From contig NC_088325.1 in the NCBI RefSeq assembly GCF_910592395.1, positions 2,385,501 through 2,449,500 of the forward strand: a DNA stretch of 64,000 nucleotides, given 5' to 3'. The DNA comes from Lineus longissimus. Taxonomy: Eukaryota; Nemertea; Pilidiophora; Heteronemertea; Lineidae. Made by a program: the position numbers and the translations under genes. Below are positions 1-64,000 of the stretch, in pieces. Each line of letters starts with the position of its first letter. The first letter of the stretch is position 1. The notes below the pieces were generated by a model. The model was not told the origin of the DNA, ran no database searches, and saw only the letters and a list, made by a program, of their open reading frames with translations.

Positions 1-864
1 GTAGTGATGGAGCTTGAACCCCATCACGTGAAAGGGAGCGACGAAGGCTGTGACTATCATCGTAAAAATTAGGGGTGCCGATGCCAGACCGAACGGCAGG
101 GCCCTGAATTGATACGTCTTTCCTTCGTAATGGAATCGAAGGAAGTGTTGATAGTCTGGATGGATCGGTACATGTAAGTACGCATCCATTAAATCCATCG
201 ATACCGCCCAATCGTTGGGCTGTATCGCCGTTGCTATAGACCTGGTGGTTTCCATCTTGAAATGAGGAACATTCAAGAAGGTGTTTAACCTGGAAAGGTC
301 TATGATCAGCCTCCATGTCCCTGCTTTCTTGGGAACCAAGAAAACGTGGCTGTAAAAGCCGGGGGAGCATGGATCTTGAAGGACCTGGATAGCTTGCTTC
401 TCCAGTAATGTCGCGACCTCTGCTTGGAGGGCAGAGGCCTTGACTGGGTCCTTCGGTGGCTGAACTGGGGTTGGATATATGGTAGTCGGGGGGGTACGGT
501 TGAAATCTAGTTTCACTCCGTACCTCAACATGTTTGGGACTGGGGACCCCTTTGGGCACCAATCGTCCCAAATGTCTGCAAATTTTTGCAGACGGCCCCC
601 GACTACCGGAGTCGGCTCCTTTTTGCGTCCGGGAGGAGAAAGGAGGGGGGAGTCACCTCTTCCGGCCAGCACCCCTTGGGCGAAAGGAGTGCTTAGTCGG
701 ACCGGATCCACCCTGGTTAGAGGAAGTATTTTTCCTCTTTCCAGTCCGGCGACCCTCCGCTTCCCGTCGGAAGGATCCAGCAGGAGCAGGCTGACTAGGC
801 GGGGTAGGCCTAGGCAGGACCTGCCTGGCGTACGGGATTGAACCCGATGCCTGCTGGGGCCTCT
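1..864 (-). CDS. Reverse transcriptase of a DIRS-like/LTR-class retrotransposon (partial, runs off window)
   Basis: The minus-strand frame is open from 864 to base 1. Downstream of about 650 it reads as the N-terminal half of a retroelement reverse transcriptase: a fingers region with FLVPKKAGTWRLIIDLSRLN, then MDLMDAYLHVPIHP, then YQFRALPFGLASAPLIFT, ending in LHHY exactly at the window edge, where the catalytic YxDD would follow. The DAY.HVPIHP / LPFGL.SAP wording is most like DIRS-type (tyrosine-recombinase) elements but Gypsy-type cannot be excluded because RNase H, integrase/recombinase and terminal repeats are outside. The frame overlaps the end of the gag-like ORF by roughly 210 bases and is offset from it; no ATG is evident before about 531, so translation by frameshift or reinitiation is inferred. 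No stop or frameshift in the visible part suggests a young copy. Confidence 0.85.
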
Positions 865-2941
865 CTATCTTTCTAGCGTTAGGTAGAGAGGTCTTGGCCC
901 TCTGTGTCGCAGTGGGGGCATATAATTTGTCCCAATCTTTCTGTGCTTGAGCCGCCTCTTGTACAGAATCTGCGAACAGGAAAGAACCGTCCATAGGAGC
1001 GGTTCTTAAGGCCCCTTCCAGCTGGAGGGATCTGATGACATTGAGAGAGCCCAGTGCGGCGTCTCTACGGAGTAGGACGCTATTTGCTGCGGTCTTGGCG
1101 GACAGCGCAATAGCGTGCCTAATCGAATGTGACAAGGATGTCACAAGCGATTTTGTGTCATCAGATAGTGACTCATTATCTTTTAGGGATCTGGCTAGGG
1201 CCAGGTTAGTGTGCTCTGCGTAGGAGAGCACCGCTAACGTGTTTTTGGCCAGACCCTCTTGTGCTCTAAGGTCTCGGTAAGCCGAGGAGGAGGTCACCCT
1301 AGGCACGAGTTGGTCCAGCTGTACATCGTCCTTTAATATGGAAGTCGATGCTGCAGCTGGACAGCCGGCCGAGCTGACTCGATAATAGTCAGCGCGGTAC
1401 TGCCTAACGGGAGGAAGTTGTGCCGTGAACAACTTCCCCGGTTTACACCAAGCTTCCGGTCCGACTGCCGGAAGGACAGGGATGGAAGTACGTTGGTGGG
1501 CGCCTTGTGAGTCTCTGATTGTACGCTCCAAAAGTTCAGAGACTGCTACCACCGACGGGGAGGGAGGAAGGAATTCAAGTGCCCGAGTGGAGCCTTGAGA
1601 AACCTGTGGATTGGGATCCACTTCCTGTCCCCAGAGTGAAAAGGTCGGTGTTGACAAGGCTGGCAGTTCCGGCGGGGTAAGGCACAGATCCTGCGGGAGG
1701 TACGCTCTGATCAAGGATCTGAGTGTCCTCATATCCGACAAGATACTGGCCTCCTCTGGTGACAGCTCCTCCTGATTGGGGGAGCGGTAGCCTGGCTGAG
1801 AACTCTCGTTCTCAGAAAATTCCTCTAAAATAGAGGAGTCGGATGGTGGGTATCCGATGGGACCAGGCGCACCAGAGGAACCGGAACCCTGCTCCAGATG
1901 GCTGAGTCTATCAGAAAGACCTGCTACCATCTGGATGAGCTGGGACAGTTGCTGTCCCGACTCGGGTTCCGGACCCGACGTGCGGCTTCTCTCAACGACG
2001 GGCGGTTGAGGCGAGGGTGAGCGCATAAGCGAACCCTGGAAGCCGTATGTACGGGCGAATGGGTCTTCCGGAAGCGGAAGATGCCCATATTCTGAACCAG
2101 AGTTCAGATGTCCTCTCTGCGTAGCTCGTTCCATGGGAACGACGCCTCTGCTACGAGGAGGGGGTGGCACTTCCGGTTGGTTCCACCCAAGAGGTTGGCC
2201 AACGTAGGAAGGTGCCTGCATTTCCGGTAGGACGAAGTCCGAAACCGGAAATGCCCGTAACTCCTTCGCCGGTATGGAGCTACCGGAAGCCCTTTTAGAA
2301 GGAGGTACGGAGGGCGGAAACGCTGTTACCGAAGACGCATGGCGTTTCGGAGGTGGCGTTATAAGGTCCGGCCCTACTCTACTGTGTCCGTGAGGACTGG
2401 GGTTATTTCGCAGTAAAGACTGAGAAAAACCCCCAGTAGAGTCTTCGGTTACTGAAAAACGGGAACCCGCGTCAGTAACCGGAACTGCAATCGGCGGACC
2501 GGAAGCAGGGTGCTCCCGCGGGTACAAAGGGCTTGTACTCGGGGGAGCGGACGACAGGGGAACCGGAAGGTTCCCTGAGGTCCGGGGTATATTAAACCCT
2601 TGGAGACTTATTGGATGTAAGTCTCCCTTGGGACCACAGACATTAATAATGTCAGATCCCGCATCCTTCGCAGCCGCGGCCGGAACCGGAACTCGGCTGA
2701 CGGAAGGGGTGGTGGCGGGAGGTTTGCTAGACCTCCGGGTTATATGCCCGGAAACGGAACCGGAAGAGGGTTTAGGCGTCTTCGCGGCCCGTTTCCCGCC
2801 ACCAGACGCATTCCTTTGTGGTGAGACAAAGGATGCCGTCGGAGGGGTACGCCATATAAAAAATGGTACCAATGACAATAAAAACACTGGGAACCCCAAG
2901 TAGGTCAGAAAGGACGCAATAATTAATGGAAAGGAAAACAT
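653..2941 (-). CDS. gag-like ORF1 of the same retrotransposon
   Basis: An intact 762-codon minus-strand ORF lies directly upstream of the RT frame. The protein is rich in Pro, Ser and Arg, has a hydrophobic N-terminal stretch (about residues 1-30; the true start may be a later Met), a low-complexity proline/serine first half, a more globular part around residues 470-660, and a very basic C terminus (GKRKN, RPRGAGRKR). No CCHC zinc knuckle is visible, which fits DIRS-type ORF1 better than a typical Gypsy gag. The assignment rests on position upstream of the RT and on composition, not on a recognised domain. It ends TGA at 653-655, inside the overlapping RT frame. Confidence 0.7.
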   Translation of the reverse strand: MFSFPLIIASFLTYLGFPVFLLSLVPFFIWRTPPTASFVSPQRNASGGGKRAAKTPKPSSGSVSGHITRRSSKPPATTPSVSRVPVPAAAAKDAGSDIINVCGPKGDLHPISLQGFNIPRTSGNLPVPLSSAPPSTSPLYPREHPASGPPIAVPVTDAGSRFSVTEDSTGGFSQSLLRNNPSPHGHSRVGPDLITPPPKRHASSVTAFPPSVPPSKRASGSSIPAKELRAFPVSDFVLPEMQAPSYVGQPLGWNQPEVPPPPRSRGVVPMERATQRGHLNSGSEYGHLPLPEDPFARTYGFQGSLMRSPSPQPPVVERSRTSGPEPESGQQLSQLIQMVAGLSDRLSHLEQGSGSSGAPGPIGYPPSDSSILEEFSENESSQPGYRSPNQEELSPEEASILSDMRTLRSLIRAYLPQDLCLTPPELPALSTPTFSLWGQEVDPNPQVSQGSTRALEFLPPSPSVVAVSELLERTIRDSQGAHQRTSIPVLPAVGPEAWCKPGKLFTAQLPPVRQYRADYYRVSSAGCPAAASTSILKDDVQLDQLVPRVTSSSAYRDLRAQEGLAKNTLAVLSYAEHTNLALARSLKDNESLSDDTKSLVTSLSHSIRHAIALSAKTAANSVLLRRDAALGSLNVIRSLQLEGALRTAPMDGSFLFADSVQEAAQAQKDWDKLYAPTATQRAKTSLPNARKIERPQQASGSIPYARQVLPRPTPPSQPAPAGSFRREAEGRRTGKRKNTSSNQGGSGPTKHSFRPRGAGRKR

Positions 2942-3482
2942 GCCTACTTGAATTAAACACTATTGCAATGGATCTGAGTCTTGTTCATTACAATAGAGCG
3001 GAGAATAGCCTACTTAACTCTACCCTACCAAGATCAAAATAATGGAGCCGGGTCGACTAAGCTAGCTAAGAAAATGTCTATAATTAAATAGACTGGACAA
3101 TACTAATGCCAAGATTAGTTTGGCGGTCTACTCCGTAGGTGAATGAACCCAAAAATCGTCTAGACTTGGCTGGTTGAATTTGGTTTTAAATCGAATTCAC
3201 GGCAGCTTTGAAAAAACGATGTGCTTCGTAGAAGCACAAGAGTAAAGACTGAATATGGCGGCATGAGATCGGCGCGATCTCGCGGGATCGGTCAGGGCGC
3301 CGCCTGGCGGCCGAGCTGTTAACTCAGTTCTCCCTTTAGAAAATTAAAGGGATACTCTTGTGTTTGAGCCCAAATGGAGTAACATGCAAAAGTGTTCCAT
3401 AGGTAAGTTTGAATGACACAAAATGGTAAATGTGATCTGGTCACATTCCTGAGTTAAACAGAGTACCTTTGGCCAGAACGAT
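2942..3482. other. Leader of the retroelement and junction with the gene array; no gene seen
   Basis: Non-coding. It should contain the 5' leader/terminal repeat of the minus-strand retroelement and the border with the receptor array, but I could not find a clear terminal repeat or target duplication. A short GC-rich stretch (about 3260-3320) and an inverted CCCTTTA/TAAAGGG pair near 3331-3350 are the only visible structure. Confidence 0.3.
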
Positions 3483-3534
3483 ATGAAAAACACTCCAAAA
3501 ACGTGTGAAACTGTTGCTGTTTTATTGGCCTGTG
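3483..3534 (+). CDS. Possible signal-peptide exon of gene A (weak)
   Basis: An ATG followed by 17 codons (MKNTPKTCETVAVLLACG) ends at a possible donor GTACAA in phase 1, the phase the next exon needs, and lies about the same distance upstream of the V exon as the signal-peptide exon in genes B-F. The hydrophobic core is short and the donor poor, so this is only a candidate. No sequence like the MAIIPL exon of the other copies is present here. Confidence 0.2.
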
Positions 3535-3710
3535 GTACAAGGGTGAAATATTGCATATTTATAGTTCTCGCAAAACCTTGAAACGCCAACGCGAACACCT
3601 ATCTCGTTGTTCGACCTTCTGATTACGATGTCGAATAATCGGATGGGCCTCCGCGTTGACGATTCGGGGATTTGCGGAAACTCGCTATTGTGTTGCTTTT
3701 CTAATTTTAG

Positions 3711-4037
3711 AAACTCTCCTTGTGAAGACGATAACGAACACCATTAGTAATTTACGGCCTCTCATCGGCGAAACGATAACTCTGAGTTGTAACACTTCGG
3801 GTGGACCCTTCATCGATGTTGTGTGGTGGAAGAACAAACACCGTGACCCAAAAACAGTACTAACTTACAACTGTATAGTTGTTGCAGAGGATTACACGTC
3901 AAGATTAACGAACCGTACATGTGACACGAATAACTTTGATTTTCAATTAAGAAATGTTCAAATCTCGGACAGCGGGATTTGGGAGTGTGGGACTCAATCA
4001 TTATCGTCCACAACAAGACCTGTATTGGATGTTTTAG
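3711..4037 (+). CDS. Gene A exon: V-type Ig domain
   Basis: Acceptor CTAATTTTAG, donor GTAAGC, phase 1-1. Encodes a V-like domain with TLSC (B strand), VWW (C strand), and SDSGIWEC (F strand). It shares with the V domains of B-F the additional cysteine pair (YNC and RTC), so it is orthologous in fold, but most loops differ. Confidence 0.85.
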
Positions 4038-7000
4038 GTAAGCTTGAAAAACAGCAATCGTACTCAAGTCACCCAAACATAGTTCTCGTTACCAGCACCA
4101 TCCCATTGCTTTTTATAAGATGACAGTAAATGCCATCAGAGATCATATCATAAAAACCTGCCGCGTTGAAAGTGATTATTATTATTAGAATTAACCCAAA
4201 CAAATTAAAAAGTATTCGAGAAACCGGTGTGCAAGGGATAGTAGTCCTAGGGCTGATAGTCCGTGTAACAATAGCCCGCATTGCTAAATGTTTTGGTAAG
4301 GGTTAGCGGTACAATAGATCATGCTGCTTAATTGATCAAATACAATGCTACCGGACTATGACTCCAGGGGGACTATATCCGCTGTCACACCGGGCCCTGC
4401 ACTTAAATTCTCCACAAATATGTATCAAAGAAAAGAAAGACGTATGTGGTTAATGCAATGCGAGAGCGTTCCTTCTAACAATTTGTATGTCACTGGGTAA
4501 AATGCATGGTATTCTAGGTCCTGCTTACAAATTTTTTTTCTTGAATTTGAAAATTTACAGTATCATATAACATCACAAACACGTTCTTGATCATACCAGG
4601 AAATTATTATTTTTAAATTGAAGAGCTGATTTATCATTGGTTGTCATAAATGTGACGTCATTGAAATGACTTCTGTTGCTGAATTGTCTTCTGAGGCTGG
4701 TTACTTTCCCTCTTCTGTCTGTGGGGCTCCAGTAAGAATGGTAAATACATGTATTGTAGTAAATAGCTTATTACGGCCAGCGCCCGAATACTGTTTCCCT
4801 TAGTTCCAGTACCACCACAAAAACCGAGAGTCACAAATCCATCACCGATCATAGTTGGAAAAACTGCCAAGTTCACCTGCAATGCCGAAAATGAAAACGT
4901 CACGAAACCAGTCACGTACACGTGGACTAAAAATGGCGACACTGTGTCACCAGGGACCATTGAACGTGGTGCCCTGCTTTTCTCGCCCGTCAAGAAGAGT
5001 GATGCCGGGAAATATGTCTGTGTCGCGAAAAATGATGCTGGATCTATGACAAGCACTGAACAAGTTCTCGTTGTGTACCGTGAGTATTCTTTGTGTGTTC
5101 CTCTTCATGAAACTGTTAATACGTTGCTTGTACCCAACTCCCCACCCCCACCCCTCAAGGACCTTGCCATCTTCACCATATTTGTTAAAAATAGAGTCAA
5201 GTGATAATAACTACAAAATGCATGAGCAAACATATATTTAACCCTTTTAGATCATAAGGTTATACCATATATTGGCATGGAAATGTACCTCTACAAACAC
5301 AAGTAATATAATACGGCTTGGCCTGTTTGTGCACAAAATGAGTTGTTTAGACCGTTTTTACCAATTACTACGAATTTCATCCAGGATGAACACATCTGCA
5401 GACTTTGTCGAGCTACGAAGCATGTCTTTAAAATGAAATAACTTGGCACTTTTCGAGAAAATACACCACCACTGTCTGCTTTTTCTTTACATCGTGAGCG
5501 TAAGTCCACGATTTTCCGATTTCCAAGTCGATATGGTTTTACAGTGTAGAGACGAACCTTTACAAATTCAAAAGATAGTTAAAAACGTTACTTTTTAAGG
5601 AGTGGAGAGTAGTGGTGTCTACCGCGGAAAGGCGCAATATACATGACAATTATTGATATTATTATTAAGACAACCCCGCTGCCCCCCCCCTCCGCAATTT
5701 AGTCTACAACTATTAAGCTACAGTGGGAATGCCTCTTCTACAGGTCGTGGGTTTTTATGAACGATTACCCTCAAAGGTTCGATCCAACCAACCAGCATTT
5801 GTTATCAGAGATCATATCATAAAAAACCTGCCGCGTTGAAAGTGATTATTATTATTAGAAATTAACCCAAACAAATTAAAAAGTATTCGAGAAACCGGGC
5901 CCTGCACTTGAATTCTCCACAGTATCAAAGAAAAGAAAGACGTATGTGGTTATTAATGCAATGCGAGAGCGTTCCTTCTAACAATTTGTATGTCACTGGG
6001 TAAAATGCATGGTATTTTAGGTCCTGCTTACAAAATTTTTTTCTTGAATTTGAAAATTTACAGTATCATATAACATCACAAACACGTTCTTGATCATACC
6101 AGGAAATTGTTATTTTTAAATTGAAGAGCTGATTTATCATTGGTTGTCATAAATGTGACGTCATTGAAATGTCTTCTGTTGCTGAATTGTCTTCTGAGGC
6201 TGGTTACTTTCCCTCTTCTGTCTGTGGGGCTCCAGTAAGAATGGTAAATACATGTATTGTAGTAAATAGGTTATTACGGCCAGCGCCCGAATACTGTTTC
6301 CCTTAGTTCCAGTACTACCACAAAAACCGAGAGTCACAAATCCATCACCGATCATAGTTGGAAAAACTGCCAAGTTCACCTGCAATGCCGAAAATGAAAA
6401 CGTCACGAAACCAGTCACGTACACGTGGACTAAAAATGGCGACGCTGTGTCACCAGGGACCATTGGAACTGGTGCCCTGCTTTTTTCGCCCGTCAAGGAG
6501 AGTGATGCCGGGAAATATGTCTGTGTCGCGAAAAATTATGCTGGAACTAAGGCAAGCACTGAACAAGTTCTCGTTGTGTACCGTGAGTATTATTTGTGTG
6601 TTCCTCTTCATGAAACTGTTAATACGTTGCTTGTACCCAACTCCCCAACCCCAACCCTCAAGGACCTTGCCATCTTCACCACATTTGTTAAAAATATAGT
6701 CAAGTGATAATAACTACAAAATGCATGAGCAAACATATATTTAACCCTTTTAGATCATAAGGTTTTACCATGTATTGGCATGGAAATGTACCCCTACAAA
6801 CACAAGTAATATAATACGGCTTGGCCTGTTTGCGCACAAAATGAGTTGTTTAGACCGTTTTTACCAATAACTATGAAATTCCTTCAGGATGAACACATCT
6901 GCAGACTTTGTCGAGCTACGAAGCATGTTTTTAAAATGAAATAACTTGACACTTTTCGAGAAAATACACCACCACTGTCTGCTTTTTCTTTACATCGTGA

Positions 7001-10000
7001 GCGTAAGTCCACGATTTTCCGATTTCCAAGTCGATATGGCTTCACTTGATTCATTTTAGCTCCACACTCTGCACCCAGTAAGCTCAAAGTAGTGAACACA
7101 ACTGCCGTAGCAGTAACTCTCGAGTGGATCTCAGAATTCAATGGTGGATCGAAGCAGAGGTTTTACGTCCAATACAAGAAGTCTGTCGACAACTGGGATG
7201 TTGCCGCGGACGTTCCTCAAGGAGGAATAACTGATCCAGGTCTCAAGAAAGCCGTGTATCACAAGGTTATGGGTCTTGAGTCGAATGTCGGGTATATGTT
7301 TAGGGTGCGCAGCAAGAATTCCGACCCGGGAACTCACACGAGCAAATTCAGCAACATAACATCTGGAAAAACGCTCGGTATGTGAGTCTATTTTTGAGAC
7401 CTTTACACAATTACAGTGTAGAGACGAACCTTTACAAATTCAAAAGATAGTTAAAAACGTTACTTTTTAAGGAGTGGAGAGTAGTGGTGTCTACCGCGGA
7501 AAGGTACAATATACATGACAATTATTGATATTATTATTAAGACAACCCCGCTGGCCCCCTCCGCAATTTAGTCCACAACTATTAAGCTACAGTGGGAATG
7601 CCTCATCTACAGGTCGTGGGTTTTTATGAACGATTACCCTTAAAGGTTCGATCCAACCAACCAGCATTTGTTGTAGTTTTAATTACCATGAGATACATTT
7701 TCCGGTAGGAAGGGGAGGTATTGAACGTCATGAGTCTTTTGCCATATCTTTAGCGTAGCGGATCGGGACTATATAATGGGCTAACTCAGCATCCGCAAAG
7801 TTGTTTTTCTAATTTGCAGAGAAGCCCCAGACGTCCCACATCAGCGTGAGCCGCACAGACAACAAAGTAACCGTGCGCTGGAAACAAGTGACCGGAAAAT
7901 ATACTGCGATAAAGGTCAACTACTGCGAGATCGACACGGGAGACTGCATGAATTACACCGTGCCTAATCCGGAGGACAACCATGCAACATTTTTCCTTGA
8001 CGCCAACAGGACATATTATTATCATTTGATAATTGTAGATGGTGGCGATGTTGTATATACGAGCACGGGCATCAAGGATGGAATCAATGACGAGAGCTAT
8101 TTGAAAGTTGTTGATGACAAGACAAGCGTAGGTGAGTTGGGTTTTGCTCAAATCAAATATGGATATTTGTATCGACTATCATTATAAAGAGATAAAAGCT
8201 CGACAGAACATAGAAACTTCGATTGGTTTAAATTATAATATAACCCAGTTTGTTTTGGTAATGCATTCATTCAGGAGACTGCTTACTATGAGACAAGACC
8301 ACTAATGAATATTCATAGGTTGGAAGGTCGAGGCCTATCAATTAGACGAGTGCATGTTTTTAACTCTCAAGTACCTATTTGGAGAGGTATTGAAAACATA
8401 TTTGTTGTGGCAAGTCTACAGATATAAAGAAATTATTTGATGAAAAAATTAATTTCGAATTTTGCTAATTGGGTAATAGGGGGCGTGTTTTGAGTTTTTT
8501 CTGCCAGTTGGCTGAAAAGAGTGGAAATATCAATGTCTGTCTAATTTGTCGATTATCAAAAAATTTCCGTGGTCAACTACCAGTTTATTTTTCACCATTT
8601 ACTTGCCCGACTGTCCGGAATATCATATCAAAATTTCAGATTCACAACCCCACGCAGTATTTGATGCGTCGCGGTCAAACTTAGTTTTCTGGAGATCCTA
8701 TTTTGTAACGAATAGTTGTTTTTTCACAGCTGTTTTAGGCGGTCTGGTTGGAGCAGTCATTATAGCAATAGCAGGCATGACAGGCGTCATTGTGGCAGTT
8801 GTTCTATGGTAAGTCAGATACATACGTTTACACTTATAACATTTTTACAACATGCTGTGCACACACATAGCAACAAAATAGCTAAAACATTTTTACAACA
8901 TGTTATAATATAATATAATATTGTTGTGCTTATATAGCGCTTCTCAGAACGATTGCTGTTAAAGCGCTACTCCCCATAAAACTTCCTGAATAACCAGGTC
9001 TTTAACCCATTTTTGAATGCTGCAGTAGACTCCTGGGAAGTTATTTTTGTTGTTGTTGTTGAAATTTGGATTTGGGAGGGAAAATGGATGCTCCAAAGGG
9101 GAGGAGCTGTGTTTTCAGTGACTGCAGCCGAGCAATTTTAAATGTTATTGTCGAGTGGCGAAAGAAACTTCAAGGGGAGGGGGTCATTTTGCGCATATCA
9201 CTGGACGTTTGACATTTTGTCCTATGCATTAGCCTTTCGGTCCTATTTTGTGTCCAATTGTAGTACAGTGCCCCATGCATAATGGCGGATGTTATTTTGT
9301 CCAAGTCACATGGCTTCAGATAGATCCTATTTCTGATTGGCTGAATAGTTCATATTATTTTTGCGACATGCAACAAAGAAATGCTTTGCTTTGCATTAAA
9401 TTTGCAACATTGCTACGACATGGACTTGGAATTTGGACTGTTCAACAAGTTCTATTAAATGCTGTGTTTACTTCCGTAGGAAACGTGGCCTGGTGTGCAT
9501 GCGATGGGGAAATGGGCAGAGTCATCGACCTGCAAATGACACTGCAGATAACAATGGTACGAGGGTTGAATTCACAACCATGAATAGTTCTGTACAAATC
9601 TACAACGATATTGGAACTGAGCAGCAAAATGATGTCGTTCACGCTGCAAGCACGACCGGCCAAAACCCAGCAGAGTCCACGGGGCACCACGCTCCAGCAA
9701 ATGAAGACTTTCGGAATGAGTCCACGTCCTCAGACGATGACGTGAATGCATACGACTACGCGTTTAGCTTGACGACATGGAAGCCAGGTGTTTCAGTGCA
9801 GAGCCCTGTTTCTGTTCGCCAGGCGAACCGAGCGGAGCCGGAGGATGCGACCCATTACGAAGTAATGCAAAGGGAGCTGGAGACCGAGTACACATACAAC
9901 CAGTTGCCAATCCTCAAGCTAGAACAACGAGACCAAAGCACAACCGAAAGCGGTTTAGGGAAGGCCGATGTCGCCAAAGAATTGACTCCAAGTCGCTCGA

Positions 10001-10122
10001 GTGACGATGTGGCTGACGGTCGAGACTCGCCATATGCACATCTGGATCGAGTAGAGAGTGTAAAGGCTGGAGAGTATTTGGACTTTGCACAGCTGAGTCC
10101 GGAACAATTGAGACCGATGTGA
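3711..10122 (+). CDS. Gene A: Ig-superfamily membrane receptor, V-I-I-FN3-FN3-TM-tail (5' end uncertain)
   Basis: Exons: V 3711-4037, I-set 4810-5079, I-set 6313-6582, FN3 7060-7377, FN3 7820-8131, TM 8730-8808, tail 9480-10122. All extracellular exons start and end in phase 1, the TM exon ends in phase 2, and the joined frame is open. It encodes about 740 residues plus a signal peptide that I cannot place with certainty. The V domain and tail are clearly homologous to those of genes B-F but divergent, whereas the I-set exons are nearly identical to theirs. It is the only gene in the window with fibronectin III domains. The tail keeps the tyrosine layout of the family (YEVM-x9-YNQL, SPYAHL, EYLDF). 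Likely a cell-surface recognition/signalling receptor; ligand unknown. An AATAAA at 10329-10334 is a plausible polyadenylation signal. Confidence 0.8.
4135..5803. repeat. Intragenic tandem duplication in gene A, unit 1
   Basis: Begins ATCAGAGATCATATCATAAA and ends AACCAGCATTTGTT. It carries the first I-set exon. Relative to unit 2 it has about 165 extra bases (about 4227-4391) and lacks the FN3 exon: GTCGATATGG runs straight into TTACAGTGTAGAG near 5538. Confidence 0.85.
4810..5079 (+). CDS. Gene A exon: I-set Ig domain, first copy
   Basis: 270 bases, phase 1-1, acceptor TAGTTCCAG, donor GTGAGT. Reads KFTCNAEN, YTWTKNG, DAGKYVCVAKN: the Cys-Trp-Cys core and D.G.Y.C motif of I-set domains. 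It differs from the gene E I-set exon at only a handful of bases over about 210, far closer than the V domains are. Confidence 0.9.
6313..6582 (+). CDS. Gene A exon: I-set Ig domain, second copy
   Basis: 270 bases, same boundaries as the exon at 4810, from which it arose by tandem duplication (period 1503 bases here). Changes include ERG to GTG and NDAGSM to NYAGTK; Cys and Trp core residues are kept. Confidence 0.9.
7060..7377 (+). CDS. Gene A exon: fibronectin type III domain 1
   Basis: Phase 1-1 exon of 318 bases, acceptor TCATTTTAG, donor GTATGT. Shows the FN3 pattern: PPHSAPSKLKV, TLEW (B strand Trp), FYVQYKK, GLESNVGYMFRVRSKN (E-F turn and Tyr), then SNITSGKTL. Confidence 0.9.
7820..8131 (+). 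CDS. Gene A exon: fibronectin type III domain 2
   Basis: Phase 1-1 exon of 312 bases, acceptor TTTGCAG, donor GTGAGT. FN3-like: TVRW, YTAIKVNYCE, LDANRTYYYHLIIVDG. More divergent than the first FN3, with two cysteines (NYCEIDTGDC) that may pair locally. Confidence 0.8.
8730..8808 (+). CDS. Gene A exon: transmembrane segment
   Basis: Phase 1 in, phase 2 out, acceptor TTTTCACAG, donor GTAAGT. Encodes AVLGGLVGAVIIAIAGMT followed by GVIVAVVLW, an uncharged 26-residue helix. Confidence 0.85.
8925..9060. repeat. Short interspersed repeat-like stretch in gene A intron
   Basis: An AT-rich (ATAAT)n run is followed by TTGTGCTTATATAGCGCTTCT, an inner AAAGCGCTAC and a TTGTTG run. TATATAGCGC blocks are common in dispersed repeats of marine invertebrates, but no polymerase III boxes are clear. 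Family not assigned. Confidence 0.35.
9480..10122 (+). CDS. Gene A exon: cytoplasmic tail and stop
   Basis: Acceptor ACTTCCGTAG, stop TGA. Starts with the basic patch KRGLVCMRWGNGQSHR and carries tyrosines in QIYNDI, AYDYAF, YEVM-x9-YNQL, SPYAHL and EYLDF. The exon is 643 bases, as in every other copy. Confidence 0.9.
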
Positions 10123-10867
10123 AGTCTCCAAGGGTTCTCTGTGCTTTTGCGTGGCTGTGATGGCTTTGTCCACAACAGTGACGCCCGCGTATAACTCGAT
10201 ATTGTATCGTATTTCCAGCATGGTATTTATACGCACTATAATACCGAGTGTGAGTGTTTGTATTCAGTGGGAAAGGCTTTTTATATATGACTTGCTAGTG
10301 GAGACGAGGTATAAAAATGATGTCGTTCAATAAAACGAGGTGTCAAAATGATGTCGTGGTATAAGTTTCCATGCAATCGTCCATAGCCAGCACTTGTATG
10401 CAGATTGTGCTTAATATGTCATGATATCTAGCAAATCTGAGCCAGAGTCAGTAAACGGCGCTGGTCTAATACTAAGCAACCGTTACCAATTGCGAAGCTT
10501 GGAGATTGGCCAGCCTGTAGTGTCGGGCTGCGGTTAGTGACATTAATTTGTTTACAAAGATATCTACATGTATATGTATGTTGCCAAAAGGCAGCACTTC
10601 CAAAATGAAAGCAAAACCTAACTGATCTCTATGCGTGATTCGTCTGTTGTTACATTGTTCATTTGGCGACTTGCCGTCCCGCTGAAGCACATGATCATTG
10701 CAGCCATTGTAATTTTGTAATTAGTCTATCTCTTTCGAGTTGGCCTATTCTAATGTCTGGCGTTGCATGCTTTTACACAACAGTTTTGAAAATGCTGTTA
10801 TCATCACAGTAATTAATCTATGAGTCTTAGTTTATCGCTGAATAGCTAAGATGACTGTTGCTATAAT

Positions 10868-10890
10868 GGGGGGGGGGGGGGGGGGGGGGG
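10868..10890 (+). repeat. Homopolymer of 23 G
   Basis: An uninterrupted run of G directly before TTATATAAG. Sister spacers have only GGGGG or GGGGGG at this point, so the tract is an expansion specific to this unit and its length is likely uncertain in assembly. Confidence 0.95.
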
Positions 10891-10891
10891 T

Positions 10892-10915
10892 TATATAAGA
10901 GCTAAAAAGGCACTG
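10892..10915 (+). promoter_or_regulatory. TATATAA block with short hairpin, upstream of gene B
   Basis: TATATAAGAGCTAAAAAGGCACT. The block is conserved in the spacers before D, E, F and at the right edge. TATA-box-like, but about 1.5 kb from the signal-peptide exon, so a promoter role would need a 5' UTR intron; not shown. Confidence 0.3.
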
Positions 10916-11388
10916 TCATTCTCGAATAACGTGTGGAATGTTAGGGGTTTGTTTTGTTAATATGAGAATGTTAGGGGTTTGTTTTGTTAATATGATATTA
11001 GACTTTGTTGATTTGGAATAACGTTAAATAACACATTACAGGTTGATTTTGAATTAGGAACTCATTTTCTTGATTTTCCTTGGGTGGAATGACGTGGTGA
11101 CATGGCCGCATATTGTCTCAAATTCTGACATGTCTCAGAAAAATGTAAATAATGCAAGTTAGTATCATTGGAATTGTTTTAAATTTATACATATAGATGT
11201 CAAGATATACCACTCTATATGCTCAGAGAAAGTTTTGAAAAAATTCCAGCATTGATTTTTTTTAAATCGGGAAAATGTATGTACAGTAAATAGAATGTAC
11301 AGGTCAGTGATTAATTGTGTACACCTGGTACTTACAGGGCCCTGAACATGGCAAGGTACCGCCCTTGGTCTACCTGCATATTGAGTAA

Positions 11389-11650
11389 GTGGAACCATGA
11401 TTTCGGCTGATAATATTCGGTGGCAGGGCATTTGTGTCACTCGTCCCCCGAATGTGGAACGCTCTGCCGATAGGCATAAGAACTGCCAATCGACAGTTTC
11501 CAAACCTCACTCATCAAGACATTCCTCTTTGAACGACACTTCAATGTTTATTTCTCAGTGCTGATCTCATGATGTGACTTTTTATCGAGCACTTTTGAAC
11601 ATTGGTCACTTCTCAGTTGGAAGGGCGCTGTATCAAGTGTTATTTATCAT
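11389..11650 (+). mobile_element. LINE 3' fragment upstream of gene B
   Basis: The plus strand resembles the end of a non-LTR retrotransposon ORF2: FVSLVPRMWNALPIG then LRTANR-like text and KTFLFERHFNV, the conserved WNxLP C-terminal region, followed by a 3' UTR ending AAGGGCGCTGTATCAAGTGTTATTT, a form typical of L2/CR1-like tails. Degenerate and 5'-truncated. Confidence 0.7.
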
Positions 11651-11964
11651 ATGATATCTGTACAATTCCATACCTTACAATGTACATGTACTCACTGATT
11701 GGCCAATTTGATACATAGATAATGCTTATTGCTATAACCAGACAATAAATAGTTACATAAGCTTTGAAATTGTCTGATTTTTTGCTCATCTATTATCAGC
11801 AAGTAGGGCAACTATATGTAGTAAGTGATCACGAGTTAAGAGTATATGAAAACGATATATTATTCCCTTGTCCCATCAAACATGACATCATTTCATATTC
11901 CATTTCTATCACGGAAAGCAGTCGGTCTAATCACGAGGAGGGAAATCTAGTAACGTAATTTTAT

Positions 11965-12280
11965 GCCATAGAGCCAGTAGTCATCGCGTTCAACGAAAAT
12001 CTATGCTATATCGCTAAAGGCCATCGGGTTCAACGAAGTTTTATCCATACCGCCAGGAGTCGTCGGTTTCAACGAGGCTTTATTCCATACCGCCAGGAGT
12101 CATCGGATTCAACGAAACTTTATGCCATACCGCCAGGAGTCATCGGGTTCAACGAACATTTCAGCCATACCACCAAGAATCATCGCGTTCAACGAAAATC
12201 TATGCCACATCGGCCAAGAGTCATCGGGTTTAACGAAACTTTATGCCACACCTCCAGGAGTCATCGCGTTTAAACGGACT
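11965..12280 (+). repeat. 40-bp minisatellite upstream of gene B (about 8 units)
   Basis: Imperfect units of the form TTCAACGAAGCTTTATTCCATACC-like with CCAGGAGTCATCG, period 40 bases. Ends about 110 bases before the start codon. Units here are more diverged from one another than those of gene F. Confidence 0.9.
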
Positions 12281-12392
12281 TTAATCAGAGAAGAGAAAAA
12301 TTATATTCGATATCAGGGTGGATATTGTGTACGCTTATTACTCTATGTTTGAAGTTAACGCCGAGCCATGTTGACATTTGATCGCAGTCTCA

Positions 12393-12438
12393 ATGGCAAT
12401 CATACCACTCGTGACGCTTTTACTTTTCAAGTTTGGAG
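12393..12438 (+). CDS. Gene B exon 1: signal peptide
   Basis: MAIIPLVTLLLFKFG plus one base, donor GTAAGT, phase 1. Hydrophobic core IIPLVTLLLF. The longer in-frame reading present in other copies is closed here by TGA at TGTTGACAT. Confidence 0.85.
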
Positions 12439-15400
12439 GTAAGTTATATATTGCGAGCATTTTCGAACATCGTACGAATTAAGTAGGTACTAAATATGAA
12501 AATTTGTTGACATACTAGTATATACAACAACTATGTATGCATAATAACTGCGCTACGGCATTGTGTATAACTGCATTTCTATTTTCCTGGACCATCAGTA
12601 ATTACCTTTAAAGCTGTGGTATTGTATTTGCCTGTGTTGCAATGGGAACATATCGTGTTTCTAATCTAATTTCAGGTGCTCTCGGGTTGATGGCGGTAAC
12701 GAATACCCTAAGTAATTCACGACCACGCCTCGGCGAAACGATAACGCTCAACTGTACTGTGTCGGGTGGAGCCGGCAGCGTTCTAGGGTGGTACGTGTTC
12801 GCACATGATAGGGAAGAAACAATACATTTGTCGAACGATTGTTCTGTTGTTGCAAAGGAGTATAAATCAAGATTAACAAACACTAAATGTGATTCGAATG
12901 ATGATAATTATAATCACATTTTTCAGTTAAGTAATGTTCAAATTTCGGACCGAGGGTCGTGGTACTGTCAGGCTTTTGGCACAGTCCGCTGGACTTCGAT
13001 AAGTAAGCTTGAATTGAATGTTTTAGGTAAGTTATAAACAACATTTATCATATCAAAGCAGCACTCAAACTGTCCCTTACCTCACAGGCCTGGCCCACCG
13101 GTCTACTATCTTTAGCCAGCCGGCACCTTCGCCTGTCTTCTCATTGTTCTACTGTCTTATCAAAGGCTATGAAGCCAAATCTCCGTAACAGCAACTCCCA
13201 GGTCACAGCTTTCACTGGGGTCGATTTGCCAAAACTGGCAAGCACAAATAAATGTAATGTCTTTGATCGTTTCTCTCGTGTCATCCTCCTTAACTCAGGA
13301 ACTAAAATCATCGAACACCTGTGTTACAATGTCCCAATATATTGGACTCATGTAAAATTGCATCCTCGCATATAACGGACAGGTCTTTCAACTCCCAAGT
13401 CCAAGTTTTCAAGTCGCAGATGACGTGACCTTTTAGCCGCCCTCTTGCGCTTTCTATGAGGCTGTAGTAGGAATGATAAAGATGTTGATATGCCGCCCAG
13501 TTGCCGACTACTGTCTCTTTCCTTGATTCCAGGTCCACCCCTCACCCCGACAATCACAAATCCATCGCCAGTCAAAGTTGGAAAAACTGCCAAGTTCACC
13601 TGCAATGCCGAAAATGGAAGCGTCACGAAACCAGTCACGTACACGTGGACTAAAAATGGCGACGCTGTGTCACCAGGGACCATTGAACCTGGTGCCCTGC
13701 TTTTCATGCCCGTCAAGAAGAGTGATGCCGGGAAATATGTCTGTGTCGCGAAAAATGATGCTGGATCTATGACAAGCATTGAACAGGATTTTGTTGTATA
13801 CTGTGAGTAATCTTTGTGTATTCTCGGTCATTACGTCTGTTTGCCGCATACCTCGCAGTAAATTCACGCCTAGACAAATACACAGTCAATTGTCTCTAAA
13901 AGAAGTCAACAAGGCCTAAATTCCCATTGTTCTCATGTCTTATCAATGGGTTATCAGGGCAAACCTTGTTATCATCGACCCCCATGAAACACCTTACAGG
14001 GTGTCGATAAGCCTAAACCAGCAAGGCATTCAACGTAATGATAGGATTGGCTACAGGCAATTTAAAGGACGATTGGTATTATTAAGGCCAATATTATCAA
14101 GCTGTCGGCTGCCCAGTCACCTCTTATTCTACATAAGTAGATTCCATCAAAAAATTGCATAAAAAAGGACAAATGCAAAATCTTACTGAATTATCACGCT
14201 TTTCCGATGTTGACTCCGATTTGACCCGAGTTAGCTCTCCATGCGTCGACCCTTCCCATGTGGAACGATGCACGAGTAAGGCGCTTCCTTGAGCCGTGGA
14301 TCTACCCTGTGACGACTTGGTGTAGATATAGTTTTTTCCGACGTCACGCTGATAACCCCGCTATATGCGGCGATAGTGGAAATGACGCGGCGTCGTAATA
14401 GCGGGGTAACGTTTTTTGTTGAAGGCAGTGATTTTGAATGGAGACATAGTATGGACATTCTTGCCCCTGTTCTATTATGTACGCGTGACTTCTTCGAATA
14501 TGCCTTCAATGGAAATTGCTAAAGGGCTACGCCGTTCGTAATTACTTGTGGTCCAGTTAAATAGAAATCCACTAATACACAATGCCGTAGTGCAGTTATT
14601 GTGAATACAAATTTGTTGAAACTTGGTATTCATACTATTTGTATATCAGTCTGCACCACGGCAGTGTTGAATTTATATTTAGTATGTATTTTCGCAATTG
14701 GACAATTTTTTTATTCAATTACAAATTCAAAATTTTTAACGAACGGCGTAGGCCTTTAAGGTGGCTGCGACTTCTCCAAACAGGATTATTGAAAAGTCAT
14801 CGAACTGCAATAAACAACGGTGTAACCATAAGCCTGCCTGAAATGTACACGCCATGTCCGAAACTGCCTCACAAGACAGGGTGATGATACAGGTGGCGGC
14901 GCGTGGTGGCAAGTAAATGCATTATCCTCCTGGCCAGGTTAATACCACGCCCAAGTTGACCTTTTAAGAAAAGCTGATTCAGAACATATTAGGCGTAACC
15001 AGGGTTTCTAAGGAAAATGTCATTTTCGAAGATGCTAGGAATTTTACGCCGTTCGTCACTTTTAGAGATGACTTTTGGCCGGAGGTTTTTTTTTAGTCAA
15101 TTGCATTTTTTCCCCGAAAGTACTCCCGACGAGTAACTACATGTACATCAATTTTCAGTTCCCCACAAAGTTGAAGTCAAAACCAACAAGATTGCTGCAA
15201 ATGAAAATGAATTCGTGCGGTTTGAATGTGCTACCAGCGGCGGCAACCCAGAGCGCGTCGAGCGGTACCAGTGGCTCTGGATGAAGAGCAGCTCCAACGC
15301 GGAGCTGTTCATCCAGGACACCGCGACCAGCAGGCAGAATGGAAAGTTCTTAGAGTTCGCGCGTATAACGTACGATAGGAGTGGGACATACTCCTGTGAG

Positions 15401-18400
15401 GCTTGGAACCTTGGTGGGATGGGAAAGGCGTCGATTGACCTCAGTGTACAATGTAAGTTTGTTCCTGCATTCTTTGTAAGATCTGCTAAGATTTGCACCA
15501 ACTTGAAACACAAGTGGTGACTGTTAGTTACGACACGTACCTCGACTTTTTTCCGTCCCAAGGTATACGCTACCAGAGAACTACATACATACCACACTCG
15601 ACCTCACTGAACTGGACATCTTGTACCGAATATCCACACAGACATCCTCATGAAATTCCTTTCCATGTACTATCTGAAACCATTATGAATACAATTACGA
15701 AGAGTGGTATCAAACATGTCAAATAGCTTACATGTACTGTCAAAGTGAAAACATTATATCATATCCAGGAGTATACCAAGCTTGGTCGGTATTACGCAGA
15801 AGGAAGAGAAGGAAGAGCTCCTAAACAGGGACTAAAAAGTAGGAACTTTGTGATTTTCATTACACAATCTCCCCCTAATGCATTGTGCAGTGCATCATGC
15901 ATTGCCCTCTGAACACTTTCTTTTCACCCACAGACTCTCCAAGAATAGACCCAGATGTGAAAATGAAGTATGACGTGGTAGGCGAGATGGGCAAGGAGGC
16001 ATCATTCGAACTGTTCATCATCGCCAATCCGACTCCGGACACAACCGGTTACAACTGGTCCAAAGATGGCGACATCCTGTTGAACCCATCGGGAAAATAT
16101 GAAATTATTTCTGGGCCCAGGTCGAGCAAGTTGATAATCAGAAACATCAAATCCTCCGATTATGGGAACTACATGTGTTCTGTGAAAACGAGTGGATTTC
16201 AAGTGAAGGTCTTCAAGTTTAGGCTTATCAAAGCAGGTGAGTTCTATTGAGCTGTGGGTGGATTCCCCACGAAGCTGGGTATAGTCAATGTTACCCAACC
16301 GAAACACGCTGTGAAATATGGAGGAAAGCTGTAACTTAAACATGTGGAGAAGGTCTGAATGAGTTCTGAAGATTGGAACACGTTCAGGGGCCGACCCTAG
16401 TGTCTATTTTTGCAAACACCTCGCTTAATATTGGTTGTTTGGACGAGAGACCAAGTGGAAACGTGTGGCCAAAGGAAGCTGTTTTTCTTGCCCAAAAGCA
16501 GTCAATATGACACGCCCCAAACGGGCAGCGACTGAAAAAAATATCCGACCAATCCCATCTGTCTCAGGCCTGGGAAATAAGGGGGCAATTTTCAAGATGT
16601 CACCCGTTAAAGTGAGTATTTGCCATTGCACTAATAAAACATCCTTTAGACACAGGTTGCGACCGTCAGTTACGTCACGTACCTTGATCGGCTTTTTCGT
16701 CGGCAAGTTTTCGCTAGTAGAGAAATTTATGTACGCACTGTGTTCCAAAACTATTCATGAGAACACATAGGAATTTTTTTTGCTGCAATCCTATATTTTA
16801 CATAAAACTTCTTACATATCGTTGTTGGGACTTTTTCCTTCACAGTTGTTGTTGGTGTTGGCGGTCTGGTTGGAGTCGGAGTTGGAGCTGCAGTCATTGT
16901 AGCGATAGCCAGCGTGGGTTTGGCAGTTTTTCTACGGTAAGCTATCTATTAATAAAGTCGGATACAGAGGCTTGTGGGCGTACCGATATGTTCGCTTCAT
17001 AAAGGACATTTGCCAGATTTGCCAGTACCACCTAGGTTCGAGAATACTAACGATCTGTACAATAGGTCTTGGCGGTAAAAGATGCCAAACAATGGTTCCA
17101 GATGTAGCGGTGGCATATTCCTGCTAGCCCCCTCGAGAGAGTTTTCACAAACCCACGAATGTCAACGCCAACGCATGCCATTGTCATTGGGAGGACGTAC
17201 AATGGGATAGGCGTTCACGCGCAGCGTTGCGGGGATTTGCGAAAACATTCTATTGTTTCGCGTCGTTGACCGCGAATATCTATTGTAGGCGGATTATTTC
17301 TCGACTCAAAGTACAGGCGTATCTGCCAAAGGGCCCATTGTGCTGTAGTTGAAGGACATGTTTTAGGCATCACGCATTCATCGAAAAACGTCTAGACCGA
17401 CTTGCTATATATTACTACATGTATAATGAGATTTGTAACCACTTTGAAAATACATGTACCGTCTGCTTGAGGGGAACGACATACGCCTCGTACAGTAATA
17501 TTTGAAATACAACCGCGACTATGGGGTCTTCAACAGTATGGACACTTTTTGCCTCCAGTGTACTCGTCACAAAATTTAAAAAGGCTTTAGATATATAGCA
17601 CTAATGCATTAATTGATTGATTGATTCCTAAGTCCGGCTGGCCCTATGCTGTACCGCCTTGGAAGCTCGTCAGCTGTGATATCTGATATCTGATTTTGAT
17701 TTTAGCTAATTTAAAGCGGAGTTTCCCGAAGGAGTTCCCGTTCTAAAGAGAACTCGGCGCCGCAGGCGTAATATGACCTAATGAATGGCGGGTAATACCG
17801 ACGTCACCTTACAAGCGATGGCGTCGGTATATGAACTCGACCCGCCAAAGGAAATTTGTCAGATCTAGTAAAACTGTTTTTACTTCCGTAGGAAACGTGC
17901 ACTGGTACGTCAGAGAAAGAGGCAGAGTAGACAACCCGCAAATGACACTGCAGATTACGATGATACGAGGGTTGTATTCACAACACCCGGAGATATTTCT
18001 GTATATGACGATATCGGAGGTGATGAGTACGAAAGTTCTGCTTCTCACCCCGAAAGCGCGGCCGGCCAAAACCCCGCAGAGCCCAGGATTACGGGGCACC
18101 ACGTTCCAGAACATGGAGTCCTTGGGGATGTGCCTGCGACCTCAGATGAGGACGAGGCTGCTTACGACTATGTGCAAAATTACACCTTGAAGCTACATGA
18201 ATGTGTTTTAGGTCAGAACACGATTCCTGCTCCTAAGGTGAATTGGGCGGATCCGGAGTATACCGTCCAGTACGAACTCATGCAAAGGAGGCCAGAGTCA
18301 ATATACACATATAACGACTTACCAATCCTCTCACAGGGACCGCCAGACCGAAGCAAGGCCAAGTGTGATTCGAGACAAGTCGATGGAGCCGAAAATTTGA

Positions 18401-18534
18401 CTCCAACTCGCTCGAGTGACAATGCGTCTCACGTTAAAGAGTCACCATATGCACATCTAGAGCCAATGGAAACGATACAGTATTTAGATTTCAGTCAGCT
18501 GAGTCCGGAACAATTGATCGAGGTCGATTTATAA
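12393..18534 (+). CDS. Gene B: Ig-superfamily membrane receptor, SP-V-I-Ig3-Ig4-TM-tail
   Basis: Exons: 12393-12438, 12676-13026, 13533-13802, 15159-15452, 15934-16236, 16846-16936, 17892-18534; 1998 bases, 665 residues, no internal stop. Predicted type I membrane protein: signal peptide 1-16; V domain 16-132 (Cys42, Trp54, Cys113, extra Cys71/Cys87); I-set 133-222 (Cys156, Trp171, Cys203); Ig3 223-320 (Cys246, Trp261, Cys302); Ig4 321-421 (Trp362, Cys402, no B-strand Cys); TM 422-451; tail 452-665. Tail tyrosines sit in SVYDDI (Y490), YELM (Y579), YNDL (Y592), SPYAHL (Y638) and IQYLDF (Y649). The start at MAIIPL is favoured because an in-frame TGA lies 10 codons upstream in this copy. The combination suggests an immune/allorecognition-type receptor; no orthologue name is claimed. 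Confidence 0.88.
12676..13026 (+). CDS. Gene B exon 2: V-type Ig domain
   Basis: 351 bases, acceptor AATTTCAG, donor GTAAGT. ITLNCTVSGG, GWYVFAHD, SDRGSWYC. The segment after the last Cys (QAFGTVRWTSIS) is shared only with gene E. Confidence 0.9.
13533..13802 (+). CDS. Gene B exon 3: I-set Ig domain
   Basis: 270 bases, acceptor GATTCCAG, donor GTGAGT. Begins GPPLTPTITNPSP, ends QDFVVY. Carries IEPGALLFMPVKK, a variant also found in the first I-set exon of gene C. Confidence 0.9.
13803..15158. other. Intron between I-set and Ig3 exons of gene B
   Basis: Holds a CG-rich hairpin at 14351-14410 (ATAACCCCGCTATA against TAGCGGGGTAAC) and a MITE at 14521-14757. The same intron in C and E has the same content, with extra insertions in C. 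Open frames here are not coding. Confidence 0.7.
14521..14757. mobile_element. MITE in gene B intron 3
   Basis: About 237 bases with inverted ends AAAGGGCTACGCCGTTCGT and ACGAACGGCGTAGGCCTTT, plus an inner inverted pair around ATGCCGTAGTGCAG and CTGCACCACGGCA. Non-autonomous; superfamily not assigned. Confidence 0.75.
15159..15452 (+). CDS. Gene B exon 4: Ig3 domain
   Basis: 294 bases, acceptor AATTTTCAG, donor GTAAGT. VRFECATSGG, YQWLWMK, DRSGTYSCEAW: an I-set-like domain with the full Cys-Trp-Cys core. Confidence 0.9.
15934..16236 (+). CDS. Gene B exon 5: Ig4 domain lacking the B-strand cysteine
   Basis: 303 bases, acceptor TTCACCCACAG, donor GTGAGT. GYNWSKDGD and SSDYGNYMCSVKT mark the C and F strands, but the B-strand position reads SFELFI, with Leu347 where Cys is expected. 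Confidence 0.88.
16846..16936 (+). CDS. Gene B exon 6: transmembrane segment
   Basis: 91 bases, phase 1 to 2, acceptor TTCCTTCACAG, donor GTAAGC. Gly/Val-rich VVVGVGGLVGVGVGAA then VIVAIASVGLAVFLR, no charge inside the membrane. Confidence 0.9.
16937..17891. other. Gene B intron before the tail exon
   Basis: 955 bases with no recognised element. The homologous introns of C and E are collinear; those of D and F carry a LINE insertion at the AAAAAGGCTTT|AGATATA site corresponding to about 17579-17590 here. Confidence 0.6.
17892..18534 (+). CDS. Gene B exon 7: cytoplasmic tail and stop
   Basis: Acceptor ACTTCCGTAG, stop TAA. Basic stop-transfer RKRALVRQRKRQSR, then an acidic, tyrosine-rich tail with YELM-x9-YNDL and YAHL-x7-YLDF pairs. 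Nearly identical to the tails of C and E. Confidence 0.92.
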
Positions 18535-20159
18535 TTTTAAAGGAGGAACATGGCCGTGTTCGTTCGTGGTTGTGATGGCTGTGGTATTGAAACGACCAGG
18601 GTTTTTGTTCATCAAGATCATCTTCGTTTCTAATGACAACACTACCCCTGACTTCCCCAGGTTTTTATGTATGATCCAGTAGTTTTGTGTGTGATGATCA
18701 TGCCTGAAAGTATAGTTTTCATTCAACGTGTTATGCTAACATTGTGAGAACCATCTTTGTTTACACATTTTAGATATCAATTGGTTCTGACCATTTGGAG
18801 CGTTTTGATTGGTTGAAAGTTTGCTACTCCAGTTGTAATTTCCTGGAAGTTCTCACTCATGTTTTTGGGAGTAAAGATGAATTCAGCACATAATAGATAG
18901 ATTATGTTATTAAAAGCCAGGTACCTTGGGTAATATCAATTGTAGGATGTATTGAGCATATTTCTACAACCTTGTATGTAGTTAGGAAACTTTTATAGAG
19001 TGTTTTATCCGAGTCTTTCAACCACCTTTACTCTGGTTTTATAGAGTTTGTACAAAGTTCGTTTTCGCAATGCATTGTGGGTAAGCATCTTATTTGCATG
19101 CTGCTATTTAAATGGCAGCACCACTTTATTTGATCAAATTGACTCACGCCGCGATTAGACGCGAATCCATCAACTTAATGACCATGCTGTGATGCCAAAA
19201 ACCTTCTGCTGCGGATGTTCAACATGCAGCTAAAACTCCTGCGTATTTCTCCTGCTTACTAGCTCAGTGGATCACTGGGGAACCAGGATTGCACAGGTAT
19301 TTAGAAATCGGTATCGAGTATCTTTCCTAATGGGGGTCGACTCACGTGCTTTCTTTCATGGAAACACTTTTCATAACTGGTGGTTGCTCACAGAGTTAGT
19401 CTGCAAAAGGGCCCAGTTCGTATCAAATTTGCCTAAGATCTTGTAGCGTTATACTCGCGTATATCACTCCAATATTCCGAAAATTACAAAACCAAATTTC
19501 TTACTTTTTAGAGTCTTGCAAGCTGCCATTCAAGTTCTTTGTTCTGCCATGCTGTTTTCGGGTCAAACTCCCTTTGCTTTGCACTTGTATCTCTACGTGT
19601 ATTGTGATGATGTAATGATTGTGCCATGCTGTTTGATAATACATGTATGTATTCTCACCACTGTATCTTTGAATGACCTTTATGTAACCGGGTGTGAGTG
19701 GGGTGTTTTCTTGAGGATAAATGTGTATAATGACATTGAGTCTCGCTGTTAGTTCTTGGTCCCAGACTTTTGAATTTCATTGGAGTGATCTCTACTCGAT
19801 TGTGCGCATTTAGAGGACCGTGCTCGTGATAATGTCAACACCAATTGCGAAGCTTGGAGATTTGCCAGCCTGTAGTGTTAGGCTGCGATATGAGAACGCA
19901 AACAGGCGTGACCTCAGAGTGACGTTAATTTATTGATGAAGATATATGCATGAATATATATGTGTTACCAAAAGGCAACACTTTCAAAATGAAAGCAAAA
20001 GCTAAGTGATATCTATGCGTGATTCGTCTGTTGTTACATTGTTCATTGCACATGATCATTGCAGCCATTGACATTTGGTAATTAGTCTATTTCTTTCGAG
20101 TTGGCCTATTCTAATGTCTGGCGTTGCATGCTTTTACACAACAGTTTTGAAAATGCTGT
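18535..20159. other. 3' UTR and spacer after gene B
   Basis: The first ~750 bases are strongly conserved after all of B-F and probably include the 3' UTR; ATTAAA at 18909-18914 is a possible polyadenylation signal. The rest is unit spacer without coding signal. Confidence 0.5.
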
Positions 20160-20446
20160 TATTATTATTATTATTATTATTAAAACATATTTTTAGGTGC
20201 CTTTATCAGCAAATTGCTCAAAGGCACCTTATAATCTGAGAAACAATGCGCTCAAAGTACAGCAATAAAACAATAAAACAATTTAGGACCACATGATTAA
20301 AAACGGATTTAAAAATAGGCTAATTTAAAAATATAGATTTTTCAATGCCTTCTTGCAGATGCCCAGGTCAGCTGTCGATCGGATGGACAGAGGAAGTTCA
20401 TTCCACAGCCTTGGGGCCGAAGCCCCAAAAGGGCCGAAGCCCCAAC
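20160..20446 (-). mobile_element. 5'-truncated LINE insertion unique to the spacer before gene C
   Basis: On the minus strand it reads RLWNELPLSIRSTADLG then CKKALKNLYF and stop, the WNxLP C terminus of a non-LTR ORF2, followed by a 3' UTR and a (TAA)n tail at 20160-20183. Sister spacers lack it. It replaces about 600 bases, including the TATATAA block found before B, D, E and F. Confidence 0.75.
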
Positions 20447-20706
20447 ATGGCCGCATAGCGTCTCAAATTCTCACATAACGCCGAAAAATATCAATAACCC
20501 AAGTTTGGAAATGTTTAAAATCATAGAGCTGTCAAGACTATGCTCCTAGAAAGTTTGAAAAAATTCCAGCATTGATTTTGTTTCAAATCGGAAAAATGTA
20601 TATGCATAGAATGTACAGCATAACTGGTACTTACAGGGCCCTGAGCGTGACTGGCAAGATCTATAACATATAACATATACCGCCCTTGTTCTATCTGCAT
20701 GAGTAA

Positions 20707-20976
20707 GTGGAACCACGATTTCGGCTGATACCATTCGATAGAAGGGCATTTGTGTCACTCGTCCCCCGAATGTGGAACGCTCTGCCGATAGGCTTAAGAA
20801 CTGCCAATAATATCGAAAGTTTCAAAACCTTACTCATCAAGACATTCCTCTTTGAACGACACTTCAATGTTTGACTATTTCTGAGTGGTGATCTCATGAT
20901 GTGACTTTTTATCAAGCACTTTTGAACTTTGGTCACTTCTCAGTTGAAAGGGCGCTGTATCAAGTGTTATTTATCA
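20707..20976 (+). mobile_element. LINE 3' fragment upstream of gene C
   Basis: Homologue of the fragment at 11389, here more readable: LVPRMWNALPIGLRTANNI, then ESFKTLLIKTFLFERHFNV and stop, and a 3' tail GGGCGCTGTATCAAGTGTTA. Confidence 0.75.
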
Positions 20977-21410
20977 TATGATATCTGTACAATTCCATAC
21001 CTTACAATGTACATATACTCATTGATTGGCCAATTTGATACATAGATAATGCTCATTGCTATAATTTGATAATAAATAGTTACATAAGCTTTGAAATTGT
21101 CGGAGTTATTGCTCATCTATCATGTCCATTCTGTGGCAAGTATCGAAATTATATATAATAAGTGATCACGAGTTGAGAGTATATACATAAGGATAAACAT
21201 TTCCTTGAAACGATATATCATTCGCCAGTCCAATCAAACATCACATCATCTCATCATCTCATATTTCATTTTTTATCACGGAAAGCTTTGTTCAAAAGAC
21301 CATACAGATTTAATCTGACCATTTTCAATGTTTACGATCGGCGGGTTTTACCAGGCAGCCGGTCTCATCACGAGGAGGGCAATCTGATGACATCTAGTTA
21401 CAACATTTAA

Positions 21411-21727
21411 GCCATACCACCAAGAATCAGCGCGTTCAACGAAAAGCTATCCTATATCGCTAAAGTTCATCTGGATCAACGAAGCTTTATTCCATACCGC
21501 CAGGAGTCATCGAGTTCAACAAAGCTTTATTCCATACCGCCAGGAGCCATCGAGTTCAACAAAGCTTTATTCCATACCACCAGGAGTCAGCGGGTTCAAC
21601 GAACATTTAAGCCATACCACCAAGAATCATCGCGTTCAACGAAAATCTATGTCACATCGGCCAAGAGGCATCGGGTTCAACGAAACTTTATGCCATACCA
21701 CCAGGAGTCATCACGTTTAAACGGACT
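21411..21727 (+). repeat. 40-bp minisatellite upstream of gene C (about 8 units)
   Basis: Units TTTATTCCATACCGCCAGGA plus GTCATCGAGTTCAACAAAGC. Order of unit variants is the same as before D and E. Confidence 0.9.
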
Positions 21728-21839
21728 TCAATCGGAGTAGAGAAAAATTATATTCGATATCAGGGTGGATATTGTGTACGCTTATTACTCTATGTTCGAA
21801 GTTAACGCCGAGCCATGTAGACATTTGATCGCAGTCTCA

Positions 21840-21885
21840 ATGGCAATCATACCACTCGTGACGCTTTTACTTTTCAAGTTTGGAG
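21840..21885 (+). CDS. Gene C exon 1: signal peptide
   Basis: MAIIPLVTLLLFKFG, donor GTAAGT, phase 1. An in-frame ATG-less extension upstream is open in this copy but not conserved as coding. Confidence 0.85.
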
Positions 21886-24800
21886 GTAAGTCATATTTTG
21901 CGAGCATTTTCGAACAACGTACGAATTCAGTAGGTACTAAATATGAAAATTTGTTGGCATACTAGAATAACTATGTATGCATAATAACTGCGCTACGGCA
22001 TTGTGAATCGGCCCAACGACATATTAGCGAGTTTCCGCATCGCTTACGATTACGATTACTATTACGATTTGTGTTTGACGTCATCGATTTTTGGTGCTAC
22101 GTCGTCCCCAGCGAAATCGTCGATGGTAATTTCGTCTCGTTCTTACGAGGATTCCGGCTGATCTTCGTAAGTCGAAAAACGATTACATGGATTAGCGACA
22201 AGCCTATTTTCCACGCTATATATACATATCAAATTCAAGGTGAAATATTCATTGAAGAATACTTTAGAACATATCTGTCAAACATAGGAACTGCATTTAA
22301 TTTGATCAACGGCGATTTTGATCATGTTTTAGCGCCGAGAAAAGTGCTGCCAGAGCATGAGAGCAGAGTATAGGGCCTATACTACAGTACACCAAGTCGT
22401 TGGTGTGAATGCGAAAACAAAATTTCTGGTTCATGCCGGTTTTTAGAGTATTACGATTACGACTTTGAAATCGTAATCGTAATCGTAATCATAAGCGATG
22501 CGGAAACTCCCTATTAATTTTCCTGGACCACCAGTAATTACGAACGGCGTCCCCCTTTAAAGATGTGGTATTGTATTTGCCTGTGTTGCAAGGGGAACAT
22601 ATCGTGTTTCTGATCTAATTTCAGGTGCTCTCGGGTTGATGGTGGTAACGAGTACCCTAAGTAATTCACGACCACGCCTCGGCGAAACGATAACGCTCAA
22701 CTGTAATGTGTCGGGTGGAGCCGGCAGTGTTCTTGGGTGGTACATGTTCGCACATGATAGGGAAGAAACAATACATTTGTCGAACGATTGTTCCGTTGTT
22801 GCAATGGAGTATAAATCAAGATTAACAAACACTAAATGTGATTCGAATGATGATAACTATAATCACATTTTTCAATTAAATAATGTTCAAATTTCGGACC
22901 GAGGGTTGTGGTACTGTCAGGCCGTTTTCAATATCAACTGGGCTCGATCACGTAAGCTTGAATTGAATGCCTTAGGTAAGTTGAAAAAAACAACACTTAT
23001 CATATTAAAGCAGCACTCAAATTTGCCCTTACTTCAGTTAAAATAATTCAGGCCTGGCCCAATACGCGGCCTACTGTCTTTAGCCGGCACCTTGGCCTCA
23101 TTTCCCATTGTTCTCCTCTCATATAAAATAAATATCAGGCCAAATCTCCCCCCCACGAGCCAGCTTTCACGGGGGTCGATTTGCTGAAACCACCCTCTTA
23201 CGCTTTCTATTAGACTCTAGTAGGAATGATGAAGATGTTGATACGCCGACCAGTTGCCGACTACTGTCTCTTTCCTTGATTCCAGTTCAACCCCTCACCC
23301 CGACAGTCACAAATCCATCGCCAGTCAAAGTTGGAAAAACTGCAAAGTTCACCTGCAATGCCGAAAATGGAAGCGTCACGAAACCAGTAACGTACACGTG
23401 GACTAAAAATGGCGACACTGTGTCACCAGGGACCATTGAACCTGGTGCCCTGCTTTTCATGCCCGTCAAGAAGAGTGATGCCGGGAAATATGTCTGTGTC
23501 GCGAAGAATGATGCAGGATCTATGACAAGCATTGAACAGGATTTCAGCGTTGTATCCTGTGAGTAATCTTTGTGTATTCTCGGTCGTTAGGTGTAATTGC
23601 CGAATACCTCGCAGTAAATTCAGGCCTAGACAAATACACGGTCAATTGTCAACTTGGTCTAATCTCTCATCTTCTCAAAGGGTTCGCAGGGCAAATCTTG
23701 TTATCATCAGTTACACCTATAACCTCACATATAATATATTGGACTCATGTAGAATTGCATCCTCGCATATAACGGACAGGTCTTTCCACTCCCAAGTCCA
23801 AGTTTTTGAGTATCAGATGACGAGACCCTTATTGCCGCCCTCTTACGCTTTCTATTAGGCTCTAGTAGGAATGATGAAGATGTTGATAAGCCGCCCAGTT
23901 GCCGACTACTGTCTCTTTCCTTGATTCCAGTTCCACCCCTCACCCCGACAGTCACAAATCCATCGCCAGTCAAAGTTGGAAAAACTGCAAAGTTCACCTG
24001 CAATGCCGAAAATGGAAACGTCACGAAACCAGTCACGTACACGTGGACTAAAAATGGCGACACTGTGTCACCAGGGACAATTGAACGTGGTGCCCTGCTT
24101 TTCTCGCCCGTCAAGAAGAGTGATGCCGGGAAATATGTCTGTGTCGCGAAAAATGATGCTGGATCTATGACAAGCATTGAACAGGATTTTGTTGTATACT
24201 GTGAGTAATCTTTGTGTATTCTCGGTCGTTAGGTGTGTTTTCCGCATACCACGCAGTAAATTCAGGCCTAGACAAATACACAGTCAATTGTCTCTAAAAG
24301 AAGTCAACAAGGCCTAAATTCCCATTGTTCTCATGTCTTATCAATGGGTTATCAGGGCAAATCTTGTTATCATCGACCCCCATGAAACACCTTACAGGGT
24401 GTCGATAAGCCTAAACCAGCAAGGCATTCAACGTATACGATCCAGACCAGGAATATGTAATTGATATCAGTTCCCGTGTTATCTTATGGCCTCGGTATGG
24501 TTTACGCTGAGTGGCATATCTGCTGCAAGCAGGCCAGACTCTAATTAGGACACGCTCAATATAGCCATTCCGTGATGGAGAGGCATCCGTGATTGACTGG
24601 ATAGCAATCTAAAAGAAACAAACCCAAGCATGTTGTCTGTTGGAAAACTAACTAGCTACTAGCTCATGCTGACCACATGGGCTCCATCCACCCATGGGTG
24701 AAAGATAAAAATTTCATGAATATTATAAACCTATAGGGCTATGCTAACTAATCTAAGTGGACATTTGGGATATATTATCAACTAGCATTGTACCCGTGGC

Positions 24801-27800
24801 GCAGGCAGGTTCAAATGGGCTATACCTTGAATAGATTGAATTGCAATGAAAATATAATGCAATATCAAAGGAGCAATATCGAAGAGACAAATTAAACCAA
24901 CCATTTGTCCACAGACTCGGACCCTGTGGTGTGCTGTATGCGTGCATATAAAAGTAAATCAATTGGTCCGAATGAGATGATGAGGCAATGTGAATATACC
25001 TCGTTCTTTAGTCAGCAATATGCCCCTTTTTATACGGAGATGAAGGAGAACCCAGATAGGCCTTCACATGTCGGCCTCCAAATGGCTCGGACCAATTGCA
25101 CTATCACTACTAAAACTTTAAAATGCGTGCTCCTCCTACATGTAGCATGATCTCGGGCAAGGCACTTAGTCGACAGGCAAGCTAGAAGTTCAGCACCGTG
25201 AGCAGCTCCTTGATAAGGCCATGCCAAGTTCAGAGTGCCTCTTCAGATACATCAAGTTTTGAAAGCTGTGGTGAGCACATAAACATACCATTGTAACCTT
25301 AATTTGAAAATCCCTTCATAATCAAGGGCTAGCTCTGGCTAATACAGTACCAATATACGATAGACCATCAATTTGACCCCAGCTCCTTACTGCGGGAAAA
25401 CCCAAGTCCAGCAACCAAATGTATCAAAATACATTTTTGTTTACATTTGAACTGCACACATGCGTTTGTTTACAATTTCTTTCCCGCGAAATCTCGAAGA
25501 TCAGGTGACCTACAATCGTGGATTGAAAATAACATTAACCTTGGTTCAGCAGGTCAACACGTGTACAGGCTGTTCCAATCATCCCCCTACAGCCAGCCGT
25601 TCAACAGGTAGTGTTAGTCACCCCACAGGGAGTGCAGGTGATTCATTAATCCCCTGCATAACTGAACAGCAATGGCTTGGCTTCCGTGAGTGATAAGGAG
25701 AATTGACCGTGTCCGATTAAAAATCCCTCATTACTGCTCCGCTGAAGTAAATTTCCGAAAATAAACATGACGTTGCATCAGGATAACATATCACCTGCAA
25801 ACGTGCAAAATTTCGAGACGAAACACGACCCCCAAATGGCACTTTAGCGAGCCGCCTTATAGTATTATGATATAGATTAGGTATATGTACCAGTAACTTC
25901 AAACTCTACAATGAACTAACTTAACTAATGGTGAAAATGCCCTAGCCATAGCAACCAATACACCAACGCCTAACTGACACATGCATACTAGTGCAGGGTA
26001 TACAGGATGTGCATCAAGGAAGTAGGTCATGTCCTGGATTTTTAACTCTGATTTGCAAAATGAGCACCAACAAAGTACTAATTTTACATCATGTGTGGTA
26101 TATTTCAGTTAAAATGACTATATTTTGATACGTTAGGACATTATGTACCCATGGATATCATACATCAACTGTCTTGAACTCTAAGCCTCACAGAACATGG
26201 CACCCAACATGTGTCTCTCAGCATGTTTGACCCCATCTATCAAGCCACTGTTTATTTGAAGATTTCTCAGACCTATTTTAATTTCAAGCCATCAGACCGC
26301 TTGCATCTGAAAGAAGGCATCATTATGTGCCAAAATGTGCATAGATACTGAGCTAATTGGCTGAGACCACGCTAAGACGACAGCTTTTTTCTGTTGATTG
26401 GCATTTTAGAACCCTGCCCCTCATGACTATAACCAATAATATAGCAGAGACCAGTTGAGATATGAAATCAAAATTTTGCATACCATTAGTCAAGATATCA
26501 AGAGAGAGGCCTAGTGGATTTTTCACCCTCAAGGCTCTTTAAGCCTCCCAGAACACGCCCAAAAAGGGCAGCCACACCCTTCAGGATTATTTAGGATTAT
26601 TAATCTGTCTACTAGAGCTAAATAGGATATTAGCCAGGATTAGCAGCCGCCCGACTCCGACACCGAGTACGAGTACGAGTCAGAGTCGGATCCGCGCGCG
26701 AATGTTCAGTTTGATCGATTAGCAACGTCACGACTCCCGGTCAGAGTTGATCTCAGTTCCAGGTGTTTTACGTTAGATGGCGCTGCGAAACGTAAACATA
26801 GCAGACGACGGAAACAATCAGCTGATCGGCAGTGATTTTCCTTTGATCGTGAATTAAACCAGTTATAGAGAAATGGCAGATAGGCCTACATCTTGGACTT
26901 GGGAGCAAAAAATAACCCAAGGGCAATTGCATGCTTCCTCACTTGTAATAACCATTGATAACTACTACCATGCACATGATGCATGGCATGTACACATGAT
27001 GTAAACGCATCGCATGCGCATCGATGTGCAAAAAAATCGCGAGAATGCCACCCAACAAAGATGCCCATACAGAGCACCCTTTTTCCACCAGAACTACATT
27101 GCTGGGCATTGACATATCCTTGAAAGCATTTACATTTAAAAACGATCAGGAAATACTCCGAATCTACGATGATAACAGAGAAATTTGCACTGGGAGCGCA
27201 CTTACGAATAGAGGACGTCCAACTCGAAGTTTACGAGCGAGTACGAGTGACCACTTGGGAAACCCCCGCACTGTTGATGACGTAAAGCGCAAAAAGGGAA
27301 TCACCTCGTACTCGGAGTCGGAGTCGGGCGTCTGCTAATCCTGTCTAATATGTTTGAGGATAAATATTATAAACAGTCAGTGAGTAACCTATTCTCCAAT
27401 ATCAGCAAGATTGAAACAGATGTGGGTAACTGTATGGTCACAGGGGACACTTTTAGTGGCACGTAATCATTTGGCTACTCTCTATCAGACAGGTAGTACA
27501 TTGCAGTACCAATGCGCTATCATGCATTGGTACCAAAACGAGGCTGAGTTTTAGCAACGAGGCTGAGTTTTAGTAGATAAGGATATAATATGGCCTAGAT
27601 TGCAGACTGATTGGTATTATTAAGGCCAATATTATCAAGCTGTCGGCTGCCCAGTCACCTCTTATTCTACATAAGTAGATTCCATCAAAAAATTGCATAA
27701 AAAAGGACAAATTCAAAATCTGACTGAATTATCACGCTTTTCCGATGTTGACTCCGATTTGACCCGATTTAGCTCTCCATGCGTCGACCCTTCCCATGTG

Positions 27801-30800
27801 GAACGATGCACGAATAAGGCGCTTCCTGGAGCCGTGGATCTACCCTGTGACGACTTGGTGTAGATATAGTTTTTTCCGACGTCACGCTGATAACCCCGCT
27901 ATATGCGGCGATAGTGGAAATAACGTGGCGTCGTAATAGCGGGGTAACGTTTTTTGTTGAAGGCAGTGATTTTGAATGGAGACATAGTATGGACATTCTT
28001 GCCCCTGTTCTATTATGTACGCGTGACTTCTTCGAATATGCCTTCAATGGAAATTGCTAAAGGGCTACGCCGTTCGTAATTACTTGTGGTCCAGTTAAAT
28101 AGAAATCCACTAATACACAATGCCGTAGTGCAGTTATTGTGAATACAAATTTGTTGAAACTTGGTATTCACATTATTTGTATATCTGTCTACACCACGGC
28201 AATGTTGAATTTATATGGGCGGTTATTTCCGCATAAATAGAGGTTGTCTCAAATAGACATTTTATGTCGTGTTATGACTCGAATAGACGTTTGGTGGCGC
28301 TCGTTTTAACGGAGACGTACCTGAAATAAACATATTGTGTCGTATCTCAAATAGACATACACTCAAATAGACGTTTGGTGGCGCTCGTATCTCAAATAAA
28401 GCGCCACCAAACGTCTATTTGAGTGTATGTCTATTTGAAAAGCGCCACCAAACGTCTATTTGAGTTATACACACAAATCAGAAAACACGACAATATATGT
28501 TTATTTGAGATACGAGCGCCACCAAACGTCTATTTGAGTGTATATCTATTTGAAAAGCGCCACCAAACGTCTATTCGAGTCATAACACGACATAAAATGT
28601 CTATTTGAGACAACCTCTATTTATGCGGAAATAACCGCCCATAAATTTACATTCAGTATGTATTTTCGTAATTGGACAATTTTTTAAATTCAATTACAAA
28701 TTCAAAATTTTTAACGAACGGCGTAGGCCTTTAAGGGGTGGCTGCGACTTCTTCAAACAGGATTATTGAAAAGTCATTGAACTGCAATAAACAACGGTGT
28801 AACCATAAGCCTGCCTGAAATGTACACGCCATGTCCGAAACTGCCTCACAACACAGGGTGATGATACAGGTGGCGGCGCGTGGTGGCAAGTTAATGCATT
28901 ATCCTCCTGGCCAGGTTAATACCACGCCCAAGTTGACCTTTTAAGAAAAGCTGATTCAGAACATATTAGGCGTAGCCAGGGTTTCTAAGGAAATGTCATT
29001 TTCGAAGATGCTAGGAATTTTACGCCGTACGTCACTTTTTTTAGAGATGACTTTTGGCCGGAGGTTTTTTTTTAGTCAATTGCATTTTTTTCCCGAAAGT
29101 ACTCCCGACGAGTAACTACATGTACATCAATTTTCAGTTCCCCACAAGGTTGAAGTCAAAACCAACAAGATTACTGTAAATGAAAATGAATTCGTGCGGT
29201 TTGAATGTGCTACCAGCGGAGGCAACCCAGAGCGCGTCGAGCGGTACCAGTGGCTTTGGATGAAGAGAGGCTCCAACGCGGAGCAGTTCATCCAGGATAC
29301 AGAGACCGGCAGGCAGAATGGAAAGTTCTTAGAGTTCGCGCGCATACCGTATGATAGGAGTGGGACGTACACGTGCAAGGCTTGGAACCTTGGTGGGATG
29401 GGAAAGGCGTCGATTGACCTCAGTGTACAATGTAAGTTTGTTCCTGCATTCTTTGTAAGATCTGCTAAGATTTGCACCAACTTGAAACACAAGTGGTGAC
29501 TGTTAGTTACGACACGTACCTCGACTTTTTTCCGTCCCAAGGTATACGCTACCAGAGAACTACATACATACCACACTCGACCTCACTGAACTGGCCATCT
29601 TGTACCGAATATCCACACAGACATCCTCATGAAATTCCTTTCCATGTACTATCTGAAACCATTATGAATACAATTACGAAGAGTGGTATCAAACGTATCA
29701 AATAGCTTACATGTACTGTCAAAACGAAAAAATGATATCATATCCAGGAGTATACCAAGCTTGGTCGGTATCACGCAGAAGGAAGAGAAGGAAGAGCTCC
29801 TAAACAGGGACTAAAAAGTAGGAACTTTGTAATTTTCAGTACACAATCTCCCCCTAATGCATTGTGCAGTGCATCATGCATTGCCCTCTGGACACTTTCT
29901 TTTCACCCACAGATTCTCCTGGGATAGACCCAGATGTGAAAATGAAGTATGACGTGGTAGGCGAGATTGGCAAGGAGGCATCATTCGAACTGTTCATCGT
30001 CGCCAACCCGACTCCGGACACAACCGGTTACAACTGGTCCAAAGATGACGACATCCTGTTGAACTCATCGCGAAAATATGAAATTATTTCTGGGCCCAGG
30101 TCGAGCAAATTGATAATCAGAAACGTCAAATCCTCCGATTATGGGAACTACATGTGTTCTGTGAAAACGAGTGGATTTCAAGTGAAGCTCTTCAAGTTTA
30201 GGCTTATCAAAGCAGGTGAGTTCTATTGAGCTGTGGGTGGATTCCCCACGAAGCTGGGTATAGTCAATGTTACCCAACCGAAACACGCTGTGAAATATGG
30301 AGGAAAGCTGGAACTTAAACATGCGGAGAAGGTCTGAATGAGTTCTGAAGATTTGAACACGTTCAGGGGCCGACCCTAGTGTCTATTTTTGCACACACCT
30401 CGCTTAATATTGGTTGTTTGGACGAGAGACCAAGTGGAAACGTGTGGCCAAAGGAAGCTGTTTTTCTTGCCAAAAAGCAGTCAATATGACACGCCCCAAA
30501 CGGGCAGCGACTGAAAAAAATATCCAACCACTCCCATCTATCTCAGGCCTGGGAAATAAGAGGGCAATTTCCAAGATGTCACCCGTTAAAGTGAGTATTT
30601 GCCATTGCACTAATAAAAACATCCTTTAGACACAGGTCACGACTGTCAGTTACGTCACATACCTTGATCCGCTTTTTCGTCGGCAAGTTTTCGCTAGTAG
30701 AGAAATGTAAGTACGTACTGTGTTCCAAAACCATTCATGAGAAGACATAGAAATTTTTTGCTGCAATCCTATAGTTTACATAAAACTTCTTACATATCGT

Positions 30801-32506
30801 TGTTGGAACTTTTTCCTTCACAGTTGTTGTTGGTGTTGGCGGTCTGGTTGGAGTCGGAGTTGGAGCTGCAGTCATTGTAGCGATAGCCAGCGTCGGTTTG
30901 GCAGTTTTTCTACGGTAAGCTATCTATAAATAAAGTCGGATACAAAAGCCTGTGGGCGTAACGATATGTTCGCTACATAAAGGACATTTGCCAGATTTTC
31001 CAGTACTACCTAGGGTCGAGGAAACTAACTATCTGTACAATAGGTCTTGGCGGTAAAAGACGCCAAACAATGGTTCCAGATGTAGTGGTGGCATATTCCT
31101 GCTAGCCCCCTCGAGAGAGTTTTCACAAACCCACGAATGTCAACGCAAACGCATGCCATTGTCATGGGGAGGACGAACAATGGGAGAGGCGTTCACGCGT
31201 AGCGTTGCGGGGATTTGCGAAAACATTCTATTGTTTCGCGTCGTTGACCGCGAATATCTATTGTAGGCGGATTATTTCTCGACTCAAAGTACAGGCGTAT
31301 CTGCCAAAGGGCCCATTATCCTGTAGCTGAAGGACATGTTTTAGGCATCACGCATTCATCGAAAAACGTCTAGACCGACTTGCTATATATTACTACATGT
31401 ATAATGTGATTTGTAACCACTTTGAAAATACCGTCTGCTTGAGGGGAACGACATACGCCTCGTACAGTAACATTTGAAATACAACCGCGACTATGGGGTC
31501 TTCAACAGTATGGACACTTTTTGCCTCCAGTGTACTCGTCACAAAATTTAAAAAGGCTTTAGATATATAGCACTTATGCATTAATTGATTGATTGATTCC
31601 TAAGTCCGGCTGGCCCTAGGCTGTACCGCGTTGGAAGCTCGTCAGCTGTGATATCTGATATCTGATTTTGATTTTAGCTAATTTAAAGCGGAGTTTCCCG
31701 AAGGAGTTCCCGTTCTAAAGAGAACTCGGCGCCGCAGGCGTAATATGACCTAATGAATGGCGGGTAATACCGACGTCACCTTACAAGCGATGGCGTCGGT
31801 ATGTGAACTCGACCCGCCAAAGGAAATTTGTCAGATCTAGTAAAACTGTTTTTACTTCCGTAGGAAACGTGCACTGGTACGTCAGAGAAAGAGGCAGAGT
31901 AGACAACCCGCAAATGACACTGCAGATTACGATGATACGAGGGTTGTATTCACAACACCCGGAGATATTTCTGTATATGACGATATCGGAGGTGATGAGT
32001 ACGAAAGTTCTGCTTCTCACCCCGAAAGCGCGGCCGGCCAAAACCCCGCAGAGCCCAGGATTACGGGGCACCACGTTCCAGAACATGGAGTCCTTGGGGA
32101 TGTGCCTGCGACCTCAGATGAGGACGAGGCTGCTTACGACTATGTGCAAAATTACACCTTGAAGCTACATGAATGTGTTTTAGGTCAGAACACGATTCCT
32201 GCTCCTAAGGTGAATTGGGCGGATCCGGAGTATACCGTCCAGTACGAACTCATGCAAAGGAGGCCAGAGTCAATATACACATATAACGACTTACCAATCC
32301 TCTCACAGGGACCGCCAGACCGAAGCAAGGCCAAGTTTGATTCGAGACAAGTCGATGGAGCCGAAAATTTGACTCCAACTCGCTCGAGTGACAATGCGTC
32401 TCACGTTAAAGAGTCACCATATGCACATCTAGAGCCAATGGAAACGATACAGTATTTAGATTTCAGTCAGCTGAGTCCGGAACAATTGATCGAGGTCGAT
32501 TTATAA
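21840..32506 (+). CDS. Gene C: Ig-superfamily membrane receptor with two I-set domains (hybrid gene)
   Basis: Exons: 21840-21885, 22625-22975, 23286-23558, 23931-24200, 29138-29431, 29913-30215, 30824-30914, 31864-32506; 2271 bases, 756 residues, open throughout. Domains: signal peptide, V, I-set, I-set, Ig3, Ig4, TM, tail. The V exon, the 485-bp element in intron 1 and the first I-set exon (ending SVVS) match D/F; the second I-set exon (ending FVVY), Ig3, Ig4, uncharged TM and tail match B/E. The gene is therefore best explained as the product of unequal crossing-over between the two types. Introns carry several transposons listed separately. Function as for the family: putative surface recognition receptor with ITIM/ITAM-like tail. 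Confidence 0.87.
22027..22511. mobile_element. 485-bp TIR element in intron 1 of gene C
   Basis: Ends are inverted: GCGAGTTTCCGCATCGCTTA and TAAGCGATGCGGAAACTCCC, followed inward by ATTACG repeats. A TATTA direct repeat flanks it (22022-22026, 22512-22516). It sits inside a degraded MITE of the family seen at 14521. Superfamily unknown. Confidence 0.85.
22625..22975 (+). CDS. Gene C exon 2: V-type Ig domain
   Basis: 351 bases. Class 2 loop after the last Cys (QAVFNINWARSR), as in D and F with one change. Other differences from B: WYMF, CNVSGG, AMEY, LNNV. Confidence 0.9.
23286..23558 (+). CDS. Gene C exon 3: I-set domain, D/F-type end
   Basis: 273 bases, starts VQPLTPTVTN and ends QDFSVVS, the same 3' end as the gene F I-set exon. 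Confidence 0.88.
23931..24200 (+). CDS. Gene C exon 4: second I-set domain, B/E-type end
   Basis: 270 bases, starts FPPLTPTVTN and ends QDFVVY, as in B and E. Preceded by the same GATTCCAG acceptor context as exon 3, about 645 bases downstream of it. Confidence 0.88.
24436..27609. mobile_element. ~3.2-kb insertion in gene C intron 4, largely unidentified
   Basis: Absent from the homologous introns of B (around 14035) and E, where about 35 other bases lie between the same flanks. No convincing ORF. The right part holds a TIR element at 26627-27351; the rest I could not identify. Confidence 0.65.
26627..27351. mobile_element. 725-bp TIR element nested in the gene C insertion
   Basis: Inverted ends ATATTAGCCAGGATTAGCAG and the inverse of ATATTAGACAGGATTAGCAG, continuing as CGCCCGACTCCGAC with CCGAGTACGAG on both sides. 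No transposase ORF, so non-autonomous; target duplication not clear. Confidence 0.75.
28059..28732. mobile_element. MITE in gene C intron 4, interrupted by a foldback element
   Basis: Same element as 14521-14757 in gene B, with ends AAAGGGCTACGCCG and CGGCGTAGGCCTTT, split by the insertion at 28214-28643. Confidence 0.75.
28214..28643. mobile_element. 430-bp foldback element nested in the MITE
   Basis: Almost the whole element is an inverted repeat starting TATGGGCGGTTATTTCCGCA and ending in its complement; inside, CAAATAGACGTTTGGTGGCG recurs several times in both orientations. AATTTA is duplicated at both sides (28208-28213, 28644-28649) and occurs once in the empty site in gene E. Confidence 0.88.
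29138..29431 (+). CDS. Gene C exon 5: Ig3 domain
   Basis: 294 bases. Differs from B/E mainly around the D-E strands (RGSNAEQFIQDTETG, IPYDRSGTYTCKAW). Confidence 0.9.
29913..30215 (+). CDS. Gene C exon 6: Ig4 domain
   Basis: 303 bases. Starts DSPGIDPDV and carries KDDD and SSRKYE, as in D/F, so this exon is closer to D/F than to B/E even though its flanks are B/E-like. No B-strand Cys. Confidence 0.88.
30824..30914 (+). CDS. Gene C exon 7: transmembrane segment
   Basis: 91 bases, residue sequence identical to gene B, uncharged. Confidence 0.9.
31864..32506 (+). CDS. Gene C exon 8: cytoplasmic tail and stop
   Basis: 643 bases, stop TAA. Differs from gene B by one visible residue (AKFDS for AKCDS). 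All B-type tyrosine motifs are kept. Confidence 0.92.
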
Positions 32507-34582
32507 TTTTAAAGGAGGAACATGGCCGTGTTCGTTCGTGGTTGTGATGGCTGTGGTATTGAAACGACCAGGGTTTTTGTTCATCAAGATCATCTTCGTT
32601 TCTAATGACAACACTACCCCTGACTTCCCCAGGTTTTTATGTATGATCCAGTAGTTTTGTGTGTGATGATCATGCCTGAAAGTATAGTTTTCATTCAACT
32701 TGTTATGCTAACATTGTGAGAACCATCTTTGTTTACACATTTTAGATATCAATTGGTTCTGACCATTTGGAGCGTTTTGATTGGTTGAAAGTTTGCTACT
32801 CCAGTTGTAATTTCCTGGAAGTTCTCACTCATGTTTTTGGGAGTAAAGATGAATTCAGCACATAATAGATAGATTATGTTATTAAAAGCCAGGTACCTTG
32901 GGTAATATCAATTGTAGGATGTATTGAGCATATTTCTATAACCTTGTATGTAGTTAGGAAACTTTTATAGAGTGTTTTATCCGAGTCTTTCAACCACCTT
33001 TACTCTGGTTTTATAGAGTTTGTACAAAGTTCGTTTTCGCAATGCATTGTGGGTAAGCATCTTATTTGCATGCTGCTATTTAAATGGCAGCACCACTTTA
33101 TTTGATCAAATTGACTCACGCCGCGATTAAACGCGAATCCATCAACTTAATGACCATGCTGTGATGCCAAAAACCTTCTGCTGCGGATGTTCAACATGCA
33201 GCTAAAACTCCTGCGTATTTCTCCTGCTTACTAGCTCAGTGGATCACTGGGGAACCAGGATTGCACAGGTATTTAGAAATCGGTATCGAGTATCTTTCCT
33301 AATGGGGGTCGACTCACGTGCTTTCTTTCATGGAAACACTTTTCATAACTGGTGGTTGCTCACAGAGTTAGTCTGCAAAAGGGCCCAGTTCGTATCAAAT
33401 TTGCCTAAGATCTTGTAGCGTTATACTCGCGTATATCACTCCAATATTCCGAAAATTACAAAACCAAATTTCTTACTTTTTAGAGTCTTGCAAGCTGCCA
33501 TTCAAGTTCTTTGTTCTGCCATGCTGTTTTCGGGTCAAACTCCCTTTGCTTTGCACTTGTATCTCTACGTGTATTGTGATGATGTAATGATTGTGCCATG
33601 CTGTTTGATAATATGTATTCTCACCACTGTATAAATGTGTATAATGACATTGAGTCTCGCTGTTAGTTCTTGGGCCCAGACTTTTGAATTTCATTGGAGT
33701 GATCTCTACTGGATTGTGCGCATTTAGAGGACCGTGCTCGTGATAGTGTCAACACCAATTGCGAAGCTTGGAGATTTGCCAGCCTGTAGTGTCAGGCTGC
33801 GATATGCGAACGCAAACAGGCTTGACCTCAGAGTGACGTTAATTTATTTACGAAGATATATGCATGTATATATATATTTGTTACCAAAAGGCAACACTTT
33901 CGAAATGAAAGCAAAACCTAAGTGATCTCTATGCGTGATTCGTCTGTTGTTACATTGTTCATTTGGCGACTTGCCGTCCCGCTGAAGCACATGATCATTG
34001 CAGCCATTGACATTTGGTAATTAGTCTATCTCTTTCGAGTTGGCCTATTCTAATGTCTGGCGTTGCATGCTTTTACACAACAGTTTTGAAAATGCGGTTA
34101 TCATCACAGTAATTAATTCATTACCGAAGGGCCGAGATGACTGGTGTGATCATGGGGGAACTATATAAGGTGCTAAAAAGGCACTGTCATGCTTGAATAA
34201 CGACGTGGAATGTTAGTTGTTTTTTTTGTAACCATGATATTTGACTTTTTTGAAGGCACTCCTTTTCTTGATTTTCCACAGGTGGAATAACTTTGTCTTG
34301 CAGGCAGTAAAACATGGCTGCATATCGTCTCAAATTCTCACATAACGCCGAAAAATATCAATAACACAAGTATGTTAGCGTCATTCGAAATGTTTAAAAT
34401 CATAAAGCTGTCAAGACTATGCTCCTAGAAAGTTTGAAAAAAATTCCAGCATTGATTTTTTTTCAAATCGGAAAAATGTATATACATAGAATGTACAGCA
34501 TAACTGGTACTTACAGGGCTCTGAGCGTGGCAAGATCTATAACATATAACATGAACCGCCCTTGTTCTATCTGCATGAGTAA
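32507..34582. other. 3' UTR and spacer after gene C
   Basis: Collinear with the spacer after gene B up to about 33600. A ~60-base deletion relative to B removes the TCTTTGAATGACC stretch at about 33630. No coding signal. Confidence 0.5.
34162..34188 (+). promoter_or_regulatory. TATATAAG block with hairpin, upstream of gene D
   Basis: TATATAAGGTGCTAAAAAGG then CACTGTC. GTGC and GCAC can pair around a TAAAAAG loop. Conserved between units. Confidence 0.3.
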
Positions 34583-34862
34583 GTGGAACCATGATTTCGG
34601 CGGATACCATTCGATAGAAGGGCATTTGTGTCACTCGTCCCCCGAATGTGGAACGCTCTGCCGATAGGCTTAGGAACTGCCAATAATATCGAAAGTTTCA
34701 AAACCTTACTCATCAAGACATTCCTCATTGAACGACACTTCAATGTTTGACTATTTCTAAAACGGTGATTTCATGATAAAGAGGTGACTCTTTTGTCAAG
34801 CACTTTTGAACTTTGGTCACTTCTCAGTTGAAAGGGCGCTGTATCAAGTGTTATTTATCATA
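34583..34862 (+). mobile_element. LINE 3' fragment upstream of gene D
   Basis: Same degenerate WNALPIG C-terminal fragment and GGGCGCTGTATCAAG tail as before the other genes. Confidence 0.75.
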
Positions 34863-35293
34863 TGATATATGTACGATTCCATACCTTACAATGTACATGT
34901 ACTCATTGATTGGCCAATTTGATACATAGATAATGCTCATTGCTATAATCAGATAATAAATAGTTACATATGCTTTGAAATTGTCGGAATTATTGCTCAT
35001 CTATCATGTCCATTCTGTGGCAAGTATGGAAATTATATATAATAAGTGATCACGAGTTGAGAGTATATACATAATTATAAACAATTCCTTGAAACAATAT
35101 ATCATTCGCCAGTCCAATCAAACATCACATCATCTCATCATCTCATATTTGATTTCTATCACGGAAAGCATTGTTCAATAGACCATACAGATTTAATCTG
35201 ACCATTTGCAATGTTCACGATCGGCGGGTTTTACCAGGCAGCCGGTCTCATCACGAGGAGGGCAATCTGGTGACATCTAGTTACAACATTTAA

Positions 35294-35610
35294 GCCATAC
35301 CACCAAGAATCAGCGCGTTCAACGAAAAGCTATCCTATATCGCTAAAGTTCATCTGGATCAACGAAGCTTTATTCCATACCGCCAGGAGTCATCGAGTTC
35401 AACAAAGCTTTATTCCATACCGCCAGGAGCCATCGAGTTCAACAAAGCTTTATTCCATACCACCAGGAGTCAGCGGGTTCAACGAACATTTAAGCCATAC
35501 CACCAAGAATCATCGCGTTCAACGAAAATCTATGTCACATCGGCCAAGAGGCATCGGGTTCAACGAAACTTTATGCCATACCACCAGGAGTCATCACGTT
35601 TAAACGGACT
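35294..35610 (+). repeat. 40-bp minisatellite upstream of gene D (about 8 units)
   Basis: Unit order and variants match the array before gene C almost base for base. Confidence 0.9.
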
Positions 35611-35722
35611 TCAATTGGAGTAGAGAAAAATTATATTCGATATCAGGGTGGATATTGTGTACGCTTATTACTCTATGTTCGAAGTTAACGCCGAGCCATG
35701 TAGACATTTGATCGCAGTCTCA

Positions 35723-35768
35723 ATGGCAATCATACCACTCGTGACACTTTTACTTTTCAAGTTTGGAG
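35723..35768 (+). CDS. Gene D exon 1: signal peptide
   Basis: MAIIPLVTLLLFKFG, donor GTAAGT, phase 1. Confidence 0.85.
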
Positions 35769-38700
35769 GTAAGTCATATTTTGCGAGCATTTTCGAACAA
35801 CGTACGAATTCAGTAGGTACTAAATATGAAAATTTGTTGGCATACTAGAATAACTATGTATGCATAATAACTGCGCTACGGCATTGTGAATCGGCCCAAC
35901 GACATATTAGCGAGTTTCCGCATCGCTTACGATTACGATTACGATTACGATTTGTGTTTGACGTCATCGATTTTTGGTGCTACGTCGTCCCCAGCGAAAT
36001 CGTCGATGGTAATTTCGTCTCGTTCTTACGAGGATTCCGGCTGATCTTCGTTAGTCGAAAAACGATTACATGGATTAGCGACAAGCCTATTTTCCACGCT
36101 ATATATACATATCAAATTCAAGGTGAAATATTCATTGAAGAATACTTTAGAACATATCTGTCAAACATAGGAACTGCATTTAATTTGATCAACGGCGATT
36201 TTGATCATGTTTTAGCGCCGAGAAAAGTGCTGCCAGAGCATGAGAGCAGAGTATAGGGCCTATACTACAGTACACCAAGTCGTTGGTGTGAATGCGGAAA
36301 CAAAATTTCTGGTTCATGCCGGTTTTTAGAGTATTACGATTACGACTTTGAAATCGTAATCGTAATCGTAATCGAAAGCGATGCGGAAACTCCCTATTAA
36401 TTTTCCTGGACCACCAGTAATTACGAACGGCGTCCCCCTTTAAAGATGTGGTATTGTATTTGCCTGTGTTGCAAGGGGAACATATCGTGTTTCTGATCTA
36501 ATTTCAGGTGCTCTCGGGTTGATGGTGGTAACGAATACCCTAAGTAATTCACGACCACGCCTCGGCGAAACGATAACGCTCAACTGTACTGTGTCGGGTG
36601 GAGCCGGCAGTGTTCTTGGGTGGTACATGTTCGCACATGATAGGGAAGAAACAATACATTTGTCGAACAATTGTTCTGTTGTTGCAAAGGAGTATAAATC
36701 AAGATTAACAAACACTAAATGTGATTCGAGTGATGATAACTATAATCACATTTTTCAATTAAGTAATGTTCGAATTTCGGACCGAGGGTTGTGGTACTGT
36801 CAAGCCGTTGTCAATATCAACTGGGCTCGATCACGTAAGCTTGAATTGACTGTTTTAGGTAAGTTAAAAACAACACTTATCATATCAAAGCAGCACTCAA
36901 ATTTGCCCTTACTTCAGTTAAAAAATAATTCAGGCCTGGCCCAATACGCGGCCTACTGTCTTTAGCCAGCCGGCACCTTGGCCTCATTTCCCATTGTTCT
37001 CCTCTCATATAAAAGGGCTATCAGGCCAAATCTCCGTGACATCGACCCCCCCCACGAGCCAGCTTTCACGGGGGTCGATTTGCTGAAACCACCCTCTTAC
37101 GCTTTCTATTTGGCTCTAGTAGGAATGATGAAGATGTTGATATGCCGCCCAAATGCCGACTACTGTCTCTTTCCTTGATTCCAGGCCCGACAGTCACAAA
37201 TCCATCGCCAGTCAAAGTTGGAAAAACTGCAAAGTTCACCTGCAATGCCGAAAATGGAAGCGTCACGAAACCAGTAACGTACACGTGGACTAAAAATGGC
37301 GACACTGTGTCACCAGGGACCATTGAACGTGGTGCCCTGCTTTTCTCGCCCGTCAAGAAGAGTGATGCCGGGAAATATGTCTGTGTCGCGAAAAATGATG
37401 CTGGATCTTTGACAAGCATTGAACAGGATTTTGTTGTATACTGTGAGTATTATTTTGTGTATTCTCGGTCGTTTGGTGTATTTGCAGCATACCTCGCAGT
37501 AAATTCAGGCCTAGACAAATACACGGTCGATTGTCTCCAAACAAAGCCAACTTGGCCTGATTTCCCATCATCTGTCTCATCAAAAGGTTAGCAGGGCAAT
37601 CACTATCATCAACCCCAATGTTTTGCAACCGTTTATGACGCTGTAAGACATCGCCGCCTGGATAGCGGAATTGTCAGCAGTCTACCTAGCCCATTATACA
37701 GGATGGGCCAGAAAAAACGCAACCGGATACTTCCAATTCCAGTGGATTAAAACCATTGTAACCAGTGGATGGGGAAATTTCCAGAAAAAGAATCCAAGAT
37801 CGGGTCTCAGATTAGGGTTTCCGATTGTGCAGTGCATCATGCATTGCCCGCTGAACACTTTCTTTTCACCCACAGATTCTCCTGGGATAGACCCAGATGT
37901 GAAAATGAAGTATGACGTGGTAGGCGAGATGGGCAAGGAGGCATCATTCGAACTGTTCATCATCGCCAATCCGACTCCGGACACAACCGGTTACAACTGG
38001 TCCAAAGATGACGACATACTGTTGAACTCATCGCGAAAATATGAAATTATTTCTGGGCCCAGGTCGAGCAAGTTGATAATCAGAAACGTCAAATCCTCCG
38101 ATTATGGGAACTACATGTGTTCTGTGAAAACGAGTATATTTCAAGTGAAGGTCTTCAAGTTTAGGCTTATCAAAGCAGGTGAGTTCTATTGAGCTGTGGG
38201 TGGATTCCCCACGAAGCTGGGTATAGTCAATGTTACCCAACCGAAACACGCTGTGAAATATGGAGGAAAGCTGTAAATTAAACATGCGGAAAAGGTCTGA
38301 ATGAGTTCGGAAGATTTGAACACGTTCAGGGGCCGACCCTAGTGTCTATTTTTGCACACACCTCGCTTAATATTGGTTGTTTGGACGAGAGACGAAGTGG
38401 AAACGTGTGGCCAAAGGAAGCTGTTTTTCTTGCCAAAAAGCAGTCAATATGACACGCTCAAAACTTGGTGCGTCTAAGAAAAATCGATATCCGACCACTC
38501 CCATCTCAGGCGGGCCATTTTCAAGATGTCTCCCGTTAAAGTGAATTTTTCCCATTGCACCAACATAAAAATTCTTTTTGACAAAGGTCGCGATCGTCAG
38601 TTACGTCACGTACCTTGATCGGCTTTTTCGTCCCCAACGTTTCGGTAGCAGATAGAGAACTATGAATGCTGGAATGCACGTACGCAATGTGTTACAAAAC

Positions 38701-41040
38701 CACTCGTAAGAAGACATACATCGTAGGATCGTTTTTTGCTGCAATCCTATAGTTAACATAAAATTTCTTACATATCGTTTTTCCTTCACAGGTGTTGTTG
38801 ATGTTAGCGGTCTGGTTGGAGTCGGAGTCAGAGCTGCAGTCATTGTAGCTATAGCCAGCGTCGGTGTGGCAATTGTTCTATGGTAAGCTATCTATAAATA
38901 AAGTCGGATACAAAAGCCTGTGGGTATAACGGTATGTTCGCTACATAAAGGGCATTTGCCAGATACGCAAGTACCACCTAGGGTCAAGGAATCTAACCAG
39001 CTGTACAATAGGTCTTCGCGGTTAACGACGGAGGCAAAAAGTGTCCATACTGGTGACCCCGTGGTCACGGTTGTGATTCAAATATTACTGTACGAGGCGT
39101 ATGTCGTTCCCCTCAAGCAGACGGTATTTTTAAAGTGGTTGCAAATCTCAGTAAATAATAATATATAGCACGTCGGTCTGGACGTTTTCCGATGAATGCG
39201 TGATGCCTAAAACATGTAGTGTACTCGTTACAGTAAAAAGGCTTTATTTATTTATTTATTTATTTAATCGTACATAATAGTAAATTCAACAGAGTGCAGT
39301 GCTGTATTGTGCAGTGAGAAAAATAAATAGATGGAAGAACATTTTAAAAACAAGTTAGAAACAGGCAGCAAATGCCACAACTAATTACCAGTGATACTCA
39401 ATTGAACTTGTTTATACAGATATTATATTGGCCATCAACAAATTATTCAGTCTCAGGTGTCTGTAAAATTTAGTTTACACATAAATCATTTAATATAGTA
39501 TTAATCTCATCAAGATTAAAGAAATTGCGGTCTCTATTGTCTCTCGAACTTATCATATCTCTGATGACATTTGCCTTGTCTCTTAGAATGACTGTTGCAT
39601 CATTTAAAAAAACAGTTTTATTTATAGAAATCTGTGTAACATCATATTTTGTAACACCCGCTTTTGCCCACACGGTATTGATGTTGTTAGCGACCTGTGA
39701 ATTACTACCCTTAAGGGCCAACTGACCAGTAATTCTTAGCAATGGGTTAGTGCTTCTTGCTATCCCACCAATGAATTTTAAGAAGCGCGTATGGAGTTGC
39801 AGTTCTGGGGGTAGGTCTTCACAGATGAGTGGGAGCAGATTAGAGTGTGTCAAATAGGACACATTATATAATTTCCTGACACATGTCCTCCAGGCGACGC
39901 AGAATCGATCAAGTTTTCTGGGGGTAATATATAGTGCCATTGCGAATGATTTGAATAACTTGTATTTTGTTACTGAGTGGCAATGTCCAAATTGAGCAAC
40001 CAAAGTATTTACTCTAGAATACAAAACGTTGATGGCATTTTCAAGGTTTTTTCCATCACTATTCTCTCCAACAATATGACCAAGGTGAGTGGCCTTTAGA
40101 TATATTGAACTAATGCATTAATTGATTAATTGATTCCTAAGTCCGGCTGTCCCGAGGCTGTACCACCCTCTTGGAAGCTCGTCAGCTGTGATATCTGCTT
40201 TTGATTTTAGTTAATTTAAAGCGGAGTTTCCCCAAGGAGTTCCCGTTCTAAAGATAACTCGGCACCGCAGGCGTAATATGGCCTAAAGCATGGCGGGTAA
40301 TACCGACTTTACCTTATAAACGATGGCGTCGGTATGTGCAATCGACCCGCCAAAGGAAATATGTCAGATCTAGTAAAAATGTTTTTTACTTCCGTAGGAA
40401 ACGTGCACTGGTACGTCGGAGAAAGAGGCAGAGTAGACAACCCGCAAATGACACTGCAGATTACGATGATACGAGGGTTGTATTCACAACCCCCGGAAAT
40501 ATTTCTGTAAATGACGATATGGGGAGTGATGAGTACGAAAGTTATGCTTCTCAGCCCGAAAGCGCGGCCGGCCAAAACCCCGCAGAGCCCAGGATTACGG
40601 GGCACCACGTTCAAGAACACGGAGTCCTTGGGGATGCGCCTGCGTCCTCAGATAAGGACGAGGCTGCTTACGACTATGTGCAAAATTACACCTTGAAGCT
40701 ACATAAATGTGTTTTAGGTCAGAACACGATTCCTGCTCCCAAGGTGAATTGGGCGGATCCTGAGTATACCGTCCAGTACGAACTCATGCAAAGGAGGCCA
40801 GAGTCAATATACACATATAACGACTTACCAATCCTCTCACAGGGACCGCCAAACCGAAGCAAGGTCAAGTGTGATTCGAGACAAGTCGATGGAGCCGAAA
40901 ATTTGACTCCAACTCGCTCGAGTGACAATGCGTCTCACGTTAAAGAGTCACCATATGCACATCTAGAGCCAATGGAAACGATACAGTATTTAGATTTCAG
41001 TCAGCTGAGTCCGGAACAATTGATCGAGGTCGATTTATAA
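35723..41040 (+). CDS. Gene D: short Ig-superfamily membrane receptor, SP-V-I-Ig4-TM-tail
   Basis: Exons: 35723-35768, 36508-36858, 37185-37442, 37876-38178, 38792-38882, 40398-41040; 1692 bases, 563 residues, no stop. The Ig3 exon is missing: between I-set and Ig4 there are only 433 bases of intron with unrelated sequence. The membrane span contains Arg333. The first tail motif reads SVNDDM, losing the tyrosine of SVYDDI. The tail exon is F-like in its first half and B/C/E-like from about 40660 on, and the 3' flank is B/C/E-like as well, indicating a recombination or conversion breakpoint inside the exon. The last intron contains a LINE insertion shared with gene F. Confidence 0.87.
35910..36394. 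mobile_element. 485-bp TIR element in intron 1 of gene D
   Basis: Same length, ends and TATTA flanks (35905-35909, 36395-36399) as in gene C; inherited by duplication, not a new insertion. Confidence 0.85.
36508..36858 (+). CDS. Gene D exon 2: V-type Ig domain
   Basis: 351 bases. QAVVNINWARSR loop shared with F; SNNCSVV and NVRISD are private changes. Confidence 0.9.
37185..37442 (+). CDS. Gene D exon 3: I-set Ig domain, shortened start
   Basis: 258 bases: 12 bases shorter than B/E, starting GPTVTNPSP with loss of the PPLT codons. Reading frame and phase are kept. Confidence 0.88.
37876..38178 (+). CDS. Gene D exon 4: Ig4 domain
   Basis: 303 bases, spliced directly to I-set in phase. SSRKYE and TSIFQV variants; no B-strand Cys. 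Confidence 0.87.
38792..38882 (+). CDS. Gene D exon 5: transmembrane segment with arginine
   Basis: 91 bases. GVVDVSGLVGVGVRAA then VIVAIASVGVAIVLW; the codon AGA replaces the GGA of B/C/E, putting Arg333 near the outer third of the span. Confidence 0.88.
39246..40090 (-). mobile_element. 5'-truncated LINE insertion in gene D last intron
   Basis: 845 bases flanked by GGCTTT/GGCCTTT, an imperfect target duplication; the empty site is seen in B, C and E. The 3' end is a (AAAT)n tail at 39246-39270. Contains an RT/ORF2 C-terminal remnant. Confidence 0.85.
39470..40024 (-). pseudogene. LINE ORF2 C-terminal remnant (184 codons)
   Basis: Open minus-strand frame whose middle reads KLYNVSYLTHSNLLPLICED and RFLKFIGGIARSTNPLL. 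This corresponds to the region after the RT thumb in CR1/L2/Jockey-type ORF2 proteins (the LxxxTHxxLL pattern). It lacks the RT catalytic core, so it cannot be an active enzyme. Confidence 0.75.
40398..41040 (+). CDS. Gene D exon 6: cytoplasmic tail and stop
   Basis: 643 bases, stop TAA. First half shared with F (RRRKRQSR, SVNDDM, YESYAS, SSDKDEA), second half shared with B/C/E (NWADPEYTVQYELM, YTYNDLPI). Confidence 0.92.
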
Positions 41041-44000
41041 TTTTAAAGGAGGAACATGGCCGTGTTCGTTCGTGGTTGTGATGGCTGTGGTATTGAAACG
41101 ACCAGGGTTTTTGTTCATCAAGATCATCTTCGTTTCTAATGACAACACTACCCCTGACTTCCCCAGGTTTTTATGTATGATCCAGTAGTTTTGTGTGTGA
41201 TGATCATGCCTGAAAGTATAGTTTTCATTCAACTTGTTATGCTAACATTGTGAGAACCATCTTTGTTTACACATTTTAGATATCAATTGGTTCTGACCAT
41301 TTGGAGCGTTTTGATTGGTTGAAAGTTTGCTACTCCAGTTGTAATCTCCTGGAAGTTCTCACTCATGTTTTTGGGAGTAAAGATGAATTCAGCACATAAT
41401 AGATAGATTATGTTATTAAAAGCCAGGTACCTCGGGTAATATCAATTGTAGGATGTATTGAGCATATTTCTATAACCTTGTATGTAGTTAGGAAACTTTT
41501 ATAGAGTGTTTTATCCGAGTCGTCAACCACCTTTACTCTGGTTTTATAGAGTTTGTACAAAGTTCGTTTTCGCAATGCATTGTGGGTAAGCATCTTATTT
41601 GCATGCTGCTATTTAAATGGCAGCACCACTTTATTTGATCAAATTGACTCACGCCGCAATTAGACGCGAATCGATCAACTTGTGATGACCATGTTGTGAT
41701 GCCAAAAACCTTCTGCTGCGGATGTTCAACATGCAGCTAAAACTCCTGCGTATTTCTCCTGCTTACTAGCTCAGTGGATCACTGGGGAACCAGGATTGCA
41801 CAGGTATTTAGAAATCGGTATCGAGTATCTTTCCTAACGGGGGTCGACTCACGTGCTTTCTTTCATGGAAACACTTTTCATAACTGGTGGTTGCTCACAG
41901 AGTTAGTCTGCAAAAGGGTCCAGTTCGTATCAAATTTGCCTAAGATATTGTAGCGTTATACTCGCGTATATCACTCCAATATTCCGAAAATTACAAAACC
42001 GAATTTCTCCCTTTTTAGAGTCTTGCAAGCTGCCATTCAAGTTCTTTGTTCTGCCATGCTGTTTTCGGGTCAAACTCCCTTTGCTTTGCACTTGTATTTC
42101 TACGTGTATTGTGATGATGTAATGATTGTGCCATGCTGTTTGATAATATGTATTCTCACCACTGTATCTTTGAATGACCTTTATGTAACCGGGTGTGAGT
42201 GGGGTGTTTTCTTGAGGATAAATGTGTATAATGACATTGAGCCTCCCTGTTATGAGGCGCCATGTGGGACTTTAATTGTTTCCCTAAATTATTTCAAATA
42301 ATGTCATTGTTTCAAACAAAAAAATGAACAAATCAGAAATTATTTCATCCAATAAAGTACGTTTTAGAAACAATTATTTTGTATTCAAACCAGCGTTTTT
42401 ATTTTTTAAACCATCGGTTTATTTTCAAACCAGGAAAACATACACAAATTGTTTCCATACCATAGTAGTTCTGCAAATCCATGGTTTGGAAACCATACCA
42501 AGTTCTCCTTTTTATTATTTCAAACCATGTGGATTCGCAAAGTCATTATTTCAATGGTTTACAAACCACGAATATGTGCGTAAAACATTCTTTGCATCCC
42601 ATGAAAAATTGTATACGCTACAAACTTGTGGTATGCATATAATTGTTTTACGCAGCCACGGGCGCCATGTGGGAATTTAATTATTTGCCAACATTATATG
42701 AAATAATGGCCTTATTTCAAACCATATATATTAAGTACATTTCATTCTATGAAACAAGCATATTCTTTGCATCCCATGAAAAACAGCCAAAAATCATTGT
42801 TTCATCCCATGAAAATTGTTTCATCCCATGAAAAGTTGCAGAATAATCATGGTTTGATGGTTTGCATTTTCATGGTGGGCAGACGGATGCGCAGTAGACT
42901 CGTTGTTATTGGTACAAGCGACGAAGCCGTCCATGCGAACGAGGTTCGCAATTATTTGGTTCGCACGCTTTTCGAAAATGGAGGAGAATGTCATTCGAAT
43001 GGCACAGCAGGCTGTTGCTGCCGCTCTTATGCCGCTGCTACAGCAAACCGGGCAGCGTGAAAGTGAAACAACGGCAACTGCGAGTGCTAGTGTGCCCATG
43101 GTGAGTTGTTCAATGGTTTTTCAGCTTGTCGGTAGACAGTCTGCACCGTCTCGGTTTTCCGAGAATAGGTTTATCATTGTGGACGCCCTGGCTATGCATT
43201 GCCTGGTATGGTACCAGGTCAGGTATGGTAGGCCTAGGCCTATACTACATATACAGGAGGCCCAAGGGCCCTCCTAGGTGATGGCAATATGAACCCCTCT
43301 TGAAGTCGGCCTCTGGTCTCTTAATACATTGGATGGCGCAGCGGTGACCACTGTGTAGGCCTACATGCTGCTATATGCACGCATATGATGTAGTTCACTT
43401 GCACAATATAAACGAAGTACACCAACGTGCACCACCAAAAGGCGATTCTATCTTAAGACTTAAGAGTGATATAACCATCTGTCTTGCCTTCATGTGCAGT
43501 TGACCTGAACATGACGTCATGCCTACATACATACACATACCGTACGCTAATGATCTGGTATGGTACTTCGTCGCTTGTACCAATAACAACGAGTCTACTG
43601 CGCATCCGTCTGCCCACCATGAAAATGCAAACCATCAAACCATGATTATTCTGCAACTTTTCATGGGATGAAACAATTTTCATGGGATGAAACAATGATT
43701 TTTGGCTGTTTTTCATGGGATGCAAAGAATATGCTTGTTTCATAGAATGAAATGTACTTAATATATATGGTTTGAAATAAGGCCATTATTTCATATAATG
43801 TTGGCAAATAATTAAATTCCCACATGGCGCCCGTGGCTGCGTAAAACAATTATATGCATACCACAAGTTTGTAGCGTATACAATTTTTCATGGGATGCAA
43901 AGAATGTTTTACGCACATATTCGTGGTTTGTAAACCATTGAAATAATGACTTTGCGAATCCACATGGTTTGAAATAATAAAAAGGAGAACTTGGTATGGT

Positions 44001-44742
44001 TTCCAAACCATGGATTTGCAGAACTACTATGGTATGGAAACAATTTGTGTATGTTTTCCTGGTTTGAAAATAAACCGATGGTTTAAAAAATAAAAACGCT
44101 GGTTTGAATACAAAATAATTGTTTCTAAAACGTACTTTATTGGATGAAATAATTTCTGATTTGTTCATTTTTTGTTTGAAACAATGACATTATTTGAAAT
44201 AATTTAGGGAAACAATTAAAGTCCCACATGGCGCCTCATACCCTGTTAGTTCTTGGTCCCAGATTTTTGAATTTCATTGGAGTGATCTCTACTGGATTGT
44301 GAGCATTTAGAGGACCGTGCTCGTGATAGTGTCAACACCAATTGCGAAGCTTGGAGATTTGCCAGCCTGTAGTGTCAGGCTGCGATATGCGATGGCAAAC
44401 AGGCGTGACATCAGAGTGACGTTAATTTATTTACGAAGATGCGTACATGTATATATATGTGTTACCAAAAGGCAACACTTTCAAAATGAAAGCAAAAGCT
44501 AAGTGATCTCTATGCGTGATTCGTCTGTTGTTACATTGTTCATTTGGCGACTTGCCGTCCCGCTGAAGCACATGATCATTGCAGCCATTGTAATTTGGTA
44601 ATTAGGCCATCTCTTTCGAGTTGGCCTATTCTAATGTCTGGCGTTGCATGCTTTTACACAACAGTTTTGAAAATGCTGTTGTTATCACAGTAATTAATTT
44701 ATTACCGAAGGGCCGAGATGACTGGTGTGATCATGGGGGAAT
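41041..44742. other. 3' UTR and spacer after gene D, with a large TIR insertion
   Basis: 3' flank like that of B and C. Interrupted at CCCTGT by the 1990-bp element at 42251-44240. No receptor coding sequence. Confidence 0.5.
42251..44240. mobile_element. 1990-bp element with ~675-bp terminal inverted repeats
   Basis: Left arm 42251-42926 and right arm about 43566-44240 are inverted copies, starting TATGAGGCGCCATGTGGGAC, with no mismatch I could see. CCCTGT flanks both sides (42245-42250, 44241-44246); sister spacers have the site once. The core (about 42927-43565) has a short open frame with MEENVIRMAQQAVAAALMPL but no recognisable transposase. Very long arms recall MULE- or foldback-type elements; superfamily unproven. 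Confidence 0.88.
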
Positions 44743-44769
44743 TATATAAAGTGCTAAAAAGGCACTGTC
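44743..44769 (+). promoter_or_regulatory. TATATAAA block with hairpin, upstream of gene E
   Basis: TATATAAAGTGCTAAAAAGG then CACTGTC; AGTGC and GCACT form a 5-bp stem. Confidence 0.3.
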
Positions 44770-45150
44770 ATGCTTGAATAACGACGTGGAATGTTAGTTG
44801 TTTTGGTTTGTAAACATGATATTTGACACGTTTTGAAGGAACTCCTTTTCTTGATTTCCTAAGGTGGAATGACATGGCCGCATATCGTCTCAAATTCTGA
44901 CATAACGCCGAAAAATATCAATAACACGAGTATGTTAGCGTCATTGGAAATGTTTTAAATCATAGAGCTGTCAAGACTATGCTCCTAGAAATTTGGAAAA
45001 AAATTCCAGCATTGATTTTGTTTCAAATCGGGAAAAAATGTATATACATGTACATAGAATGTACAGCATAACTGGTACTTACAGGGCCCTGAGCGTGGCA
45101 AGATCTATAACATATAACATGAACCGCCCTTGTTCTATCTGCATGAGTAA

Positions 45151-45777
45151 GGCTGATGTTACATAGGAATGAGCTACTCACGCCACATTTTTCATCGACT
45201 CACGGCTCATTTTCACGTGTCACTCCTCATTTGTCACGAGTGACCGCGGCGGTTTACATACAGATCATTTTTCGCTCGTTCATTTGTCACTTGGATTTTC
45301 TCGGCGACGCACATGGTCTCAGAAGAAGAAGAGATGGCAGCCATGCTGCTCCTCATGGAGAATAGAAAACGTAAGCGAAGGCGACGGACGAAACAATGTG
45401 GTACATAAAAGTGCTGCATTTTTGCATTTTTTGTTTCTCATTTCCAATCGAAATTAGCTATTGTGTTAATGTGTAAACTAATGAAAATGCCAAAAAGTAG
45501 CTATACTCACAGTTTCGAAGGCGATATCACTACAAATGCACATGGACGTCCACTTTCTTTGCCAGCTCATTTCACAAAGAATGAACATGTCCATTCATCG
45601 CCTCACGCGTGAAATGACATGAAATGACGTGAGGCGACGAATGCGGGCAAAACTTACAAAATTCACTTCAATGAGAACAGGTCAATAGGTTTTCCAATGT
45701 CCATTCATCAGCTCACGAATGACAAGTGACAAATGAGTCGTGAGTCGATGAAACGTGAGGTCTATGTAACTTCAGCC
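45151..45777. mobile_element. 627-bp PIF/Harbinger-like element inserted in the LINE fragment before gene E
   Basis: Inverted ends GGCTGATGTTACATAG and CTATGTAACTTCAGCC, with TAA at both sides (45148-45150, 45778-45780). Sister units have GAGTAAGTGGAACC uninterrupted. A 3-bp TAA (TWA) duplication and GGC ends are the PIF/Harbinger signature. Confidence 0.85.
45313..45408 (+). pseudogene. Possible N-terminal remnant of a PIF/Harbinger protein
   Basis: A 31-codon ORF, MVSEEEEMAAMLLLM then ENRKRKRRRRTKQCG. The acidic run, AA/LLL stretch and Arg cluster resemble the start of animal Harbinger nucleases; the catalytic domain is absent. Confidence 0.45.
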
Positions 45778-45780
45778 TAA

Positions 45781-46059
45781 GTGGAACCACGATTTCGGCT
45801 GATACCATTCGATAGAAGGACATTTGTGTCACTCGTCCCCCGAATGTGGAACACTCTGCCGATAGGCTTAAAAACTGCCAATAATATCGAAAGTTTCAAA
45901 ACCTCACTCATCAAGACATTCCTCTTTGAACAACACTTCAATGTTTGACTATTTGTAAAACGTTGATTTCATGATAAAAAGGTGACTCTTTTGTCAAGCA
46001 CTTTTGAACTTTGGTCACTTCTCAGTTGAAAGGGCGCTGTATCAAGTGTTATTTATCAT
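45781..46059 (+). mobile_element. LINE 3' fragment upstream of gene E (3' part)
   Basis: Continuation of the fragment split by the Harbinger-like element; reads MWNTLPIGLKTANNI (ESFKTSLIKTFLF) then GGGCGCTGTATCAAG. Confidence 0.7.
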
Positions 46060-46492
46060 ATGATATCTGTACAATTCCATACCTTGCAATGTACACGTAC
46101 TCATTGATTGGCCAATTTGATACATAGATAATGCTCATTGCTATAATTTGATAATAAATAGTTACATAAGCTTTGAAATTGTCGGAGTTATTGCTCATCT
46201 ATCATGTCCATTCTGTGGCAAGTATCGAAATTATATATAATAAGTGATCACGAGTTGAGAGTATATACATAAGGATAAACATTTCCTTGAAACGATATAT
46301 CATTCGCCAGTCCAATCAAACATCACATCATCTCATCATCTCATATTTCATTTTTTATCACGGAAAGCTTTGTTCAAAAGACCATACAGATTTAATCTGA
46401 CCATTTTCAATGTTTACGATCGGCGGGTTTTACCAGGCAGCCGGTCTCATCACGAGGAGGGCAATCTGATGACATCTAGTTACAACATTTAA

Positions 46493-46808
46493 GCCATACC
46501 ACCAAGAATCAGCGCGTTCAACGAAAAGCTATCCTATATCGCTAAAGTTCATCTGGATCAACGAAGCTTTATTCCATACCGCCAGGAGTCATCGAGTTCA
46601 ACAAAGCTTTATTCCATACCGCCAGGAGCCATCGAGTTCAACAAAGCTTTATTCCATACCACCAGGAGTCAGCGGGTTCAACGAACATTTAAGCCATACC
46701 ACCAAGAATCATCGCGTTCAACGAAAATCTATGTCACATCGGCCGAGAGGCATCGGGTTCAACGAAACTTTATGCCATACCACCAGGGGTCATCACGTTT
46801 AAACGGAC
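46493..46808 (+). repeat. 40-bp minisatellite upstream of gene E (about 8 units)
   Basis: Same unit order as C and D, with a few point differences (GGCCGAGAGG, CCAGGGGTC). Confidence 0.9.
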
Positions 46809-46921
46809 TTCAATCGGAGTAGAGAAAAATTATATTCGATATCAGGGTGGATATTGTGTACGCTTATTACTCTATTTTCGAAGTTAACGCCGAGCCATGT
46901 AGACATTTGATCGCAGTCTCA

Positions 46922-46967
46922 ATGGCAATCATACCACTCGTGACACTTTTACTTCTCAAGTTTGGAG
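46922..46967 (+). CDS. Gene E exon 1: signal peptide
   Basis: MAIIPLVTLLLLKFG (Phe to Leu), donor GTAAGT, phase 1. Confidence 0.85.
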
Positions 46968-49900
46968 GTAAGTTATACATTGCGAGCATTTTCGAACATC
47001 GTACGAATTCAGTAGGTACTAAATATGAAATTTGTTGACATACTAGTATATACAACAACTATGTATGCATAATAACTGCGCTACGGCATTGTGTATAACT
47101 GCAATTCCATTTTCCTCGACCATTAGTAAATACGAATGGCATCCCCCTTTAAAGCTGTGGTATTGTATTTGCCTGTGTTGCAAGGGCGGAACATATCGTG
47201 TTTCTAATCTAATTTCAGGTGCTCTCGGGTTGATGGCGGTAACGAATACCCTAAGTAATTCACGACCACGCCTCGGCGAAACGATAACGCTCAACTGTAC
47301 TGTGTCGGGTGGAGCCGGCAGCGTTCTCGGGTGGTACGTGTTCGCACATGATAGGGAAGAAACAATACATTTGTCGAACGATTGTTCTGTTGTTGCAATG
47401 GAGTATAAATCAAGATTAAGAAACACTAAATGTGATTCGAATGATGATAATTATAATCACATTTTTCAGTTAAGTAATGTTCAAATTTCGGACCGAGGGT
47501 CGTGGTACTGTCAGGCATTTGGCACAGCCCGCTGGACTTCGATAAGTAAGCTAGAATTGAATGTTTTAGGTAAGTTAAAAACAACATTTATCATATCAAA
47601 GCAGCACTCAAACTGTCCCTTACCTCACAGGCCTGACCCACCTGTCTACTATCTTTAGCCAGCCGGCACCTTCGCCTCACTTCCCATTGTTCTACTCTCT
47701 TATCAAATGGCTATGAAGCCTTATCTCCGTAACAGCAACTCCCAGGTCACAGCTTTCACGGGGGTCGATTTGCCAAAACTGGCAAGTACAAATAAATGTA
47801 ATGTCTTTGATCGTTCCTCTCGTGTCGTCCTCCTTAACTCAGGAACTAAAATCATCGAACACCTGTGTTACAATGTCCCAATATATTGGACTCATGTAGA
47901 AGTGCATCCTCGCATATAACGGACAGGTCTTTCAACGCCCAATTCAAAGTTTTCAAGTCTCAGATGACGTGGCCTTTATGGCCGCCCTCTTACGCTTTCT
48001 ATTAGGTTCTAGTAGGAATGATGAAGATGTTGATACGCCGACCAGTTGCCGACTACTGTCTCTTTCCTTGATTCCAGTTCCACCCCTCACCCCGACAGTC
48101 ACAAATCCATCGCCTGTCAAAGTTGGAAAAACTGCAAAGTTCACCTGCAATGCCGAAAATGAAAACGTCACGAAACCAGTAACGTACACGTGGACTAAAA
48201 ATGGCGACACTGTGTCACCAGGGACCATTGAACGTGGTGCCCTGCTTTTCTCGCCCGTCAAGAAGAGTGATGCCGGGAAATATGTCTGTGTCGCGAAGAA
48301 TGATGCTGGATCTATGACAAGCATTGAACAGGATTTCGTTGTATACTGTGAGTAATCTTTGTGTATTCTCGGTCGTTAGGTGTATTTGCCGCATACCTCG
48401 CAGTAAATTCAGGCCTACACAAAGACACGGTCAATTGTCTCTAAAAGAAGTCAACAAGGCCTAAATTCCCATTGTTCTTCTGTCTTATCAATGGGTTATC
48501 AGGGCAAATCTTGTTATCGTCGACCTCCATGAAACACCTTACAGGGTGTCGATAAGCCTAAACCAGCAAGGCATTCAACGTAATGATAGGATTGGCTACA
48601 GGCAATTTAAAGGACGATTGGTATTATTAAGGCCAATATTATCAAGCTGTCGGCTGCCCAGTCACCTCTTATTCTACATAAGTAGATTCCATAAAAGAAT
48701 TGCATAAAAAAGGAAAAATTCAAAATCTGACTGAATTATCACGCTTTTCCGATGTTGACTCCGATTTGACCCTAGTTAGCTCTCCATGCGTCGACCCTTC
48801 CCATGTGGAACGATACACGAGTAAGGCGCTTCCTGGAGCCGTGGATCTACCCTGTGACGACTTGGTGTAGATATAGTTTTTTTCCGACGTCACGCTGATA
48901 ACCCCGCTATATGCGGCGATAGTGGAAATGACGCGGCGTCGTAATAGCGGGGTAACGTTTTTTGTTGAAGGCAGTGATTTTGAATGGAGACATAGTATGG
49001 ACATTCTTGCCCCTGTTCTATTATGTACGCGTGACTTCTTCGAATATGCCTTCAATGGAAATTGCTAAAGGGCTACGCCGTTTGTAATTACTTGTGGTCC
49101 AGTTAAATAGAAATCCACTAATACACAATGCCGTAGTGCAGTTATTGTGAATACAAATTTGTTGAAACTTGGTATTCATATTATTTGTATATCTGTCTAC
49201 ACCACGGCAATGTTGAATTTACATTCAGTATGTATTTTCGCAATTGGACAATTTTTTTAATTCAATTACAAAATTCAAAATTTTTAACGAACGGCGTAGG
49301 CCTTTAAGGGGTCGCTGCGACTTTTTCAAACAGGATTATTGAAAAGTCATTGAACTGCAATAAACAACGGTGTAACCATAAGCCTGCCTGAAATGTACAT
49401 GCCATGTCCGAAACTGCCTCACAACACAGGGTGATGATATAGGTGGCGGCGCGTGGTGGCAAGTAAATGCATTATCCTCCTGGCCAGGTTAATACCACGC
49501 CCAAGTTGACCTTTTAAGAAAAGCTGATTCAGAACATATTAGGCGTAGCCAGGGTTTCTGAGGAAATGTCATTTTCGAAGATGCTAGGAATTTTACGCCG
49601 TACGTCACTTTTAGAGATGACTTTTGGCCGGAGGTTTTTTTTAGTCAATTGCACTTTTTCCCCGAAAGTACTCCCGACGAGTAACTACATGTACATCAAT
49701 TTTCAGTTCCCCACAAGGTTGAAGTCAAAACCAACAAGATTACTGTAAATGAAAATGAATTCGTGCGGTTTGAATGTGCTACCAGCGGCGGCAACCCAGA
49801 GCGCGTCGAGCGGTACCAGTGGCTCTGGATGAAGAGCGGCTCCAACGCGGAGCTGTTCATCCAGGACACCGCGACCAGCAGGCAGAATGGAAAGTTCTTA

Positions 49901-52900
49901 GAGTTCGCGCGTATAACGTACGATAGGAGTGGGACATACTCCTGTGAGGCTTGGAACCTTGGTGGGATGGGAAAGGCGTCGATTGACCTCAATGTACAAT
50001 GTAAGTTTGTTCCTGCATTCTTTGTAAGATCTGCTAAGATTTGCACCAACTTGAAACACAAGTGGTGACTGTTAGTTACGACACGTACCTCGACTTTTTT
50101 CCGTCCCAATGTATACGCTACCAGAGAACTACATACATGCCATACTCGACCTCACTGAACTGGACATCTTGTACCGAATATCCACACAGACATCCTCATG
50201 AAATTCCTTTCCATGTACTATCTGAACCATTATGAATACAATTACGAAGAGTGGTATCAAACATGTCAAATAGCTTACATGTACTGTCAAAGTGAAAACA
50301 TTATATCATATCCAGGAGTATACCAAGCTTGGTCGGTATTACGTAGAAGGAAGAGAAGGAAGATCTCCTAAACAGGGACTAAAAAGTAGGAACTTTGTGA
50401 TTTTCATTACACAATCTCCCCCTAATGAATTGTGCAGTGCATCATGCATTGCCCTCTGAACACTTTCTTTTCACCCACAGACTCTCCAAGAATAGACCCA
50501 GATGTGAAAATGAAGTATGACGTGGTAGGCGAGATGGGCAAGGAGGCATCATTCGAACTGTTCATCATCGCCAATCCGACTCCGGACACAACCGGTTACA
50601 ACTGGTCCAAAGATGGCGACATCCTGTTGAACTCATCGGGAAAATATGAAATTATTTCTGGGCCCAGGTCGAGCAAGTTGATAATCAGAAACGTCAAATC
50701 CTCCGATTATGCGAACTACACATGTTCTGTGAAAACGAATGGATTTCAAGTGAAGGTCTTCAAGTTTAGGCTTATCAAAGCAGGTGAGTTCTATTGAGCT
50801 GTGGGTGGATTCCCCACGAAGCTGGGTATACTCAGTTTTACCCAACCGAAACACGCTGTGAAATATGGAAGAAAGCTGTAACTTAAACATGCGGAGAAGG
50901 TCTGAATGAGTTCTGAAGATTGGAACACGTTCAGGGGCCGACCCTAGTGTCTATTTTTGCACACACCTCGCTTAATATTGGTTGTTTGGACGAGAGACCA
51001 AGTGGAAACGTGTGGCCAAAGGAAGCTGTTTTTCTTGCCCAAAAGCAGTCAATATGACACGCCCCAAACTGGCAGCGACTGAAAAAAATATCCAACCACT
51101 CCCATCTGTCTCAGGCCTGGGAAATAAGGGGGCAATTTTTAAGATGTCACCCGTTAAAGTGAGTATTTGCCATTGCACTAATAAAAACATCCTTAGACAC
51201 AGGTCACGACCGTCAGTTACGTAACGTACCTTGATCGGCTTTTTCGTCGGGAAGTTTTCGCTAGTAGAGAAATCTAAGTACGTACTGTGTTCCAAAACCA
51301 TTCATGAGAAGACATAGGAATTTTTTGCTGCAATCCTATAGTTTACATAAAACTTCTTACATATCGTTGTTGGGACTTTTTCCTTCACAGTTGTTGTTGG
51401 TGTTGGCGGTCTGGTTGGAGTCGGAGTTGGAGCTGCAGTCATTGTAGCGATAGCCAGCGTCGGTTTGGCAGTTTTTCTACGGTAAGCTATCTATTAATAA
51501 AGTCGGATACAGAGGCCTGTGGGTGTAACGGTATATTCGCTACATAAAGGACATTTGCCAGATTTGCCAGTACCACCTAGGGTAGAGAATATTAACTATC
51601 TGTACAATAGGTCTTGGCGGTAAAAGACGCCAAACAATGGTTCCAGATGTAGTGGTGGCATATTCCTGCTAGCACCCTCGAGAGAGTTTTCACAAACCCA
51701 CGAATGTCAATGCAAACGCATGCCATTGTCATGGGGAGGACGAAAAATGGGATAGGCGTTCACGCGTAGCGTTGCGGGGATTTGCGAAAACATTCTATTG
51801 TTTCGCGTCGTTCACCGCGAATATCTATTGTAGGCGGATTATTTCTCTACTCAAAGTACAGGCGTATCTGCCAAAGGGCCCATTATGCTGTAGCTGAAGG
51901 ACATGTTTTAGGCATCACGCATTCATCGAAAAACGTCTTGACCGACTTGCTATATATTACTATAATGTGATTTGTAACCACTTTGAAAATACATGTACCG
52001 TCTGCTTGAGGGGAACGACATACGCCTCGTACAGTAATATTTGAAATACAACCGCGACTATGGGGTCTTCAACAGTATGGACACTTTTTGCCTCCAGTGT
52101 ACTCGTCACAAAATTTAAAAAGGCTTTAGATATATAGCACTAATGCATTAATTGATTGATTGATTCCTAAGTCCGGCTGGCCCTAGGCTGTACCGCCTTG
52201 GAAGCTCGTCAGCTGTGATATCTGATATCTGATTTTGATTTTAGCTAATTTAAAGCGGAGTTTCCCGAAGGAGTTCCCGTTCTAAAGAGAACTCGGCGTC
52301 GCAGGCGTAATATGACCTAATGAATGGCGGGTAATACCGACGTCACCTTACAAGCGATGGCGTCGGTATATGAACTCGACCCGCCAAAGGAAATTTGTCA
52401 GATCTAGTAAAACTGTTTTTATTTCCGTAGGAAACGTGCACTGATACGTCAGAGAAAGAGGCAGAGTAAACAACCCGCAAATGACACTGCAGATTACGAT
52501 GATACGAGGGTTGTATTCACAACACCCGGAGATATTTCTGTATATGACGATATCGGAGGTGATGAGTACGAAAGTTCTGCTTCTCACCCCGAAAGCGCGG
52601 CCGGCCAAAACCCCGCAGAGCCCAGGATTACGGGGCACCACGTTCCAGAACATGGAGTCCTTGGGGATGTGCCTGCGACCTCAGATGAGGACGAGGCTGC
52701 TTACGACTATGTGCAAAATTACACCTTGAAGCTACATGAATGTGTTTTAGGTCAGAACACGATTCCTGCTCCTAAGGTGAATTGGGCGGATCCTGAGTAT
52801 ACCGTCCAGTACGAACTCATGCAAAGGAGGCCAGAGTCAATATACACATATAACGACTTACCAATCCTCTCACAGGGACCGCCAGACCGAAGCAAGGCCA

Positions 52901-53073
52901 AGTGTGATTCGAGACAAGTCGATGGAGCCGAAAATTTGACTCCAACTCGCTCGAGTGACAATGCGTCTCACGTTAAAGAGTCACCATATGCACATCTAGA
53001 GCCAATGGAAACGATACAGTATTTAGATTTCAGTCAGCTGAGTCCGGAACAATTGATCGAGGTCGATTTATAA
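46922..53073 (+). CDS. Gene E: Ig-superfamily membrane receptor, SP-V-I-Ig3-Ig4-TM-tail
   Basis: Exons: 46922-46967, 47219-47569, 48078-48347, 49707-50000, 50481-50783, 51391-51481, 52431-53073; 1998 bases, 665 residues, same length and layout as gene B and open throughout. It is the closest relative of B: same CDR3-like loop (QAFGTARWTSIS), no 485-bp element in intron 1, uncharged TM, all tail tyrosine motifs. The I-set exon has ENENV and IERG, as in gene A and F, rather than B's IEPG. In intron 3 it preserves the empty site of the foldback element of gene C. Confidence 0.88.
47219..47569 (+). CDS. Gene E exon 2: V-type Ig domain
   Basis: 351 bases; differs from B at AMEY, SRLRNT and GTARW. 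Confidence 0.9.
48078..48347 (+). CDS. Gene E exon 3: I-set Ig domain
   Basis: 270 bases, VPPLTPTVTNPSP to QDFVVY; KFTCNAENENV, YTWTKNG, KYVCVAKN. Confidence 0.9.
49067..49305. mobile_element. MITE in gene E intron 3 (uninterrupted)
   Basis: Third copy of the MITE at 14521; GTTGAATTTACATTCAG at about 49211 is the empty target of the foldback element in gene C. Confidence 0.75.
49707..50000 (+). CDS. Gene E exon 4: Ig3 domain
   Basis: 294 bases; ITVNENEF and KSGSNAEL, ends LNVQ. Confidence 0.9.
50481..50783 (+). CDS. Gene E exon 5: Ig4 domain
   Basis: 303 bases; DYANYTCSVKTNGF variant gives an N-glycosylation sequon NYT next to the F-strand Cys. No B-strand Cys. Confidence 0.88.
51391..51481 (+). 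CDS. Gene E exon 6: transmembrane segment
   Basis: 91 bases, residues as in gene B. Confidence 0.9.
52431..53073 (+). CDS. Gene E exon 7: cytoplasmic tail and stop
   Basis: 643 bases, stop TAA. Differs from B near the start (ALIRQRKRQSKQ); the acceptor tract has TATTTCCGTAG. Confidence 0.9.
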
Positions 53074-55206
53074 TTTTAAAGGAGGAACATGGCCGTGTTC
53101 GTTCGTGGTTGTGATGGCTGTGGTATTGAAACGACCAGGGTTTTTGTTCATCAAGATCATCTTCGTTTCTAATGACAACACTACCCCTGACTTCCCCAGG
53201 TTTTTATGTATGATCCAGTAGTTTTGTGTGTGATGATCATGCCTGAAAGTATAGTTTTCATTCAACTTGTTATGCTAACATTGTGAGAACCATCTTTGTT
53301 TACACATTTTAGATATCAATTGGTTCTGACCATTTGGAGCGTTTTGATTGGTTGAAAGTTTGCTACTCCAATTGTAATTTCCTGGAAGTTCTCACTCATG
53401 TTTTTGGGAGTAAAGATGAATTCAGCACATAATAGATAGATTATGTTATTAAAAGCCAGGTACCTTGGGTAATATCAATTGTAGGATGTATTGAGCATAT
53501 TTCTATAACCTTCTATGTAGTTAGGAAACTTTTATAGAGTGTTTTATCCGAGTCTTTCAACCACCTTTACTCTGGTAACATTGAGTTTGTACAAATTTCG
53601 TTTTCGCAATGCATTGTGGGTAAACATCTTATTTGCATGCTGCTATTTAAATGGCAGCACCACTTTATTTGATCAAATTGACTCACGCCGCGATTAGACG
53701 CGAATCCATCAACTTAATGACCATGCTGTGATGCCAAAAACCTTCTGCTGCGGATGTTCAACATGCAGCTAAAACTCCTGCGTATTTCTCCTGCTTACTA
53801 GCTCAGTGGATCACTGGGGAACCAGGATTGCACAGGTATTTAGAAATCGGTATCGAGTATCTTTCCTAATGGGGGTCGACTCACGTGCTTTCTTTCATGG
53901 AAACACTTTTCATAACTGGTGGTTGCTCACAGAGTTAGTCTGCAAAAGGGCCCAGTTCGTATCAAATTGCCTTAGATATTGTAGCGTTATACTCGCGTAT
54001 ATCACTCCAATGTTCCCAAAATTACAAAACCAAAGTTCATACTTTTTAGAGTCTTGCAATTAAGCTGCCATTTAAGTTCTTTGTTCTGCCATGCTGTTTT
54101 CGGGTCAAACTCCCTGTGCTTTGCACTTGTATCTCTACGTGTAATGTGATGATGTTATGATTGTGCCATGCTGTTTGATAATATGTATTCTCACCACTGT
54201 ATCTTTGAATGACCTTTATGTAACCGGGTGTGGGTGGGGTGTTTTCTTGAGGATAAATGTATATAATGACATTGAGTCTCGCTGTTAGTTCTTGGGCCCA
54301 GACTTTTGAATTTCATTGGAGTGATCTCTACTGGATTGTGCGCATTTAGAGGACCGTGCTCGTGATAATGTCAACACCAATTGCGAAGCTTGGAGATTTG
54401 CCAGCCTGTAGTGTCAGGCTGCGGTATGCGATGGCAAACAGGCGTGACATCAGAGTGACGTTAATTTATTTACGAAGATGCGTACATGTATATATATGTG
54501 TTACCAAAAGGCAACACTTTCAAAATGAAAGCAAAAGCTAAGTGATCTCTATGCGTGATTCGTCTGTTGTTACATTGTTCATTTGGCGACTTGCCGTCCC
54601 GCTGAAGCACATGATCATTGCAGCCATTGACATTTGGTAATTAATCTCTTTCGAGTTGGCCTATTCTAATGTCTGGCGTTGCATGCTTTTACACAACAGT
54701 TTTGAAAATGCTGTTATCATCACAGTAATTAATTCATTACCGAAGGGCTGAGATGACTGGTGTGATCATGGGGGAATTATATAAAGTGCTAAAAAGGCAC
54801 TGTCATGCTTGAATAACGACGTGGAAAGTTAGTTTTGTTGGTTTGTAAACATGATATTTGACACGTTTTGAAGGAACTCCTTTTCTTGATTTCCTAAGGT
54901 GGAATGACAGGTCTTGCAGGCAGTAAAACATGGCCAAATGTCGTCTCAAATTCTCACATACCGCAGAAAAATATCAATAACACAAGTATGTTAGCGGCAT
55001 TGGAAATGTTTAAAATTATAGAGCTGTCATGACTTTCCTCCTAGAAAGTTTCAAAAAAATTCCAGCATTGATTTTGTTTCAAATCGGGAAAAAATGTATA
55101 TACATGTACAAAGAATGTACAGCATAACTGGTACTTACAGGGCTCTGAGCGTGGCAAGATCTATAACATATAACATGAACCGCCTTTGTTCTATCTGCAT
55201 GAGTAA
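53074..55206. other. 3' UTR and spacer after gene E
   Basis: Conserved 3' flank, then spacer. From about 54050 it carries the GCAATTAAGCTGCC variant also found after gene F, unlike B, C and D. No coding signal. Confidence 0.5.
54778..54804 (+). promoter_or_regulatory. TATATAAA block with hairpin, upstream of gene F
   Basis: Same TATATAAAGTGCTAAAAAGG core as upstream of gene E. Confidence 0.3.
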
Positions 55207-55486
55207 GTGGAACCATGATTTCGGCGGATACCATTCGATAGAAGGGCATTTGTGTCACTCGTCCCCCGAATGTGGAACACTCTGCCGATAGGCTTAAAAA
55301 CTGCCAATAATATCGAAAGTTTTAAAACCTTACTCATCAAGACATTCCTCTTTGAACGACACTTCAATGTTTGACTATTTCTGAGCGGTGATGATCTCAT
55401 GATAAAAAAGTGACTTTTTTGTCAAGCACTTTTGAACTTTGGTCACTTCTCAGTTGAAAGGGCGCTGTATCAAATGTTATTTATCA
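55207..55486 (+). mobile_element. LINE 3' fragment upstream of gene F
   Basis: MWNTLPIGLKTANNI remnant and GGGCGCTGTATCAAATG tail, as in the other units. Confidence 0.75.
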
Positions 55487-55918
55487 TATGATATCTGTAC
55501 AATTCCATACCTTACAATGTACATGTACTCATTGATTGGCCAATTTGATACATAGATAATGCTCATTGCTATAATTTGATAATAAATAGTTACATAAGCT
55601 TTGAAATTGTCGGAGTTATTGCTCATCTATCATGTCCATTCCGTGGGAAGTATCGAAATTATATATAATAAGTGATCACGAGTTGAGAGTATATACATAA
55701 TTATAAACAATTCCTTGAAACGATATATCATTCGCCAGTCCAATCAAACATCAAACATCACATCATCTCATATTTAATTTCTATCACAGAAAGCTTTCTT
55801 CAAAAGACCATACAGATTTAATCTGACCATTTGCAATGTTCACGATCGGCGGGTTTTACCAGGCAGCCGGTCTCATCACGAGGAGGGCAATCTGATGACA
55901 TCTAGTTACAATATTTAA

Positions 55919-56595
55919 GCCATACCACCAAGAATCAGCGCGTTCAACGAAAAGCTATCCTATATCGCTAAAGTTCATCTGGATCAACGAAGCTTTATTC
56001 CATACCGCCAGGAGTCATCGAGTTCAACAAAGCTTTATTCCATACCGCCAGGAGTCATCGAGTTCAACAAAGCTTTATTCCATACCGCCAGGAGTCATCG
56101 AGTTCAACAAAGCTTTATTCCATACCGCCAGGAGCCATCGAGTTCAACAAAGCTTTATTCCATACCACCAGGAGTCAGCGGGTTCAACGAAGCTTTATTC
56201 CATACCACCAGGAGTCATCGTGTTCAACGAAGCTTTATTCCATACCACCAGGAGTCAGCGGGTTCAACAAAGCTTTATTCCATACCGCCAGGAGTCATCG
56301 AGTTCAACAAAGCTTTATTCCATACCGCCAGGAGTCATCGAGTTCAACAAAGCTTTATTCCATACCACCAGGAGTCAGCGGGTTCAACGAAGCTTTATTC
56401 CATACCACCAGGAGTCATCGTGTTCAACGAAGCTTTATTCCATACCACCAGGAGTCATCGGGTTCAACGAACATTTAAGCCATACCACCAAGAATCATTG
56501 CGTTCAACGAAAATCTATGTCACATCGGCCAAGAGGCATCGGGTTCAACGAAACTTTATGCCATACCACCAGGAGTCATCACGTTTAAACGGACT
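55919..56595 (+). repeat. Expanded 40-bp minisatellite upstream of gene F (about 17 units)
   Basis: Twice the length of the homologous arrays. Several units are identical (GTTCAACAAAGCTTTATTCC with ATACCGCCAGGAGTCATCGA), and multi-unit blocks recur, so expansion was recent and in blocks. The array is open in one frame by chance of its 40-bp period. Confidence 0.95.
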
Positions 56596-56707
56596 TCAAT
56601 CGGAGTAGAGAAAAATTATATTCGATATCAGGGTGGATATTGTGTACGCTTATTACTCTATGTTCGAAGTTAACGCCGAGCCATGTAGACATTTGATCGC
56701 AGTCTCA

Positions 56708-56753
56708 ATGGCAATCATACCACTCGTGACGCTTTTACTTTTCAAGTTCGGAG
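56708..56753 (+). CDS. Gene F exon 1: signal peptide
   Basis: MAIIPLVTLLLFKFG, donor GTAAGT, phase 1. Confidence 0.85.
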
Positions 56754-59700
56754 GTAAGTCACATTTTGCGAGCATTTTCGAACAACGTACGAATTCAGTA
56801 GGTACTAGATATGAAAATTTGTTGGCATACTAGAATAACTATGTATGCATAATAACTGCGCTACGGCATTGTGAATCGGCCCAACGACATATTAGCGAGT
56901 TTCCGCATCGCTTACGATTACGATTACGATTACGATTTGTGTTTGACGTCATCGATTTTTGGTGCTACGTCGTCCCCAGCGAAATCGTCGATGGTAATTT
57001 CGTCTCGTTCTTACGAGGATTCCGGCTGATCTTCGTAAGTCGAAAAACGATTACATGGATTAGCGACAAGCCTATTTTCCACGCTATATATACATATCAA
57101 ATTCAAGGTGAAATATTCATTGAAGAATACTTTAGAACATATCTGTCAAACATAGGAACTGCATTTAATTTGATCAACGGCGATTTTGATCATGTTTTAG
57201 CGCCGAGAAAAGTGCTGCCAGAGCATGAGAGCAGAGTATAGGGCCTATACTACAGTACACCAAGTCGTTGGTGTGAATGCAGAAACAAAATTTCTGGTTC
57301 ATGCCGGTTTTTAGAGTATTACGATTACGACTTTGAAATCGTAATCGTAATCGTAATCGTAAGCGATGCGGAAACTCCCTATTAATTTTCCTGGACCACC
57401 AGTAATTACGAACGGCGTCCCCCTTTAAAGATGTGGTATTGTATTTGCCTGTGTTGCAAGGGGAACATATCGTGTTTCTAATCTAATTTCAGGTGCTCTC
57501 GGGTTGATGGTGGTAACGAATACCCCAAGTAATTCACGACCACGCCTCGGCGAAACGATAACGCTCAACTGTACTGTGTCGGGTGGAGCCGGCAGTGTTC
57601 TCGGGTGGTACATGTTCGCACATGATACGGAAGAAACAATATATTTGTCGAACGATTGTTCCGTTGTTGCAAAGGAGTATAAATCAAGATTAACAAACAC
57701 TAAATGTGATTCGAGTGATGATAACTATAATCACATTTTTCAATTAAGTAATGTTCAAATTTCGGACCGAGGGTTGTGGTACTGTCAAGCCGTTGTCAAT
57801 ATCAACTGGGCTCGATCACGTAAGCTTGAATTGACTGTTTTAGGTAAGTTAAAAACAACACTTATCATATCAAAGCAGCACTCAAATTTGCCCTTACTTC
57901 AGTTAAAAAATAATTCAGGCCTGGCCCAATACGCGGCCTTCTGTCTTTAGCCAGCCGGCACCTTGGCCTCATTTCCCATTGTTCTCCTCTCATACAAAAG
58001 GGCTATCAGGCCAAATCTCCGTGACATCAACCCCCCCACGAGCCAGCTTTCACGGGGGTCGATTTGCTGAAACCACCCTCTTACGCTTTCTATTAGGCTC
58101 TAGTAGGAATGATGAAGATGTTGATAAGCCGTCCAGTTGCCGACTACTGTCTCTTTCCTTGATTCCAGTTCCACCCCTCACCCCGACAGTCACAAATCCA
58201 TCGCCTGTCAAAGTTGGAAAAACTGCAAAGTTCACCTGCAATGCCGAAAATGAAAACGTCACGAAACCAGTCACGTACACGTGGACTAAAAATGGCGACA
58301 CTGTGTCACCAGGGACCATTGAACGTGGTGCCCTGCTTTTCTCGCCCGTCAAGAAGAGTGATGCCGGGAAATATGTCTGTGTCGCAAAAAATGATGCTGG
58401 ATCTATGACAAGCATTGAACAGGATTTCAGCGTTGTATCCTGTGAGTATTCGTTGTGTATTCTCGGTCATTACGTCTGTTTGCCGCATACCTCGCAGTAA
58501 ATTCAGGCCTAGACAAATACACGGTCAATTGTCTCCAAACAAAGCCAACTTGGCCTGAATTCCCATCTTCTGTATTATCAAAAGGTTAGCAGGGCAATCA
58601 CTATCATCAACCTCAATATTTTGCAACCGTTTATGACGTTGTAAGATATCGCCACCTGGATAGCGGAAATGTCAGCAGTCTACCTAGCTCATTATACAGG
58701 GTGGTCCAGAACAAACGCAACCGGATACTTCCACTACCAATGGGTTAAAACCATTGTAACCAGTGGATGGGGAAATTTCTAGAAAAAGAATCCAAGATCG
58801 GGTCTCAGATTAGGGTTTCCGATTGTGCAGTGCATCATGCATTGCCCTCTGGACACTTTCTTTTCACCCACAGATTCTCCTGGGATAGACCCAGATGTGA
58901 AAATGAAGTATGACGTGGTAGGCGAGATTGGCAAGGAGGCATCATTCGAACTGTTCATCATCGCTGACCCGACTCCGGACACAACCGGTTACATCTGGTC
59001 CAAAGATGACGACATACTGTTGAACTCATCGCGAAAATATGAAATTATTTCTGGGCCCAGGTCGAGCAAGTTGATAATCAGAAACGTCAAATCCTCTGAT
59101 TATGGGAGCTACATGTGTTCTGTGAAAACGAGTGGATTTCAAGTGAAGGTCTTCAAGTTTAGGCTTATCAAAGCAGGTGAGTTCTATTGAGCTTTTGGTG
59201 GATTCCCCACGAAGCTGGGTATAGTCAATGTTACCCAACCGAAACACGCTGTGAAATATGGAGGAAAGCTGTAACTTAAACATGCGGAAAAGGTCTGAAT
59301 GAGTTCTGAAGATTGGAACACGTTCAGGGGCCGACCCTAGTGTCTATTTTTGCACACACCTCGCTTAATATTGGTTGTTTGGACGAGAGACCAAGTGGAA
59401 ACGTGTGGCCAAAGGAAGCTGTTTTTCTTGCCAAAAAGCAGTCAATATGACACGCTCAAAACTTGGTGCGTCTAAGAAAAATCGATATCCGACCACTCCC
59501 ATCTCAGGCGGGCCATTTTCAAGATGTCTCCCGTTAAAGTGAATTTTTCCCATTGCACCAACATAAAAATTCTTTTTGACAAAGGTCGCGATCGTCAGTT
59601 ACGTCACGTACCTTGATCGGCTTTTTGTCCCCAACGTTTCGGTAGCAGATAGAGAACTATGAATGCTGGAATGCACGTACGCAATGTGTTACAAAACCAC

Positions 59701-62038
59701 TCGTAAGAAGACATACATCGTAGGATCGTTTTTTGCTGCAATCCTATAGTTTACATAAAATTTCTTACATATCGTTTTTCCTTCACAGGTGTTGTTGATG
59801 TTAGCGGTCTGGTTGGAGTCGGAGTCAGAGCTGCAGTCATTGTAGCTATAGCCAGCGTCGGTGTGGCAATTGTTCTATGGTAAGCTATCTATAAATAAAG
59901 TCGGATACAAAAGCCTGTGGGTATAACGGTATGTTCGCTACATAAAGGGCATTTGCCAGATACGCAAGTACCACCTAGGGTCAAGGAATCTAACCAGCTG
60001 TACAATAGGTCTTCGCGGTTAACGACGGAGGCAAAAAGTGTCCATACTGGTGACCCCGTGGTCACGGTTGTGATTCAAATATTACTGTACGAGGCGTATG
60101 TCGTTCCCCTCAAGCAGACGGTATTTTTTAAAGTGGTTGCAAATCTCAGTAAATAATAATATATAGCACGTCGGTCTGGACGTTTTCCGATGAATGCGTG
60201 ATGCCTAAAACATGTAGTGTACTCGTTACAGTAAAAAGGCTTTATTTATTTATTTATTTATTTAATCGTACATAATAGTAAATTCAACAGAGTGCAGTGC
60301 TGTATTGTGCAGTGAGAAAAATAAATAGATGGAAGAACATTTTAAAAACAAGTTAGAAACAGGCAGCAAATGCCACAACTAATTACCAGTGATACTCAAT
60401 TGAACTTGTTTATACAGATATTATATTGGCCATCAACAAATTATTCAGTCTCAGGTGTCTGTAAAATTTAGTTTACACATAAATCATTTAATATAGTATT
60501 AATCTCATCAAGATTAAAGAAATTGCGGTCTCTATTGTCTCTCGAACTTATCATATCTCTGATGACATTTGCCTTGTCTCTTAGAATGACTGTTGCATCA
60601 TTTAAAAAAACAGTTTTATTTATAGAAATCTGTGTAACATCATATTTTGTAACACCCGCTTTTGCCCACACGGTATTGATGTTGTTAGCGACCTGTGAAT
60701 TACTACCCTTAAGGCCCAACTGACCAGTAATTCTTAGCAATGGGTTAGTGCTTCTTGCTATCCCACCAATGAATTTTAAGAAGCGCGTATGGAGTTGCAG
60801 TTCTGGGGGTAGATCTTCACAGATGAGTGGGAGCAGATTAGAGTGTGTCAAATAGGACACATTATATAATTTCCTGACACATGTCCTCCAGGCGACGCAG
60901 AATCGATCAAGTTTTCTGGGGGTAATATATAGTGCCATTGCGAATGATTTGAATAACTTGTATTTTGTTACTGAGTGGCAATGTCCAAATTGAGCAACCA
61001 AAGTATTTACTCTAGAATACAAAACGTTGATGGCATTTTCAAGGTTTTTTCCATCACTATTCTCTCCAACAATATGACCAAGGTGAGTGGCCTTTAGATA
61101 TATTGAACTAATGCATTAATTGATTAATTGATTCCTAAGTCCGGCTGTCCCGAGGCTGTACCACCCTCTTGGAAGCTCGTCAGCTGTGATATCTGCTTTT
61201 GATTTTAGTTAATTTAAAGCGGAGTTTCCCCAAGGAGTTCCCGTTCTAAAGATAACTCGGCGCCGCAGGCGTAATATGGCCTAAAGCATGGCGGGTAATA
61301 CCGACTTTACCTTATAAACGATGGCGTCGGTATGTGCAATCGACCCGCCAAAGGAAATATGTCAGATCTAGTAAAAATGTTTTTTACTTCCGTAGGAAAC
61401 GTGCACTGGTACGTCGGAGAAAGAGGCAGAGTAGACAACCCGCAAATGACACTGCAGATTACGATGATACGAGGGTTGTATTCACAACCCCCGGAAATAT
61501 TTCTGTAAATGACGATATGGGGAGTGATGAGTACGAAAGTTATGCTTCTCAGCCCGAAAGCGCGGCCGGCCAAAACCCCGCAGAGCCCAGGATTACGGGG
61601 CACCACGTTCAAGAACACGGAGTCCTTGGGGATGCGCCTGCGTCCTCAGATAAGGACGAGGCTGCTTACGACTATCTGCAAAATTACACCGTGAAGCTAC
61701 ATGAATGTGTTTTAGGTCAGAAAACGATTCCTGCTCCCAAGGTGAATCGGGCAGATCCGGAGTATACTGTCCCTTACGAACACATGCAAAGGAGGCCAGA
61801 GTCAAAATACACATACAACGACTCACCAATCCTCTCACAGGGACAGCCAGACCGAAGCGAGGCCAAGTGTGATTCGAGACAAGTCGATGGAGCCGAATAT
61901 TTGACTCCAACTCGCTCGAGTGACAATGCGTCTCACGTTAAGGAGTCACCATATGCACATCTAGAGCCAATGGAAACGATACAGTATTTGGATTTCACAC
62001 AGCTGAGTCCGGAACAATTGATCGAGGTCGATTTATAA
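56708..62038 (+). CDS. Gene F: short Ig-superfamily membrane receptor, SP-V-I-Ig4-TM-tail
   Basis: Exons: 56708-56753, 57493-57843, 58169-58441, 58874-59176, 59789-59879, 61396-62038; 1707 bases, 568 residues, open throughout. Same domain plan as gene D (Ig3 exon missing, LINE in last intron, Arg338 in the membrane span). Its tail is the most divergent of the B-F set: YNDL has become YNDS, YELM is YEHM, SVYDDI is SVNDDM, and a new tyrosine appears in GAEYLTP. SPYAHL and IQYLDF are unchanged. Together with the doubled upstream minisatellite this makes F the most distinct member of the D/F class. Confidence 0.87.
56895..57379. mobile_element. 485-bp TIR element in intron 1 of gene F
   Basis: Third copy with the same TATTA flanks (56890-56894, 57380-57384). 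Confidence 0.85.
57493..57843 (+). CDS. Gene F exon 2: V-type Ig domain
   Basis: 351 bases; NTPSNS, HDTEETIYLS are private changes; loop QAVVNINWARSR. Confidence 0.9.
58169..58441 (+). CDS. Gene F exon 3: I-set Ig domain
   Basis: 273 bases, VPPLTPTVTN to QDFSVVS; the end matches gene C exon 3. Confidence 0.9.
58874..59176 (+). CDS. Gene F exon 4: Ig4 domain
   Basis: 303 bases; IADPTPDTTGYIWSKDDD, SDYGSYMCSVKT; no B-strand Cys. Confidence 0.88.
59789..59879 (+). CDS. Gene F exon 5: transmembrane segment with arginine
   Basis: 91 bases, same residues as gene D, Arg338. Confidence 0.88.
60244..61088 (-). mobile_element. 5'-truncated LINE insertion in gene F last intron
   Basis: 845 bases, the same insertion as in gene D with the same GGCTTT/GGCCTTT flanks; only a few substitutions separate the two copies. 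Confidence 0.85.
60468..61022 (-). pseudogene. LINE ORF2 C-terminal remnant (184 codons), gene F copy
   Basis: Differs from the gene D copy by one visible residue (QLGLKG for QLALKG). Retention of the open frame in both reflects recent duplication, not selection. Confidence 0.75.
61396..62038 (+). CDS. Gene F exon 6: cytoplasmic tail and stop
   Basis: 643 bases, stop TAA. First half as gene D; second half with NRADPEYTVPYEHM, SKYTYNDSPI and GAEYLTPT. Ends TQLSPEQLIEVDL. Confidence 0.92.
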
Positions 62039-64000
62039 TTTCAAAGGAGGAACATGGCCGTGTTCGTTCGTGGTTGTGATGGTTGTGGTATTGAAACGAC
62101 CAGGGTTTTTGTTCATCAAGATCATCTTCGTTTTCTAATGACAACACTACCCCTGACTTCCCCAGGTTTTTATGTATGATCCAGTAGTTTTGTGTGTGAT
62201 GATCATGCCTGAAAGTATAGTTTTCATTCAACTTGTTATGCTAACATTGTGAGAACCATCTTTGTTTACATATTTTAGATATCAATTGGTTCTGACCATT
62301 TGGAGCGTTTTGATTGGTTGAAAGTTTGCTACTCCAGTTGTAATTTCCTGGAAGTTCTCACTCATGTTTTTGGGAGTAAAGATAAATTCAGCACATTATA
62401 GATAGATTATGTTATTAAAAGCCAGGTACCTTGGGTAATATCAATTGTAGGATGTATTGAGCATATTTCTATAACCTTGTGTGTAGTTAGGAAACTTTAT
62501 TGAGTGTTTTATCCGAGTCTTTCAACCACCTTTACTCTGGTTTTATAGAGTTTCGCAATGCATTGTGGGTAAGCATCTTATTTGCATGCTGCTTTTTAAA
62601 TGACATTACGCCTTTATTTGATCTGATTGACTCACGCCCCGATTAGACGCGAATCCATCAACTTGATGACCATACTGTGAAGCCAAAAACCTTCTGCTGC
62701 GGATGTTCAACATGCAGCTAAAACTCCTGCGTATTTCTCCTGCTTACTAGCTCAGTGGATCACTGGGGAACCAGGATTGCACAGGTATTTAGAAATCGGT
62801 ATCGAGTATCTTTCCTAACGGGGGTCGACTCACGTGCTTTCTTACATGGAAACACTTTTCATAACTGGTGGTTGCCCACAGAGTTAGTCTGCAAAAGGGC
62901 CCAGTTCGTATCAAATTGCCTAAGATCTTGTAGCGTTATACTCGCGTATATCACTCCAATGTTCCCAAAATTACAAAACCAAAGTTCATACTTTTTAGAG
63001 TCTTGCAATTAAGCTGCCATTCAAGTTCTTTGTTCTGCCATGCTGTTTTCGGGTCAAACTCCCTGTGCTTTGCACTTGTATCTCTACGTGTAATGTGATG
63101 ATGTTATGATTGTGCCATGCTGTTTGATAATATGTATTCTCACCACTGTATCTTTGAATGACCTTTATGTAACCGGGTGTGAGTGGGGTGTTTTCTTGAG
63201 GATAAATGTATATAATAATGACACTGAGCCTCGCTGTTAGTTCTTGGTCCCAGACTTTTGAATTTCATTGGAGTGATCTTTACTGGATTGTGAGCATTTA
63301 GAGGACCGTGCTCGTGATAGTGTCAACACCAATTGCGAAGCTTGGAGATTTGCCAGCCTGTAGTGTCAGGCTGCGATATGCGAACGCACACAGGCGTGAC
63401 CTCAGAGTGACGTTAATTTATTTACGAAGATGCGTACATGTATATATATGTGTTACCAAAAGGCAACACTTTCAAAATGAAAGCAAAAGCTAAGTGATCT
63501 CTATGCGTGATTCGTCTGTTGTTACATTGTTCATTTGGCGACTTGCCGTCCCGCTGAAGCACATGATCATTGCAGCCATTGTAATTTGGTAATTAGTCTA
63601 TCTCTTTCGAGTTGGCCTATTCTAATGTCTGGCGTTGCATGCTTTTACACAACAGTTTTGAAAATGCTGTTATTATCACAGTAATTAATTCATGACCGAA
63701 GGGCTGAGATGTCTGGTGTGATCATGGGGGAATTATATAAGGTGCTAAAAAGGCACTGTCATGCTTGAATAACGACGTGGAATGTTAGTTTTTTTTGTTT
63801 GTAAACATGATATTTGACTTTTTTTGAAGGAACTCCTTTTCTTGATTTCCTAAGGTGGAAATACATGGTCTTGCAGGCAGTAAAACATGGCCGCTTATCG
63901 TCTCAAATTCTGACATGCCGCAGAAAAATATCAATAACACAAGTATGCTAGCGTCATTGGAAATGTTTAAAATCATAGAGCTGTCAAGACTATGCTCCTA
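62039..64000. other. 3' UTR of gene F and spacer leading to a further unit
   Basis: Collinear with the spacer between E and F (53074-55040). A TATATAAG block lies at 63734-63741. By spacing, the next signal-peptide exon would fall roughly 1.7 kb beyond the window. Confidence 0.55.
63734..63760 (+). promoter_or_regulatory. TATATAAG block with hairpin near the right edge
   Basis: TATATAAGGTGCTAAAAAGG then CACTGTC, identical in core to the block upstream of gene D. Confidence 0.3.

Follow-up and report, generated by a model that had tools for sequence, protein, structure and literature searches.

The DNA analysed here, called the window throughout, is a stretch of 64,000 bases from the bootlace worm Lineus longissimus (Nemertea), C19:2385501-2449500; C19 measures 15,888,539 bases in a genome of 391,118,348 bases, described as a 391-Mb assembly with 19 chromosomes (PMC8593623). 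The initial annotation placed six intact Ig receptor genes head to tail on the plus strand between 3711, the first base of the V exon of g1, and 62038, the last base of the stop codon of g6. Our gene models agree, and all six spliced proteins are free of internal stops (Table 1). The annotation was also right about the V, Ig, TM and tail exons and about their compatible phases (Ig and FN3 exons 1-1, TM exon 1-2, a single tail exon from phase 2 to the stop), but it overlooked a signal-peptide exon in every gene, and FN3 exons occur in g1 alone.

We located the exon boundaries in the DNA itself and then projected them onto all copies. The internal boundaries are AG/GT, with the acceptor of g4 Ig2 placed at 37185, and the spliced proteins measure 758 (g1), 665 (g2), 756 (g3), 563 (g4), 665 (g5), and 568 (g6) residues. 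An independent check of these splice rules comes from g1, whose spliced protein, signal exon included, is identical at 758/758 residues to the database protein P0009; P0002, the database model of g4, lacks the V exon. In g2 to g6, the signal-peptide exon reads MAIIPLVTLLLFKFG or LLKFG. Between the signal exon and the V exon of g1 lies a mobile element, presumably of the DIRS type, two of whose ORFs resemble a tyrosine recombinase and RNase H. The Pfam matches of these two ORFs are weak and below the cut-off, and the long gag-like ORF of the element (window 653-2959) has no Pfam match.

Table 1. Receptor genes and minisatellites of the array in and just before the window (window positions)
Feature	Position	Strand	Exons or repeat
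g1 signal-peptide exon	-3869 to -3824 (C19:2381631-2381676)	+	3.9 kb before the window
g1 (LOC135502364)	3711..10122	+	V 3711-4037, Ig2a 4804-5079, Ig2b 6307-6582, FN3a 7060-7377, FN3b 7820-8131, TM 8730-8808, tail 9480-10122
Minisatellite ahead of g2	11952..12270	+	TRF 8.0 copies, ends 123 bp before ATG
g2	12393..18534	+	SP 12393-12438, V 12676-13026, Ig2 13533-13802, Ig3 15159-15452, Ig4 15934-16236, TM 16846-16936, tail 17892-18534; Pfam-supported
Minisatellite ahead of g3	21467..21712	+	TRF 6.1 copies, ends 128 bp before ATG
g3 (two Ig2 exons)	21840..32506	+	SP 21840-21885, V 22625-22975, Ig2a 23286-23558, Ig2b 23931-24200, Ig3 29138-29431, Ig4 29913-30215, TM 30824-30914, tail 31864-32506
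Minisatellite ahead of g4	35350..35595	+	TRF 6.1 copies, 128 bp before ATG
g4 (no Ig3; Arg inside TM stretch)	35723..41040	+	SP 35723-35768, V 36508-36858, Ig2 37185-37442, Ig4 37876-38178, TM 38792-38882, tail 40398-41040
Minisatellite ahead of g5	46549..46794	+	TRF 6.1 copies, 128 bp before ATG
g5	46922..53073	+	SP 46922-46967, V 47219-47569, Ig2 48078-48347, Ig3 49707-50000, Ig4 50481-50783, TM 51391-51481, tail 52431-53073
Minisatellite ahead of g6	55975..56580	+	TRF 15.1 copies, 128 bp before ATG
g6 (no Ig3; Arg inside TM stretch)	56708..62038	+	SP 56708-56753, V 57493-57843, Ig2 58169-58441, Ig4 58874-59176, TM 59789-59879, tail 61396-62038

The array of this gene type runs from about C19:2381631 to 2538795. 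Its first six genes fall in the window, and the count of six merely reflects where the window ends. A tblastn search of the 100 kb upstream detected neither V, Ig, nor FN3 exons, nor any tail exon. Downstream lie g7, g8, g9, and g10, whose spliced proteins are all open; the Ig4 of g7, a mere remnant, was omitted from its spliced form, and the donor of the first Ig2 of g8 as modelled is apparently 3 bases off. They are followed by g11, with additional Ig2 exons and a broken tail, by the remnant of a further broken tail at +152.7 kb, by minus-strand exons at +164 kb, and, between +171.9 and +177.8 kb, by a member with FN3 exons that stands apart and contains P0027 at 100% in three blocks. Beyond this member and up to +224 kb, no more family exons were seen. 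Units of the array are 96-97% identical across 5-8 kb. The DNA examined around the array amounts to 324 kb, and copy number outside it is taken from database proteins only. A genome search for the I-set family (151 matches; 150 of 1006 candidates scored) lists no place inside the array, and its match list is therefore a poor guide to the array.

Each gene is headed by a minisatellite at a fixed spot. In all of g1 to g11 (11/11), the start codon is preceded, at a distance of 123-128 bp, by the end of a tandem repeat of 40-bp units, for which TRF counts about 6 to 15 copies; in g1 the unit is 39 bp and the count 10.6. Clusters of at least three units occur at those 11 places alone in 304 kb searched on both strands with three mismatches allowed, and eight unrelated I-set loci of ~3.3 kb have no such minisatellite. 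Although g1 is an old gene, with a tail dS above 0.5, it has retained its repeat. Short tandem repeats around the genes of the sea urchin Sp185/333 clusters have been proposed as drivers of recombination (PMC5103432), and the Lineus minisatellite may, by analogy, aid recombination too.

A Pfam search of proteins of the family bears out the Ig domains as canonical: they pass ordinary Pfam cut-offs, and the Ig and FN3 matches have values much too low to be due to chance, such as 4.2e-34 for Ig_3 in P0009. Among 19 V domains, C26 and W38 are invariant and C97 is nearly so; the family thus has the B-F cysteine pair and the C-strand tryptophan of the IgSF within an Ig fold. Its V domain is predicted to be an antigen-receptor-like V-set, and the 50 matches listed in each of two structure-comparison runs are antibody domains by title. 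We did not name the family from these matches, which reflect a common fold, and we draw nothing from the families missing among them.

The V exons of g2 to g11 (n=10) are nearly alike, with 48 of 348 sites variable and two main FG-loop types. The array alone is therefore no diverse repertoire, its V domains being a recent and near-uniform set. We considered a hypervariable FG loop, as 16 of the 48 variable sites fall in codons 101-110, but they sort into two main blocks, one shared by g2 and g5 and one by the remaining eight genes (with one additional change in g3), a pattern that replacement of a single tract can explain. Across V domains of the wider family, entropy is 1.43 in FG versus 2.68 in CC', and FG is not the most variable part.

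Tyrosine-rich tails had been noted, with ITIM/ITAM-type tails named for comparable receptors, and it is the ITIM that is found. Ten of ten type-A tails compared (g2 and nine database proteins) carry an ITIM that fits SxYxx[LI], versus 0.17-0.66 ITIM matches per shuffled tail, and all ten array genes g1 to g10 carry one as well. ITAM was rejected for the window, with 0 matches in the tails of g1 and g2; P0018-P0020 each have one match to a loose ITAM pattern. Conservation of [SILV]xYxx[ILV] in the predicted cytoplasmic tail marks these proteins as putative ITIM-bearing receptors. One ITIM is a weak motif, and ITIMs occur in adhesion molecules too. Six tails stand outside the count of ten. The ITIM is present in P0002 (the same gene as g4) and in P0026, whereas the tails of P0001 and P0007 end short, before its position. 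The other two are full-length and have no ITIM at the conserved place: P0015, with a type-C tail, has no canonical match and reads QSYEHL instead, and P0027 has SPCAHP and PPYANL there and a stray SEYTYI elsewhere. Among type-B tails, SPYSTV is found in six of seven, and P0005 has APYATV, which is no canonical ITIM.

Nine tails were aligned, P0013 being dropped for its repeated tail. The ITIM tyrosine, the near-end YL[DN][FL] tyrosine, and both YDY tyrosines are invariant in these nine, where tyrosines are conserved above other residues (0.61 vs 0.39, permutation p 0.02). Within the array, a second ITIM, SVYDDI, is present in g2, g3, g5, and g8 and missing from g1, g4, g6, g7, g9, and g10; g9 has also lost the YLDF tyrosine. 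An arginine lies inside the best hydrophobic 19-mer of g4, g6, g7, g8, g9, and g10 (6/10) and in none of g1, g2, g3, and g5. All six Arg-bearing copies retain SPYAHL and full-length tails, and five of them lack SVYDDI; g8 combines the arginine with both ITIMs, so the copies do not split cleanly by TM and ITIM.

Relatives of the array look like cuts from one order, V-Ig2-IgC2-Ig3-Ig4-FN3a-FN3b-TM-tail, in which exons have been dropped or duplicated and the tail is of type A, B, or C. The Ig2a exon of g1 is 91-93% identical to the Ig2 of g2, g3b, g5, and g6, versus 74-76% in the 100 bp before it, 61-68% in the 100 bp after it, and 59-69% in 300-bp flanks; a forced alignment of unrelated DNA gives ~60% too. 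Between g1 and the rest of the array, dS is 0.11-0.20 for Ig2a, while V gives 0.60-0.71 and the tail 0.52-0.55, which confines the exchange to about one exon. In the V exons of g2 to g11, the four-gamete rule is broken in 44 of 435 pairs, and that of g10 is a mosaic of a g2-like first part and a g4-like end. P0022 and P0028 are 97% identical at residues 30-520 and divergent afterwards, a possible tail swap that may instead reflect alternative splicing or a gene-model error. The array has grown, one exchange within it was limited to about an exon, and some copies have decayed.

Pooled N/S ratios, which compare nonsynonymous with synonymous change per site, g1 excluded, are 0.79 for V, 0.42 for Ig2, 0.30 for Ig3 (three pairs), 0.58 for Ig4, 1.01 for TM, and 0.80 for the tail; Ig2 and Ig3 look constrained, and V and tail looser. 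Positive selection was considered, but with pooled ratios below or about 1, and only TM above at 1.01, these values are no proof of it. Single pairs above 1 involve few changes: g1 Ig2a/Ig2b 3.50 (10 vs 1), Ig4 of g2/g5 3.29 (5.5 vs 0.5), TM pairs 1.37, tail of g4/g5 1.21, V of g3/g6 1.11, and Ig3 of g2/g5 1.10.

Residues 1-640 of g2 gave 25 matches in the protein database (best 7993 candidates scored), of which 22 are from L. longissimus, 19 of them listed on a contig as long as C19; the other three are generic Ig proteins at 22-26% identity. Tail A of P0022 alone matched eight proteins, all from L. longissimus (1062 candidates), and the P0022 ectodomain nine, five of them from L. longissimus (best 7989 candidates scored). 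Among these matches, the tail-A family appears confined to L. longissimus, which may mean "only sequenced in Lineus." Matches from manatee, dog, tortoise, the snail Batillaria, and a bird were rejected as orthologues, being generic Ig at 22-27% identity, and the database names (hemicentin-, contactin-, titin-, and NCAM-like) place the family as generic IgSF only. On a contig of 16,304,662 bases lie the long relatives P0029-P0031, whose names are syg-2-like, perlecan-like, and titin-like and whose ends resemble tail B; this suggests that the family may derive from a long adhesion-type gene. In a comparison of P0029 with solved structures, CEA (2.6e-15) beats SYG-2 (4.6e-12) over the same part, so such a derivation counts only as a lead. 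The family had been thought possibly undescribed, and in the open-access literature we found no account of nemertean allorecognition or Ig receptor clusters; the kind of receptor is known, and this family is apparently undescribed.

Clustered, copy-variable Ig receptors with tails of ITIM or ITAM type are the build of vertebrate paired receptors and of cnidarian and tunicate allorecognition loci. The vertebrate KIR/LILR, FCRL, SIRP, and CD300 families resemble the Lineus genes in their tandem arrays, ITIM tails, birth-and-death evolution, and, in some, basic TM residues; they differ in a presumably independent origin, and the Lineus copies with arginine in the TM keep long one-exon tails with an ITIM. 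The nearest published build that we found is that of the fester co-receptors (FcoR) of the Botryllus schlosseri fuhc locus, described as type I TM proteins of 520-610 residues, several per locus, with a signal peptide, a V-type Ig domain first, further Ig domains, one TM, and a long tail with a canonical ITIM or YxxI/L/V (PMC12065747). FcoR, however, has a sushi domain between its V and C2 Ig domains. No sushi match at E<=0.01 was found in P0009, P0002, P0005, or P0022, and for this reason the Lineus genes are not filed with FcoR. The 41 Alr genes of the Hydractinia allorecognition complex likewise form an IgSF cluster with V-set and I-set domains (PMC11999971), with ITIM and ITAM on candidates (PMC12065747), but they are cnidarian and their Ig domains are called unique, whereas those of Lineus are ordinary by Pfam. 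In shared-word searches, no Alr protein was among the listed matches of g2, the P0022 tail, or the P0022 ectodomain.

What, then, do these genes do? The initial annotation read them as an invertebrate immune or self/non-self receptor cluster; the animal is indeed an invertebrate, the genes are a clustered IgSF family, and the tails are of ITIM type, while the role itself is at most plausible. The array is real, intact, and recently amplified, with conserved ITIMs. We lean, by a little over an even chance, towards a lineage-specific, tandemly amplified family of single-pass ITIM-type IgSF recognition receptors. Each gene encodes a signal peptide, a V-set domain, two to four more Ig domains (in g1, two Ig and two FN3), a TM, and a long tyrosine-rich tail. 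The membrane-distal V domain would bind a ligand, carried either by a microbe or by another cell, and on receptor clustering a Src-type kinase would phosphorylate the ITIM SPYAHL (and, in some copies, SVYDDI) of the tail. SH2-domain phosphatases could then dock and damp an activating signal, so that the family might set the thresholds at which haemocytes or epithelia respond to self and non-self. Common phase-1 boundaries, and perhaps the minisatellite, would favour unequal exchange, and with it the gain, loss, and swapping of modules.

Rather unlikely is an expanded code for adhesion or wiring, in which genes of the syg-2/nephrin type were multiplied for neural, muscular, or epithelial adhesion and the tail tyrosines recruit cytoskeletal adaptors. 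Like the kin of the array, P0028-P0031 have their domains in the order V, Ig2, IgC2, Ig3, FN3b and finish with a tail resembling type B, which makes nephrin/IrreC/SYG-2-type genes a possible source; the syg-2-like NCBI name of P0029, its one stretch matching SYG-2, and the sequence matches of the g2 ectodomain (titin, Robo, DSCAM, and contactins) point the same way. Conserved wiring molecules, however, seldom have recent tandem copies, exon loss, decay, and mosaics. Among the matches, moreover, strong relatives and tail A are found in L. longissimus only, and the genes of the window are without IgC2 and, g1 excepted, without FN3. Somewhat doubtful, as a narrower form of the recognition-receptor reading, is a family of pathogen receptors that binds microbes and has no part in self/non-self recognition. 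Its model is the oyster (Crassostrea gigas) CgIgIT2, another lophotrochozoan IgSF receptor, with five Ig domains, a TM, and a tyrosine motif, which is found mainly in haemolymph and reported to recognise Vibrio splendidus and LPS (PMC11999971); an immunity study of L. ruber that covers Toll, Imd, and complement also lists 16 genes with Ig and TM as "CRIg-like" (PMC9835746). CgIgIT2 is, by description only, set apart by its five Ig domains and its ITAM, whereas the Lineus motifs are ITIM-like, and the present observations fit microbe binding and allorecognition alike.

That the array is recent and largely functionless, or consists of haplotypes misassembled in tandem, is very unlikely. The near-identity of its units, the broken tails of g11 and at +152.7 kb, and the Ig4 remnant of g7 would all suit such a history, but the six copies of the window and g7 to g10 splice to open proteins. 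The units also differ in whether Ig3 is present, in how many Ig2 exons they have, and in insertions; by eye, the order of these differences is unlike two haplotypes, and the assembly is described as purged of haplotypic duplication and curated (PMC8593623). At the other extreme stands a bolder form of the recognition-receptor reading, which we consider quite improbable: the array and its C19 kin would be the receptor complex behind Lineus graft rejection with memory, a protostome self/non-self system independent of those of Hydractinia and Botryllus, in which full-motif copies (two ITIMs, neutral TM: g2, g3, and g5) and attenuated copies (one ITIM, Arg TM: g4, g6, g7, g9, and g10) are incipient paired receptors and the minisatellite aids turnover. 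Both g8 (Arg with both ITIMs) and g1 (neutral TM, one ITIM) are misfits to this split.

Reports of transplantation reactions with memory in Lineus go back decades, mainly from grafts between species (Langlet and Bierne, in PMC2248247); the same source gives a three-month memory for xenograft rejection and tabulates both allografts and xenografts for the genus. In the open-access literature, we found no receptor named for these reactions. The array described here could bear on xenograft rejection with memory. Its intact ITIM-type Ig receptors, clustered in a chromosome-level assembly of a worm of that genus, supply named candidate genes. The minisatellite at a fixed spot before each gene also offers a concrete handle on how such arrays grow. 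If the role is immune, the array would be a further case, in Lophotrochozoa, of IgSF genes becoming a tandem array of receptors with tyrosine-motif tails.

A 40-bp minisatellite precedes the start codon of all eleven Ig receptor genes (g1-g11, the last five lying downstream of the window), at a distance of 123-128 bp and with a copy number that differs among the genes. By the pattern used, no further site was found in 304 kb beyond these 11. The V domains share an extra cysteine pair beyond the first (residues 55 and 71 in g2), which is invariant in 19 of 19 aligned.

Features in and around the receptor genes
Feature	Position	Strand	Remarks
DIRS-type retroelement (candidate)	window 653-2959 and L018 (DNA fetched from before the window) 7660-9622	-	tyrosine-recombinase-like, RNase H-like and gag-like ORFs
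40-bp minisatellite	window 11952-12270, 21467-21712, 35350-35595, 46549-46794, 55975-56580		also upstream of g1, g7-g11
Predicted transmembrane stretch with Arg	window 38792-38882 (g4), 59789-59879 (g6)
215-aa ORF, two copies	window 39470-40117, 60468-61115	-
Inverted-repeat insertion, ~2 kb	window 42251-44240		between g4 and g5

The first intron of g1 houses a candidate retroelement, which from its ORF content (Pfam matches weak or none) we take to be DIRS-type; window 1-4000, which covers part of it, is GC-rich (0.517). The inverted-repeat insertion, whose 676-bp terminal repeats are 99.85% identical, reads from its sequence as a young foldback-type element. The 215-aa ORF, duplicated along with g4 and g6, looks like a non-LTR retrotransposon fragment, and its first copy had no Pfam match.

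Among the database models, P0002, over g4, omits the V exon, P0006 and P0026 each appear to fuse two adjacent genes, and all three look wrong or fused. P0022 and P0028 have near-identical Ig ectodomains, followed by differing FN3 pairs and unlike cytoplasmic tails (A versus B-like); recombination, alternative 3' exons or model error could each account for this divergence.

Elsewhere in the genome, I-set exons are densely packed at C15:10.16-10.50 Mb. Their open frames are very long, reaching 2588 aa, and the locus is probably a gene of the titin/twitchin type.

Six genes (g4, g6 and, downstream of the window, g7-g10) have an arginine in the predicted transmembrane stretch, and five of these six also lack the second ITIM (SVYDDI).
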